A program made the translations under genes and the position numbers. Below the pieces are notes generated by a model that was not told where the DNA came from, did no database searches, and saw only the letters and a program-made list of their open reading frames with translations. DNA of 45,551 nt. Source: Chitinophagaceae bacterium (GTDB lineage: Bacteria > Bacteroidota > Bacteroidia > Chitinophagales > Chitinophagaceae). Below are positions 1-45,551 of this stretch, one piece after another. Position 1 is the stretch's first letter. The number at the start of each line of letters is the position of its first letter. The stretch covers positions 1 to 45,551 of the forward strand of contig JAEUVR010000186.1 of NCBI GenBank assembly GCA_016786785.1. Direction: 5' to 3'.

Positions 1-141
1 ATAACAGGAGTACGCAAAAAGGAATTCGGGCTGGACGAGATTTATCATCGTTATTTTGAGAACAATCAAAAGAATCACATTTCTAATGGAAAGTCCGCTG
101 GTTTATTTCAAAGGTCTTTTTTCAAAAGGAATAATGCATAA
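1..141 (+). CDS. 3' end of an upstream ABC-transporter gene (probably the ATPase), partial
   Basis: Frame 1 is open from the window edge to a TAA at 139-141. It encodes about 46 residues containing the stretch GLDEIYHRYFENN. A short acidic-aromatic tail of this kind is common at the end of Bacteroidota ABC ATPases that drive ABC-2 exporters. The following permease gene starts inside it (ATG at 134), an 8-base overlap that suggests translational coupling. No Walker motifs lie in the window, so the ATPase assignment rests on the neighbour and the tail, and an upstream permease is also possible. Confidence 0.5.
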   Translation: MTGVRKKEFGLDEIYHRYFENNQKNHISNGKSAGLFQRSFFKRNNA

Positions 142-1108
142 GAACCAGGAACGGCGAAAGACCGGGAGCCCGTTCCAGGCGATGGTACGCAAGGAAGCGG
201 GAGACCATATCCGTAGCTGGCGCTTTATTGTGATGCTGATGTTGATTGTACTTACTTTCCTGGGCGCCTTATATGTATCCCTCAGCAATATCAACGCGGC
301 AACGGCTAATGTCAAAGACCCGGACCGGCTTTTTGTGTACCTGAAGCTGCTTACCACATCGGATGGAACACTTCCAACCTTTCATGTTTTTATCAGCTTC
401 CTGGGGCCCTTACTTGGCATTGCCCTTGGCTTTGACGCCATCAATTCGGAACAGAACAATGGCACATTAACCCGCCTGATGGCGCAACCCGTTTACCGCG
501 ACAACGTGCTGCTGGCGAAATTTTGCGGAGCGCTGATCGTTATAAGCATTCTCTTGCTCTCTCTGGTCCTGCTGATGATAGGAGGAGGAATGATGATCAC
601 AGGTGTAGTGATAGAGCCTGTAGAACTGCTCCGTATCCTCGGATTTGTTGCGATGAGTATTTTGTATGTCGGTTTCTGGCTGAGCCTTGCTATCCTGTTA
701 TCGGTCAGGTTCAGGAATGCCGCTACTTCAGCGCTTGCCGCGATCGGCATATGGTTGTTTTTTACCGTGTTCTACCGGATCATTATCAACCTGGTCATAA
801 ACGCCATGCTCCCTTCAGAACCGATCTTGCCTGAAGACCTGCTTTCTTATAACAATCTTCTTTTGCTTCTGCTGCGACTGGCGCCCAGCCAGCTATATAC
901 AGACGCCGCCGCTGTTTTGCTGATGCCTTCCATAAGAAGCCTTGGTCCGCTGACGATGGAACAGATGGCCGGCGCCATTCCTTCTCCCCTGCCCTTAAAG
1001 GAAAGCCTGATGATCGTCTGGCCGCAGGTTACCGGATTACTGGCGGCGACGACCGTCTGTTTTGCCTTGGCCTATTACCTTTTCATGCGGAGGGAAATCA
1101 GAACATGA
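134..1108 (+). CDS. ABC-2 type transporter permease
   Basis: Membrane subunit of an ABC exporter of unknown substrate. The product is about 324 aa and has a cytoplasmic start (MVRKEAGDHIRSWRF, typical of the KE-x-DH-x-SWRF opening of ABC-2 permeases). About six hydrophobic segments follow: one near the start, one around the FHVFISFLGPLLGIALGF stretch, then several more to the C-terminus (LLAATTVCFALAYYLF). The polar motif NSEQNNGTLTRLMAQPVYR between the second and third segments is the signature loop of this family. The frame stays open upstream to a TTG at 56, but the ATG at 134 has an AGGA four to seven bases before it and overlaps the end of the preceding gene, so I prefer it. A hairpin with a T tract follows the gene. 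Confidence 0.85.
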   Translation: MHKNQERRKTGSPFQAMVRKEAGDHIRSWRFIVMLMLIVLTFLGALYVSLSNINAATANVKDPDRLFVYLKLLTTSDGTLPTFHVFISFLGPLLGIALGFDAINSEQNNGTLTRLMAQPVYRDNVLLAKFCGALIVISILLLSLVLLMIGGGMMITGVVIEPVELLRILGFVAMSILYVGFWLSLAILLSVRFRNAATSALAAIGIWLFFTVFYRIIINLVINAMLPSEPILPEDLLSYNNLLLLLLRLAPSQLYTDAAAVLLMPSIRSLGPLTMEQMAGAIPSPLPLKESLMIVWPQVTGLLAATTVCFALAYYLFMRREIRT

Positions 1109-1122
1109 CCCTCATTTTACAT

Positions 1123-1149
1123 GGGACCTTAGGTTCTCGTTTATTTTTA
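1123..1149 (+). terminator. Putative intrinsic terminator after the ABC permease
   Basis: GGGACC (1123-1128) can pair with GGTTCT (1132-1137) across a three-base loop, using G-T wobbles, and is followed by a T-rich run at 1139-1149. It sits 15 bases after the permease stop, between two convergent genes. The stem is short, so confidence is moderate. Confidence 0.4.
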
Positions 1150-1262
1150 TGGATATAAGCGTCGCGCCGCTTCAGATCAATCAATAGTGGATCGCCTACC
1201 GCCCACACAATGATGATCGCGATGCCAGGCCCTTATAAACGCGGCGATAAAGGCATGCTCTG

Positions 1263-2027
1263 CTACGCATTGTACTTTGCATGTTTGGACAGTTCCCGCA
1301 ACACATCGTTCTTTCTTCTCCTGGAAACAGGCAATATGGTTCCGTTCCTGAGCCAGGCGCTTCCCGCTTTGTCTACTTGGCTGATGAATTTTACATTCAC
1401 CAGGTGGGATTTGTGTATACGGATAAAGCCATGATCCTGTAAAATTTCATCATATTCCTTCAGGGTCCTGGACACCACCAGCGGCTTTTCGTTTACAAAA
1501 TAGAAATGGGAATAGTTATCATCGCCCTCGCAACGGATGATCTCGGCAGGATCGGCAAAGAAAACGCCTTTATTGGTGCTAAGCGCCAACCTGAAATCCT
1601 GGGGACTGTTCTGTTTGAGATTATGAATCAGGTTTTGAACAAGCTGCGGTGAAACAAAACGCTCGGTCTTCTGTTTGATCACATGCCTGTAAATGGCATG
1701 CTGAAGATCCGCGATATCTATGGGTTTCAGCAGATAATCCAGCACGCTGAACCTGATCGCCTTAATGGCATATTTATCGTAAGCGGTAGTGAATATAATA
1801 TCAAAATTCCAGGTCTGGATCTTATCCAGCAGGTCGAAGCCGTTCATATTGGGCATTTCGATGTCCAGCATCAGCAAACTGGGTTTATATAGCGGGATCA
1901 CCTTCAGCGCTTCTTCCGCTGATGAGCAGGTCCTGATCAGCTTCTCATAAGAAATATGCTTTTCGATCAACAGTCGAAGCATTTTTACCGCAGCCGCTTC
2001 GTCGTCTATGATCAATATTTTTATCAT
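1263..2027 (-). CDS. LytTR-family response regulator
   Basis: DNA-binding response regulator of 254 aa. The N-terminal receiver domain (about residues 1-120) has the acidic pair in ILIIDDE, the phospho-acceptor Asp55 in LLMLDIEMP, the conserved Thr in FTTAYD and the Lys in YLLKPID. The C-terminal LytTR domain (about 150-250) contains FIRIHKSHLVNVKFI and ILPVSRRR, characteristic of this fold. The frame is open upstream to 2099, but the extra 24 residues lie inside the kinase gene and are not receiver-like, so the ATG at 2027 (MIKILIIDDE) is the better start. It begins one base after the stop of the sensor kinase gene, so the two form an operon and very likely a cognate pair. The target genes cannot be read from the sequence. 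Confidence 0.93.
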   Translation of the reverse strand: MIKILIIDDEAAAVKMLRLLIEKHISYEKLIRTCSSAEEALKVIPLYKPSLLMLDIEMPNMNGFDLLDKIQTWNFDIIFTTAYDKYAIKAIRFSVLDYLLKPIDIADLQHAIYRHVIKQKTERFVSPQLVQNLIHNLKQNSPQDFRLALSTNKGVFFADPAEIIRCEGDDNYSHFYFVNEKPLVVSRTLKEYDEILQDHGFIRIHKSHLVNVKFISQVDKAGSAWLRNGTILPVSRRRKNDVLRELSKHAKYNA

Positions 2028-2028
2028 A

Positions 2029-5000
2029 TTATATCGCTTGAGTGTTTTCTGTTGAGACCAATATCTGTACAATGGTGCCCTTGCCGTTCCCCTGTTCATC
2101 TTTATGGTCCATTATCGTAATGGAAGCCTCTTTTAGGCCTGCTGCTTTCAAGGTCTGAATGCGTTGCATGGCCAGCGCTATGCCTCTCGGCTTCCTATGC
2201 GATGCGCCTATTTTTCTCGCCTTTATCGCCATCGCTTTTTCCCTGCCTATTCCGTTATCGCAAACCGTGCAAACGATCAGTTCATCTCTTTCTTCAAATC
2301 TTATGCTCAGGCGTTTGACGCCTTTTTGGGGAATTAACCCATGCCATATTGCATTTTCGATAAAGGGCTGTACCAGCATCGTGGGGAACATGGTAGCGGT
2401 GACGTCCATATCTTCCGCATCGATCGAATAAATAAAGGAATGACTGAAACGCAGGGATTCCAGTTCGAGGTATAGCCTACACACGTCTATTTCGCGGCTG
2501 AGAGGAATAAAATTCTTTTCCGACACGTCCAGCACCATCCTCAATAATTTCGAAAACCTGGCCAGATACTGATAGGCGCCTGCCTGGTTCTCGGATATGA
2601 TCAGCTCTTGAATGGCATTGAGACTATTAAAAATAAAATGTGGGTTCATCTGGCTGCGCAAAGCCTGTTCCTTCAACTCAGCCATTTGCTGTTGCAAGGC
2701 AAGCTTAGTTTTTAGCTTTCTGATCCTTGACCGGGATATTAAAAATATTGACAGGCCGGATAATATAATTACCGCCGCTATAAACCATCTCTTCTGCCAC
2801 CAGGGAGAAAGGATCGTAAAAGGGAAAACCGTTTCATTGGCGGAAACATTGCCTTCAAAATCGATCGCTTTTGCTTTGAAAACATAATTCCCCGGAGGAA
2901 GGTTGTTGTAGCTGATCTGTCGAGCGGAACTGGCGCTCCAAGAGTTTTCCAGTCCTTCGAGCATATGCAGGTATTTTGTGCGAGCGCTATAGCGATAGTT
3001 AAGCGCAGCCAGTTCAAAAACTATGGCATTATTTGTATAATCGAACGTATGGGGTCCCGATTTTTCAGGATGATTGATCAACCCGATATTCTTCACATTG
3101 ATCGAATTCATCACAATGGGAAAGGCGGGGAGTTTGTAAGTAAGGATGGATGGATCAAATTCAACAAACCCCCTTTCCACGGGCGTTATCAACCTGCCGT
3201 CAGCGCTAAGAGAAATCGGATTGTAAAGATCTTTGAAATAAAGTCCGTTGTGCGCATCATAATTCCTGATCAGCCGGCCTTTAGCGTCCAGCTTACTCAA
3301 CCCTTTATAAGTGGCAGCCCAGATATTTCCATTCAGATCCTTTTGTAAGTTGTGCACATTATTATCCGGTAAACCATCTTTGATAGTGATCTTTTTTAAA
3401 AACCGGAGACTGTCATTTCCTGAAAGTATGGATATGCCGTCTGAATGCGCAGATATCCATATATTGCCATCATCGCTTTGAATGATGCTGTTGATCAGAA
3501 AACTGTTGGACACTTTGTCTTCCATCAATTTCCGGGTAAGATACCCCGTATCCTTATCGTATTTAAATTCGTACATCCCATAATCGAAGGTGCCGATCAA
3601 CATCCTCTTATGTTGCTTATCAAAAAACAAACAGGTAAGCAACGAGGAAGAGAACGCATACTTGTCTCCGAAATGCCATACCTGTCCGGATTTTTTATTG
3701 TAACGATACAAGCCTCCATTATGAGAGGCAATCCAAAAATTTCCCTCATCATCTTCTGTGAGCGCGGAAAACAGAACGTCTTCAGGAGCCTCGATATTCT
3801 TTATCGCCCGGATCTCTTTTTTCTTCCTGTCGTATTGAAGCAGATGCGGCCCGGCAAGTATCCATAATAATCCATCTTCATCTTCGTGAATATAAGAGCA
3901 GTCCTGCAAAGGCATGCCTGCCGCATGGGTAATGCTGTCTTTTCGGTTATTGTCCTTATCGATGATATACAGGCAATTGTACCGCGGCGAACAGGCATAA
4001 TACTTATTGTCTATGGAACTGTACAGCGCATACCGTATGTCCGCTTTATTACGGTATAGGTCTTGCTGGTAGGGCAAATTGTCTTTCCGGTCAATGATAC
4101 GATGAAAAGCAAAAGCGTTAACGTCGGGGTTAAATTTACCGAAACCATTGTCGGTTCCCACCCATACAGGTCCATTGTTCTCACGGAAGATCGTATTTAT
4201 ATTCCCTGCCGGTAGAGAAAGCGGGTTGTCGGCTTCATGTTGCAATAGCCTGCTCTTCCCCGTAATCGCATTTATTTCCAAAAGCCCATTGCCTGCGGGA
4301 AACCAAACGCGTTCATTCTTTTCTATTGTTCCCGGATTATCATTTCTTAACAGAGGCAGTAAAGAATAGCGCTCAGGAAAAGCATTGTCTTTAATGGCTT
4401 GCACGTATCCCGAAGGCGACTGCAAAAAATAGGTCTTGCCTGCCGTTTGTTCCAGCGCTAGAAAATGATCCGCTTCAAGGCTCGGATATATAAGGAATTT
4501 ACCGTTGGACATATTGAAGCTGAAAAGGCCTGCAGAGGTTCCGAGCCATATTTCATTCGCGGATTTGTAATACAGTTTCCTGATGCTGTTGTACATTCCT
4601 TTTCGATGCGCTTTTTTCTTTAATACATAATCCAACCAGGGGAAATAGGAGAATTCATCTTTTGCAGGATCGTAGCAACAAAGATCTCTCCCATCGGCGG
4701 CCATCCATATCCTGTCTGAGGTATCAATAAAAATATCCCAGATCAGGTTGCTGGGGATATACTTTTTGTCGTATCTGCCCGAATGAGGGCCCGGCAGGAA
4801 CACATAAGCGCTGTCATTTTCTATATCAATGAGATTAAGGCCATTTTGGGAGCTTACCCATAATCTGCCCCGCCTATCCTGTTTAATGGCCGTAACAAAA
4901 GGATTGGATATCCTGCGCGAGTCCTGTCCCGAATTGTAGATCAGAAAACTGTTTCCATCGTAACGGTTAAGTCCGTTTTGGGTGCCGATCCACATATAGC

Positions 5001-5169
5001 CGGAGCGATCTTTGAAGAAGCAGGTAACGCGGTTATCCGACAATCCATTTGCTTCGGTAATGTGTTCAAAATAATAGTCAGACTGGGGCTGCGCCTGCAG
5101 GCAGGCGATCAAGGCCAGCATGGACAGCAGTCCTGGTTTAATGATCTTATATACGGAAGCTTTCCTCAA
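2029..5169 (-). CDS. Two-component sensor: propeller ligand-binding domain plus LytS-type histidine kinase
   Basis: Membrane sensor kinase of 1046 aa. A signal peptide (to about residue 28) is followed by a large extracytoplasmic sensor made of Reg_prop repeats (for example MWIGTQNGLNRYDG, LWVSSQNGLNLID, VWVGTDNGFGKFN). These normally build two seven-bladed propellers. A Y_Y_Y immunoglobulin-like domain follows (FKAKAIDFEGN near residue 770) and then one membrane segment at about 794-811. The cytoplasmic part is a His_kinase domain with His844 in MNPHFIFNSLN and an ATPase domain with N box FIENAIWHG (936-944) and DNGIG (971-975). Bacteroidota glycan sensors often share this sensor but are hybrids with AraC output; this one uses a separate LytTR regulator. 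The ligand is unknown. Confidence 0.93.
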   Translation of the reverse strand: MRKASVYKIIKPGLLSMLALIACLQAQPQSDYYFEHITEANGLSDNRVTCFFKDRSGYMWIGTQNGLNRYDGNSFLIYNSGQDSRRISNPFVTAIKQDRRGRLWVSSQNGLNLIDIENDSAYVFLPGPHSGRYDKKYIPSNLIWDIFIDTSDRIWMAADGRDLCCYDPAKDEFSYFPWLDYVLKKKAHRKGMYNSIRKLYYKSANEIWLGTSAGLFSFNMSNGKFLIYPSLEADHFLALEQTAGKTYFLQSPSGYVQAIKDNAFPERYSLLPLLRNDNPGTIEKNERVWFPAGNGLLEINAITGKSRLLQHEADNPLSLPAGNINTIFRENNGPVWVGTDNGFGKFNPDVNAFAFHRIIDRKDNLPYQQDLYRNKADIRYALYSSIDNKYYACSPRYNCLYIIDKDNNRKDSITHAAGMPLQDCSYIHEDEDGLLWILAGPHLLQYDRKKKEIRAIKNIEAPEDVLFSALTEDDEGNFWIASHNGGLYRYNKKSGQVWHFGDKYAFSSSLLTCLFFDKQHKRMLIGTFDYGMYEFKYDKDTGYLTRKLMEDKVSNSFLINSIIQSDDGNIWISAHSDGISILSGNDSLRFLKKITIKDGLPDNNVHNLQKDLNGNIWAATYKGLSKLDAKGRLIRNYDAHNGLYFKDLYNPISLSADGRLITPVERGFVEFDPSILTYKLPAFPIVMNSINVKNIGLINHPEKSGPHTFDYTNNAIVFELAALNYRYSARTKYLHMLEGLENSWSASSARQISYNNLPPGNYVFKAKAIDFEGNVSANETVFPFTILSPWWQKRWFIAAVIILSGLSIFLISRSRIRKLKTKLALQQQMAELKEQALRSQMNPHFIFNSLNAIQELIISENQAGAYQYLARFSKLLRMVLDVSEKNFIPLSREIDVCRLYLELESLRFSHSFIYSIDAEDMDVTATMFPTMLVQPFIENAIWHGLIPQKGVKRLSIRFEERDELIVCTVCDNGIGREKAMAIKARKIGASHRKPRGIALAMQRIQTLKAAGLKEASITIMDHKDEQGNGKGTIVQILVSTENTQAI

Positions 5170-5187
5170 TCAATCTGTGCTGTTGAA

Positions 5188-5195
5188 CAAATTTA
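5188..5195 (-). promoter_or_regulatory. Candidate -7 box for the sensor kinase operon
   Basis: On the minus strand the sequence reads TAAATTTG, an exact match to the Bacteroidota -7 consensus TAnnTTTG, 19 bases upstream of the kinase ATG. No good -33 TTTG is seen at the usual 19-21 base distance, and the leader would be very short, so this is tentative. Confidence 0.3.
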
Positions 5196-5738
5196 GGTTC
5201 TAATCAAATGAGGATATTACCGCTTTCTAAATCAATCCAACCGTTTACTCGTCCTCCTGCTATTCCGCTTATCCGGTAGCTGGAGCCGTATCCTTTTACC
5301 AGACGGCTGCTGATCCCGGGCGGTAATTGCAGCGGACAGATCAGGTTATTGATCGATTGAAAGCTGAACGGATAGATCGGCGCGGTATACAAGTTACATC
5401 TTTAAATCGTTCTATGCAGTTATGCTATGGAGTAGCGACCTGTTTCAGCTGTAACCTTTATCTGCCACGGGATAAAAATTCAGACGAATCGCTACTTTAT
5501 GGAAAGGATAGCTCTGTTAACCGTATTGATCTATTCTTTTGAGGAATAGGTTACAAAATTGTGATTTTCACATAAATAGACAACTGTAGATCAATAGGCC
5601 AATCGCGCAGGAAAAATGGATTAACCCGTTTTATAAAAATAAGACGGTAGCACAACTTATAATTCATCCGATCGTATGACCGGGGGTAAAACTGTAAAGC
5701 GAACCTATGCGCAAGCTTTGCAAACTTGTATAATAGCA
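5196..5738. other. Intergenic stretch with no recognised gene
   Basis: About 540 bases lie between the sensor kinase gene and the sialidase-like gene. Short open frames exist on both strands (62-71 codons), but none has a recognisable domain, signal peptide, ribosome site or convincing start. I see no tRNA, insertion-sequence end or strong hairpin here. Confidence 0.6.
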
Positions 5739-6998
5739 TTATTTCACAAGCCTATTTTTTTTTGACCATAAAACACGGGAAACCCAAACGGCGCCATTGG
5801 CTCCGCGAGGATGTGGCACATCTGCCGCCATATATTCTGCATCTGTAACCCATGATTCATTTGGCGTAATTGCCGAAGCTCCAAAATTGCCCAACATAAC
5901 GCCTCGTTCGGGAATCAATACCTGTTCTGTAGCCCGAATGATATTTAATTTCACGGGATCAACTTGCGCCAGAAATAAAGGAGCGCGGTTGCGCGGAATA
6001 TGATCATTGTTTGCTCCTCTCCTTGTATATGAAAGAAATAATCCATCGCTATGCGCTAGCCAATGAGCCTGCGTATTATAGCTTCCGAGATCGCTGCCAT
6101 CATCAAAAGTCCACTGTTTCAAAGAGGTCCATTGCAAACCATCCTTACTTGTGGCTACATAAGCCTTAAAGTCATTTCTCATAGTAAGATAATATGTCCC
6201 TTTAAACAACACAATTGACGGTTCATCGAGTCCGCGCCCGCCCTTAATAGTCATCTCATCTCCATTTCGCAGATATGATAATGTATTACCATCGAATGAG
6301 CATTCTAATACAGTAACAGAATAATCGCCTAGTTTGGGTCCGCTGAAGTAAATAGGAATAAGAATCTTTCCATCCGGCTTAATAAGCCATTGGACACAGC
6401 CGGGATTAACAAGAAAAAATTTAGAAGTGGAGTCCGGGACGTTATTAATCATTTTCCAGGACGTCCATGAATTGGTCAACGGGTCAAAAACTGAATAGGC
6501 GGCATCATGTGAACGCGGTTTATCAAGCAGCTGTACTCCATCTTTGCTATATCTTACTTTAATTCCAATTGCAATAAGTTTACCCGTTTGAGCGTGCCAA
6601 CCTGGAGTAACATCAGCAACACTGACAGTTGTGCCGTCCGGTTCATATTGCCACTCAAGCTCAGGTACATCATTAGGGCCAGACCAGGTTTTGCCCAGAT
6701 CATCTGTCCGCATATAAGAAAGGCCTGAATAATAGTCGCTTATTCTTAAATGTTTTTGAATGGTCATGATTACCGCAGGCATTCCATTTTCTCCAAACCC
6801 CGGAATTGCGGCAGCGCGCGGATGAAACCAGCAGAAATTTTTATTTAGTTCCTGATATGCGGTATCCGCCCGTACTGTAAATCGTAGTCGCTTAAACTTG
6901 TTCGCAGGCTCGCTGTAAAAGCTATATAGGGCCATTACAGAAATCAATAATCCGGTCGCTAATAATAGTCCTGAAGGTTTCATTAAGTAATGTTTCAT
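5739..6998 (-). CDS. Secreted sialidase-fold (BNR/Asp-box) glycosidase-like protein
   Basis: Predicted exported protein of 419 aa with an N-terminal hydrophobic segment (residues 9-28). The clearest motif is an Asp-box, TDDLGKTW at about 98-105, and a second degenerate one appears in VATSKDGLQWTS. The overall pattern of six blades and the segment GGRGLDEPSIVLFKGTYYLTMRND match the exo-alpha-sialidase/BNR superfamily. Many proteins of this fold are not true sialidases, so the substrate is open. It is a single gene in its own transcription unit, facing away from the fluoride operon. ATG at 6998 is used; a second in-frame ATG lies five codons later. Confidence 0.7.
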   Translation of the reverse strand: MKHYLMKPSGLLLATGLLISVMALYSFYSEPANKFKRLRFTVRADTAYQELNKNFCWFHPRAAAIPGFGENGMPAVIMTIQKHLRISDYYSGLSYMRTDDLGKTWSGPNDVPELEWQYEPDGTTVSVADVTPGWHAQTGKLIAIGIKVRYSKDGVQLLDKPRSHDAAYSVFDPLTNSWTSWKMINNVPDSTSKFFLVNPGCVQWLIKPDGKILIPIYFSGPKLGDYSVTVLECSFDGNTLSYLRNGDEMTIKGGRGLDEPSIVLFKGTYYLTMRNDFKAYVATSKDGLQWTSLKQWTFDDGSDLGSYNTQAHWLAHSDGLFLSYTRRGANNDHIPRNRAPLFLAQVDPVKLNIIRATEQVLIPERGVMLGNFGASAITPNESWVTDAEYMAADVPHPRGANGAVWVSRVLWSKKNRLVK

Positions 6999-7282
6999 GT
7001 TTAACTGTTTCTATACAGGTATAAAATTTATTTTTTAGAGACGTTCGTATATTAGTTACGACTAGCTGTCTGACTAAGAAAAATTTTTCTGATTTAAATT
7101 TAATATAAATATGTCATACATAATACAATTTTAGTTATTAAGTATGAAAAAATCTTTTTAAAATAATAATTCATTTATATGAAATCGATAGGCTGTTCCC
7201 GACTATAATATTTTCAAGGTATTTGTCATTTTACCGCAAGCCAATAGAATTCCGAAAGAAAATGCTATTTTGCGTATCTATT
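6999..7282. other. AT-rich divergent intergenic region
   Basis: This AT-rich region separates the minus-strand sialidase-like gene from the plus-strand fluoride operon and must hold promoters for both. A plus-strand TATTTTG near 7265-7271 resembles the Bacteroidota -7 box with a spacer one base too short, and is well placed to start transcription just before the riboswitch. I find no exact TAnnTTTG box for the minus-strand gene. Confidence 0.45.
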
Positions 7283-7286
7283 GGAC

Positions 7287-7342
7287 AGGAAATGGTGGTC
7301 TTCCTGATTAAACCGCTCCCCTTTTGAGCTGATGGCGCCTAC
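7287..7342 (+). ncRNA. Fluoride riboswitch (crcB motif)
   Basis: The stretch fits the fluoride-sensing aptamer in order and spacing. Stem P1 is formed by AGGAA (7287-7291) and TTCCT (7301-7305) around the conserved ATGGTGGTC loop. The conserved AAACCGC segment follows (7310-7316). A second stem pairs GCTC (7315-7318) with GAGC (7326-7329). The hallmark 3' block is CTGATGGCGCCTAC (7329-7342), in which CGCC (7336-7339) can form the pseudoknot with GGTG (7294-7297) of the first loop. It lies about 190 bases upstream of crcB, the classic target. The match was made by reading against the remembered consensus, not by a covariance search. Confidence 0.9.
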
Positions 7343-7383
7343 AAATTATAGGGATTAACCAATATTCAATGTATAATTTGTAG
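7339..7383 (+). promoter_or_regulatory. Putative expression-platform hairpin of the fluoride riboswitch
   Basis: CTACAAATTATA (7339-7350) is the exact reverse complement of TATAATTTGTAG (7372-7383), giving a 12-bp perfect stem with a 21-base loop. Its first four bases are the last four of the aptamer, including one pseudoknot base, so aptamer folding and this hairpin should compete. No T run follows. Instead TAGGA and an ATG at 7386 follow at once, so the hairpin could mask a ribosome site rather than terminate transcription. Confidence 0.55.
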
Positions 7384-7385
7384 GA

Positions 7386-7529
7386 ATGAAAAAGCAGATA
7401 AGCTCCCTTGCTCAGTTTTTTATTGCTTCGCATTTTTTCAGATGCATTTATACAGTATTTCCCATTTCTTTAAGGACAGGATCTTTTGTAACCGATAAAT
7501 GCCGTATGCGGCAATCATCTCATCAATAA
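7386..7529 (+). CDS. Possible small leader ORF upstream of crcB
   Basis: A 47-codon frame starts at the ATG directly after the 12-bp hairpin and has AGGA just before it. It ends with TAA at 7527-7529, five bases before the crcB ATG. The product (start MKKQISSLAQFFIASHFF) has a mildly hydrophobic middle and no known domain. Its position suggests a translationally coupled leader peptide, but the frame could be open by chance. Confidence 0.2.
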   Translation: MKKQISSLAQFFIASHFFRCIYTVFPISLRTGSFVTDKCRMRQSSHQ

Positions 7530-7534
7530 TAAAC

Positions 7535-7903
7535 ATGAAAGCATTACTGATCATATGGTTTGGAGGAGGTATCGGCAGCGTATTCCGTTATTTGGCGCAA
7601 GCGGGCATGACCAGGTTGTTTCCCATCGCCTTCCCTGCCGGGACTTTCCTGGTGAATATTTCCGGCTGTTTTATCATCGGGCTATTGTACAGCTTGATCG
7701 ATAAATATGCGGCGTTTACCTGGGAATGGAGGCTTTTCCTGATCACGGGTTTGTGCGGCGGTTATACCACTTTCTCCAGCTTTTCTTACGAGGGCGTCAG
7801 TTTGTTCAAACAGGGTAATTACACATACTTCGTTTTGTATATACTGCTGAGCGTTGTTGGCGGGCTGTTCGCAACGATCGGGGGAATTTCCATTGTCAAA
7901 TAA
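7535..7903 (+). CDS. crcB: Fluoride channel/exporter CrcB (Fluc)
   Basis: Small membrane protein of 122 aa with four transmembrane segments that lets fluoride leave the cytoplasm. Family works as an antiparallel dimer. Visible signatures are FGGGIGSVFRY at the start, the segment AGTFLVNISGCFIIGLL with its conserved Asn, and GLCGGYTTFSSFS, the conserved TTFS motif lining the pore. The frame is open from ATG 7499, but the family start is MKALLIIWFGGGIG at 7535. A fluoride riboswitch upstream confirms the role independently. The universal stress protein gene follows after 11 bases, so the two are probably co-transcribed. Confidence 0.95.
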   Translation: MKALLIIWFGGGIGSVFRYLAQAGMTRLFPIAFPAGTFLVNISGCFIIGLLYSLIDKYAAFTWEWRLFLITGLCGGYTTFSSFSYEGVSLFKQGNYTYFVLYILLSVVGGLFATIGGISIVK

Positions 7904-7914
7904 ACGGTATTGTT

Positions 7915-8361
7915 ATGGAGACACGCTATAAAAAAATACTGATCGCTATTGACAATAGCGCATATTCAATGAAAGCCGCAAAAGCCGGGTTCTCGCTGGC
8001 GCACGCATTAAAAGCCGCTATCGGCCTCCTGTATGTAGTGGATAAAGCTAAGGAAGTCGTTAACGCCGACCTTGGCATAACGCCCGGGCAAAGCCAGACC
8101 GTTCTACTCAACGAAGCAGAGAAAACGATTGAACAATATATCCGTTTATACGACGGCGTTGAGCAGGTGGAAAAATTTGCGCCGGAAGGCATCCCCGGAG
8201 AAGAGATCGTCAATATTTCCAAAGAATGGGGAGCCGACCTGATCGTTATGGGAACGCATGGTCGTACGGCGCTTGGAAGAATGCTTACCGGATCAGTGGC
8301 CGAATATGTCATACATCATGCAAGCATACCGGTAATGATAACGCCGCCGGGAGCGGAATAA
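7915..8361 (+). CDS. Universal stress protein, UspA family
   Basis: Cytoplasmic single-domain Usp of 148 aa. It begins YKKILIAIDNSAYSMKA, with the conserved Asp12 of the first strand. It ends with the nucleotide-binding motif G-x2-G-x9-G-S, seen as Gly113, Gly116, Gly126 and Ser127 in GTHGRTALGRMLTGS, followed by the typical HHASIPVMIT tail. It is therefore likely an ATP-binding member. The gene is 11 bases behind crcB and should be under the same fluoride riboswitch, which suggests a role during fluoride stress. That role is an inference from location only. Confidence 0.9.
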   Translation: METRYKKILIAIDNSAYSMKAAKAGFSLAHALKAAIGLLYVVDKAKEVVNADLGITPGQSQTVLLNEAEKTIEQYIRLYDGVEQVEKFAPEGIPGEEIVNISKEWGADLIVMGTHGRTALGRMLTGSVAEYVIHHASIPVMITPPGAE

Positions 8362-8371
8362 AATCCGACCG

Positions 8372-8403
8372 AGCGCTGGCTATAAGCGTTAACTCTTCTT
8401 TTT
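8372..8403 (+). terminator. Possible terminator after the usp gene
   Basis: AGCGCT (8372-8377) can pair with AGCGTT (8385-8390) with one wobble across a seven-base loop, followed by a pyrimidine-rich stretch CTCTTCTTTTT to 8403. It overlaps the last codons of the convergent lipoprotein gene. Confidence 0.35.
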
Positions 8404-9027
8404 AAAGAACCAGGTTGACATAAAATTATAATCCCATATTTTGTCGCCCTCGGAAAGCATTTTGGTATAGCCTCCCGGATCATTCCCGGATACGAGCAGG
8501 CCTATATACCTGTTGCATAATTTCGTCCCTCTTTCTATTCCATCCCCGTAAAACAAGTAAGCACTACCGGGCGCCTGTATGGTTGTGGCATTGCCATCCG
8601 GCTTAAACCTGAATCGGTATTTATTGCCTGAAACCTCGCTCAACCTCTTGAAGGTTTCCAGTTTAATATCCACGCCTGAGCCCGTTTTGCAGGGGGTACA
8701 GGTATAGCTATCCGGCGATTCTGCCCAAACCCACAATGTCGAGTCATTACCTATGCGTTGTAAGGTATATACGAGATATCCATCGCCGTATTTTTTCAGG
8801 TAAAATAGAGGAGATTGATTCTCCGCATTCATTGTAACAGTGAACTCCACCTTTTTTCTGCCCGTGTGATTTACCAACACAGAGGCCGACTCCTTACAAA
8901 GCTGCGAGCCGTAGATATTAAATGGGCCAAGAACCTGTTCTTCCTCAGGAGGATTGGGCGAGCTATCTTTTTTACAACTTATGGATAGTATTAGCGCGCA
9001 TACCGCTATATGGATCATCGTCTTCAT
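8389..9027 (-). CDS. Hypothetical lipoprotein
   Basis: Predicted lipoprotein of 212 aa with no family I recognise. A short basic start and hydrophobic stretch end in LILSISC, with Cys18 as the likely lipidation site, followed by KKDSSPNPPEEE, a typical Bacteroidota linker. The mature part looks beta-rich and contains a CxxC-like pair (YTCTPCKTG). The frame is open upstream to ATG 9069, but the ATG at 9027 gives a normal signal peptide without a 14-residue extension. It is a single gene, convergent with usp and divergent from the outer-membrane protein gene. Confidence 0.65.
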   Translation of the reverse strand: MKTMIHIAVCALILSISCKKDSSPNPPEEEQVLGPFNIYGSQLCKESASVLVNHTGRKKVEFTVTMNAENQSPLFYLKKYGDGYLVYTLQRIGNDSTLWVWAESPDSYTCTPCKTGSGVDIKLETFKRLSEVSGNKYRFRFKPDGNATTIQAPGSAYLFYGDGIERGTKLCNRYIGLLVSGNDPGGYTKMLSEGDKIWDYNFMSTWFFKKKS

Positions 9028-9200
9028 GACAAAGGATATTTCATGTAATGATGAATTCAATCTTATCAATTACATAAATACAAGTAATCAAACAGAAAGC
9101 CCCTTTCCTTTTAGACAGCGGTAGAAAATAATGAGCAAACGGTCTGAACAGGCGCTGATATGTAATAGGCCATAAGGCCGCGACGACGTTAAAACCGGGT

Positions 9201-9221
9201 CAGTCGCCTTTTCTGCGGCTG
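9201..9221 (+). promoter_or_regulatory. Small hairpin in the divergent spacer 9028-9314
   Basis: CAGTCGC (9201-9207) pairs with GCGGCTG (9215-9221) over a seven-base loop CTTTTCT with one wobble. It lies about 95 bases before the outer-membrane protein ATG. No T run follows, so it is more likely a leader structure than a terminator. Nothing else was recognised in this spacer. Confidence 0.25.
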
Positions 9222-9314
9222 CACAATATAAATAGCAGCCTCCCTGATGACATTTTGGAGTTGTCTACGACTATATGAGTAAAGCAATATTTTAACCACA
9301 TAAAACCCATTAGG

Positions 9315-9944
9315 ATGAAACGAAATTTGACTGCTAAAATGACCTGGATGATTGTCGGAACCGTACTTGCCATTACTGCTATGGCACAGGAGAAACCATC
9401 CCCGCTACTGCGCTATGGCCTGAAAGCAGGAGTACAATATAGTACTATACAAAGGGGAAAGAGCGAAGCTTTTTCTTCCCTCAAAATTAAACCCATGCTG
9501 GGCTACCAGTTAGGCGGCTTCGCTACCATCGGGCTTTCCGATAAGTTTTCCCTTCAGACTGAGCTGTTTTTTTCCAGGCAGGGCTTCAAAGAGTCGATGC
9601 TAATGAGTTTTGAGGACGGAGATGAGGAAGATATCGAGCTCTATTCCATGCGATATGTCAAGCTGCCGGTATTGCTTCGTTATAAAGTCGCTAAAAATAT
9701 CTTTATTGAGGCCGGTCCACAATTCGGGGTATTTGTTTCTTCAAATATAGAGAAAGACGAATGGGGGCATTTTAAGAAATTCGATCTTGCAGGGGCGTTG
9801 GGCGCGGAATATATACTATCAGATAAGCTCAGCGCGCAATTCCGCTATGCGCATAGCTTTGCAAAAGTAGATGATATAGAGAATATCCTTTGGGTATCCG
9901 AAAGGCCCCGCGTATTCTCGCTTGGTCTCGCGTATGCCTTTTAA
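9315..9944 (+). CDS. Outer-membrane beta-barrel protein, porin family (PorT-like)
   Basis: Small outer-membrane protein of 209 aa. A signal peptide ending near AMAQ (residues 1-24) is followed by alternating beta strands typical of the Bacteroidota eight-stranded barrel family: LLRYGLKAGVQYSTI, LGYQLGGFATIGLSD, FSLQTELFFSRQGF, RYVKLPVLLRYKVAKN, IFIEAGPQFGVFVSS, and a final strand ending in Phe (VFSLGLAYAF). The motif VKLPVLLRYK is very common in this group. The function is unknown. It is a single gene with a good terminator behind it. Confidence 0.8.
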   Translation: MKRNLTAKMTWMIVGTVLAITAMAQEKPSPLLRYGLKAGVQYSTIQRGKSEAFSSLKIKPMLGYQLGGFATIGLSDKFSLQTELFFSRQGFKESMLMSFEDGDEEDIELYSMRYVKLPVLLRYKVAKNIFIEAGPQFGVFVSSNIEKDEWGHFKKFDLAGALGAEYILSDKLSAQFRYAHSFAKVDDIENILWVSERPRVFSLGLAYAF

Positions 9945-9955
9945 ATTGGCCGATC

Positions 9956-9978
9956 GTCTTCCCGGGCAGAAGATTTTT
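9956..9978 (+). terminator. Intrinsic terminator after the beta-barrel gene
   Basis: GTCTTC (9956-9961) pairs with GAAGAT (9969-9974) over the loop CCGGGCA, directly followed by a run of five T (9974-9978). It starts 12 bases after the stop codon of the outer-membrane protein gene. Confidence 0.55.
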
Positions 9979-10269
9979 ATAATCACGCCCAACCGCATGC
10001 GTTTATGAAAAACATGACGCCCTATGAAAATTAATGCCCATAAAACGCCTGATACCGATTCCGCCTGATGCGACCGGCGAATACCGATAAAAGGAATAGG
10101 AAACTCCATCAAAAAACGGAAACGACCCGTTTCGCCATTAATGCCTTATGTAGTCGCAGGTAAAAATTGAAAATGACCGGCTGCTCAGGAAACCGCGCCC
10201 GGTATTATCAAAAAAAATAGTTTAATTTGTCTCACATGTTCCTCTAAAATGTGAAGCAAACTATAAATT
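9979..10269 (+). promoter_or_regulatory. Leader region of module A with an inverted repeat
   Basis: No gene is seen in this stretch. Shortly before the lyase ATG lies the perfect inverted repeat TCACAT (10232-10237) and ATGTGA (10249-10254), separated by 11 bases, which could be an operator or a leader hairpin. A TAATTTG just upstream (10224-10230) resembles a -7 box but has a spacer one base short. Both calls are tentative. Confidence 0.3.
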
Positions 10270-11889
10270 ATGAAATTGGCGTTTTCTATTAGTTTTTATT
10301 TTATATTTCTCGGATTTTTAGCAATTGGTCAAAAAAAGAGTTTAACTGAGGATGTAAGGAAGACCATGCTTGATGCAACCAGGTATATGGTCGAGCAGGT
10401 GAGCGTCAATGGCGGCTATGTGGGAACCTATCTTCCCGATCTTTCCCGCAGGTGGGGGGAACTGGAATTTTACAAAACCCAGATCCAGGTTCAGAGCGAT
10501 GGCGTGGTTTCTATGGGAAATATATTTTTGGACGCCTATGCGGCTACCGGCGATGAATATTATTATAAAGCCGCCGAAAAAGCCGCAAAAGCATTAATAT
10601 GGGGTCAGCTTCCCTGCGGGGGATGGAATTATATAATAGATTTTGCCGGGGACCGTTCATTAAAAAACTGGTACAATACTATCGGCAAGAATGCCTGGGG
10701 ATTTGAAGAGTTCAATCATTATTATGGCAATGCCACATTTGATGATGTTACGACTTCCGATGCCGCTAAATTTTTATTGAGGATCTATTTACAGAGGCTT
10801 GACATCTCTTATAAGCCAGCCCTTGATAAAGCCATTGCATTTGTTCTTGAAAGCCAATATCCGTTAGGCGGATGGCCGCAGCGATACCCGCTCAAATACG
10901 ATTTTCCTCATGGTTTTAAGGACGACTATACTTCTTTTTACACATTTAATGACGACGTGATTTGGGGAAATATTGATTTCCTGATTCAATGCTATGTTAC
11001 GCTTGGAGACGAACGCTTTCTGGATCCTATAAGGAGGGGCATGAACTTTTACCTGATCACGCAGCAGGGGAATCCATATGGCGGATGGGGACAACAGTAT
11101 GATATGGACCTAATGCCGGCGCATGCAAGATCGTATGAGCCCCCTGTTCTTTTGCCATCAACTACTTATGAACACTGCATGTTGCTCTTACGATTTTATG
11201 AGTATACAGGCGATCGGAAATTCCTTGCGAGAATACCGGATGCCCTAGAATGGCTCGAAAATACACGCCTTCCCCAAAACCAGGCATCGGATGGAAAATT
11301 TACCCACCCGGTATTTATTGAGATAGGAACCAATAAGCCGCTTTACGCCCACCGATCGGGAACAGGCATTGTTGATGGACGTTATTGGTGGGATGATAAA
11401 GATGAAAATCCGCTTTTGCATTACGGGGCAAAATCAAATATTCCCATTGAAAAGCTGAAAGAGGAATACAAAAAAATTGCTTCTCTTACTCCCGAGGAAG
11501 CCGCTAAAAATTCGCCTCTTAAAGCTGCGCATTTTCAGCACAATCTTACCCCTCAACAGTACTATGAAAGGGCTTGGCCATTGGATAATGGACCTGATGT
11601 CGGCCGCCGAAAATATAACCCCTCTGTGAAAATAGATGAGTCACAGGTAAGAAAGATTATTAATTCGCTGGATACTCAGCATCGGTGGATGGTTAAGCAT
11701 ATACAAATAAGCCGGCCATATGCTATTACAAAAGATGGAGTTGAAACCAATACGGCAAAACTTAGCGATGAGGGCGGCAGAGGAATAGTGGATCAGTCTG
11801 AACAGGAATATCTTTCAACAAGAGAATATATGAAAAACATGCAAGTCCTGATAAGTTACATAAAACAAAAGGAGAATTGGACAAAGTAG
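10270..11889 (+). CDS. PL10-like pectate lyase, copy A
   Basis: Secreted protein of 539 aa with a signal peptide (about residues 1-20). It matches the pectate lyase family PL10 with its (alpha/alpha) toroid. ESQYPLGGWPQRYPL is the family hallmark, the TFNDDVIWG segment follows, and EIGTNKPLYAHRSG resembles the TNxPxxxxRDG motif that carries the catalytic arginine (Asp replaced by Ser here). The N-terminal half has a WGQLPCGGWNY repeat seen in the wider family. PL10 enzymes cut polygalacturonate by beta-elimination with calcium. It opens module A and is near-identical in layout to the lyase at 27246-28862. Real substrate may differ from pectin. Confidence 0.8.
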   Translation: MKLAFSISFYFIFLGFLAIGQKKSLTEDVRKTMLDATRYMVEQVSVNGGYVGTYLPDLSRRWGELEFYKTQIQVQSDGVVSMGNIFLDAYAATGDEYYYKAAEKAAKALIWGQLPCGGWNYIIDFAGDRSLKNWYNTIGKNAWGFEEFNHYYGNATFDDVTTSDAAKFLLRIYLQRLDISYKPALDKAIAFVLESQYPLGGWPQRYPLKYDFPHGFKDDYTSFYTFNDDVIWGNIDFLIQCYVTLGDERFLDPIRRGMNFYLITQQGNPYGGWGQQYDMDLMPAHARSYEPPVLLPSTTYEHCMLLLRFYEYTGDRKFLARIPDALEWLENTRLPQNQASDGKFTHPVFIEIGTNKPLYAHRSGTGIVDGRYWWDDKDENPLLHYGAKSNIPIEKLKEEYKKIASLTPEEAAKNSPLKAAHFQHNLTPQQYYERAWPLDNGPDVGRRKYNPSVKIDESQVRKIINSLDTQHRWMVKHIQISRPYAITKDGVETNTAKLSDEGGRGIVDQSEQEYLSTREYMKNMQVLISYIKQKENWTK

Positions 11890-11907
11890 ATTAAACCAAA
11901 TGCAAAA

Positions 11908-12609
11908 ATGAAAATTGAAATAAAAATAATAGCAGTTTTTCTTATAACCGGAATCATATCTTCTTTTTCAAATCCGGCTGTAATAATAAAAGAACCGCCT
12001 GTATATAAGGCATCGAAAGCGAAGGCTCCTGTAAGGATTGACGGCGACTGGAACAAAAAAGAATGGAAAAAAGTTAAAGCCGCCGATATTACGCATTATA
12101 TGGGCAAGATACCCGCCTTTCGTCCTGTAGCGGCGGTCAAAATGATGTACGACGAGAAAAACTTGTACCTCATTTTTCGCGTTAAGGATCGTTTTGTGCA
12201 GTGTGTAAACCTTGAATACAATAGCCCGGTTTGGAAAGACGCCGCGATTGAGTTTTTCTTTTCGCCCGATACCGATGCGCCCAACGCTTATTTTAACCTG
12301 GAGATCAATTGCGGCGGCTCCGCCTTAATGGGATATCATAATGCGGCGCAAAAGAAGAATATCCAGATCGACAGTAATGATATTAAACAAATAGAGATCG
12401 CGCATTCCCTACCTAAAAAGGTTTACCCTGAAATAATTGATCCGGTAACCTGGACAATTGAATGCAGGATCCCGCTCGCGATACTAGAGAAATATACAAC
12501 TATTACTGCTCCAGGACCAGCCATTGCCTGGCGCGCTAATTTTTACAAAATTGCAGAGGAAGGATCTAACCCACATTTTATAACCTGGTCTTTAGTGAAT
12601 AATGTCTAA
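11908..12609 (+). CDS. CBM9-like carbohydrate-binding protein with a premature in-frame stop
   Basis: Exported protein of 233 aa with a signal peptide (residues 1-20) and one CBM9-like/DOMON-type beta-sandwich: APVRIDGDWNKKEW at the start, VKMMYDEKNLYLIFRV, VWKDAAIEFFFSP, YFNLEINCGGS, and WTIECRIPLAILEKY. The family normally ends in a PNFHxPEFFGxL tail. Here TAA at 12607-12609 interrupts the frame, and the very next codons in the same frame read PNFHLPEFFGVLKFNN up to TGA at 12658-12660. So the gene lacks its last strand through a single nonsense change (a Lys, Gln or Glu codon would restore it). The stop could also be a sequencing error. The gene lies 18 bases behind the lyase and ends before a terminator. 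Confidence 0.8.
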   Translation: MKIEIKIIAVFLITGIISSFSNPAVIIKEPPVYKASKAKAPVRIDGDWNKKEWKKVKAADITHYMGKIPAFRPVAAVKMMYDEKNLYLIFRVKDRFVQCVNLEYNSPVWKDAAIEFFFSPDTDAPNAYFNLEINCGGSALMGYHNAAQKKNIQIDSNDIKQIEIAHSLPKKVYPEIIDPVTWTIECRIPLAILEKYTTITAPGPAIAWRANFYKIAEEGSNPHFITWSLVNNV

Positions 12610-12680
12610 CCTAATTTTCATTTGCCTGAATTTTTTGGCGTTCTAAAATTTAACAACTGAAAAAAATTATGTTTCAATAC

Positions 12681-12709
12681 TTATTAGCAAGGATGAGCTG
12701 ATAATTTTT
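12681..12709 (+). terminator. Intrinsic terminator between the CBM9-like and transglutaminase-fold genes
   Basis: TTATTAGC (12681-12688) pairs with GCTGATAA (12697-12704) with one wobble over an eight-base loop, followed by five T (12705-12709). It lies 20 bases after the end of the read-through form of the CBM9-like gene. It may act partially, since the transglutaminase-fold gene starts only 25 bases later. Confidence 0.5.
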
Positions 12710-12734
12710 ATCCTACGGCATAAATCAAGAAAAA

Positions 12735-15122
12735 ATGGAAAATCAACTGGGTAACAAAAGTTCCCCGAATACCGGCGATATCGATGCGAAAACATCGTGG
12801 AAATACAGTCCCGCCCTGCTCTTTGTCTTCATTCTATTGCTTGCTTCCGCATTTTCCCTGGTTGCGCAAACCCAAAAAAGCGTTGTAACGGAAATGTCTG
12901 CAGAGCAGGCCTACCAGGATGGATTCACATACGACGTAATGAATACGCCGTCTCGCGATGGAATTCGTATTGTTGACCGGACGCTTCTTGAAAATGACGG
13001 CGCAGGCGCAGGGGCCAGCGAGAAAGGCGCGTATCTTGAATTCATCGATGCGGGGGTACTCGCACGTAAGCAATTCTACCTGGATGACCCGCGCGCCCAA
13101 AGAGCGCATGTCGTTTTGTATATGACGCAACATGCCAACGATTTTGGAAAGCCTGCCCCCTATTACCTTATTGTCAATGGAAAGCGGATTCCGGGAAGCC
13201 ATTCATCATGGTTGCAACCCCAATGGCAATGGGTGGAGATCCCCGTATCTCTTTTAAGAGAGGGGCTGAATGAGGTGATTGTGGGATCTGATGCGCCAAA
13301 GGGCAAGGGAAATGATCTGTTGTTCGCCCGCGAAGACGAATACAATGATGGAGGCGCAAAATTTACTTATGATGGCAACACTGCTATGATCAGCGCCGAC
13401 CAGGTTCGCCTCAACAAGGAGGAAACAAACACAAAGTCGGCCCCGGAACCTAATTCATTTATGTATTTCCGCCGTTCGAGTGAAGAGATACAGGCCAAAC
13501 TAAAGCCTATCCATGTTGGCGCCAGCTCTGCAAAATCGTTGGATGGCGGTAAGACCTGGCTTAAAGGCAAACTGGGGCCTCGCAATAACGTTTCCGGAGA
13601 GTACGCCATCCGCCTGAGTTTAGATCGCTTTAAGCCAGAAGCAATGCTTGATTCTCCCCCAATTGATCTTTGGTCTGGCATAGAGGGTTATCCTGTTGTT
13701 CGCCCTGTTTGCAGGGTAGAAGGACTTCGTATGGATGTCGCCGCTTTTGTTCCTGAAGGCGCCGAGGTTATATGGCAAGCGCGTATGGCCAATACCAATG
13801 ATATGTTGGATAAGGAATGGGGAACATGGCAGACGCTTGGCAGCGGGGCCAGCGCCTCCTTTCAACTACCGGATAGAGATATGCGCTATCTTCAATGGAG
13901 GGCTTTTTTGAAGACGAGGGATCCGCTTGTTTCGCCGGTCGTCAAAAATGTGAGCATTCACCGGCAACTGAGCTATGATCCGCCTCCGTCTGATACTTAC
14001 TATGTTACCGAAGCTATTAATCCTGCGCATCATTATTCCTCTTTTCGTATGTCCTATGAAAATGCGTCGGATAAGACATTAAAGTTGATTCGCGACAGGC
14101 TCAAGATAGATTCTTTGATCAAGGACGCTCATGGAGATTTTGAGAAAATAAATCGTATTCGCCATTTTGTGTCTGGTCTTTGGCGCCATACATATCCCAT
14201 GCCGGAATATCCCGAATGGAATGCCCTTAAAGTGCTGGATCGGAACGAACGCCTTGGGGCCGGCGGGATGTGTATTCAGTTTTCGGTTGTATTTATGCAA
14301 GCCCTTCAGTCTCTGGGCTATAATGTGCGACATATAAATATCTTCACGCACGAATCTGTTGAAGTTTATGTAGATGAACTTGGCGCCTGGGTGCACGTAG
14401 ATCCCTGGAGCTTCTCTGACTCTTATGAATTCAATGCCAGTACCGGTAAACCGCTCGGCGTACTTGAGCAACACCAATGGTTTCTGAAAGAATTGGGGTT
14501 TTCTGCGGCGAATCCGATTGACTGGACCAATCCCATGCCTTGGACAGCCTGGTCTCCAAAAGAATCAAAAAACCTGGACCGCTTTTCTGCGCCTATCGGT
14601 TTCTCCACTTTCACCGATTATGTAAATAACCCTGATCGGCCGCCTTTCAACCACCGGCTGGCTGGATTCATTCGGTTTATCCCCCGTAACGACTTTCTAT
14701 CGCGCCCCTATCCGCGGCCCCTCACCCAGGGCGTAGCCATCTGGCCCTGGAACGGCTATATTAACTGGTATGACAGCGCAACTCCAAGAAGATTGGAATA
14801 TGCCTTACATACGGATCGGCCGGCAGACTTCTACCCTACCCTCAACAGGGTGGAGTATAGCGCGACTTATGATACTATTGAGGGGCAGATCAATATCCAC
14901 ATGATTACCGTCACGCCTAACTTCGAAACCTTTGAGATAAATATTGACGAACAGGGATGGCAACCCTCTCCCGATAAATTTACCTGGCGGTTGAGACCAG
15001 CGGCGCGCAATACGCTTAGAATGAGAATACGCAATGCCGGATCGGCGCTTGGCGAACCATCAGGTTTGGAAGTTTTCTGGCACTATCGTGAACCTTATAA
15101 ACCAAGAGCAACTAGCAAATAA
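12735..15122 (+). CDS. Secreted transglutaminase-fold protein, copy A
   Basis: Exported protein of 795 aa with a long N-region and hydrophobic segment (about 26-44). Residues 100-210 resemble a jelly-roll/galactose-binding domain (QFYLDDPRAQRAHVVLYM, WQWVEIPVSLL, GLNEVIVGSD). Residues 245-415 form further beta domains, with SLDGGKTWLKG like an Asp-box. A transglutaminase-like core follows at about 460-560: Cys513 in GAGGMCIQFS, His539 in THESVEVYVDELGAW and Asp556 in HVDP form the complete Cys-His-Asp triad. The C-terminus is a beta domain. This fold makes or breaks amide bonds; the actual reaction is unknown. A close copy lies at 34837-37224. Confidence 0.8.
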   Translation: MENQLGNKSSPNTGDIDAKTSWKYSPALLFVFILLLASAFSLVAQTQKSVVTEMSAEQAYQDGFTYDVMNTPSRDGIRIVDRTLLENDGAGAGASEKGAYLEFIDAGVLARKQFYLDDPRAQRAHVVLYMTQHANDFGKPAPYYLIVNGKRIPGSHSSWLQPQWQWVEIPVSLLREGLNEVIVGSDAPKGKGNDLLFAREDEYNDGGAKFTYDGNTAMISADQVRLNKEETNTKSAPEPNSFMYFRRSSEEIQAKLKPIHVGASSAKSLDGGKTWLKGKLGPRNNVSGEYAIRLSLDRFKPEAMLDSPPIDLWSGIEGYPVVRPVCRVEGLRMDVAAFVPEGAEVIWQARMANTNDMLDKEWGTWQTLGSGASASFQLPDRDMRYLQWRAFLKTRDPLVSPVVKNVSIHRQLSYDPPPSDTYYVTEAINPAHHYSSFRMSYENASDKTLKLIRDRLKIDSLIKDAHGDFEKINRIRHFVSGLWRHTYPMPEYPEWNALKVLDRNERLGAGGMCIQFSVVFMQALQSLGYNVRHINIFTHESVEVYVDELGAWVHVDPWSFSDSYEFNASTGKPLGVLEQHQWFLKELGFSAANPIDWTNPMPWTAWSPKESKNLDRFSAPIGFSTFTDYVNNPDRPPFNHRLAGFIRFIPRNDFLSRPYPRPLTQGVAIWPWNGYINWYDSATPRRLEYALHTDRPADFYPTLNRVEYSATYDTIEGQINIHMITVTPNFETFEINIDEQGWQPSPDKFTWRLRPAARNTLRMRIRNAGSALGEPSGLEVFWHYREPYKPRATSK

Positions 15123-15311
15123 ATATTAATGAGTCAGGTTCCAATACCGCGAGATGAGCAGGATATTAAGAAGGAGCGAAAGAATGGATTTACAAACTAA
15201 ACCTCCTATTAAAATTTCAGCGCGAATTCCCCGAAACAGAACTACGGTCGCCGGACAGAATAGCGCATGCAAATAAAACGAATTAAATAACCGAATAATA
15301 AAAAGAAAATC

Positions 15312-16079
15312 ATGCGAGAATTAAGGAAAGGCAATTTAACGGTCAAAATATTTGAAACCAGGGCCCTCATGGGCGCGGCGGCCGCCGCTATTGCCGCGGA
15401 TAAAATTGTTGAATTATTGAAAGAAAAGGAATTTATCAATATTGTTTTTGCAGCAGCCCCCTCCCAAAATGAATTTTTAGCTAGCCTGGCAGAAAAGAAG
15501 GTCGATTGGAAAAGGGTAAACGCATTTCATATGGATGAATATGTAGGCTTGAACAGCGAGGCGCCGCAGTTGTTTGGCAATTTTCTAAAACAGCGATTTT
15601 TTGGTAAAGTCTCGCTTCGGAATACTTTTTACCTTAATGGAAGCGCCGCCGATCCTGACCAGGAATGTAAAAGATATGCTGAATTATTAGAGAAATATCC
15701 GACCGATATTGTATTTCTGGGAATAGGCGAAAACACGCATGTGGCTTTCAATGACCCCCATGTCGCTGATTTTAACGATCCAGCGATAGTGAAGATCGTA
15801 GACCTGGATGAAAAAAACAGGCGACAACAGGTAGACCCCGCTGATCCATCCTGCTTTAACCATATAGAGGAAGTCCCTACGCATGCAATCACCCTTACTG
15901 TGCCGGCCCTTTTTAAAGCTGATTATGCTTATGCAATAGCGCCCGGCGATAAAAAAGCAGATGCTATCTATCACACGCTTAACGAAGAGATCCAGGAGAA
16001 CTATCCTTCTACTGTTTTTAGAAACCACCCCAATGTTATGTTGTTTATAGATGAAAAAAGCGCGGCAAGATTAGCGTGA
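15312..16079 (+). CDS. NagB-like amino-sugar-6-phosphate deaminase, copy A
   Basis: Cytoplasmic enzyme of 255 aa from the glucosamine-6-phosphate deaminase/6-phosphogluconolactonase family. It has NAFHMDEYVGL with Asp75, matching the proton-shuttling Asp72 of E. coli NagB, and GIGENTHVAFNDP with His143. Two residues of the usual catalytic set differ: the position of Asp141 is Asn141, and Glu148 is Asp148. Such GIGEN variants are common outside Proteobacteria and may be true deaminases or isomerases of another amino sugar. A second copy at 38664-39431 shares the same changes. In module A there is no NagA next to it; about 190 bases without a gene separate it from the transglutaminase-fold gene. 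Confidence 0.8.
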   Translation: MRELRKGNLTVKIFETRALMGAAAAAIAADKIVELLKEKEFINIVFAAAPSQNEFLASLAEKKVDWKRVNAFHMDEYVGLNSEAPQLFGNFLKQRFFGKVSLRNTFYLNGSAADPDQECKRYAELLEKYPTDIVFLGIGENTHVAFNDPHVADFNDPAIVKIVDLDEKNRRQQVDPADPSCFNHIEEVPTHAITLTVPALFKADYAYAIAPGDKKADAIYHTLNEEIQENYPSTVFRNHPNVMLFIDEKSAARLA

Positions 16080-16414
16080 TTTCGTTAGGTAACAGTCAAA
16101 AAATGCATTTGTAGCCAAATCGGTATAAAAATATTTATCTGTACTTTTGATCTTAATCAAAAAAGTTTCTACTTATTATTATTTGCGTCTTTAAATTTTA
16201 TTGCATGGATTTAACGGATGTTTTTTGATTTACAAACATTGACTGTCAGTATCTTAAGAAAGTAATTCCTAACCCTTTCCTAATCCGATAGAAGACAAAC
16301 CAGTCAAGGATTTGAGGGCGCTTATCTATCCAACGTCGAAGCAGTACTGATTTAAAATTAAGATTTATCTATATTTGAAGAGCAAGGGATTTTTCTTTAT
16401 ATAAATGCTACAAC
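16080..16414 (+). promoter_or_regulatory. Spacer with candidate sigma-factor promoter
   Basis: No gene is recognised in these 335 bases. TATATTTG at 16370-16377 matches the Bacteroidota -7 consensus TAnnTTTG exactly and lies 37 bases before the sigma-factor TTG start. Upstream, ACTG at 16346-16349 is only a weak -33 match. A five-codon ATG frame (16405-16422) overlaps the sigma start. Confidence 0.4.
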
Positions 16415-16987
16415 TTGCCTAACTGCCTACAATACGATGAAAAAGCGTTGCTTGCTGAGATCGCATCCGGCAATGAACCTGCATTCAGGAGATTATTTGA
16501 TATTTATAAAGACCGTTTTTATGCTGTAGCCTTTAAGATGACGCAATCTGATGAAACCGCGCAGGATATTGTACAGGAAGTTTTTATGAGTATCTGGAAA
16601 AATCGTTCGAACCTGCTGAATGTTGATCATCCTTCCTCCTACTTCTTCACTGCCGTTTACAGAAAAGTATATCATCACTACCGTAGGTTAGCTGCTGAAA
16701 GAAAATTCTTACAATCTACCTCTGTAATTAACACTGCTGAAAATGCTACTGATGAAATAATCCTTGCTAACGAATGCAGGGAATTGATATCCCAGGCGAT
16801 AACCCGGCTGCCAGCCCGGCAAAAACTGGTGTTTAAGCTAAGTAAAGAGGAAGGTATGGACCGGGAAGAGGTCGCCCGTCAATTAGAGATATCGCCGAAT
16901 ACCGTTAAAAACCATCTCTCTGATGCAATTAAATCTATTCACACCTTCCTACGTAAGTCATCTTTTATTTTTCTGATGATGATATAA
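16415..16987 (+). CDS. ECF RNA polymerase sigma factor (sigma-70 family, Bacteroidota type)
   Basis: Extracytoplasmic-function sigma factor of 190 aa. Region 2 (about residues 20-90) contains AFRRLFDIYKDRFYAVAFKM, DETAQDIVQEVFMSIWKNR and SYFFTAVYRKVYHHYRR. Region 4 (about 125-180) has LPARQKLVFKLSKEEGMD and the helix-turn-helix IAxxLxISxxTVKNHL-like segment VARQLEISPNTVKNHL. No in-frame ATG lies before region 2, so the TTG at 16415 is the best start. It precedes the FecR-type gene and SusC/SusD genes, and most likely directs their transcription when the anti-sigma factor releases it. Confidence 0.9.
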   Translation: MPNCLQYDEKALLAEIASGNEPAFRRLFDIYKDRFYAVAFKMTQSDETAQDIVQEVFMSIWKNRSNLLNVDHPSSYFFTAVYRKVYHHYRRLAAERKFLQSTSVINTAENATDEIILANECRELISQAITRLPARQKLVFKLSKEEGMDREEVARQLEISPNTVKNHLSDAIKSIHTFLRKSSFIFLMMI

Positions 16988-17216
16988 TGGCGTTATCGGT
17001 GCGTTATTCACCAGTTGATTGCCTGAAAATCTATCGATAGCGATAGGCATTGCTACCCGTCTGGCCCTTATAGACAGGGGATATCTGAATGAAGAGTCGA
17101 AATTCTGTTGGAACATCAAACCGGAATTCATGTTCCGTGAAATAATTTTTAGGCGGGAGTAGTACAAATGCTTTCCTTGTGTATCTGTCTAATACAGGAT
17201 TAAAGATTTTAATGAT

Positions 17217-18410
17217 ATGGAACTTTCCAAAGACCGAGTCTTTTATTTACTGGATGCATATATCTCCAAACGATCCACTGTTTCGGAGGAAAATGAGCTT
17301 ATGGAATGGCTTCGAAAACCAGGCTATCATTCTGAATTAAAAGATTTTGTATGGGATATATGGAGCCGGCAGCACCCTGAAAAACGTCTTTCTGACGCGG
17401 ATTGGGACGCTATATATACCCGTGCTATTAGCGATCCGAAGGCGGCGCCCTCTGTCAAAGTGAGAAGAATGAAGATGTTCAGGATAACTGCTGCCGCAGC
17501 TGCAGTCATAATACTATTTACCGGGTATTATTTTTATTTTTCCTCTGTCAGAGAGTCCTCCTCGCGCGTCTTACGATCAGCCTCCAAAGATATTGCCCCG
17601 CCTTCAGGAAGCAAGGCAGTGCTCATTTTAGCCGATGGCTCCAGCGTCGAAATAGATGATGCGGCTAAGGGAACTATTGCTATGCAAGGCAATATAAGCA
17701 TAGTCAAACAATCCAATGGAGGGGTTGCTTACACGGGCAACGGCGCTAAAGCTATCGGATATAATACATTCAGCGTTCCGCGAGGGAGCAAACCATTGAT
17801 GCTCACGCTCTCTGATGGCACTCATGTATGGCTTAATGTGGGATCCAGCCTCAGTTTTCCTACCGTCTTCGCTGATAAGGAAAGAAGGGTAACAATAAGC
17901 GGAGAAGCCTATTTTGAGGTAGCGCATAATGAGGCGATGCCTTTCAGGGTACAGCGCGACGACGTTACGATCTCCGTCTTAGGAACGCATTTTAATGTAA
18001 ATACGTATGAAGATGAAGCTACTCAGGAGATCACGTTATTGGAAGGTTCTGTGCGGGTGAGCAAAAAGACGGTTTCGCAACTGTTACAACCGGGTCAGCA
18101 GGCGAGTATAGGCCATGGGGAGAGCGCCGATATCAAAGTATCCAACGAAGTAAATATAGAAGATGTGATGGCTTGGAAGGGCGGTAAATTCCGGTTTAGC
18201 GAAAGTATGGATATACGCGATATCATGCGCCAGATCTCCCGCTGGTATAATGTAAATGTGGAGTATAAGGGAAAGGTAGATCAGCGCTTCCTGGGATCTA
18301 TCTCAAAAGACATAAATGCATCGCAGGTATTAAAAATACTGGAGGCGGCCGGGGGAGTTAAATTTAGTATAGAAGGCAACAAGATCGTGGTCATGCCGGC
18401 TAAGCCCTAA
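17217..18410 (+). CDS. FecR-family transmembrane anti-sigma factor
   Basis: Inner-membrane regulator of 397 aa. The cytoplasmic N-terminal anti-sigma region (1-85, with FVWDIWSRQHPEKRLSDADW) is followed by one membrane segment at about 88-108. The periplasmic FecR domain comes next (about 175-285: SVPRGSKPLMLTLSDGTHVW, RRVTISGEAYFEVAHN, VLGTHFNVNTY, ITLLEGSVRV), then the C-terminal DUF4974 domain (WKGGKFRFSESMDIRDIMRQ, WYNVNVEY). It senses the state of the SusC receptor through that receptor's STN domain and controls the sigma factor encoded just upstream. The 229-base gap to the sigma gene is longer than usual. Confidence 0.93.
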   Translation: MELSKDRVFYLLDAYISKRSTVSEENELMEWLRKPGYHSELKDFVWDIWSRQHPEKRLSDADWDAIYTRAISDPKAAPSVKVRRMKMFRITAAAAAVIILFTGYYFYFSSVRESSSRVLRSASKDIAPPSGSKAVLILADGSSVEIDDAAKGTIAMQGNISIVKQSNGGVAYTGNGAKAIGYNTFSVPRGSKPLMLTLSDGTHVWLNVGSSLSFPTVFADKERRVTISGEAYFEVAHNEAMPFRVQRDDVTISVLGTHFNVNTYEDEATQEITLLEGSVRVSKKTVSQLLQPGQQASIGHGESADIKVSNEVNIEDVMAWKGGKFRFSESMDIRDIMRQISRWYNVNVEYKGKVDQRFLGSISKDINASQVLKILEAAGGVKFSIEGNKIVVMPAKP

Positions 18411-18548
18411 GTATATCGACGTAGAGTTAATTGTTGCGTATCGTATTGTTTCTTACGGCGAGTGGGTAATGACAACCGGGGAATAGCAAATTTACCATTC
18501 ACAAAATAGATGTAAGGTAATATCATAGTTGATACTATAAAATTGTTC

Positions 18549-18615
18549 TCAAGTTAACTGCACAAAAAAGCCGGGAAGTGTTTGCGCCACGACCCGGCGA
18601 GATGTTCAAGTTAAC
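18549..18615 (+). promoter_or_regulatory. Hairpin flanked by direct repeats in the susC leader
   Basis: GCCGGG (18570-18575) pairs with CCCGGC (18593-18598), and inside it GTG can pair with CAC, giving a two-part stem without a T tract. The hairpin is framed by two copies of TCAAGTTAAC (18549-18558 and 18606-18615). It lies 55-120 bases before the SusC ATG, where cis elements or antisense RNAs often control such transcripts. The function is inferred. Confidence 0.45.
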
Positions 18616-18669
18616 CTTAATAATAAATCGCTGAAGACTACTATTACTTAACCTAAACTAAGCAAAGTT

Positions 18670-21600
18670 ATGAATTTAAAGATTCATATTTACCCCCGGC
18701 TGGCCATACCGGAAATTCCAAAACTGACGCTGAAAACTATGAAGCTGACTGCAATTATCATACTGGCAGCCTGCATACAGGTATCTGCAAACGGCTATTC
18801 GCAGATAACCCTTTCCGAACGCAATAAACCTTTAGAGAAGGTTTTTCAAAAGATCCAGCGGCAAAGCGGCTATGACTTCGTTTCTACCTATGAAGCGCTA
18901 AAAGAAGCGGGAAATGTCACGGTAAGCGTGAGAAACGTAACGCTTCAGAAAGCTATCGAAGAATGCCTGAAAGGGAAACCGCTTACCTATACTATTGTTG
19001 AAAAAACAGTAGTGATCCAGCCCAAAAAGCCGGACCCTGGCTTCGGCGCGGCGCTCCCCCCTCCCGTTGAAATAAGGGGAACGGTGACAGACCAGCAGGG
19101 GGCGCCTTTGGAAAATGCATCGGTATTGATCGTAGGAACCAATATAGGAACGTCCACTAATAATGAGGGGTATTTTAGGTTGACCGCTCCTGATAACAAA
19201 AACATCACGCTCGAAATTTCGATCGTAGGATTTCAAACAAAAAAAGTGAACCTGGGCAACCAGACAGAAATCAACATTATGCTGGAAGTGGAGGCTTCCA
19301 GCTTGAATGAGATAGTGGTGACTTCATTGGGAATAAAGCGGGAAGTCAGATCCCTTGCTTATGCAACGCAGGTTGTTAAGCCCAAAGAGATGATAGAAGT
19401 CCAGGATCCCAATAATTTTCTTAATGCTTTTCAGGGAAAAATATCCAACGCCTTAATTACTCAATCCTTAGGAGGGGTTGGCTCCGGCGTAAATATCGTT
19501 TTAAGAGGCGACAGGTCAATACAGGCTAGTAGCAATGCATTAATCGTAATAGACGGGGTGCCAAGTAATTTTAACACGCCAATGGTCAATCCCAATGATA
19601 TTGAGTCTATCACCGTATTGAAAGGGGCTTCAGCCGGCGCGTTGTATGGCAGCCAGGCTGGGAACGGCGTAATTATTATCACAACAAAAAAAGGAAATGC
19701 CAACGGTAAGACTTCAGTAAATTTAAATTCAGGACTGGTCGTTAATTCAGCTTATGGATTGCCCCCAATGCAGGATGAATACGGACAGGGAAGCGGCGGC
19801 GTACTGGATCCGATGGCCGGATCCAGTTGGGGCGCAAAAATGGAAGGCCAAACGTATACCGATTACAAGGGCAATACGAGCGCATATTCTCCCCAACCAA
19901 ACAATATTAAAGACTTTTTTGAGTCGGGAATAAATCTAAGTAATTCGGTAAGCGTTTCCGGAGGATCAGAAAAACTACAAGGCCATCTGTCATACCTTAA
20001 TGAATCTAAAAGGGGAATTGTTCCTAATAATAATTTAATGAGTCATAATGTGAACCTAAGGCTAACAGCCCAGATAAGCGATCGTTTATCCGTGGATGGC
20101 AATTTCACTTACCTGGACCAGGAAATAGAAGATACCCGAAGAGGTCAAAAGCAATTTTTTAGCATTTTGACTTTGCAGATTCCAAGAAACGTGCCTTATG
20201 CTTATGCTAAAGATTTTGAAACGATTAATAGTAGCGGTTTGCCGGTTCCTACGCTCTGGCCGTCTCCGGATAGAAGAACTTATCAGAATCCTTATTGGAG
20301 GCTATATAGAAGCGTACAACCAGAAGATTTGAATCAAACGGCAGGGTATATAAAGGTTAATTATAAAATCACGCCCTGGTTGAACGTTACCGGAAATGCC
20401 AACCTGAGTAAGAGGTTTGCGCAAACTGAGCATAAAGTTTGGGATGGCACAGACTATAACCCACAAATGGATGGCGGGACTTTTGTAAAAACTAATACAA
20501 AAAGCGAACAACAATGGTTTGACCTCATTTTTGACGGCACAAACAGTATTGCGCAAGATCTTAAGGTTAATTATCAATTTGGCGCTATATATAAGAATAA
20601 CACCAACGGTGTAGATATTTTAACCGCGAGCGGTTTATATGTGCCCAACATGTTTAGTCTTAATTATGCCGCTACTTCTATCATGAACTCAACGTCCAAT
20701 CAGATCCAGACACAGTCTGTTTTTGGACAGGTTAATTTTTCTTACAAGGATTTCTTATATCTTAATGCAAGTTTACGCAACGACTGGGTTTCTCTTCTGC
20801 CTGCTCCGCATTCATACCAATACTATTCAGTTGGCGCCTCAGCGATCTTGTCGAGCATGTTCACGCTTCCGGCAAGCATATCTTATTGGAAAGCCAGTAT
20901 AAATTATGCAGAGGTTGGAAATGGAGGACAGTTTGGTCTGCTTACCTCCGTCTACGATTATCAGGCGGGACCTGCTAGTGGTTATTTACGCCGGAGGGGC
21001 GTCCTTCCCTTCCCGGATTTAAAACCTGAAATTGTAAAAAACCTGGAATTGAATACCGAAATCAAGTTGCTGAACAACCGTTTAAGCGCAGAGTTTACCT
21101 ATTATCAATCTAATTCATTCAACCAATTGATTAGCATTGACATCCCTCCTGCGACTGGTTATGGTTCAAAGTATATTAATGCGGGCAATATCAGAAACCG
21201 GGGACTAGAGATAACGTTAGGCGCGACTCCTGTCAGAAGCCAGGATTATAGCTGGGATATTGCTTTGAATTTCTCGTTGAACCGAAACAAGGTTGTTGAG
21301 TTAGATGAAAAATTAAAAACAGTCTACAGGGGCTTCTTCTCAAGCAATACGGTAACCACTCAGATAACAGAGGGGGGAGCTTATGGCGATATGTATTCCA
21401 GTTACTGGATGAAAAATGTGAAAGGCGAATATTTGGTCAACGCCAACGGCTTACCGGCGATTTCAAATCAGGCAGGCGTGGCAAACAAAATCATTGGAAA
21501 TTTCAATCCGAGAGAAATGGTTGGGATGACCAATACGTTTAATTACAAACAGTTTTCGTTAAGGCTCTTACTCGATGGTCGTATTGGCGGCACGGTCGTA

Positions 21601-22056
21601 TCGGGAGTAGATATGGACTTGTTATTTGACGGCGGGCCTGAGGTTACTGCTAAGCATCGGGAAGGCGGATGGAATTTAAACGGCGTTGATGAAAGCGGCA
21701 ATAAGGTCGGCGCTACAATTTCGGCTCAGCAGTTCTGGCAATGGGTGTCGAGCAAGCGTTACGGCGTGGGTGAATTTTTTACCTACGACGCCACCAATCT
21801 CAGGGTCAGGGAAATCTCTTTGGGCTATGGTATTCCGTTATCCGGCAATGCATTTGTAAAATCCGCCCGCCTCTCTCTGGTGGCCAGAAATTTAATGTTT
21901 CTATACCGCGGAAGTTCAATATTAGACATTCCTGGATTGGGAAAACGGAAAATGTGGTTTGATCCCGACATGACGGGCGGAGGAGGCGTACTAGATCAGT
22001 TCGCTTATATTCCGCCTACCCGGGTTATGGGCCTCAATCTGAATGTAAATTTCTGA
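18670..22056 (+). CDS. SusC/RagA-family TonB-dependent outer-membrane transporter with STN domain
   Basis: Outer-membrane glycan importer of 1128 aa. After a signal sequence (ending near ANGYS, about residue 44) comes an STN signalling domain (about 45-118, LSERNKPLEKVFQKIQRQSG), then a carboxypeptidase-regulatory-like domain (about 132-210, IRGTVTDQQGAPLENASVLI). The TonB-box region LNEIVVTSLGIKR and a plug domain with the SusC signature VIDGVP follow, and then a 22-strand barrel ending in LNLNVNF. The STN domain marks it as a transducing receptor and fits the upstream sigma/FecR pair. SusD follows after 18 bases. Confidence 0.95.
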   Translation: MNLKIHIYPRLAIPEIPKLTLKTMKLTAIIILAACIQVSANGYSQITLSERNKPLEKVFQKIQRQSGYDFVSTYEALKEAGNVTVSVRNVTLQKAIEECLKGKPLTYTIVEKTVVIQPKKPDPGFGAALPPPVEIRGTVTDQQGAPLENASVLIVGTNIGTSTNNEGYFRLTAPDNKNITLEISIVGFQTKKVNLGNQTEINIMLEVEASSLNEIVVTSLGIKREVRSLAYATQVVKPKEMIEVQDPNNFLNAFQGKISNALITQSLGGVGSGVNIVLRGDRSIQASSNALIVIDGVPSNFNTPMVNPNDIESITVLKGASAGALYGSQAGNGVIIITTKKGNANGKTSVNLNSGLVVNSAYGLPPMQDEYGQGSGGVLDPMAGSSWGAKMEGQTYTDYKGNTSAYSPQPNNIKDFFESGINLSNSVSVSGGSEKLQGHLSYLNESKRGIVPNNNLMSHNVNLRLTAQISDRLSVDGNFTYLDQEIEDTRRGQKQFFSILTLQIPRNVPYAYAKDFETINSSGLPVPTLWPSPDRRTYQNPYWRLYRSVQPEDLNQTAGYIKVNYKITPWLNVTGNANLSKRFAQTEHKVWDGTDYNPQMDGGTFVKTNTKSEQQWFDLIFDGTNSIAQDLKVNYQFGAIYKNNTNGVDILTASGLYVPNMFSLNYAATSIMNSTSNQIQTQSVFGQVNFSYKDFLYLNASLRNDWVSLLPAPHSYQYYSVGASAILSSMFTLPASISYWKASINYAEVGNGGQFGLLTSVYDYQAGPASGYLRRRGVLPFPDLKPEIVKNLELNTEIKLLNNRLSAEFTYYQSNSFNQLISIDIPPATGYGSKYINAGNIRNRGLEITLGATPVRSQDYSWDIALNFSLNRNKVVELDEKLKTVYRGFFSSNTVTTQITEGGAYGDMYSSYWMKNVKGEYLVNANGLPAISNQAGVANKIIGNFNPREMVGMTNTFNYKQFSLRLLLDGRIGGTVVSGVDMDLLFDGGPEVTAKHREGGWNLNGVDESGNKVGATISAQQFWQWVSSKRYGVGEFFTYDATNLRVREISLGYGIPLSGNAFVKSARLSLVARNLMFLYRGSSILDIPGLGKRKMWFDPDMTGGGGVLDQFAYIPPTRVMGLNLNVNF

Positions 22057-22074
22057 CCTGTAAACAAAACAAAT

Positions 22075-23655
22075 ATGAAAGGCTTAAAAATATTTCCAAA
22101 GTTTAATTTATATACAGGCTTAATCGCGTTTTTATTGTTATCGACGACCTCTTGTACCAAGGATTTTGGCGACATTAATGTCGATAAAAATTCAATTACA
22201 TCAAATAGAATTGGAGCCCTGCATTTGAAATTTCTATTTACCGCAGCGGTTGAATCTGTGCCTGTAGGCGATCAAACGGCTGAAAACCTGTATTCTCAAC
22301 AATATGCCCAGTATATTGCTAATAATGCCACGTATTTTCCTACAGATCGTTATGCTATCAATATGGGATGGGCAAGGAGCGCATTCAATCCTATATACGT
22401 AAATGTTGTGCCTCAATTGCAAACGATCTTTGAAAATACAGAAAGCAATTCCGCCGAATATGCCATGGCCAATATTTGGTGGGTATTTGCATTTCAACGC
22501 ACTACGGATTACTGGGGGCCCATACCTTATTTTGAAGCCGGCCAGCCTGGCGATGGCGTTACTTATGATTCGCAAAGAGATATCTACATGGATTTTTTCG
22601 AAAGGTTAAAAACGTCGATAAGCGTACTTAAAAACAATCTCGACAAAACGCCTTTTGGCGGGGCGGCGGATGTTATATATAAGGGAAAGGTCGAAAAATG
22701 GATCAAGTTTGCCAATACGCTTCGTTTGAGATATGCCGTTAGGATATCCGGGGTAGATCCCGCAACCGCCAAAGCCGAGGCTGAGGCCGCCGTTGCGGAT
22801 GGAGTGTTCACGGTCAGCCCCGATGACGACGCGCTTATGGAAAGGAATACCAGGGATATTAATAAGCTTTCAGAAATGTCGGAATGGTTTGAATTTAACA
22901 TGAGCGCTGCAATGGAATCTATATTAAAAGGATACCAGGATCCGAGAATCAGCGAATATTTTTTACCGGCGCAAAATTCCGGAACCTACGAAGGTCTTAG
23001 AAATGGGTTATCCATAGCGCAATTAGCCCTTCCTCAAAATAATAAATTGGCTAACTCTCATATTGGACCTCGCTGGTCCTCTCCGACTAGAGGAGGCTGG
23101 GCTAGTTATTTTTCAACTCCTCAAAATCTAATGTGTACCGCAGAAGCTTATTTCTTAAGAGCAGAGGGCGTTTTGTTAGGATGGAATATGGGAGGTTCCT
23201 TACAGGATCTGTATGAAGCCGGTATTAGAAATTCCATGTTACAGTGGGGCATTACAGATCCAGGTATAATAGACGCTTATATTGACGGAACGACCATCCC
23301 TATCGCGCCCGGCGATTATCTTAATTCCCCGCCGGCTGCCGATGTGCCGGTCAGGTTTGACGCCTCGGATATAGCTATACAGAAAAAGCAAATTGCCGTT
23401 CAAAAATGGCTGGCCTTATTTCCTGATGGCAATGAAGGCTGGGCCGACTATAGAAGGAATCGCAGCGTATTGCCCTTATACCCCGTTGCAAATTCAGACA
23501 ACCCTGACATTCCAGATCCCAATGCGAATTGGATAAGGAGGCTTCCTTTTCTTATCTACGAATATGAAACCAATAAAGAGGGCGTGAAAAAAGGCGTTGA
23601 ACATTTAAATGGCCCTGATAAAATTTCCACTCCGCTGTGGTGGGATGTCCATTAA
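22075..23655 (+). CDS. SusD/RagB-family glycan-binding lipoprotein (SusD-like_2 type)
   Basis: Surface lipoprotein of 526 aa. The signal peptide ends in LLLSTTSC with Cys27, followed by TKDFGDINVDKNS, a start typical of the SusD-like_2 subfamily. Further family features are the TPR-like helices in YAMANIWWVFAFQRTTDYWGP, the PYFEAGQ segment and the C-terminal KWLALFPDGNEGWADYRRNR. It binds the target glycan and acts as the lid of the SusC channel encoded immediately upstream. Ligand identity cannot be read from sequence. Confidence 0.94.
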   Translation: MKGLKIFPKFNLYTGLIAFLLLSTTSCTKDFGDINVDKNSITSNRIGALHLKFLFTAAVESVPVGDQTAENLYSQQYAQYIANNATYFPTDRYAINMGWARSAFNPIYVNVVPQLQTIFENTESNSAEYAMANIWWVFAFQRTTDYWGPIPYFEAGQPGDGVTYDSQRDIYMDFFERLKTSISVLKNNLDKTPFGGAADVIYKGKVEKWIKFANTLRLRYAVRISGVDPATAKAEAEAAVADGVFTVSPDDDALMERNTRDINKLSEMSEWFEFNMSAAMESILKGYQDPRISEYFLPAQNSGTYEGLRNGLSIAQLALPQNNKLANSHIGPRWSSPTRGGWASYFSTPQNLMCTAEAYFLRAEGVLLGWNMGGSLQDLYEAGIRNSMLQWGITDPGIIDAYIDGTTIPIAPGDYLNSPPAADVPVRFDASDIAIQKKQIAVQKWLALFPDGNEGWADYRRNRSVLPLYPVANSDNPDIPDPNANWIRRLPFLIYEYETNKEGVKKGVEHLNGPDKISTPLWWDVH

Positions 23656-23700
23656 AGCTTTGCTTTGGAAATATGATCCTATAGCAAACTAGTTAGTCAC

Positions 23701-24012
23701 GCAAATTCCTATTTTAAAAAGGCCGGTTGTAGGTCAAAAACGCGGGAGGCAAAAGAAGGATGTATTTATGGCGAAACAATGGGTGGAGAATTATATCGTT
23801 ATTCGTCATCAAAAGATGAAATCGCTTTATTGGGTTCAAATTTTCTGACACAAGGCATTTAACTATGCGTCATTTGGAACTTACGGAATGCAAATAAGTA
23901 ATGATGGTCAACGAGCTATATCAGTTTAAACGGCGCTATTGTCGGTTCGAATGGCGGCTATAAATTAACGTCATTCATTATTGTACATATTCCAAATCAG
24001 GAAAGGAACTGA
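23701..24012 (+). pseudogene. Decayed C-terminal remnant of a beta-propeller lipoprotein gene
   Basis: Translated codon by codon, this stretch mirrors the C-terminus of the protein at 25590-27179. It reads NSYFKKAGCRSKTREAKEG, then CIYGETMGGELYRY and ALLGSNFLT, and then jumps to KAFNYASFGTYGMQIS and finally FIIVHIPNQERN with a stop. About 50 residues present in the intact gene are missing at the jump (near 23849-23853), and stops and a frame change interrupt the rest. It is a leftover of a duplicated copy that was largely deleted, and it lies directly behind susD. Confidence 0.85.
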
Positions 24013-24035
24013 AACTAATATTTGACTTTAAAAAG

Positions 24036-25415
24036 ATGGCTACTGTGATTTCATTTGATTCTAAAAAGCATAATTTTTTTGTATTCTTGTTCATATTATT
24101 TATAGTGATTCTGCCTGTCGCATATTGCTTTGCCCAACAAACGCCGGGAACTGTATATTTAGACGGTCCCGTAAAAACCAAAATGATAGATGCGAATTTT
24201 TTGTTTGGCGATTCTCATTACAACGCCCTGGCGCACGCTTCGGATGGGAATGTCTATTATGTTATTTGTTCACACAACAAGCAATCCGGAGCCCGGCTTT
24301 TCCGGTACAATCCGCATACCGGAGCTGTTGACAATATAGCAGACCTGACCTCTGTAGTCGGCGAGGACAGGAGAAAGGTTATAAATCAGGGAAAGGTGCA
24401 TTGCGATCTATTTGAATACAGGGGAAAACTCTGGTTTGGCACGCATGCCGGAGCTTATGACCGTACTTATCCCGGTGGACATTTTATGAGTTATGATCTT
24501 AAAACTGGAAAATTCGAAGACTTTGGAATACCCGCTCCTAATGAAGGTCTGGTCGCCGTAGATATGGATACTGTACGCAAAAGAATGTATGCTGTCACCT
24601 GGCCGGGATATTCCTTCCTCTATTTTGATATTGACAAAAAGAAGGTAGAACGCTGGCGGGAAGCCATAGCTCCTACTCCTCAGCAGGGCCCGCGTTCTTT
24701 GGGCGTAGATCCAACTACCGGTAATGTTTACTGGCACACGATGTTCAGAACTATTCAGGCTTATGATTTTAATAAGAATGAAGTAAGCGTCCTGAAAAAA
24801 CCCGTTTTTGATAAACCCATGTTTAATATCCCTCTTGAAAAAGAAGGGGTAGGTTATTCTGTTGGGGTTGCGTGGCGAACTGTCAAATGGAGCAAAGCCT
24901 ACAAAAAATTCTTTGGTATTATGTATTTCAGCGATTGGTTGGTTTCTTTTGATCCGAAGACCGGGGAAGTGGAAATCTTAGATCGAATTGCGGCTGCTCC
25001 GAATAAGAAATCTGGCGAAACGGACTATACCTCTCTTGGCTTTGAGCTATCGAAAGATGGTAAAATAGCCTATTATACGGCGCCCTATACAAAGATGAAT
25101 CCGGATGGAACTTCAGGTGACTCGGAGATTCATTTGGTTACTTATAATATTCCACTCAGGCAATATACTGATCATGGTCCATTAGAATTGATTGACGGAC
25201 GCAGACCGCGTTATTGCCAGGGATTGGAAGTTGCTGACAATGGCAATCTTTACATAGTCGGCTGGGTGAATATAGCGGATAAGAACAGCGAAAAATGGAA
25301 GAAGAAATTAGCTATAGAATCAGAAGATAAACCAGCTATGGACATCGAACGAAGCAGAGAGCTTCAGGAAATAAATCTGATGGAAATAAAAAACCCATTA
25401 TTTAATCGGGGATAG
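24036..25415 (+). CDS. Secreted beta-propeller protein, unknown function
   Basis: Exported protein of 459 aa. A basic and hydrophobic start (signal sequence to about residue 33) is followed by repeated blades: HASDGNVYYVICSH, GARLFRYNPHTGAVDNIADL, GKLWFGTHAGAYDRTYPGG, FMSYDLKTGKFEDFG, GNVYWHTMFRTIQAYDF, WLVSFDPKTGEVEILDR and NGNLYIVGW. The arrangement resembles a seven-bladed propeller. Several polysaccharide lyase families (for example ulvan lyases PL24 and PL25) use this fold with catalytic histidines, and His residues occur in GKVHCD and GTHAG here. I cannot place it in a family, so a lyase role is only a suggestion. Confidence 0.75.
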   Translation: MATVISFDSKKHNFFVFLFILFIVILPVAYCFAQQTPGTVYLDGPVKTKMIDANFLFGDSHYNALAHASDGNVYYVICSHNKQSGARLFRYNPHTGAVDNIADLTSVVGEDRRKVINQGKVHCDLFEYRGKLWFGTHAGAYDRTYPGGHFMSYDLKTGKFEDFGIPAPNEGLVAVDMDTVRKRMYAVTWPGYSFLYFDIDKKKVERWREAIAPTPQQGPRSLGVDPTTGNVYWHTMFRTIQAYDFNKNEVSVLKKPVFDKPMFNIPLEKEGVGYSVGVAWRTVKWSKAYKKFFGIMYFSDWLVSFDPKTGEVEILDRIAAAPNKKSGETDYTSLGFELSKDGKIAYYTAPYTKMNPDGTSGDSEIHLVTYNIPLRQYTDHGPLELIDGRRPRYCQGLEVADNGNLYIVGWVNIADKNSEKWKKKLAIESEDKPAMDIERSRELQEINLMEIKNPLFNRG

Positions 25416-25422
25416 AGAAAGA

Positions 25423-25462
25423 TCCTATCCTATCCAATCCAATACAATACAATAGAATAGAC
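25423..25462 (+). repeat. Pentanucleotide tandem repeat with paired unit variants
   Basis: Eight 5-base units in a row read TCCTA twice, TCCAA twice, TACAA twice, TAGAA and TAGAC. Neighbouring pairs differ by one or two bases, so the array drifts stepwise from TCCTA to TAGAC. It lies eight bases after the stop codon of the propeller gene, in the spacer before the next lipoprotein gene. Confidence 0.85.
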
Positions 25463-25589
25463 CCGATCGATAACTAGGAAATCTAAGATGACGGCGCGCT
25501 AAAAATTCATTGAAGCAGAACATTGATCCAAAAATCCCTATTTAATACTACAACCCTCATTGTCAAATGCGTTAAAAGCAAAATCAAAA

Positions 25590-27179
25590 ATGAAAAAGAT
25601 CAACAAGAACTTTTTATCAATCGGTTTGATATTTCTTTTCGCCTGGTCGTTAATTTCATGCAATAGCGTTGGCGACGATATCAGCAAGGGGACAACCTGG
25701 CCTCCTGCCCTTCCGACCGCCGACAAAAATGGCGTTGCTACATTAACGGGGCCAGAACTACTTTTGGTTCCTTCTTCTGTAAAGCATATTTTGGATTCTA
25801 ACTCGGCGCTACGATTAACCATTGCAAAAGAAGCTCCAAAAGTTGAATTGGCATATTTTGAAGAACTGCCAAGCGCGTCTTTTAACGGAACAGGATGGTC
25901 TTCCTGGGGCGATATTTGCATTGCAAGCGACGGAAAAGTTTATGCGGGTATTGGCAACCATGGAGGCATAGAAGAAGGAGAAGCTTTTATTTATTGTTGG
26001 GATCCTTCTACCAGGGATCTCAAAAAGATTGCCGATCTTAATGAAATCACGGGCGCCTCTCCCGGGGAAGTGCATTTTTCGAAAGTGCACGCGCATATCA
26101 TAGAGGGTAAAGACAAAAAGATTTATTTCACCGGTACCCTTGACGACGGGGGAAAAGCGGGAAGCGAACCTATATTGAGCAAATGGACCGAAAAGATAGC
26201 GGGAGGAAAGCTTTTTCAATATGATCCCGCAACAAGCAAAAACATTGTATATGCCGATTTCCCGAAAGCAAGGGTTACTGCTACGACAAAATATGACGCT
26301 GAACGAAACTTACTTTATTGCGCGCTTGAAGGAGATCCTGCTTATAACGACGGTTTCGCATTAGGCGTCTTCGATATGAATAAGAAAGAATGGATCTACC
26401 AAGGCGTTCCGGGACAAATCGGGATGGATAGAAATTTTATATTGGATGCGAAAGGCAATCTGTATTTTAATGGAAGAGAGAGTTTTGCTCATACCGGAGT
26501 TCGGTTAAAGTCCCTGCTGGAAGCCTGGGAAAAAGATCAGGCAAAGTTCAGCAAAGCTGATGAGGGTAAATTGATATCGGCTTCCATGTTGCCCGGAATC
26601 AAAAGGCGGCTTAATAAAGAAGGCAATAAATACACTACGCTTTGGAAATACGATTTGAAGACCAATTCCGTCATGCCCACAAATGCCTATTTCAAAAGCG
26701 CCGGCTTCAGGTCAGATACCAGAGAAACGAAAGATGGATACATTTATGGCGCTACCATGGGAGGAGAACTGTTTCGCTACTCGCCTTCAAAGGACCAGGT
26801 CGATTTACTAGGCTCTAATTTTCTCACAGATGGAGAGTATATTACTGTTTGTGATCTCTCGCCAGACGAAAAGTATCTTTACTACCTTCCGGGAGCCCAT
26901 GGCTCTGCCGGATTTTCCGGAACCCCGGTTATTCAGTACAATATTGAAAAGGGAGAACAGAAAGCGCTGGCATTTTTGCACGAGCCTATGAATAAGGCAT
27001 TTAACTATGCGCCGGGAGGAACTTATGGCATTAAAGTAACCGACGACGGATCCACGCTTTACGTTGGCTTGAACGGATCTCCTTCCGACTCTTTAAGACC
27101 AAAGGAGCTTGGAGCGGGATTTGGACTAACATCATTTGCTATCATACATATACCTCTTTCTGAAAGAAGCGAAAAATAA
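25590..27179 (+). CDS. Beta-propeller lipoprotein, unknown function
   Basis: Predicted surface lipoprotein of 529 aa. The frame is open from a TTG at 25560, but the ATG at 25590 gives a clean signal peptide ending in WSLISC with Cys24. The mature part has propeller-like blades: SSWGDICIASDGKVYAGIGN, FIYCWDPSTRDLKKIADL, GGKLFQYDPATSKNIVYADF, RNLLYCALEGDP, KGNLYFNGRESF, GATMGGELFRYSPSKDQ and STLYVGLNGSPSDS. It shares this plan with the protein encoded just before it, with little direct identity. A degraded second copy of its 3' end sits at 23701-24012. A binding or lyase role on the target glycan is plausible but unproven. Confidence 0.75.
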   Translation: MKKINKNFLSIGLIFLFAWSLISCNSVGDDISKGTTWPPALPTADKNGVATLTGPELLLVPSSVKHILDSNSALRLTIAKEAPKVELAYFEELPSASFNGTGWSSWGDICIASDGKVYAGIGNHGGIEEGEAFIYCWDPSTRDLKKIADLNEITGASPGEVHFSKVHAHIIEGKDKKIYFTGTLDDGGKAGSEPILSKWTEKIAGGKLFQYDPATSKNIVYADFPKARVTATTKYDAERNLLYCALEGDPAYNDGFALGVFDMNKKEWIYQGVPGQIGMDRNFILDAKGNLYFNGRESFAHTGVRLKSLLEAWEKDQAKFSKADEGKLISASMLPGIKRRLNKEGNKYTTLWKYDLKTNSVMPTNAYFKSAGFRSDTRETKDGYIYGATMGGELFRYSPSKDQVDLLGSNFLTDGEYITVCDLSPDEKYLYYLPGAHGSAGFSGTPVIQYNIEKGEQKALAFLHEPMNKAFNYAPGGTYGIKVTDDGSTLYVGLNGSPSDSLRPKELGAGFGLTSFAIIHIPLSERSEK

Positions 27180-27245
27180 TAACTGCATACTATTCTTTTA
27201 CTATTATCTCAACGGGATCAAATGAGTATATCAAACTATAAGGCT

Positions 27246-28862
27246 ATGAAATTGACTACTTCTTTTTGCATTGTTTTTTATTTTATTTCTTCCGGATTTT
27301 TAGCGATGGCTCAAAAAAGGACTTTAACTGATGATGCAAAAAAAGCTATGCTTGATGCAACGAAGTATATGGTTGAGCAGGTGAGCGTAAATGGAGGTTA
27401 TGTGGGAACCTATCTACCAGACTTTACCAGAAGATGGGGAGAACTGGAATTTTACAAAACGCAGATCCAGGTTCAAAGCGACGGCGTGGTTTCTATGGGA
27501 AACATTTTTTTGGACGCCTATGCCGTTACAGGCGACGAATATTATTACCAGGCCGCTGAAAATGCCGCTAAGGCATTGATATGGGGACAGCTTCCCTGCG
27601 GCGGATGGAACTATATGATAGATTTTGCCGGAGATCGTTCCTTGAAGAACTGGTACAATACCATAGGTAAGAATGCCTGGGGTTTTGAAGAGTTTAATCA
27701 TTATTATGGGAACGCTACATTTGACGACGTTACCACTTCCGACGCCGCTAAATTTTTGTTGAGAATATACTTGCAAAAGCTTGACATCTCGCTCAAACCG
27801 GCTCTTAACAAAGCCATTGCATTTGTTCTTGAAAGCCAGTATCCGATGGGCGGATGGCCGCAACGATATCCGCTCAAATACGATTATCCTCATCATTATG
27901 ACGATGACTATACTTCTTTTTACACCTATAATGATGATGTGATCTGGGGAAATCTTGATTTCCTTATTCAATGCTATGTTACGCTGGGAGAGGAACGCCT
28001 TCTGGATCCGATAAGAAGGGCTATGAATTTTTATCTGATCACACATCAGGGCAGCCCCCAGGGAGGGTGGGGCCTGCAGTACAATATGAATTTAGAGCCT
28101 GCCCACGCCCGCAGTTATGAGCCGCCTGCTTTGTTACCCTCGGTTACCTATGAGCACGCAAAATTATTGATGCTATTTTATCAATATACAGGAGATCGTA
28201 AATTCATTTCGAGAATACCCGACGCTATTCAATGGCTTGAAAGCACTTCCCTACCTCAGAGCGCTACAGAGAATGGAAGATATACCCATCCTACATTTAT
28301 TGAAATGGGCACCAATAAAGCGCTTTATGCGCACAGAACCGGCTCTGGTATAGTTGACGGAAAATATTGGTGGGATTACAAAGATGAAAAACCGCTTTTA
28401 CATTATGGAGCAAAATCAAATGTTCCGATAGAAAAGCTCAAAGAGGAATACAAAAGAATTGCTTCTCTCACCGCTGAGGAAGCTACTAAAAACTCGCCTC
28501 TTAAAATTGAAACTTTCCAGAAGGATATTACCCCTCAACAGTATTACCAAATGGCCTGGCCGCTAGACGATGGACCTGATGTTGCTCGTCGAAAATATAT
28601 TTCTTCTGTTAAAATGGAAGAATCGGAAATAAGGAAAATTATTGGTTCGCTGGATAAGCAACATCGTTGGATGGTCAAACATATACAAATCACCCGGCCA
28701 TATGCTATTACAAAAGACGGCGTTGAAACCAATACGGCAAGGCTTAGCGAAGAAAGCGGGAAAGGAATAGTGGATTCTTCTGATCAGGAATATATTTCAA
28801 CAAGAGAATACGTAAAAAATATGCGGCTTTTGTTGGGCTATATAAGCCAAAAGGGAAAGTAG
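27246..28862 (+). CDS. PL10-like pectate lyase, copy B
   Basis: Secreted protein of 538 aa from the same family as the lyase at 10270-11889. By eye roughly four of five residues are the same, and long DNA stretches are nearly identical. The hallmark ESQYPMGGWPQRYPL, the TYNDDVIWG segment and EMGTNKALYAHRTG are all present; the catalytic Arg of the TNxPxxxxRDG-like motif is kept, while the proline is Ala and the following Asp is Thr. The frame is open from ATG 27222, but ATG 27246 (MKLTTSFCIVFYF) aligns with the start of copy A and gives a normal signal peptide. It is separated from the next gene by 42 bases. Confidence 0.8.
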   Translation: MKLTTSFCIVFYFISSGFLAMAQKRTLTDDAKKAMLDATKYMVEQVSVNGGYVGTYLPDFTRRWGELEFYKTQIQVQSDGVVSMGNIFLDAYAVTGDEYYYQAAENAAKALIWGQLPCGGWNYMIDFAGDRSLKNWYNTIGKNAWGFEEFNHYYGNATFDDVTTSDAAKFLLRIYLQKLDISLKPALNKAIAFVLESQYPMGGWPQRYPLKYDYPHHYDDDYTSFYTYNDDVIWGNLDFLIQCYVTLGEERLLDPIRRAMNFYLITHQGSPQGGWGLQYNMNLEPAHARSYEPPALLPSVTYEHAKLLMLFYQYTGDRKFISRIPDAIQWLESTSLPQSATENGRYTHPTFIEMGTNKALYAHRTGSGIVDGKYWWDYKDEKPLLHYGAKSNVPIEKLKEEYKRIASLTAEEATKNSPLKIETFQKDITPQQYYQMAWPLDDGPDVARRKYISSVKMEESEIRKIIGSLDKQHRWMVKHIQITRPYAITKDGVETNTARLSEESGKGIVDSSDQEYISTREYVKNMRLLLGYISQKGK

Positions 28863-28904
28863 ATAAGGTGAAAGGGATTATTAATACGAATTCTAAATGA
28901 CTTC

Positions 28905-31900
28905 ATGATGTACGATATCTCGAAGATTGCTACCTCCTTTATTATTATATGCAGCTGTTTACTGGGAATAAAAGTTTACAGTCAATCGAACGGGGGGGCC
29001 AAAGGACCGGAACTTTATCGAACTCCAGTATCCTATTATATGTCTTTTGACAATCCCGATTTCTTTAAGGAAGATTTTATTGAACAGTCTGGAAAAAAAT
29101 CCATTGCGGAAAGGAAAATAGATTTTCCCGGCGGCAAATTTGGAAAAGGCATTCGTATGAGCTTTATTCCGGCTCCTCCGGATGCCAATAACATGTCGGG
29201 GATCGATCTTGATCTGATCACGGCAGTGCTGTTCAATACTCATCCCGGCAATACTATGGGGTATAATCAGCCTTTCATCTGGGGAAGCGGGAGGGTCAGC
29301 CCACGGCTTGGGGCCGTGGCGTTTTGGGCAAAGGGAGAGATTGCCTTTCCTGGTCCATTATTTGAGCAGACCACCATTTCCTTCGGGCGAAAGGAACGCG
29401 ACTTGATCGGCATACTGACCAATAGCGAGAATAAGATTTCGGCCTACCTGCGTGATGCAAGGTATGTACGTCACGAACTTAATTCAGAAGCGGTTTGGGA
29501 CCCATCCGTTTGGAATCATGTAGTATTGAATTGGGATTGGGCAAATGGTATGGAACTCTGGCTTAACGGCAGGAAGATAGCCTCTTCCTGGGGAGAGGAC
29601 GGCTGGTTTGAAACAGCGCCTCCCGGCCTTTTTCACCTTCCGGCTCCGGGGATGATATACGACGAATTATACTTAATGGACCGTCCATTGTCAGACAGGG
29701 AAATAGCCAGGCTGATGTCTTCAAATACGCCTCCTAAGAACGAATCCTTAACTTATGTTAGAAAGGATCCTGATTCGAAACGATTGGCTCGCTATAGCGG
29801 GGCAGACCGAAGCGAAAACCTGCCAGTAATCTCGCCCGACAGGCCCCTATCCTTCTCCGAGGTTTGGCCTGCAGATGTTGCAGATGGCAAAGTACCAGGA
29901 TGGCATGTAATTGACGGACGCAACGAGATGGCCTGGCCGCATGATTATGCTTATTTTACCATTATCCCCGGCGACGGGGATTTTCATGCGGAGAAAGTAG
30001 ATATTAAGACATCTCCGGAATCAACGGTAAATTATATTACGCTCACCGGAAATCTTACCAATGTAAAGGTTCAGTCTGGCCGCGACGAAATGAGAAACAA
30101 AGAAGACCTGTTTAAGGCGCCGGACAATAACGGATTCTTTTATGGATCCATGATCACAGCTACCGAAGGGTCTACGTTCAGAATTCCATTTACGGAAAAA
30201 TACGGCGCTCCATCAGATTTCAATGGAGACTTACGCCTACCCCTTTCCGGCGAAAAAAGGATTCAGGAAGTAGGACTTTATCACGTGACTTCAGCTCCTT
30301 ATTCAACAAATAGCCCAAAAGGAGATAAGCTGGTTTTGAGTTTTACCAAACCGGAGCTTGATAAGCGGACTCAATTTGCTATGCGCGCGCTGACCTCTCG
30401 GGATGAACGTAAAGTGGCAACGGCTGCAAGGTCAACAACTGGAAAGCAAAAGTCTGTAGCGGATATTGGCGCTTTTAGTCGTCTGAATATCCTGAGCGAA
30501 CCTTACTCGAAGCCCCAAGGAATAACAGGCCTTACGCTTTCTCTTCCGATAAAAACCAATAAGCCAGAAGAGGTTCTCTTTATCAGGGTGCGCGATCCGG
30601 GCGTGCCATCGCGATTATGGAATCAGTTTGCCGTAAAACTATCCGGGTTTGATAAAGGCTATAGAAGATTAGCGCTTACTATCGATTTCCATGATATTGT
30701 TGTCGCTAAGGGAGACAGGCTTTGGATCGATCTTGGAACGGTCGACAAAACGGAAGTGTTGATTGGCGACCCGACAAATGAAGCGGCTCTTTTTGTTTCT
30801 TCTGTTGCCAGTTATATATGTTTAGATGCGTATGCAGAGAAAGAAATCATTCCGGGCAAAGCTCAGTATTCAAAGCAGTATGAATTTATGCCCTGGCAGT
30901 TCACGAATGAAAGAGTAGATATTGACGACCCTTCTTGTTACGGAGGCTCATATGATATGCTCCTTCCGGCATTGGCTATTCATAGGGTGAAGCCAGATGA
31001 TTTTGTCGCTAATTTCCTTATAGCAATGAGCGGCCCTGATTTCAAGGATGGCAACCGAAGAAAACCCTTGACGGCTCCCTTGATAACATTAACCGATCCC
31101 TTCAGAGCTCCTGACTGGGCAGTTTATATGAGAGACTACAATAAAAAGCGGTGGGCAATAGTTGACTGGTGGCTAAAACAGCAAAATCCTGATGGACAAA
31201 TTGGCGGAGGATGGAATGATGATGCAATGTTCGGAAATATGGGATTTGAAGATTTATTGCAGGATGGAAATTATAGTCTTCTGGATTTTATAAATGCGAT
31301 ACAAACTAAACTTGAATTAACCGGGCTTTTTAGAAATGGATTCTGTAATATATACCCTATTGACCGCCTGCATATCGGCGATTTTATAAGTGAACGTTAT
31401 AAAACTATTGTGCACAATTTAGGTCAGGCATACGCAGCCGAACGGGAAATGGAATCGGCATGGAGGCTTGGCAAACCTGAGAAAACGCCAATCAACTATT
31501 ACGCAGAGGGTTTCAAATCATCGGTTAATGTGCTTAATTGGTATTGGGGCAAAGACGTGCCGGATGCTCCCTATATTTCAAAGCCCATTGATTCGCTTAC
31601 TCAAAGATTAAGGCTTTTTGCTTCTGTTTTGGATTCAAATAGTTTTTATCGGTTGACCGCCGCGCGGGTAATGACTGATGATTTTTTACCCTATGGATCG
31701 GAATGGAGCGGGGAAGACAATATTTACGCATACATGTTAGGCGGCGCGCGCGGCGCGCGTGTTGACGCCCATCCCAGACTATCGGTGGGATGGCCATCGG
31801 GCGGCGGTCCGGATATGGCGCGTCTTGTTTTGCGCGCAGACGATAATTCCCTGCATGCGCTGGCTTACTCTTTTGGCAACAAATTGCATAATCTGGATAT

Positions 31901-32543
31901 GCGTCTTTTTCGTATAAATGACGGACGTTACAAGATAGCATTGTATGAAGACCCCGGAAATAATGGGAACGGAGGAGCTGAGATATGGTCGGTAGTGAAG
32001 GATCTTTCAAGGTTCGATGTGGTAACCCTGCCAGTGCCTCCGCGAAAATCATTGGTTATAAGGGTCGAGAAGATGCAAAGCAACTCCCGCCCGTCAGAAC
32101 TTCCCGACCTGGCTATTGATCCCTGGGATGCGATATGGAGCAATAATACTGTCAATGCAACTATTCATAATCTTGGTAATGACAAAGTAGAGAACCTGCG
32201 CGTGAGATTACTTGACGGCGAGAAACCAATTGCAGATAGAGTAATAAATCGGTTAAATGCGCCAACTGATTTTGTTGCAAAACGGGCTAATGTTTCATTT
32301 GATAATATTCCATTTTCCAGTAATCTAAAAATCATAATCGATCCAGATGGTCAAGTAAGAGAAATTTTGAAAGAAAATAATAGCGCTCGCGTTGTTCCTT
32401 CCGATTTCCAGTCAAAAGATCCAATAATATGGAACGTCTATAGAAATAAATTTGATGAGGCATGGCTTGAGTTACGCAAGCACGGATATGGGAATGATAG
32501 CGACAATAGTAGTAACGCGTTTAGTGTTAACTCAAAAAATTAG
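28905..32543 (+). CDS. Large secreted multidomain protein with LamG-like, toroid-like and CARDB-like parts
   Basis: Exported protein of 1212 aa with a signal peptide (to about residue 27). Residues 40-270 look like a concanavalin/LamG jelly roll (GAVAFWAKGEIAFPGP, WNHVVLNWDWANGMELWLNG, YDELYLMDRPLSDREIARL). Middle beta regions follow. At about 735-900 a helical part with WWLKQQNPDGQIGGGWNDD and LQDGNYSLLDFINAIQTKL recalls the (alpha/alpha) toroid of lyases and glycosidases. The C-terminus (about 1065-1160) resembles a CARDB adhesion domain (LPDLAIDPWDAIW, VNATIHNLGNDKVENLRVRL). I do not recognise a described family. Its place between a lyase and another unknown secreted protein suggests a glycan-degrading enzyme. 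Confidence 0.7.
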   Translation: MMYDISKIATSFIIICSCLLGIKVYSQSNGGAKGPELYRTPVSYYMSFDNPDFFKEDFIEQSGKKSIAERKIDFPGGKFGKGIRMSFIPAPPDANNMSGIDLDLITAVLFNTHPGNTMGYNQPFIWGSGRVSPRLGAVAFWAKGEIAFPGPLFEQTTISFGRKERDLIGILTNSENKISAYLRDARYVRHELNSEAVWDPSVWNHVVLNWDWANGMELWLNGRKIASSWGEDGWFETAPPGLFHLPAPGMIYDELYLMDRPLSDREIARLMSSNTPPKNESLTYVRKDPDSKRLARYSGADRSENLPVISPDRPLSFSEVWPADVADGKVPGWHVIDGRNEMAWPHDYAYFTIIPGDGDFHAEKVDIKTSPESTVNYITLTGNLTNVKVQSGRDEMRNKEDLFKAPDNNGFFYGSMITATEGSTFRIPFTEKYGAPSDFNGDLRLPLSGEKRIQEVGLYHVTSAPYSTNSPKGDKLVLSFTKPELDKRTQFAMRALTSRDERKVATAARSTTGKQKSVADIGAFSRLNILSEPYSKPQGITGLTLSLPIKTNKPEEVLFIRVRDPGVPSRLWNQFAVKLSGFDKGYRRLALTIDFHDIVVAKGDRLWIDLGTVDKTEVLIGDPTNEAALFVSSVASYICLDAYAEKEIIPGKAQYSKQYEFMPWQFTNERVDIDDPSCYGGSYDMLLPALAIHRVKPDDFVANFLIAMSGPDFKDGNRRKPLTAPLITLTDPFRAPDWAVYMRDYNKKRWAIVDWWLKQQNPDGQIGGGWNDDAMFGNMGFEDLLQDGNYSLLDFINAIQTKLELTGLFRNGFCNIYPIDRLHIGDFISERYKTIVHNLGQAYAAEREMESAWRLGKPEKTPINYYAEGFKSSVNVLNWYWGKDVPDAPYISKPIDSLTQRLRLFASVLDSNSFYRLTAARVMTDDFLPYGSEWSGEDNIYAYMLGGARGARVDAHPRLSVGWPSGGGPDMARLVLRADDNSLHALAYSFGNKLHNLDMRLFRINDGRYKIALYEDPGNNGNGGAEIWSVVKDLSRFDVVTLPVPPRKSLVIRVEKMQSNSRPSELPDLAIDPWDAIWSNNTVNATIHNLGNDKVENLRVRLLDGEKPIADRVINRLNAPTDFVAKRANVSFDNIPFSSNLKIIIDPDGQVREILKENNSARVVPSDFQSKDPIIWNVYRNKFDEAWLELRKHGYGNDSDNSSNAFSVNSKN

Positions 32544-32549
32544 GAATTG

Positions 32550-34700
32550 ATGATAGCCTGTTTATCAAAAAAGAATATTCTTTTTCTTCTACCGGTATTT
32601 TGCTTTATTGCTTTGAGTGTTGAATGCCTGGCTCAACCGGTTTCGGGAGGGGTATTTATTCCGCGTAACCAAGGATATGAAGGCCGGATTGGACGTTCTC
32701 ATGTTGTTTTTGACAATACTTCCGGCGGCGTGATGAAAATCGTCTATAATGAGTGGCCCAACTTGAAGGCGGCGGCAAAGCTCGATATGGTATTTACTGT
32801 CAAGGCGCCCGGCGCAAACAATGAAATTGAAGTCCGGCAGTCTTTTGATAAGAACCCGCAAATACTGTTTCTGGAGGAAGGCAATGACCGTATTGGCTTG
32901 CGGGTACTCTTTAAATTATACAGCGCTGATCAGGGATATTACGGTCATGGTATGACTGAAACCTGGCTATATCCAAACGGTGAGATGTTTATTACAGAAG
33001 CCGCAATGTTTGAGAATCCTGCCCTGCAAAAAGCGGTAACCCGCGCCAGGCTGGATATTCATATCCCTGAGGAGTTGAGGAACGGCGCCTTGGCCGGCGA
33101 TGTATTGATGGATGATGCCAAAATACCCGGCCGCCATCTTTTCCTGACGAAAGCTGGCGCTGGCATACCAGATCGCCTGTCCTTATACTGGCGTACAGGC
33201 AGAATGGAGCTTAACACTTATATTTTTCGCAGTTCATTTGGCATGGATGGCTCGCCGACTTACTTCCGCTGGCCGGACTATGTTCGTCAGGCGTACGGTA
33301 CAGATCCGATACAACCATCTATTAAAGCCGCTTATCTTGAAAAATTAATCCCATCCAGAGAAGGAGTGCAGCTTAGTTGGCCGACTGATTTGAATGATCC
33401 CAAACCCACTACCCTTTTTAGAGGTTTTTTTAGACTTGGAATGGCAGCGGATTCAATTGTGGCTAAGTCCTTCGTTGAAGCTGAACGGGAGCCTGTGAAG
33501 TTGAATGTTTCCGGAGGCCTGGCGCAAGGCTTTGTTTCCGGTGTTGATAAGGAATCTGAAAAAAGAGGGTACAATGACCAGGAAGGTTGTTACGAGGTCC
33601 GTAAGACCGGCGCAGATCCAATGGTCATAACGCTGCCGGCTGATCCATTATCCCGTACTATCCGGGTTAAAGCGATAGCGCTTTCCGGCCACGGCGCCGT
33701 TACCATGGAGCTTAATGGCAAGCCGGTAACGCCTCAGCTTACTACCGACGGCGGAATTGCAGATGACCCACTGGCTCCGATTCGGGAAAGCCCGGAAGGC
33801 CCGGCCAATGCTGCGATGATTACGGTGAAACTTTCAAATAAGCCGCAAATATTAACCGTGAAGGAAGTTAATGGCATCCAGCTGACTTACCAGTCCCGCG
33901 ATCCCAGAAGAAATTTTCAGATCTTTTCGACGAAGACAGGACCGCGCTGGTCTGGCCTTAGTTTTTCACTTGTGGACGGACACGGTCGTAACATGCGGGC
34001 CTATGGTAAGCAAGATTGGGCTTTGACCGATAATCTCCTGCACTGGTTTGCCTGGATGGGTTACACGCCTGAACAAATGCTTGATCAACTTCGCGACTTT
34101 GTCGTTGTTAAGAATGGCCCAGATGAGATCATTTTCAGGTACACAAGCAATAATGTCAACGATGGCGCCCAATCGGAATTTTTGGTGAGCGCCAAGGCCA
34201 ATGCCCCGGCAATGCAAATTAATATAGGCGCAACCTTTACGGTATTGGAGCAATGGCCTTATCAGAGCGTGCAGTTTTTCGATGCTTTTCCATTTCGCGG
34301 GGTAGAACCCAAAGACTGGTGGTACGACAATGTGATGCATATGTCGTCTGAAGGCAAATGGCAAACATATAAAACAGTCAATCGGACTACTAATGGAAAT
34401 TTGGATATTGAAAAAATGGTTGGCAATACATTTATAGGATTATATGGCTCAGATCGCGGTAACGTTCTAATGCTGGTAAAAGACTCAAAGCCTAAATTGA
34501 CAACCTTTCATGCGATTTGCAGCAATTACATTGATCTGCATATGAATGTTTTGTTTGATAGTTCAAAAAAGATAGAAAAGGGTTATCAGCTAAAGGTTGA
34601 TTATGAACTGGCGATCTGGGGTAATAAAGCATTGACAGAAAGCCGTCTTGCTGAAATTGGTAAGAAGAGTATAAAAGCAGGAACGCTTGCAATACCCTAG
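32550..34700 (+). CDS. Secreted beta-rich protein of unknown family
   Basis: Exported protein of 716 aa. ATG at 32550 has AGGA at 32542-32545 and follows the 1212-aa gene by six bases, so both are probably translated together. A signal peptide ends near VECLAQ. The rest is beta-rich with many aromatic residues (YYGHGMTETWLYPNGEMF, LSLYWRTGRMELNTYIF, NMRAYGKQDWALTDNLLHWF, VEPKDWWYDNVMHMSSEG). I cannot assign a domain. The tight link to the 1212-aa gene suggests they act together on the same glycan. Confidence 0.7.
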   Translation: MIACLSKKNILFLLPVFCFIALSVECLAQPVSGGVFIPRNQGYEGRIGRSHVVFDNTSGGVMKIVYNEWPNLKAAAKLDMVFTVKAPGANNEIEVRQSFDKNPQILFLEEGNDRIGLRVLFKLYSADQGYYGHGMTETWLYPNGEMFITEAAMFENPALQKAVTRARLDIHIPEELRNGALAGDVLMDDAKIPGRHLFLTKAGAGIPDRLSLYWRTGRMELNTYIFRSSFGMDGSPTYFRWPDYVRQAYGTDPIQPSIKAAYLEKLIPSREGVQLSWPTDLNDPKPTTLFRGFFRLGMAADSIVAKSFVEAEREPVKLNVSGGLAQGFVSGVDKESEKRGYNDQEGCYEVRKTGADPMVITLPADPLSRTIRVKAIALSGHGAVTMELNGKPVTPQLTTDGGIADDPLAPIRESPEGPANAAMITVKLSNKPQILTVKEVNGIQLTYQSRDPRRNFQIFSTKTGPRWSGLSFSLVDGHGRNMRAYGKQDWALTDNLLHWFAWMGYTPEQMLDQLRDFVVVKNGPDEIIFRYTSNNVNDGAQSEFLVSAKANAPAMQINIGATFTVLEQWPYQSVQFFDAFPFRGVEPKDWWYDNVMHMSSEGKWQTYKTVNRTTNGNLDIEKMVGNTFIGLYGSDRGNVLMLVKDSKPKLTTFHAICSNYIDLHMNVLFDSSKKIEKGYQLKVDYELAIWGNKALTESRLAEIGKKSIKAGTLAIP

Positions 34701-34726
34701 AAGGGTTTCTATAACATTGGCCATGT

Positions 34727-34771
34727 TAGCGCTTTTCGGTTGCTGTTGTAACCAGCTACTGAAAAGCGCTA
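34727..34771 (+). repeat. 45-base near-perfect inverted repeat (long hairpin)
   Basis: TAGCGCTTTTCGGTTGCTG (34727-34745) pairs with the 19 bases at 34753-34771 (ending GAAAAGCGCTA) over a seven-base loop, with 18 of 19 positions paired (one G-T) and one T-T mismatch. Two smaller perfect hairpins precede it: ACCCT/AGGGT at 34693-34705 and AACAT/ATGTT at 34712-34726. No T tract follows. It stands between the 716-aa gene and transglutaminase copy B. It could be a terminator, an RNA processing element or a REP/MITE-like repeat. Confidence 0.7.
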
Positions 34772-34836
34772 TCTCTGAATATTTACCGGGCAGGATGATC
34801 TGACAATTTGTTTATTGCAGTATAAATAGAGAAAAT

Positions 34837-37224
34837 ATGAAAAATAAATTGGATAATAGGAGTTCCCCCAATATGGGCGATACCGAAGTGAAAATATTAT
34901 GGAAATGCAAATCAGTCGCGTATATTATTTTAATCTTATTGCTTACTCCAGCATTTTCCTTATTTGCACAAACTAAAAAACGCATAGTAACGGAAATGTC
35001 CGCTGAAACGGCCTATCAGGATGGATTTGCATACGATGTCATGCATACGCCATCCCGCGATGGCATCCGTATTGTTGACCGGACGCTTTTTGAAAATGAC
35101 GCGGCTGGCGCAGGCGCGAGCGAAAAAGGCCCTTATATTGAGTCGATCCACGTGGGGACGCTCGCACGTAAACAATTTTACCTGGATGACGCCCGCGCTC
35201 AACGGGCCTATATCGTTTTGTATATGACGCAGCAATCCAACTCTTTTGGGAAGCCTGCTCCTTATTATCTTATTGTTAATGGAACGCGCATTCCTGGAAG
35301 CGCTCCATCATGGCTGCAACCGCAATGGCAATGGGTGGAGATACCGGTTTCTCTTCTAAGGAAAGGCTTGAACGAAGTAATTGTGGGATCCGATGCCCCT
35401 AAGGGCAAGGGCAATGATCTGTTGTTCGCCCGTGAAGACGAATACAATGACGGGGGCGGAAAGTTTACCTATGATGGCAACACGGCCATGACCAGCGCCA
35501 ACCAGGTTATTCTGGGTAGTGAGGAAACAGGAATACAATCAGCCCAGTCGCATAACTCATTCGCGTATTTCCGGCGTTCGAATGAAGAGATCCGGGCCAA
35601 ATTAAAACCTATTAACGTTGGCGCTAGCTCGGCGAAATCAGTAGATGGCGGCAAGACCTGGATCAAGGGCAAATTAGGGCCTCGCAACGAAGTTTCCGGG
35701 GAGTATGCCATTCGCCTGAGCCTGGATCGCTTCAAACCGGAAGGCGTTCTTGATTCTCCGCCAATAGATCTTTGGTCGGGTATGGAAGATCATCCTGTTA
35801 TTCGTCCGGTTTGCAAGGTAGAACAGCTCCGTATGGATGCATCTGCCTTTGTTCCGGAAGGAACCGAAGTTGTCTGGCAGGCGCGTATGGCCAATACCAA
35901 TGATATGTTGGACAATGAATGGGGATCATGGCAGACGCTGGGCAGTGGAGCCATTGCCTCCTTTCAACTTCCGGATAAGGGTATGCGTTACCTTCAGTGG
36001 AGGGCCTTTTTGAAAACGAAGGATCCGCTGCTTTCTCCGATCGTTAAAAATGTCAGCATTCATCGCCAATTGAGCTATGATCCGCCTCCATCGGCTACTT
36101 ACTATGCTACTGAAGCCATTAACCCCGTACATCGCTATTCTTCTTTTCGCATGTCCTATGAAAAGGCATCGGATAAAACATTACAATCGATTCGTGAAAG
36201 ACTGAAGATAGATTCCTTGATCAAAGATGCTCATGGAGATTTTGAGAAAATAAATCGGATACGCCATTTTGTATCAGGTCTTTGGTACCATTCATTTCCT
36301 ACGCCGGGATATCCGGAATGGAATGCGCATAAAGTGCTGGATCGTAATGAGCGGGTTGGCGCCGGCGGAATGTGTATTCAGTTCTCGATCGTATTTATGC
36401 AGGCCCTTCAGTCCTTAGGGTATAATGTGCGGCATATAAATATTCTCTCGCACGAATCCGTTGAGGTTTATGTAGATGAACTTGGGGCCTGGGCGCATAT
36501 TGATCCCGAGAGCGTCTATGATTCCTATGAATTCAATGCGAATACCGGTAAACCTCTTAACGTACTTGAACAGCACAAATGGTTTTTGAAAGAATTGGGC
36601 TTTTCTTCAGCTAATCCAATTGATTGGACCAACCCGGAGCCGTGGACAGTCTGGTCTTTGCCGGAGTCTAAGAACATAGAGCGCTTTCCTGTCCCAACCA
36701 GTTTCTCCACCTTTACCGATTATATAAATAATCCTAATCAGCCGCCTCCCCAGCATAAGCTGGCTGGGTTTATTCGGTTTATTCCTCGCAACAATTTTCT
36801 ATCGCGACCTGCTCCGCGACCCCTCAGTCATGGCGTGATCGCCTGGCCCTGGAACGGCTATATCAACTGGTATGACAGCGCAACCCCGAGAAGGCTGGAA
36901 TATGCCTTACATACGGATCGCCAGGCAGACCTATACCCCACCCTGAACAGGGTTGAGTATAGCGCTACTTATGGCAATACGGAAGGTCAGATAGATATCA
37001 GTATGATTACCGTAACGCCAAATTTTGAAACCTTTGAGATCAATATTGACGGACAGGGATGGCAGCCGTCTCCGGATAAATTTACATGGCAGTTGAGACC
37101 TTCGGCGTTAAATACGCTTAAGATGAGAGTGCGTAATTCTGGATCGGTGGCGTGCGAATCATCAGCTTTGGAGGTCTTCTGGCACTATCGCAAACCTTAT
37201 AAACCGCGAACGGTTAGCAAATAA
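34837..37224 (+). CDS. Secreted transglutaminase-fold protein, copy B
   Basis: Exported protein of 795 aa, collinear with and closely similar to the product of 12735-15122, with the same length. A hydrophobic export segment lies at about 28-45 (YIILILLLTPAFSLFAQ). The jelly-roll-like domain, the SVDGGKTWIKG segment and the transglutaminase-like core are kept. Cys513 lies in GAGGMCIQFS, His539 in SHESVEVYVDELGAW and Asp556 in HIDPESV, so the triad is intact. A conserved leader around the start codon is also shared with copy A. It is followed by nagA and nagB rather than by nagB alone. Function as for copy A: an amide-directed reaction is likely, but the substrate is unknown. Confidence 0.8.
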   Translation: MKNKLDNRSSPNMGDTEVKILWKCKSVAYIILILLLTPAFSLFAQTKKRIVTEMSAETAYQDGFAYDVMHTPSRDGIRIVDRTLFENDAAGAGASEKGPYIESIHVGTLARKQFYLDDARAQRAYIVLYMTQQSNSFGKPAPYYLIVNGTRIPGSAPSWLQPQWQWVEIPVSLLRKGLNEVIVGSDAPKGKGNDLLFAREDEYNDGGGKFTYDGNTAMTSANQVILGSEETGIQSAQSHNSFAYFRRSNEEIRAKLKPINVGASSAKSVDGGKTWIKGKLGPRNEVSGEYAIRLSLDRFKPEGVLDSPPIDLWSGMEDHPVIRPVCKVEQLRMDASAFVPEGTEVVWQARMANTNDMLDNEWGSWQTLGSGAIASFQLPDKGMRYLQWRAFLKTKDPLLSPIVKNVSIHRQLSYDPPPSATYYATEAINPVHRYSSFRMSYEKASDKTLQSIRERLKIDSLIKDAHGDFEKINRIRHFVSGLWYHSFPTPGYPEWNAHKVLDRNERVGAGGMCIQFSIVFMQALQSLGYNVRHINILSHESVEVYVDELGAWAHIDPESVYDSYEFNANTGKPLNVLEQHKWFLKELGFSSANPIDWTNPEPWTVWSLPESKNIERFPVPTSFSTFTDYINNPNQPPPQHKLAGFIRFIPRNNFLSRPAPRPLSHGVIAWPWNGYINWYDSATPRRLEYALHTDRQADLYPTLNRVEYSATYGNTEGQIDISMITVTPNFETFEINIDGQGWQPSPDKFTWQLRPSALNTLKMRVRNSGSVACESSALEVFWHYRKPYKPRTVSK

Positions 37225-37383
37225 ATCAGGGAATTCGTGATTCCATCTTTTGCGATGAATAGAATATTGAGGTAAGAACGCAGAAATGGGCTAATAGGTC
37301 CAGTATCACAATTTAAAATTTCAATGCCTTATCCCGGATTGATTTTTATGATCACAAATTTCACTGATTGATCTTAAACTCCG

Positions 37384-37423
37384 AAGCTTCCGGAATCAAG
37401 GGATAGCCTTATTCAGGAAGCTT
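37384..37423 (+). promoter_or_regulatory. Strong hairpin in the nagA leader
   Basis: AAGCTTCC (37384-37391) pairs with GGAAGCTT (37416-37423). After a G/A mismatch the stem continues with GAAT/ATTC and, past a bulged C, AAGG/CCTT, closing on the loop GATAG. It ends 22 bases before the nagA ATG and is not followed by a proper T run, so an attenuator, operator or RNA-stability role is more likely than a simple terminator. The rest of the spacer 37225-37383 shows nothing recognisable. Confidence 0.5.
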
Positions 37424-37445
37424 TAATAATGGAAAATGAACCGAT

Positions 37446-38636
37446 ATGGATGGGAAACTGAAAATAACCAACGGACAAATACTGACCCCTTTCAGGATCA
37501 TCCGAAACGGAACCATAGTGGTAACTGATAGTAAAATTACCGATGTAAGAGAAGGCGGGCTGGACTTGCCGGATGCTATAGAAATTGATGCAAAGGGGCA
37601 ATACATTTCTCCCGGCTTTATTGACATACATGTGCACGGCGGCGGCGGTTATGATTTTATGGATGCAACAGTCAAAGCCTTTTTAAACATTGCTGAGATT
37701 CATGCTAAACATGGAACTACTTCGATGTTGCCCACAACGCTTACTGCTGAAAAGGAGGATCTTTTTCTCACTTTGGATACTTACAAGCAAGCAAAAAAGG
37801 AGAATAGAAATGGATCGGAATTTCTGGGAATGCATCTTGAAGGCCCCTATTTTAATGTCAATCAAAGAGGAGCGCAAGACCCGAGGTATATCCGCAACCC
37901 CGATCCCGCGGAATACAAGGATATAATGAGGTATGGTTCCGATATTAAGAGATGGAGCGCAGCCCCGGAACTGCCGGGATCAATAGAATTTGCAAGGTAT
38001 TTAAGATCTAACGGGGTGTTGGTTGCATTGGGACACACAGATGCGACATATGATGAAGCGTTGATTGGCTATGAAAATGGTTTTACGTTAGCGACGCATT
38101 TTTACTCCTGTATGACGGGAGTTACGCGTAAGCAGGCCATGCGCTATGCCGGAACAATAGAAGCCGGATATCTATTGGAGGGGATGGACGTAGAAGTTAT
38201 TGGAGATGGCATTCATTGCCCTCCCCCATTATTAAAATTAATCTATAAAACAAAAGGAACAGATCGTATCGCTTTAATCACCGATGCTATGAGAGCCGCG
38301 GGTATGCCTGAAGGAGAAAGTATTCTTGGCAGTTTGCGCGACGGGTTAAAAGTGATCGTTGAGGATGGAGTTGCCAAGTTGCCCGATAGGAGTTCTTTTG
38401 CAGGCAGCGTGGCGACGGCTGATCGGTTGGTTAGAACTATGGTAAAGATGGCGGATATACCTTTACTGGATGCGGTAAAAATGGCTACGATGACGCCCGC
38501 GTCTATCTTAAATGTCTTTGATCGAAAGGGGTCCTTAATTCCCGGAAAGGATGCTGATATAGTTATTTTTAACGATGACATACAAATTCAGATGACCATG
38601 GTAAATGGTAGGATAATCTATAAAAGAGAAGGTTAG
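37446..38636 (+). CDS. nagA: N-acetylglucosamine-6-phosphate deacetylase
   Basis: Cytoplasmic amidohydrolase of 396 aa that removes acetate from GlcNAc-6-phosphate. Metal and catalytic residues are visible: His62 and His64 in DIHVHGGG, Glu132 in HLEGPYF, His197 in GHTDATYDE, His218 in THFYSCMTG, His257 in GDGIHCPP and Asp280 in LITDAM. The C-terminus has TPASILNVFDRKGSLIPGKDADIVIF, common to this family. The product, glucosamine-6-phosphate, is the substrate of classical NagB, whose homologue is encoded 27 bases downstream. The pair shows that the locus handles an N-acetylated amino sugar, although the exact epimer is not certain. Confidence 0.92.
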   Translation: MDGKLKITNGQILTPFRIIRNGTIVVTDSKITDVREGGLDLPDAIEIDAKGQYISPGFIDIHVHGGGGYDFMDATVKAFLNIAEIHAKHGTTSMLPTTLTAEKEDLFLTLDTYKQAKKENRNGSEFLGMHLEGPYFNVNQRGAQDPRYIRNPDPAEYKDIMRYGSDIKRWSAAPELPGSIEFARYLRSNGVLVALGHTDATYDEALIGYENGFTLATHFYSCMTGVTRKQAMRYAGTIEAGYLLEGMDVEVIGDGIHCPPPLLKLIYKTKGTDRIALITDAMRAAGMPEGESILGSLRDGLKVIVEDGVAKLPDRSSFAGSVATADRLVRTMVKMADIPLLDAVKMATMTPASILNVFDRKGSLIPGKDADIVIFNDDIQIQMTMVNGRIIYKREG

Positions 38637-38663
38637 TTGAGTAATATCTAAAAAGGAAAAATT

Positions 38664-39431
38664 ATGCGAGAACTTAAAAAGGGAAATCTGGCGGTTTGGA
38701 TATTTGAAACCAGGGCGGCTATGGGCGCCGCTGCAGCCGCTATTGCAGCGTATAAAATTGCTGAATTACTGGAGCAGAAGGAGTTCATAAATATTGTTTT
38801 TGCAGCAGCCCCTTCTCAAAATGAGTTTTTAGCTAGCCTGTTGGAAAAAGAGGTCGATTGGAAAAGGGTAAACGCCTTTCATATGGATGAATATGTAGGC
38901 CTGAATAGCGAAGCGCCACAGTTGTTTGGTAATTTTTTAAAGGAAAGATTTTTTGGAAAAGTAGAGCTTGGGAATACTTTTTATCTGAATGGCAGCGCGC
39001 TCGATCTTGACCAGGAATGTAAAAGATATACTGAATTGTTAGAGAAATATCCGACCGATATTGTATTTCTGGGAATAGGCGAAAATACGCATGTAGCTTT
39101 CAATGACCCGCATGTGGCTGATTTTAATGACCCGTTAACCGTAAAGATCGTAGACCTGGATGAAAAGAACAGGCGGCAGCAGGTAGATCCCGACGATCCC
39201 TCCTGCTTTAACCATATCGAGGAAGTTCCTACCCATGCCATCACGCTGACCGTGCCTGCGCTTTTTAAAGCAGACCATGCTTATGCGATCGCGCCCGGCG
39301 AGAGGAAAGCAGACGCCATCTATCATACCCTGAACGAAGAGATCCAGGAGAACTATCCTTCCACCATTTTCAGAAAACACTCCAACGCCGTTTTATTTAT
39401 AGATGAAAAAAGCGCGGCAAGATTAGCCTGA
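38664..39431 (+). CDS. nagB: NagB-like amino-sugar-6-phosphate deaminase, copy B
   Basis: Cytoplasmic enzyme of 255 aa, closely similar to the product of 15312-16079, with exact DNA identity over 47 bases at 39039-39085. Asp75 in HMDEYVGL and His143 in GIGENTHVAFNDP are kept; as in copy A, Asn141 and Asp148 replace the Asp and Glu of E. coli NagB. It directly follows nagA, the normal order for GlcNAc use, so deamination of glucosamine-6-phosphate to fructose-6-phosphate is the simplest reading. An isomerase or deaminase for galactosamine-6-phosphate is an alternative. Confidence 0.85.
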   Translation: MRELKKGNLAVWIFETRAAMGAAAAAIAAYKIAELLEQKEFINIVFAAAPSQNEFLASLLEKEVDWKRVNAFHMDEYVGLNSEAPQLFGNFLKERFFGKVELGNTFYLNGSALDLDQECKRYTELLEKYPTDIVFLGIGENTHVAFNDPHVADFNDPLTVKIVDLDEKNRRQQVDPDDPSCFNHIEEVPTHAITLTVPALFKADHAYAIAPGERKADAIYHTLNEEIQENYPSTIFRKHSNAVLFIDEKSAARLA

Positions 39432-39537
39432 TTTCATAAAATATGGAAACTGAAAAGAGCATTATCCCCAAAATAATCACAAAAAATATTTATATGAGTA
39501 AGAACGTCACAGTAGTTCAGATGGGATCTTTCTTATA

Positions 39538-39636
39538 GGATTATTTTCTATTGGCGCAGGCGCAACCTTATTGCAAACGGCCGCCAACCCTTATGTCACT
39601 ATTTTGGGTCCGAAAGAAATGGTCTTTTTCAAATAA
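39538..39636 (+). pseudogene. Remnant of a sugar MFS permease (FucP/NagP-like)
   Basis: The frame reads GLFSIGAGATLLQTAANPYV and then TILGPKEMVFFK before TAA. LQTAANPYVTILGP is a hallmark of FucP/NagP-type sugar:proton symporters of Bacteroidota, where it lies within a protein of over 400 residues. Only this piece remains, with no transporter sequence before or after it. A short ATG frame at 39494 (MSKNVTVVQMGSFL) may be the old N-terminus after an internal deletion. The place directly behind nagA-nagB suggests a lost GlcNAc permease. Confidence 0.8.
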
Positions 39637-39699
39637 ATAATTTGTCGAAGGAATGAGATAATATTTTAGGTTCGGCATATAAAAATATTAAGAAGTATT

Positions 39700-40524
39700 A
39701 TGAAAGAGTACAGCAGTCATTCGCTTAAGGATAAAGTGATCGTGGTAACGGGAGGAACAGGGGTATTAGGAAATTCCTTTGTCAATGCGATAGCGGAGGC
39801 GGGAGGCGCGGTATGTATATTGGGCAGAAATGAACAGACGGGTATAGAGCGTTCGGAAAAGATCATTAGCTCTGGCGGCAAAGCTATGGCCTTGAAAGCC
39901 GATGTGCTTGATGTGGATCAGTTGAAAGAAGCGCGTAGGGAAATATTACATGAATTTGGAAAGATAGATGGGCTGGTAAATGCAGCCGGCGGCATACAAC
40001 CTCAAGGAGTATTAATGCCTGGACAGGACATTTTTGAAATGAATATTGAGGAAATGCGACGCAACACAGACCTCAACCTCTGGGGTACAATAATACCTAC
40101 CCAGGTATTTGGAAAAGCGATAGCCGATACTTCAGACAACGGAAGTATTGTAAATATTTCTTCCATGAATTCCAAAAGAGCGATCACAAGAGTATTGGGA
40201 TATAACCTTGGCAAGGCTGGCGTGGATTGTTTTACTCAATGGTATGCCGTGGAACTTGCAAACCGCTATGGCGATTCCATACGTATGAATGCGCTGGCGC
40301 CGGGTTTTTTTCTCACCGAACAAAACCGAAGATTGCTGGTCAATGAGGATGGCAGTTATACCCAAAGAGGGCAGCTTATTATTAACCAAACCCCTTTTAA
40401 ACGTTTCGGCGAACCGGATGAACTGAAAGGAGCGCTTACATGGCTATTAAGCGACCAGTCCCGTTTTGTCACAGGAGCTATGATCTGCGTTGACGGAGGC
40501 TTTTCAGCATTTGGCGGGGTGTAG
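39700..40524 (+). CDS. SDR oxidoreductase, D-mannonate oxidoreductase-like
   Basis: Cytoplasmic short-chain dehydrogenase of 274 aa. The nucleotide motif TGGTGVLG (17-24), NAAGG, Ser154/Ser155 in VNISSM and the catalytic Tyr168 and Lys172 in GYNLGKAG are present. The C-terminal stretch RMNALAPGFFLTEQNRRLL and the end VDGGFSAFGGV are typical of the SDR group usually annotated as D-mannonate oxidoreductase (fructuronate reductase) in Bacteroidota. This would turn D-fructuronate into D-mannonate in hexuronate breakdown, matching the lyases. The substrate is inferred from resemblance. Confidence 0.75.
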   Translation: MKEYSSHSLKDKVIVVTGGTGVLGNSFVNAIAEAGGAVCILGRNEQTGIERSEKIISSGGKAMALKADVLDVDQLKEARREILHEFGKIDGLVNAAGGIQPQGVLMPGQDIFEMNIEEMRRNTDLNLWGTIIPTQVFGKAIADTSDNGSIVNISSMNSKRAITRVLGYNLGKAGVDCFTQWYAVELANRYGDSIRMNALAPGFFLTEQNRRLLVNEDGSYTQRGQLIINQTPFKRFGEPDELKGALTWLLSDQSRFVTGAMICVDGGFSAFGGV

Positions 40525-40590
40525 AGGAAAAGATTACAAGTAGCTTTGTTGGGATTTGCCTTTTTATGAAGGTTTAAATCAATATTAATA

Positions 40591-41718
40591 ATGAGAAAAT
40601 TGAATGGTGTGAACAACGAAAGACAAAGAAACAATTGTAACTTAACGTTCAATATGAATGAGAACCTCATGGATCATAAAACGCCTAATACTTCATTATA
40701 CAATATTCCTTTTACAGCGTCTTCCTTTAATGGCATGCCGTTCAGGTCGCTGGGAAAGTCCGGGCTATCTGTTTCAAATATGGGACTGGGCGCCTGGAAA
40801 TTTGGCTATCCGCATACGGGAGACGGCTCGAGAGTAGACGAAGAAACGGCATTTGATATATTTGACAGGGCGATCGACCTTGGCGTTGTTTTCTGGGATA
40901 CGGCTAACCGCTATAACAATGCCTCTGGCAACTCCGAACGTATCATAGGCAAGTGGTTCACGCAAAATCCTTCACAAAGAAGAAATGTGGTATTGGCGAC
41001 CAAAATGTATGGTTGCATGGACGGTCTCACGCCCAATCACTGTGGGCTTTCCAGGGGTAATATTTTAGATTCGGTATATGCCAGTCTTGACCGCCTGGAC
41101 ACGGATCATATCGACCTGTTGTATTTTCATTCTTTTGACGCAAAAGTAAATATCGAAGAAAGCCTGGTTGCCATTGAAGACCTGGTACGGCAGGATTGTA
41201 TCCGTTATTTTGGGGTATCTAATTTTAGCGTTGGCAATCTTGAAGCTTTTAACCAGGCGCAATCGGGCATGTCGGTACGCAATAAAATAGTAGCGGTACA
41301 AAATAAATATGACCTGCTCAGTGGAGAGGCGGAAGATTATAAGGGCGTGTTGGAGTACGCGTCTCAAAAAGACGTTTCGTTTATAGCCTGGAGCCCGTTG
41401 GCAAAGGGGTTGCTTACAGAAAGATACCTGGATATATCTAAAGTAGGAAGCGGAGACAGATTATTCGATGAGAAAATACTTGAAGAAATCCGCAACGAAT
41501 CTCATATTCGATTATTACAAACGCTCGCAAAACTTGCTCTTCAATCGGGTTGTACCATAAGCCAACTCGTACTTGCCTATATGCTCGGCATGCCCGGCAT
41601 GGGCCCTGTGATCCCCTCCTCTTCCTCTGTGGCGCAGCTTGAATCCAATGCCGCCGCCGCAAAACTTGTATTGAGCGAGGAGCAGAAAGAAACGATACGA
41701 GAGATCGTGAAAATATAG
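40591..41718 (+). CDS. Aldo/keto reductase
   Basis: NADPH-dependent oxidoreductase of up to 375 aa with a TIM barrel. All four catalytic residues are visible, numbered from the first ATG: Asp103 and Tyr108 in FWDTANRYNN, Lys138 in ATKMYG, and His180 in LLYFHSF. VSNFSV and AWSPLAKGLL are further family marks. The domain starts only at FRSLGKSGLSVSNMGLG (about residue 51), and ATGs at 40654 and 40669 are possible true starts. The gene follows the SDR gene by 66 bases and may share its transcript. It converges with the symporter gene. The substrate is unknown; a sugar or uronic-acid aldehyde is plausible. Confidence 0.85.
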   Translation: MRKLNGVNNERQRNNCNLTFNMNENLMDHKTPNTSLYNIPFTASSFNGMPFRSLGKSGLSVSNMGLGAWKFGYPHTGDGSRVDEETAFDIFDRAIDLGVVFWDTANRYNNASGNSERIIGKWFTQNPSQRRNVVLATKMYGCMDGLTPNHCGLSRGNILDSVYASLDRLDTDHIDLLYFHSFDAKVNIEESLVAIEDLVRQDCIRYFGVSNFSVGNLEAFNQAQSGMSVRNKIVAVQNKYDLLSGEAEDYKGVLEYASQKDVSFIAWSPLAKGLLTERYLDISKVGSGDRLFDEKILEEIRNESHIRLLQTLAKLALQSGCTISQLVLAYMLGMPGMGPVIPSSSSVAQLESNAAAAKLVLSEEQKETIREIVKI

Positions 41719-41853
41719 AGGGCGCCCAATCTGTAGTTGCCTCGTCTAAAAACGAGAGAATAAAAGCCTGTTACATCATGGAATCGGCAATACGGGAATA
41801 TCCAATGAAAATGGAATTTTCTTGCCAAAGATGTTAATGATGCGTGACGCGCC

Positions 41854-43458
41854 CTACCAAAATCGCCAATAAATATAGCACCAGGCAAGCGCATATAAAG
41901 CGAACCATAGCTTAATTTGTTTCCACCATGGCCTCTGTCCGGATTTATCATCCATGTTTTGCACCCATGACCATTTCCATAAAAAACTGTCTATACTTGC
42001 CAATGCCTGGGGAGCCGTGCGTAATGAAACGATGACTATTAGCGCCATTGTCAATACCTGCGCAATTGCGCCGGCATATAACCAATGCAATTTTATATCG
42101 GCTGCTAATAAAAATGCGCCTATTGCGATTTGAATGATAACCCCTCCTATTAAACCGGCAACCGCTCCTGCATAATTAGCGCGTTTCCAGAATATGCCCA
42201 TCAGCAATACGGAGATAAATGGCGTAGCTATATACGTAACGCCCGTTTGAAAATATTTAAACAATCCAACGCTGCCTACAAGAGGCGCCACAAGAGAAGA
42301 GATGACCAAAGCCGCGCCTCCTGATATCTGTCCTGCAATAATTAATTTTTTGTCAACGGCATCTTTATTTATAAATTTTTTATACACGTCCAATGAAAAA
42401 ATAGTGGCGATTGAATTAGATAAGGAGCTTACGCTGGCCATCACTGCCGCAAAAAAACCGGCCAATATAATTCCTTTTAACCCCGAGGGCGCAAAAAGCT
42501 GGAGCGCTAACGGGAATGCCCTGTCCTGGTTATCCGGTAATAAAGAGGGGTCTTTATGCATTACATCTAACCAATGGTAAAGGATGAGGCCAACCAAACA
42601 GGTTACCAATGGGCGAACGATATTTATAAACCCCGAAAATATTAGTCCCATTACGCCATCCCACCTGCTTCGGGCCGAAAGTATGCGTTGTATCATTACC
42701 TGGTTAGAAGATTGATAAAATAAGAATACGCCAAATGTGGCTAATATCAATCCGGCAAATGGCGCTTCGGGATCGGATGGAGGTTTATATAGATGAAAAC
42801 GTTCGGGCGCCGCTTCGACCATGGCGTCCCACCCTCCGGGAATATGACTTAGGGCGACAAAATAAAATATTACGCCGCCCCCAATGAGCATTATACATTG
42901 AATAGCATCCGTCCACATAACGGAGCTTAACCCCCCGGCAAGCGTATAACTGGCAGTAATAAGTATAATGCCCGCCATTACATACCCCTGGTTCCACCCG
43001 GTTAGCTCGCTTAATGTAAGACTGCCGCCATAAATAACGGGCGGGAGAAAAACAAATATGTATCCTATTAAAATAACAAAACTGTAAATAGCGCCGCATG
43101 CAGGCCCGAAACGTTTATTCAGCAATTCGGGAACAGTCATTATCTTATTGCGCAGATACAGGGGAATAAAGAAAATCATTGTCAGTAAATAGGTAGGCAA
43201 CGCCCACCATTCCCAGTTTGCAATGCCAAGTCCGCCTTTATAGGCGGCGCCGATTGTTCCTACAATCTGTTCGCTGGAAATAGAGGTAGATACAAACGCG
43301 GCGCCGATCAGGTACCAGGGCATATTGCCTGATGCCAAAAAATACCCTTCGGCAGTTCTTTTAACCTTTCGCGCCGCTAAAAAACCAATGATCACCACCA
43401 GGAGAATTTCAGCGACGATAATAAGAATGTCAATTGTTGAGAGATGAAAATTGTCCAT
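41854..43458 (-). CDS. Sodium:solute symporter (SSS family)
   Basis: Inner-membrane transporter of 534 aa with about 13 membrane segments. It starts outside with NFHLSTIDILIIVAEILLVV. Family marks are FLASGNMPWYLIGAAFVST with SSEQIVGT, the YTLAGGLSSVMWTDAIQ stretch, and MASVSSLSNSIATIFSLDVY, which holds sodium-site residues. The nearest described relatives carry sugars or sialic acid. It is the last gene of a four-gene minus-strand operon with DUF4380-like, PIG-L and RraA-like genes. It may supply the uptake lost with the MFS remnant at 39538. The substrate is not known. Confidence 0.9.
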   Translation of the reverse strand: MDNFHLSTIDILIIVAEILLVVIIGFLAARKVKRTAEGYFLASGNMPWYLIGAAFVSTSISSEQIVGTIGAAYKGGLGIANWEWWALPTYLLTMIFFIPLYLRNKIMTVPELLNKRFGPACGAIYSFVILIGYIFVFLPPVIYGGSLTLSELTGWNQGYVMAGIILITASYTLAGGLSSVMWTDAIQCIMLIGGGVIFYFVALSHIPGGWDAMVEAAPERFHLYKPPSDPEAPFAGLILATFGVFLFYQSSNQVMIQRILSARSRWDGVMGLIFSGFINIVRPLVTCLVGLILYHWLDVMHKDPSLLPDNQDRAFPLALQLFAPSGLKGIILAGFFAAVMASVSSLSNSIATIFSLDVYKKFINKDAVDKKLIIAGQISGGAALVISSLVAPLVGSVGLFKYFQTGVTYIATPFISVLLMGIFWKRANYAGAVAGLIGGVIIQIAIGAFLLAADIKLHWLYAGAIAQVLTMALIVIVSLRTAPQALASIDSFLWKWSWVQNMDDKSGQRPWWKQIKLWFALYALAWCYIYWRFW

Positions 43459-43503
43459 GATGATGATGCTTCAATTAATGATTATATTATTTCTCTCCCT
43501 GCG

Positions 43504-44283
43504 CTATGCCGGTTTAAAGCGCCAGCGCTGTCTGTGCGAGGCGGAATCTCCGGCATTTACCACAAGTTTTTCACTAAGCGTTTCCAATTCCGCCCAATAA
43601 GCGCAAACAAATATTTCCACGTTAGAATGATTATCAACACAATATTCCTGCGTTGATGCATCCGGGCTACTGATAATAAATACTCCCTGTCGCGTAATAG
43701 CCCTAAGTTCAGGAGCGGCGCTATACCAACCCGCTTTCGCCCTGAAATTTCCATTCTCCACGCTTACAATACCATTGGCCAGCCGCCATTTGGATCCATC
43801 TGTGCCAGGCCAGAAATTAATCTGTTTTGTATCACAAGCGCCGGTCAATACATGCGTACGTGGAACGCAGGCGATGGCCCATAGGGCTCCGGTCCAATCA
43901 GTTTCTCCATTATTTGCAAGAACATGATCAATATAAAACCCTCCTTCTGATGATTCGCTGATTACCAGGGAAAGCGTCAAACCATCCGGCCGCTGTTTTG
44001 CGGATATGTATAATGTTGAGTCTTCAAATTTAATTTCGCATTGCTCATTGTCGGGATAATAGCTATCCTCATTTTCAGGCGCAATGGTAAACCTGTGTCC
44101 GCCGTATAAACGCCAATCAGCTACCCCAAACCCTGTATGGTCTTCATACAGGATATTTTCTCCTCCGTTAAAACTGAATGAAAGAATTCTCGGGCCTGCC
44201 GATATGCCTATTATCAATTCATTTTCGCCAATGACGCATTTTACCGCATCCCAGCCTTTCCATTTTTCAAAGCTTACATTCAT
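43504..44283 (-). CDS. DUF4380-like, mutarotase-fold protein
   Basis: Protein of 259 aa without a signal peptide. LIIGISAGPRILSFSFNGGENILYE and DWRLYGGHRFTIAPE resemble DUF4380, a galactose-mutarotase-like beta-sandwich family that often lies in carbohydrate gene clusters. The frame is open from 44352, but ATG 44283 overlaps the stop of the PIG-L gene as ATGA, the usual sign of translational coupling, so I chose it. A role in sugar epimer or anomer handling is inferred from the fold only. Confidence 0.7.
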   Translation of the reverse strand: MNVSFEKWKGWDAVKCVIGENELIIGISAGPRILSFSFNGGENILYEDHTGFGVADWRLYGGHRFTIAPENEDSYYPDNEQCEIKFEDSTLYISAKQRPDGLTLSLVISESSEGGFYIDHVLANNGETDWTGALWAIACVPRTHVLTGACDTKQINFWPGTDGSKWRLANGIVSVENGNFRAKAGWYSAAPELRAITRQGVFIISSPDASTQEYCVDNHSNVEIFVCAYWAELETLSEKLVVNAGDSASHRQRWRFKPA

Positions 44284-44987
44284 GGGAGTATCCTGCTTGT
44301 AAGCCCGCGCTGGAATGCATCGAGCCGGGTAAATCCTTCGGCATAGCGACAACCGGCCGCCATTCCTCTGAAACGGGCCTGCACTTCTATCATATCGTAC
44401 AAATTAGTATCTGCCAGATCTTTCATTGCTTCAAACTGGCTTTTATGACAGCTCAGCATCTGTTTTTTTAACTCGAAGGTTTCCGTAATATCTACATATT
44501 CGACGGGCGAAAAACCAATACCGCCCAGGTTATCCATATAATATACCTGCGCCTGGCCAAACCTGCATGCCGGTTTTTGCTGACCGGGTATATGCGGTAA
44601 TCCTTTTTGAAAATAGGCGTCAAATACCAGCTGACCTACATACCTGTGATCCGGGTGATAGTCGTTGGGAGAGTGCGTGAAGATCACATCAGGATCGGCT
44701 TCCCGCAAAATATCAATCATGCGTAGTCTCTGCTCCGCATCCGGAAAAACATGTTCGTCTACTATGCCTCCCCAGATCATTTTCGCGCCGATGATGCCGG
44801 CTGCAGCGCGGGCCTCTTTTTCTCTTATCGCTCTCAACGCTGCAGGTTCAATAACGGCATCGCCCATACTGCCATCAGTAAAAACAGCTATGATAACCGA
44901 ATGTCCAGACTGCGCATAACGCGCAAGTGTACCTGCGCATAATATTTCCGCATCATCCGGATGAGCAACCGTACAAAGTATATTCAT
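44280..44987 (-). CDS. PIG-L family deacetylase (LmbE-like)
   Basis: Zinc-dependent amidase-type deacetylase of 235 aa. The AHPDDAE motif (His9, Asp11, Asp12, Glu14) and the second metal site HSPNDYHPDH are intact, and the fold ends as usual in this family. Members remove acetyl groups from N-acetylglucosaminyl compounds. No signal peptide is seen. It overlaps the next gene by four bases. Because nagA already covers GlcNAc-6-phosphate, this enzyme probably acts on another N-acetylated sugar or a conjugate. Confidence 0.88.
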   Translation of the reverse strand: MNILCTVAHPDDAEILCAGTLARYAQSGHSVIIAVFTDGSMGDAVIEPAALRAIREKEARAAAGIIGAKMIWGGIVDEHVFPDAEQRLRMIDILREADPDVIFTHSPNDYHPDHRYVGQLVFDAYFQKGLPHIPGQQKPACRFGQAQVYYMDNLGGIGFSPVEYVDITETFELKKQMLSCHKSQFEAMKDLADTNLYDMIEVQARFRGMAAGCRYAEGFTRLDAFQRGLTSRILP

Positions 44988-45002
44988 ATAAACTTATAGT
45001 TA

Positions 45003-45551
45003 TTAAAGTACGCCATAACGATCATATACGACCCGGAGAGAGTCCCCGTTCAAAAGTTCCCTGCGCGACTGGTTTTCTTTAAATGCTTTTTCATGCGCCA
45101 TCTCCAATACTTTATCCTCTACCTCATTCGGCACCGCCACTACCCCATCAAAATCCGAAAAGATCAATTCGCCAGGCTTTACCACCACATCGCCGCAACG
45201 GATAGGCACATCATAAGCCATCACACGCCCGCGGCCAAGACTATCCAGCGGCCGAATGCCCCCGTAAAATATAGGAAATTTCATTTCAATGATCCTTTTG
45301 CAATCCCTGATCATGCTATCGCAGATACAACCCGTGGCGCCATTGCGTTTGGCAATCGTGCTCATCAGCTCTCCCCAGGGAGCATTGGTTCCGGCAAAAT
45401 CGGTAGAATGCACCACCACATCTCCTTCCCTTATCGAATCTACCGCTTCGATTTCCAACCCATATGGATCCTCCTCTTCGACATAATCGGTTTCCATCCA
45501 GCGATAGGTCCTTGCCCGGCCGACGATAGTGCAATTGTCGGCGTCCAGCGG
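45003..45551 (-). CDS. RraA-family protein, 5' part outside the window
   Basis: The reading frame runs off the right edge. The visible C-terminal 182 residues contain GRARTYRW, GDVVVHSTDF, GELMSTIAKRNGATGCICDS, a variant of the Gly-x-x-Asp-x-x-Arg site as DSMIRDCKRI, and IFSDFDGVVAVPNEVEDKVL. These are the marks of the RraA/4-hydroxy-4-methyl-2-oxoglutarate aldolase fold. Members are aldolases, dehydratases or decarboxylases of small acids; the RraA regulator of RNase E is one branch. In this operon, 15 bases ahead of the PIG-L gene, a role in sugar-acid breakdown is likelier. Confidence 0.85.
   Translation of the reverse strand, partial: PLDADNCTIVGRARTYRWMETDYVEEEDPYGLEIEAVDSIREGDVVVHSTDFAGTNAPWGELMSTIAKRNGATGCICDSMIRDCKRIIEMKFPIFYGGIRPLDSLGRGRVMAYDVPIRCGDVVVKPGELIFSDFDGVVAVPNEVEDKVLEMAHEKAFKENQSRRELLNGDSLRVVYDRYGVL

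Follow-up and report, generated by a model that had tools for sequence, protein, structure and literature searches.

Results

Gene content of the locus

The window, that is, the whole stretch of DNA analysed, is the complete contig JAEUVR010000186.1 (45,551 nt) of a Chitinophagaceae MAG (GCA_016786785.1; completeness 93.8%), and its GC content ranges from 0.40 to 0.48. All the genes described here lie on the forward strand. An exported PL10-like lyase (PL_a, 10270..11889; PF09492, 82.3 bits; E=3.6e-12 with the PL10 structure 1r76 from the PDB), in which D158 and R287 are present, is followed by a CBM9 protein that, as judged by eye, starts with a signal-like stretch of its own (11908..12609; PF16011, 89.8 bits). 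Next come a protein of 795 amino acids with a transglutaminase-like core, the export of which was also judged by eye (TG_a, 12735..15122; PF01841, 28.0 bits), and a NagB-like sugar-phosphate isomerase/deaminase with no signal visible by eye (NagB_a, 15312..16079; PF01182, 66.4 bits). An ECF sigma factor (16415..16987; PF08281, PF04542) and a FecR anti-sigma factor (17217..18410; PF04773, PF16344) precede a SusC-like TonB-dependent receptor with an STN domain (18670..22056; PF07715, PF13715, PF07660) and a SusD-like lipoprotein (22075..23655; PF12741, 375 bits), which matches at 38.5% the SusD encoded next to the lyases of locus L053. With SusC and SusD adjacent (18670-23655) and sugar-active genes as neighbours, the locus is, as read from its genes alone, a polysaccharide utilization locus (PUL).

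Two proteins with no Pfam family, both propeller-like by eye, are encoded further downstream: one of 459 amino acids (24036..25415), with relatives at 31-34% no more than 10 kb from NagB in L063, L068 and L071, and one of 539 amino acids (25560..27179). The second PL10-like lyase (PL_b, 27222..28862; PF09492, 72.5 bits) is followed by a 1212-aa LamG/CARDB protein (28905..32543), with a PF07705 score of 27.4 bits, over the cut-off, and a LamG (PF13385) score of 24.4 bits, under the cut-off of 27.6; it matches at 21-23% proteins of 1248 and 1280 amino acids adjoining lyases in genomes G584 and G364. A 717-aa orphan protein (32547..34700) had no match in Pfam, NCBIfam or the PDB and is absent from the other three genomes of the genus. 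The run continues with the second transglutaminase-fold protein (TG_b, 34837..37224), the N-acetylglucosamine-6-phosphate deacetylase NagA (37446..38636; TIGR00221, 293.1 bits, equivalog cut-off 225.65), NagB_b (38664..39431; PF01182, 65.3 bits) and an SDR of the D-mannonate oxidoreductase group (39700..40524; NF006132, 329.6 bits, cut-off 281), relatives of which, at 59-60%, also lie no more than 10 kb from NagB in L063, L068 and L071. An aldo/keto reductase (40591..41718; PF00248) ends the same-strand run. The Pfam scan of 30 ORFs of the window revealed no glycosidase, sugar kinase, MFS sugar transporter, pectin esterase, GH28, GH88/105 or KduI. Between positions 9945 and 18700, the 13 predicted promoters were not above the shuffled sequences (mean 20.0), and 12 terminators were predicted, compared with 9.4 in shuffles.

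Duplication of the lyase, TG and NagB genes

The original prediction held that the lyase, TG and NagB genes each occur twice, 17-23 kb apart and in the same order, with copies matching over most of their length in protein and DNA. Both points were borne out, and the two sets also agree in strand. All six ORFs were found at or near the positions given; the second lyase was called from 27222, and the start of PL_a aligns with its ninth codon, the in-frame ATG at 27246. In pairwise comparisons, amino-acid identity was 80.0% for the lyases (429/536; 79.7% at the nucleotide level), 80.4% for TG (639/795; 80.7%) and 89.4% for NagB (228/255; 84.4%). When the window was compared with itself by BLASTN, the three pairs stood out as long direct repeats (1593, 2471 and 787 columns; E=0), and the sole other self-match was a 45-base inverted one (E=0.001). 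The TG copies are alike from 79 bp before the gene, and the lyase and NagB copies from 13-15 bp before theirs, so the copies have little in common outside the genes. The intervening genes are the CBM9 gene, between lyase and TG, in copy a, and those of the 1212-aa and 717-aa proteins, between lyase and TG, and of NagA, between TG and NagB, in copy b. The dN/dS ratios between duplicate genes (0.10, 0.17 and 0.11) indicate purifying selection on both copies. Repeated assembly of a single locus does not explain the doubling, because the DNA of the copies differs by about 20% and the sister species has a single set in a similar setting. The dS values between copies (0.60-1.11) resemble those obtained when each copy is set against the sister species (0.52-0.78). 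The trees do not resolve the order and would be compatible with a horizontal gain of copy b.

The lyases

Both lyases exceed the PF09492 (Pec_lyase) cut-off of 22 bits, and the profile search of the PDB, like PF09492, places them in PL10 by sequence: below E=1e-10, PL10 chains alone matched the lyase profile (1r76, Azospirillum PelA, 4.7e-15; 1gxm, Cellvibrio Pel10A, 1.6e-14). The pectate lyase equivalog TIGR02474 was not reached (PL_a, 77 bits, cut-off 189.8). The equivalent of the catalytic base Arg524 is R287, which is kept in 13/13 relatives. The alignments disagree about the place of the calcium-binding Asp451, which corresponds to D218 according to the first PDB search and the 1gxm row of the profile search, and to D228 according to the 1r76 row of the latter and the motif; PL_a and PL_b have Asp at both, and Asp is found at 228 in 12 and at 218 in four of the 13 relatives. 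The structural Glu535 of Pel10A has no Glu counterpart in any of the 13; its place falls on residue 298 by the 1gxm rows (Thr in PL_a, Val in PL_b) and on residue 299 by one 1r76 row (Thr in 12/13, Ser in 1/13).

NagB and NagA

Both NagB copies pass the PF01182 cut-off of 27 bits, and the best PDB matches of NagB_a are GlcN6P deaminases (E=8.7e-30). The NCBIfam NagB equivalog cut-offs were not reached by NagB_a (139.3 vs 528, 126.9 vs 236.9 and 124 vs 326). The protein has the motif GENTHVAFNDP instead of the usual one, with Asp at what we take to be the place of Glu148. NagB_b starts 27 bp downstream of the bona fide NagA, and NagB directly adjoins NagA in L052, L053, L054, L062 and L070; NagA of 55% or more is missing from 13 of the 20 stretches containing NagB relatives.

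The TG protein

The three TG proteins found, those of the window and of the sister species, match the transglutaminase-like superfamily in sequence, with Transglut_core (PF01841) scores of 28.0, 23.3 and 25.2 bits; as the cut-off is 23, TG_b (23.3 bits) passes narrowly. Cys513, His539 and Asp556, placed as a triad by eye, are identical in all three. AlphaFold2 models built from three sequences were uninformative (pLDDT 31.4 for the whole protein, 45.7 for the core), and Foldseek with the core model gave 60 matches at E≤10, none of them at E≤0.001, with no transglutaminase among the 50 matches listed; we therefore make no structural claim for TG.

The original prediction suggested that the lyase-TG-NagB combination may be an undescribed system, to be judged by how often the three families occur together elsewhere; as stated, this was not supported. 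Full-length TG was found in only two of the 394 genomes of the family (this one and that of the sister species), the other 392 having no full-length match, and the triple is thus not widespread. No match at E≤1e-20 was found in the other 295 of the 296 phylum genomes, and the plasmid collection contained none. A search of genome contigs with two peptide patterns, which distant relatives may escape, recovered a single locus, that of the sister species. Two partial matches were left out of the count: a free-standing 295-aa transglutaminase-core protein in G324 and a 53-residue match in G664.

Related loci in other genomes

The sister species (UBA2791) carries a single lyase-CBM9-TG-NagB set amid similar chromosomal surroundings. 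Lyase and CBM9 form one frame there (a fusion), no SusCD lies beside the set, and no NagA was found within the 40 kb read. In another genus, L053 contains a SusC end, SusD, Abhydrolase_7, two lyases, CBM9, NagA, NagB, MFS, ECF and FecR genes, without TG. The lyase tree groups both window copies, the sister species and two G320 sequences (support 99/97), and the NagB tree the same sequences plus G410 (99/98); the two trees thus agree in grouping the same two genera. Of nine lyase loci surveyed in eight family genomes, four (window a, window b, G496 and G320) have NagB no more than 10 kb from the lyase. All four are of one lyase group, and NagB was not seen in the five loci of the other group; NagA is present in two of the four (window b and G320). 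The original interpretation is partly supported: the locus does pair a lyase with amino-sugar enzymes in a SusCD setting, and this pairing recurs in a second genus, with the trees in agreement. TG is a rare addition, and the full triple was found only in this genome (twice) and in the one sister species. L054 combines SusCD, NagA and NagB with a GH84-type protein (NAGidase, 75.5 bits).

KduI was not found in four of the 13 genomes tested (this genome, the sister species, G368 and G320), and GH88/GH105 gave only sub-cut-off matches in this genome; the pathway by which unsaturated uronides are usually degraded was thus not found in the MAG (93.8% complete). For the uronide step, PMC12838403 names UGL and KduI or DhuI. 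KduI is present in all seven tested genomes with other lyases (G364, G584, G457, G336, G572, G238 and G188) and in none of the three with lyase and NagB together (G000, G496 and G320).

Discussion

We tentatively favour, at somewhat less than even chances, a SusCD-type PUL for an acidic glycan containing both uronic acid and GlcNAc, a substrate that we infer. The exported PL10-type lyases, aided by CBM9 or LamG binding proteins, would cleave the uronic backbone by beta-elimination; SusC and SusD would take up the fragments under ECF/FecR control, and released GlcNAc would pass via GlcNAc-6-phosphate to fructose-6-phosphate and ammonia through NagA and NagB. For TG, the simplest extracytoplasmic role would be that of a Cys-His-Asp amidase or peptidase removing a peptide or amide from the glycan. 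The lyase-CBM9-TG-NagB set could stand alone, as in copy a and the sister species, the second copy being part of the run that also encodes SusCD, NagA and the LamG protein.

This mixed-glycan assignment is favoured by the exclusive match to PL10 chains, the conserved R287, the NagA equivalog score, the SusCD-NagA-NagB-GH84 combination of L054, the L053 locus of the second genus, the agreement of the lyase and NagB trees, the proximity of NagB to lyases of one group, the cohesion of the set in the sister species, where lyase and CBM9 are fused, and purifying selection on both copies. Against it count the lack of Glu at the Glu535 place, the sub-equivalog NagB scores, the Asp at the presumed place of Glu148, the failure to find KduI in the genome, the sub-cut-off GH88/GH105 matches, the lack of NagA in the 40 kb read around the sister unit, the uninformative TG models with no Foldseek match at E≤0.001 and a Pfam scan of 30 window ORFs that showed no glycosidase, no sugar kinase and no MFS sugar transporter. 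A more specific version is a long shot: TG as an extracytoplasmic amidase or transamidase that attacks uronic acids bearing amide or peptide substituents in a GlcNAc-polysaccharide and so makes the polymer accessible to a group of PL10-derived lyases that diverged from the use of pectin and from the KduI route, with two copies for two substrate forms. The sole pointer to a putative amide or peptide linkage is the TG family label.

The lyases might instead cut homogalacturonan or rhamnogalacturonan in an ordinary pectin locus, the nearby NagA and NagB serving amino-sugar metabolism in general. In passages of two papers (PMC6278402, PMC10992409), the PL10 enzymes treated are pectate lyases, and more distant lyase relatives (41-43%) sit in seemingly ordinary pectin loci with CE8- and GH28-like proteins, as judged by eye. 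In G188, a strong match to GH88/105 lies some 3 kb from the lyase, and in G584 both KduI and an MFS transporter are encoded no more than 10 kb from the lyases. We nevertheless consider a pectin locus unlikely, given that Pfam showed no pectin esterase, GH28, GH88/105 or KduI in the window, that KduI and over-cut-off GH88/105 were not found in the genome, and that KduI was found in the tested genomes with the other lyases and in none of those with lyase and NagB together. An attack on proteoglycan- or glycoprotein-like material, with TG as a peptidase, growth mainly on amino sugar and peptide, and the uronide discarded, would agree with the presence of NagA and NagB and with the lack of KduI or convincing GH88/105 in both TG-bearing species. 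However, KduI is also lacking in G320 and G368, which have no TG, so the two traits need not go together; the 30 window ORFs scanned include neither a further peptidase nor a peptide transporter, and the peptidase role is putative; we regard this explanation as improbable.

We attach an equally low probability to action of the NagB-like protein on a sugar phosphate or lactone of a uronic-acid branch, rather than on an amino sugar. Its scores below the cut-offs of all the listed NagB models, its unusual motif and the 13 stretches without NagA are consistent with such a role, but the position of NagB_b just 3' of NagA, the five loci in which NagB adjoins NagA and the GlcN6P deaminases as best PDB matches argue against it. 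The doubling could, at somewhat less than even chances, reflect dosage or history (an old duplication or gain from a relative), with both copies performing the same task, a view compatible with any substrate. The similarity of dS between copies to copy-sister dS and the order left open by the trees fit this view, whereas the different partners of the copies (CBM9 versus LamG, 717-aa protein and NagA) and purifying selection on both count against it.

If our reading of a mixed uronic acid and GlcNAc glycan is right, a group within a pectin lyase family has been recruited with amino-sugar genes to its use, and a transglutaminase-fold protein takes part in glycan breakdown. For activity screens, the lyase-CBM9-NagA-NagB set defines specific genes in two genera, and a compact counterpart exists in the sister species (lyase-CBM9, TG and NagB). 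In the open-access literature, we found no paper combining PL10, pectate lyase, NagB and Bacteroidetes, or joining a transglutaminase-like protein, polysaccharide utilization and SusD; one paper mentions transglutaminase together with polysaccharide utilization loci, pectate lyase and Bacteroidetes.

With the PL10 pectate lyases PelA (1r76) and Pel10A (1gxm), the window lyases share profile matches and R287, and both copies have Asp at the two candidate places for Asp451, but they exceed the solved chains by some 130-210 residues and lack Glu at the Glu535 place. TG has the core domain of the transglutaminase-like superfamily (PF01841), over the cut-off and with identical Cys, His and Asp, but at 795 amino acids it has long flanks without a family match, and no solved relative. 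Glycosaminoglycan loci also combine a lyase with NagA/NagB-type genes, whereas Pfam detected in the window neither a known GAG-lyase family nor GH88 or KduI, and KduI was not found in the genome. As in Bacteroidota PULs with SusCD and ECF/FecR, SusC, SusD, ECF, FecR, lyase and binding proteins and sugar-phosphate enzymes are encoded in one run, but here there is no recognised glycoside hydrolase, and the lyase, TG and NagB genes are doubled.

Duplicated module within a SusCD locus

The doubled module inside the SusCD locus is real. As originally noted, the PL10-like lyase, the 795-aa transglutaminase-fold protein (TG) and the NagB-like enzyme each occur twice in the window (copies a and b), in a common order and on a common strand, and the copies match in protein, with identities of 80.0% (lyase), 80.4% (TG) and 89.4% (NagB). 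The dN and dS values (YN00) between copies were 0.112 and 1.109 for the lyase, 0.119 and 0.708 for TG, and 0.066 and 0.604 for NagB, indicating that purifying selection has kept each of the three genes in both copies. Copies a and b are separated by an ECF sigma factor, FecR, SusC, SusD and two proteins without assignment, and the one-strand run extends from 10270 to 41718, with intergenic gaps of 3 to 380 bases. Pfam recognised no glycoside hydrolase in the locus, although for several of its large proteins no catalytic domain was assigned. The window, 45,551 bases long, is one complete contig of a MAG that comprises 4.5 Mb in 464 contigs (93.8% complete, 6.1% contaminated).

Other features were observed in the window. 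Two consecutive proteins without a Pfam family (24036-27179) appeared propeller-like by eye; the first, of 459 aa, has relatives near NagB and an SDR in three other genomes. A LytTR response regulator and a Reg_prop/Y_Y_Y histidine kinase form a pair at 1263-5169, kept in the sister species at 75-89%. A minus-strand set at the contig end (41854-45497) contains a sodium:solute symporter, a mutarotase-like protein, a PIG-L deacetylase and an RraA-like protein; two of these ORFs are called with an overlap, and this is where the contig stops.

Sister species and age of the doubling

Among the four genomes sampled in the genus, including that of the window, a single set was found in the sister species G496 (contig DEHV01000059.1), and the lyase had no match (E≤1e-10) in the remaining two. 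In G496, relatives of the left-flank genes (ABC2, LytTR, histidine kinase, CrcB, a 226-aa protein and an outer membrane protein) are followed by lyase, CBM9, TG and NagB, in the order of the window and with 75-91% identity. The setting differs in part: G496 has extra genes between the kinase and CrcB, one of them for a DNA polymerase III alpha subunit, and no match to the window's BNR protein was found in this stretch. No ECF, FecR, SusC, SusD, LamG protein, 717-aa protein or NagA was found in the 40 kb read, which include 18.7 kb downstream of the NagB start; the lyase-CBM9-TG-NagB set can therefore stand alone. Lyase and CBM9 constitute a single 766-aa open frame in G496 (L008:15704-18004), the lyase stop codon and the CBM9 N-terminal stretch being gone, a fusion that supports a putative joint action of the two.

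In the lyase tree (midpoint-rooted, like the NagB tree, with G188 and G238 as long outer branches), window copies a and b and the G496 lyase grouped together (100/100) and joined the two lyases of G320, another genome of the family (99/97), and the remaining six family lyases formed a separate group (100/99). The lyase doublings in G320 and in the window's genus are thus separate (97/94 and 100/100). In the NagB tree, copies a, b and G496 (88/89) joined the two G320 sequences and that of G410 (100/98) at a node supported by 99/98. The lyase tree does not settle the branching order among a, b and G496. The dS values were 0.60-1.11 for a versus b and 0.52-0.78 for a or b versus G496; this similarity dates the doubling to around the species split or before it. 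The single set of the sister may reflect the loss of one set in G496; alternatively, the second set of the window genome may have been gained from a relative.

Distribution of the lyase, TG and NagB

Counting the window's own genome, TG was found in 1 of 296 phylum genomes (E≤1e-20), namely that genome, and within the family as a full-length match in 2 of 394 genomes, with partial matches in two more (E≤1e-10). The lyase was present in 6/292 phylum genomes (E≤1e-20) and 8/314 family genomes (E≤1e-40), and NagB of the window type in 21/195 family genomes (E≤1e-50). The 1212-aa LamG/CARDB protein was detected in 1/292 phylum genomes (E≤1e-10), again the own one, and weak relatives do exist.

The lyase set comprised nine loci from eight family genomes (window a and b, G496, G320, G364, G584, G457, G336 and G572), read over 10 to 40 kb; absence is weak for G336, read over 10 kb. 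NagB lay within 10 kb of the lyase at four loci (window a and b, G496 and G320), NagA was present at two (window b and G320), TG at three, and CBM9, judged by likeness to that of the window, at three (window a, G496 and G320). A LamG protein adjoined the lyase at five (window b, with a score below the Pfam cut-off, G364, G584, G457 and G336); those of G364 and G584 (1280 and 1248 aa) resemble each other at 67% and show 21-23% identity to the copy b 1212-aa protein. In G584, neighbours of the lyase within 10 kb include KduI, an SDR and an MFS transporter. Doubled lyases were also seen at L053:3835-7363 (G320, 0.24 kb apart) and L080:8061-12680 (G584, 1.3 kb apart). Outside the family, the G238 and G188 lyases (41-43% identity) are accompanied by pectin-type enzymes, identified by eye, and in G188 a strong match to GH88/105 lies some 3 kb away from the lyase; no NagB or TG was found in the 20 kb read for either, or in the lyase stretches of G051 and G282.

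NagB of the window type was found at 24 places in the family genomes searched, including two in the window, and 20 of the other 22 were read (G405 and G438 were left out). TG was absent from all 20. A NagA relative of at least 55% was present in seven (L052, L053, L054, L062, L063, L065 and L070) and one of 27-29% in four more (L055, L057, L061 and L066), with none seen in nine; relatives of the 459-aa protein and the SDR lay within 10 kb of NagB in three (L063, L068 and L071). Locus L053 of G320 contains the end of SusC, SusD, an Abhydrolase_7 protein, two tandem lyases and CBM9, then NagA, NagB, an MFS transporter, ECF, FecR and the start of SusC. Locus L054 of G410 encodes SusC, SusD, an 875-aa NAGidase/GH20b (GH84-type) protein, NagA, NagB and an MFS-like transporter (by eye), followed by a 1143-aa protein (L054:12112-15543) in which the heparinase II/III C-terminal match is weak (18 bits against a cut-off of 24). 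The second G320 locus, L052, carries SusC, SusD, an 886-aa protein resembling by eye that of L054, NagA and NagB. The proposed lyase-TG-NagB system was upheld in part: the lyase-NagB pairing extends past the genus, to G320, but TG was not found past it.

Uronide use and the probable target

KduI (PF04962) was present in 9 of 13 genomes tested and was not found in the window's genome, G496, G368 or G320. It occurred in all seven genomes with other lyases of the window lyase's family, including G238 and G188, and in none of the three with lyase and NagB together, a split resting on few, related genomes, two of them about 94% complete. Strong GH88/105 (PF07470) matches were obtained in 10 of the 13, including G320; the window's genome had two matches, both below the cut-off, and G496 one partial match above it. 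These results indicate that the two TG-bearing species are without the usual means to use unsaturated uronides. Either they throw the uronide away, or they use another uronide route, or their lyase makes another product. The target is most likely a glycan containing uronic acid together with GlcNAc; a peptide or amide link is a guess.

Comparison with NagB and PL10 enzymes

NagA scored above its equivalog cut-off and the NagB-like protein well below those of NagB. The latter contains the motifs FHMDEYVGL and GENTHVAFNDP, the Asp of the second sitting where E. coli NagB has Glu148.

Pel10A needs Asp451 (Ca), Arg524 (base, termed hypothetical) and Glu535 (structure) (PMC10992409). The Arg524 equivalent, R287, is kept in 13/13 relatives. 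The alignments disagree on Asp451, placing it at residue 218 (1gxm row) or at D228 (1r76 row, F/Y-N-D motif); the window copies have Asp at both, and D228 is Asp in 12/13 relatives. In the first G320 lyase (L053:3835-7363), position 228 is Glu and one residue is inserted. The 1gxm rows place Glu535 at residue 298 (Thr in copy a, Val in copy b) and one 1r76 row at residue 299 (Thr), and none of the 13 relatives has Glu at either. At position D158, where 1gxm has Asp and 1gxo has Ala, 11/13 relatives have Asp and both G320 enzymes have Lys; this G320 pair may depart from the PL10 residue set. From this comparison, the window enzymes retain most of that set.
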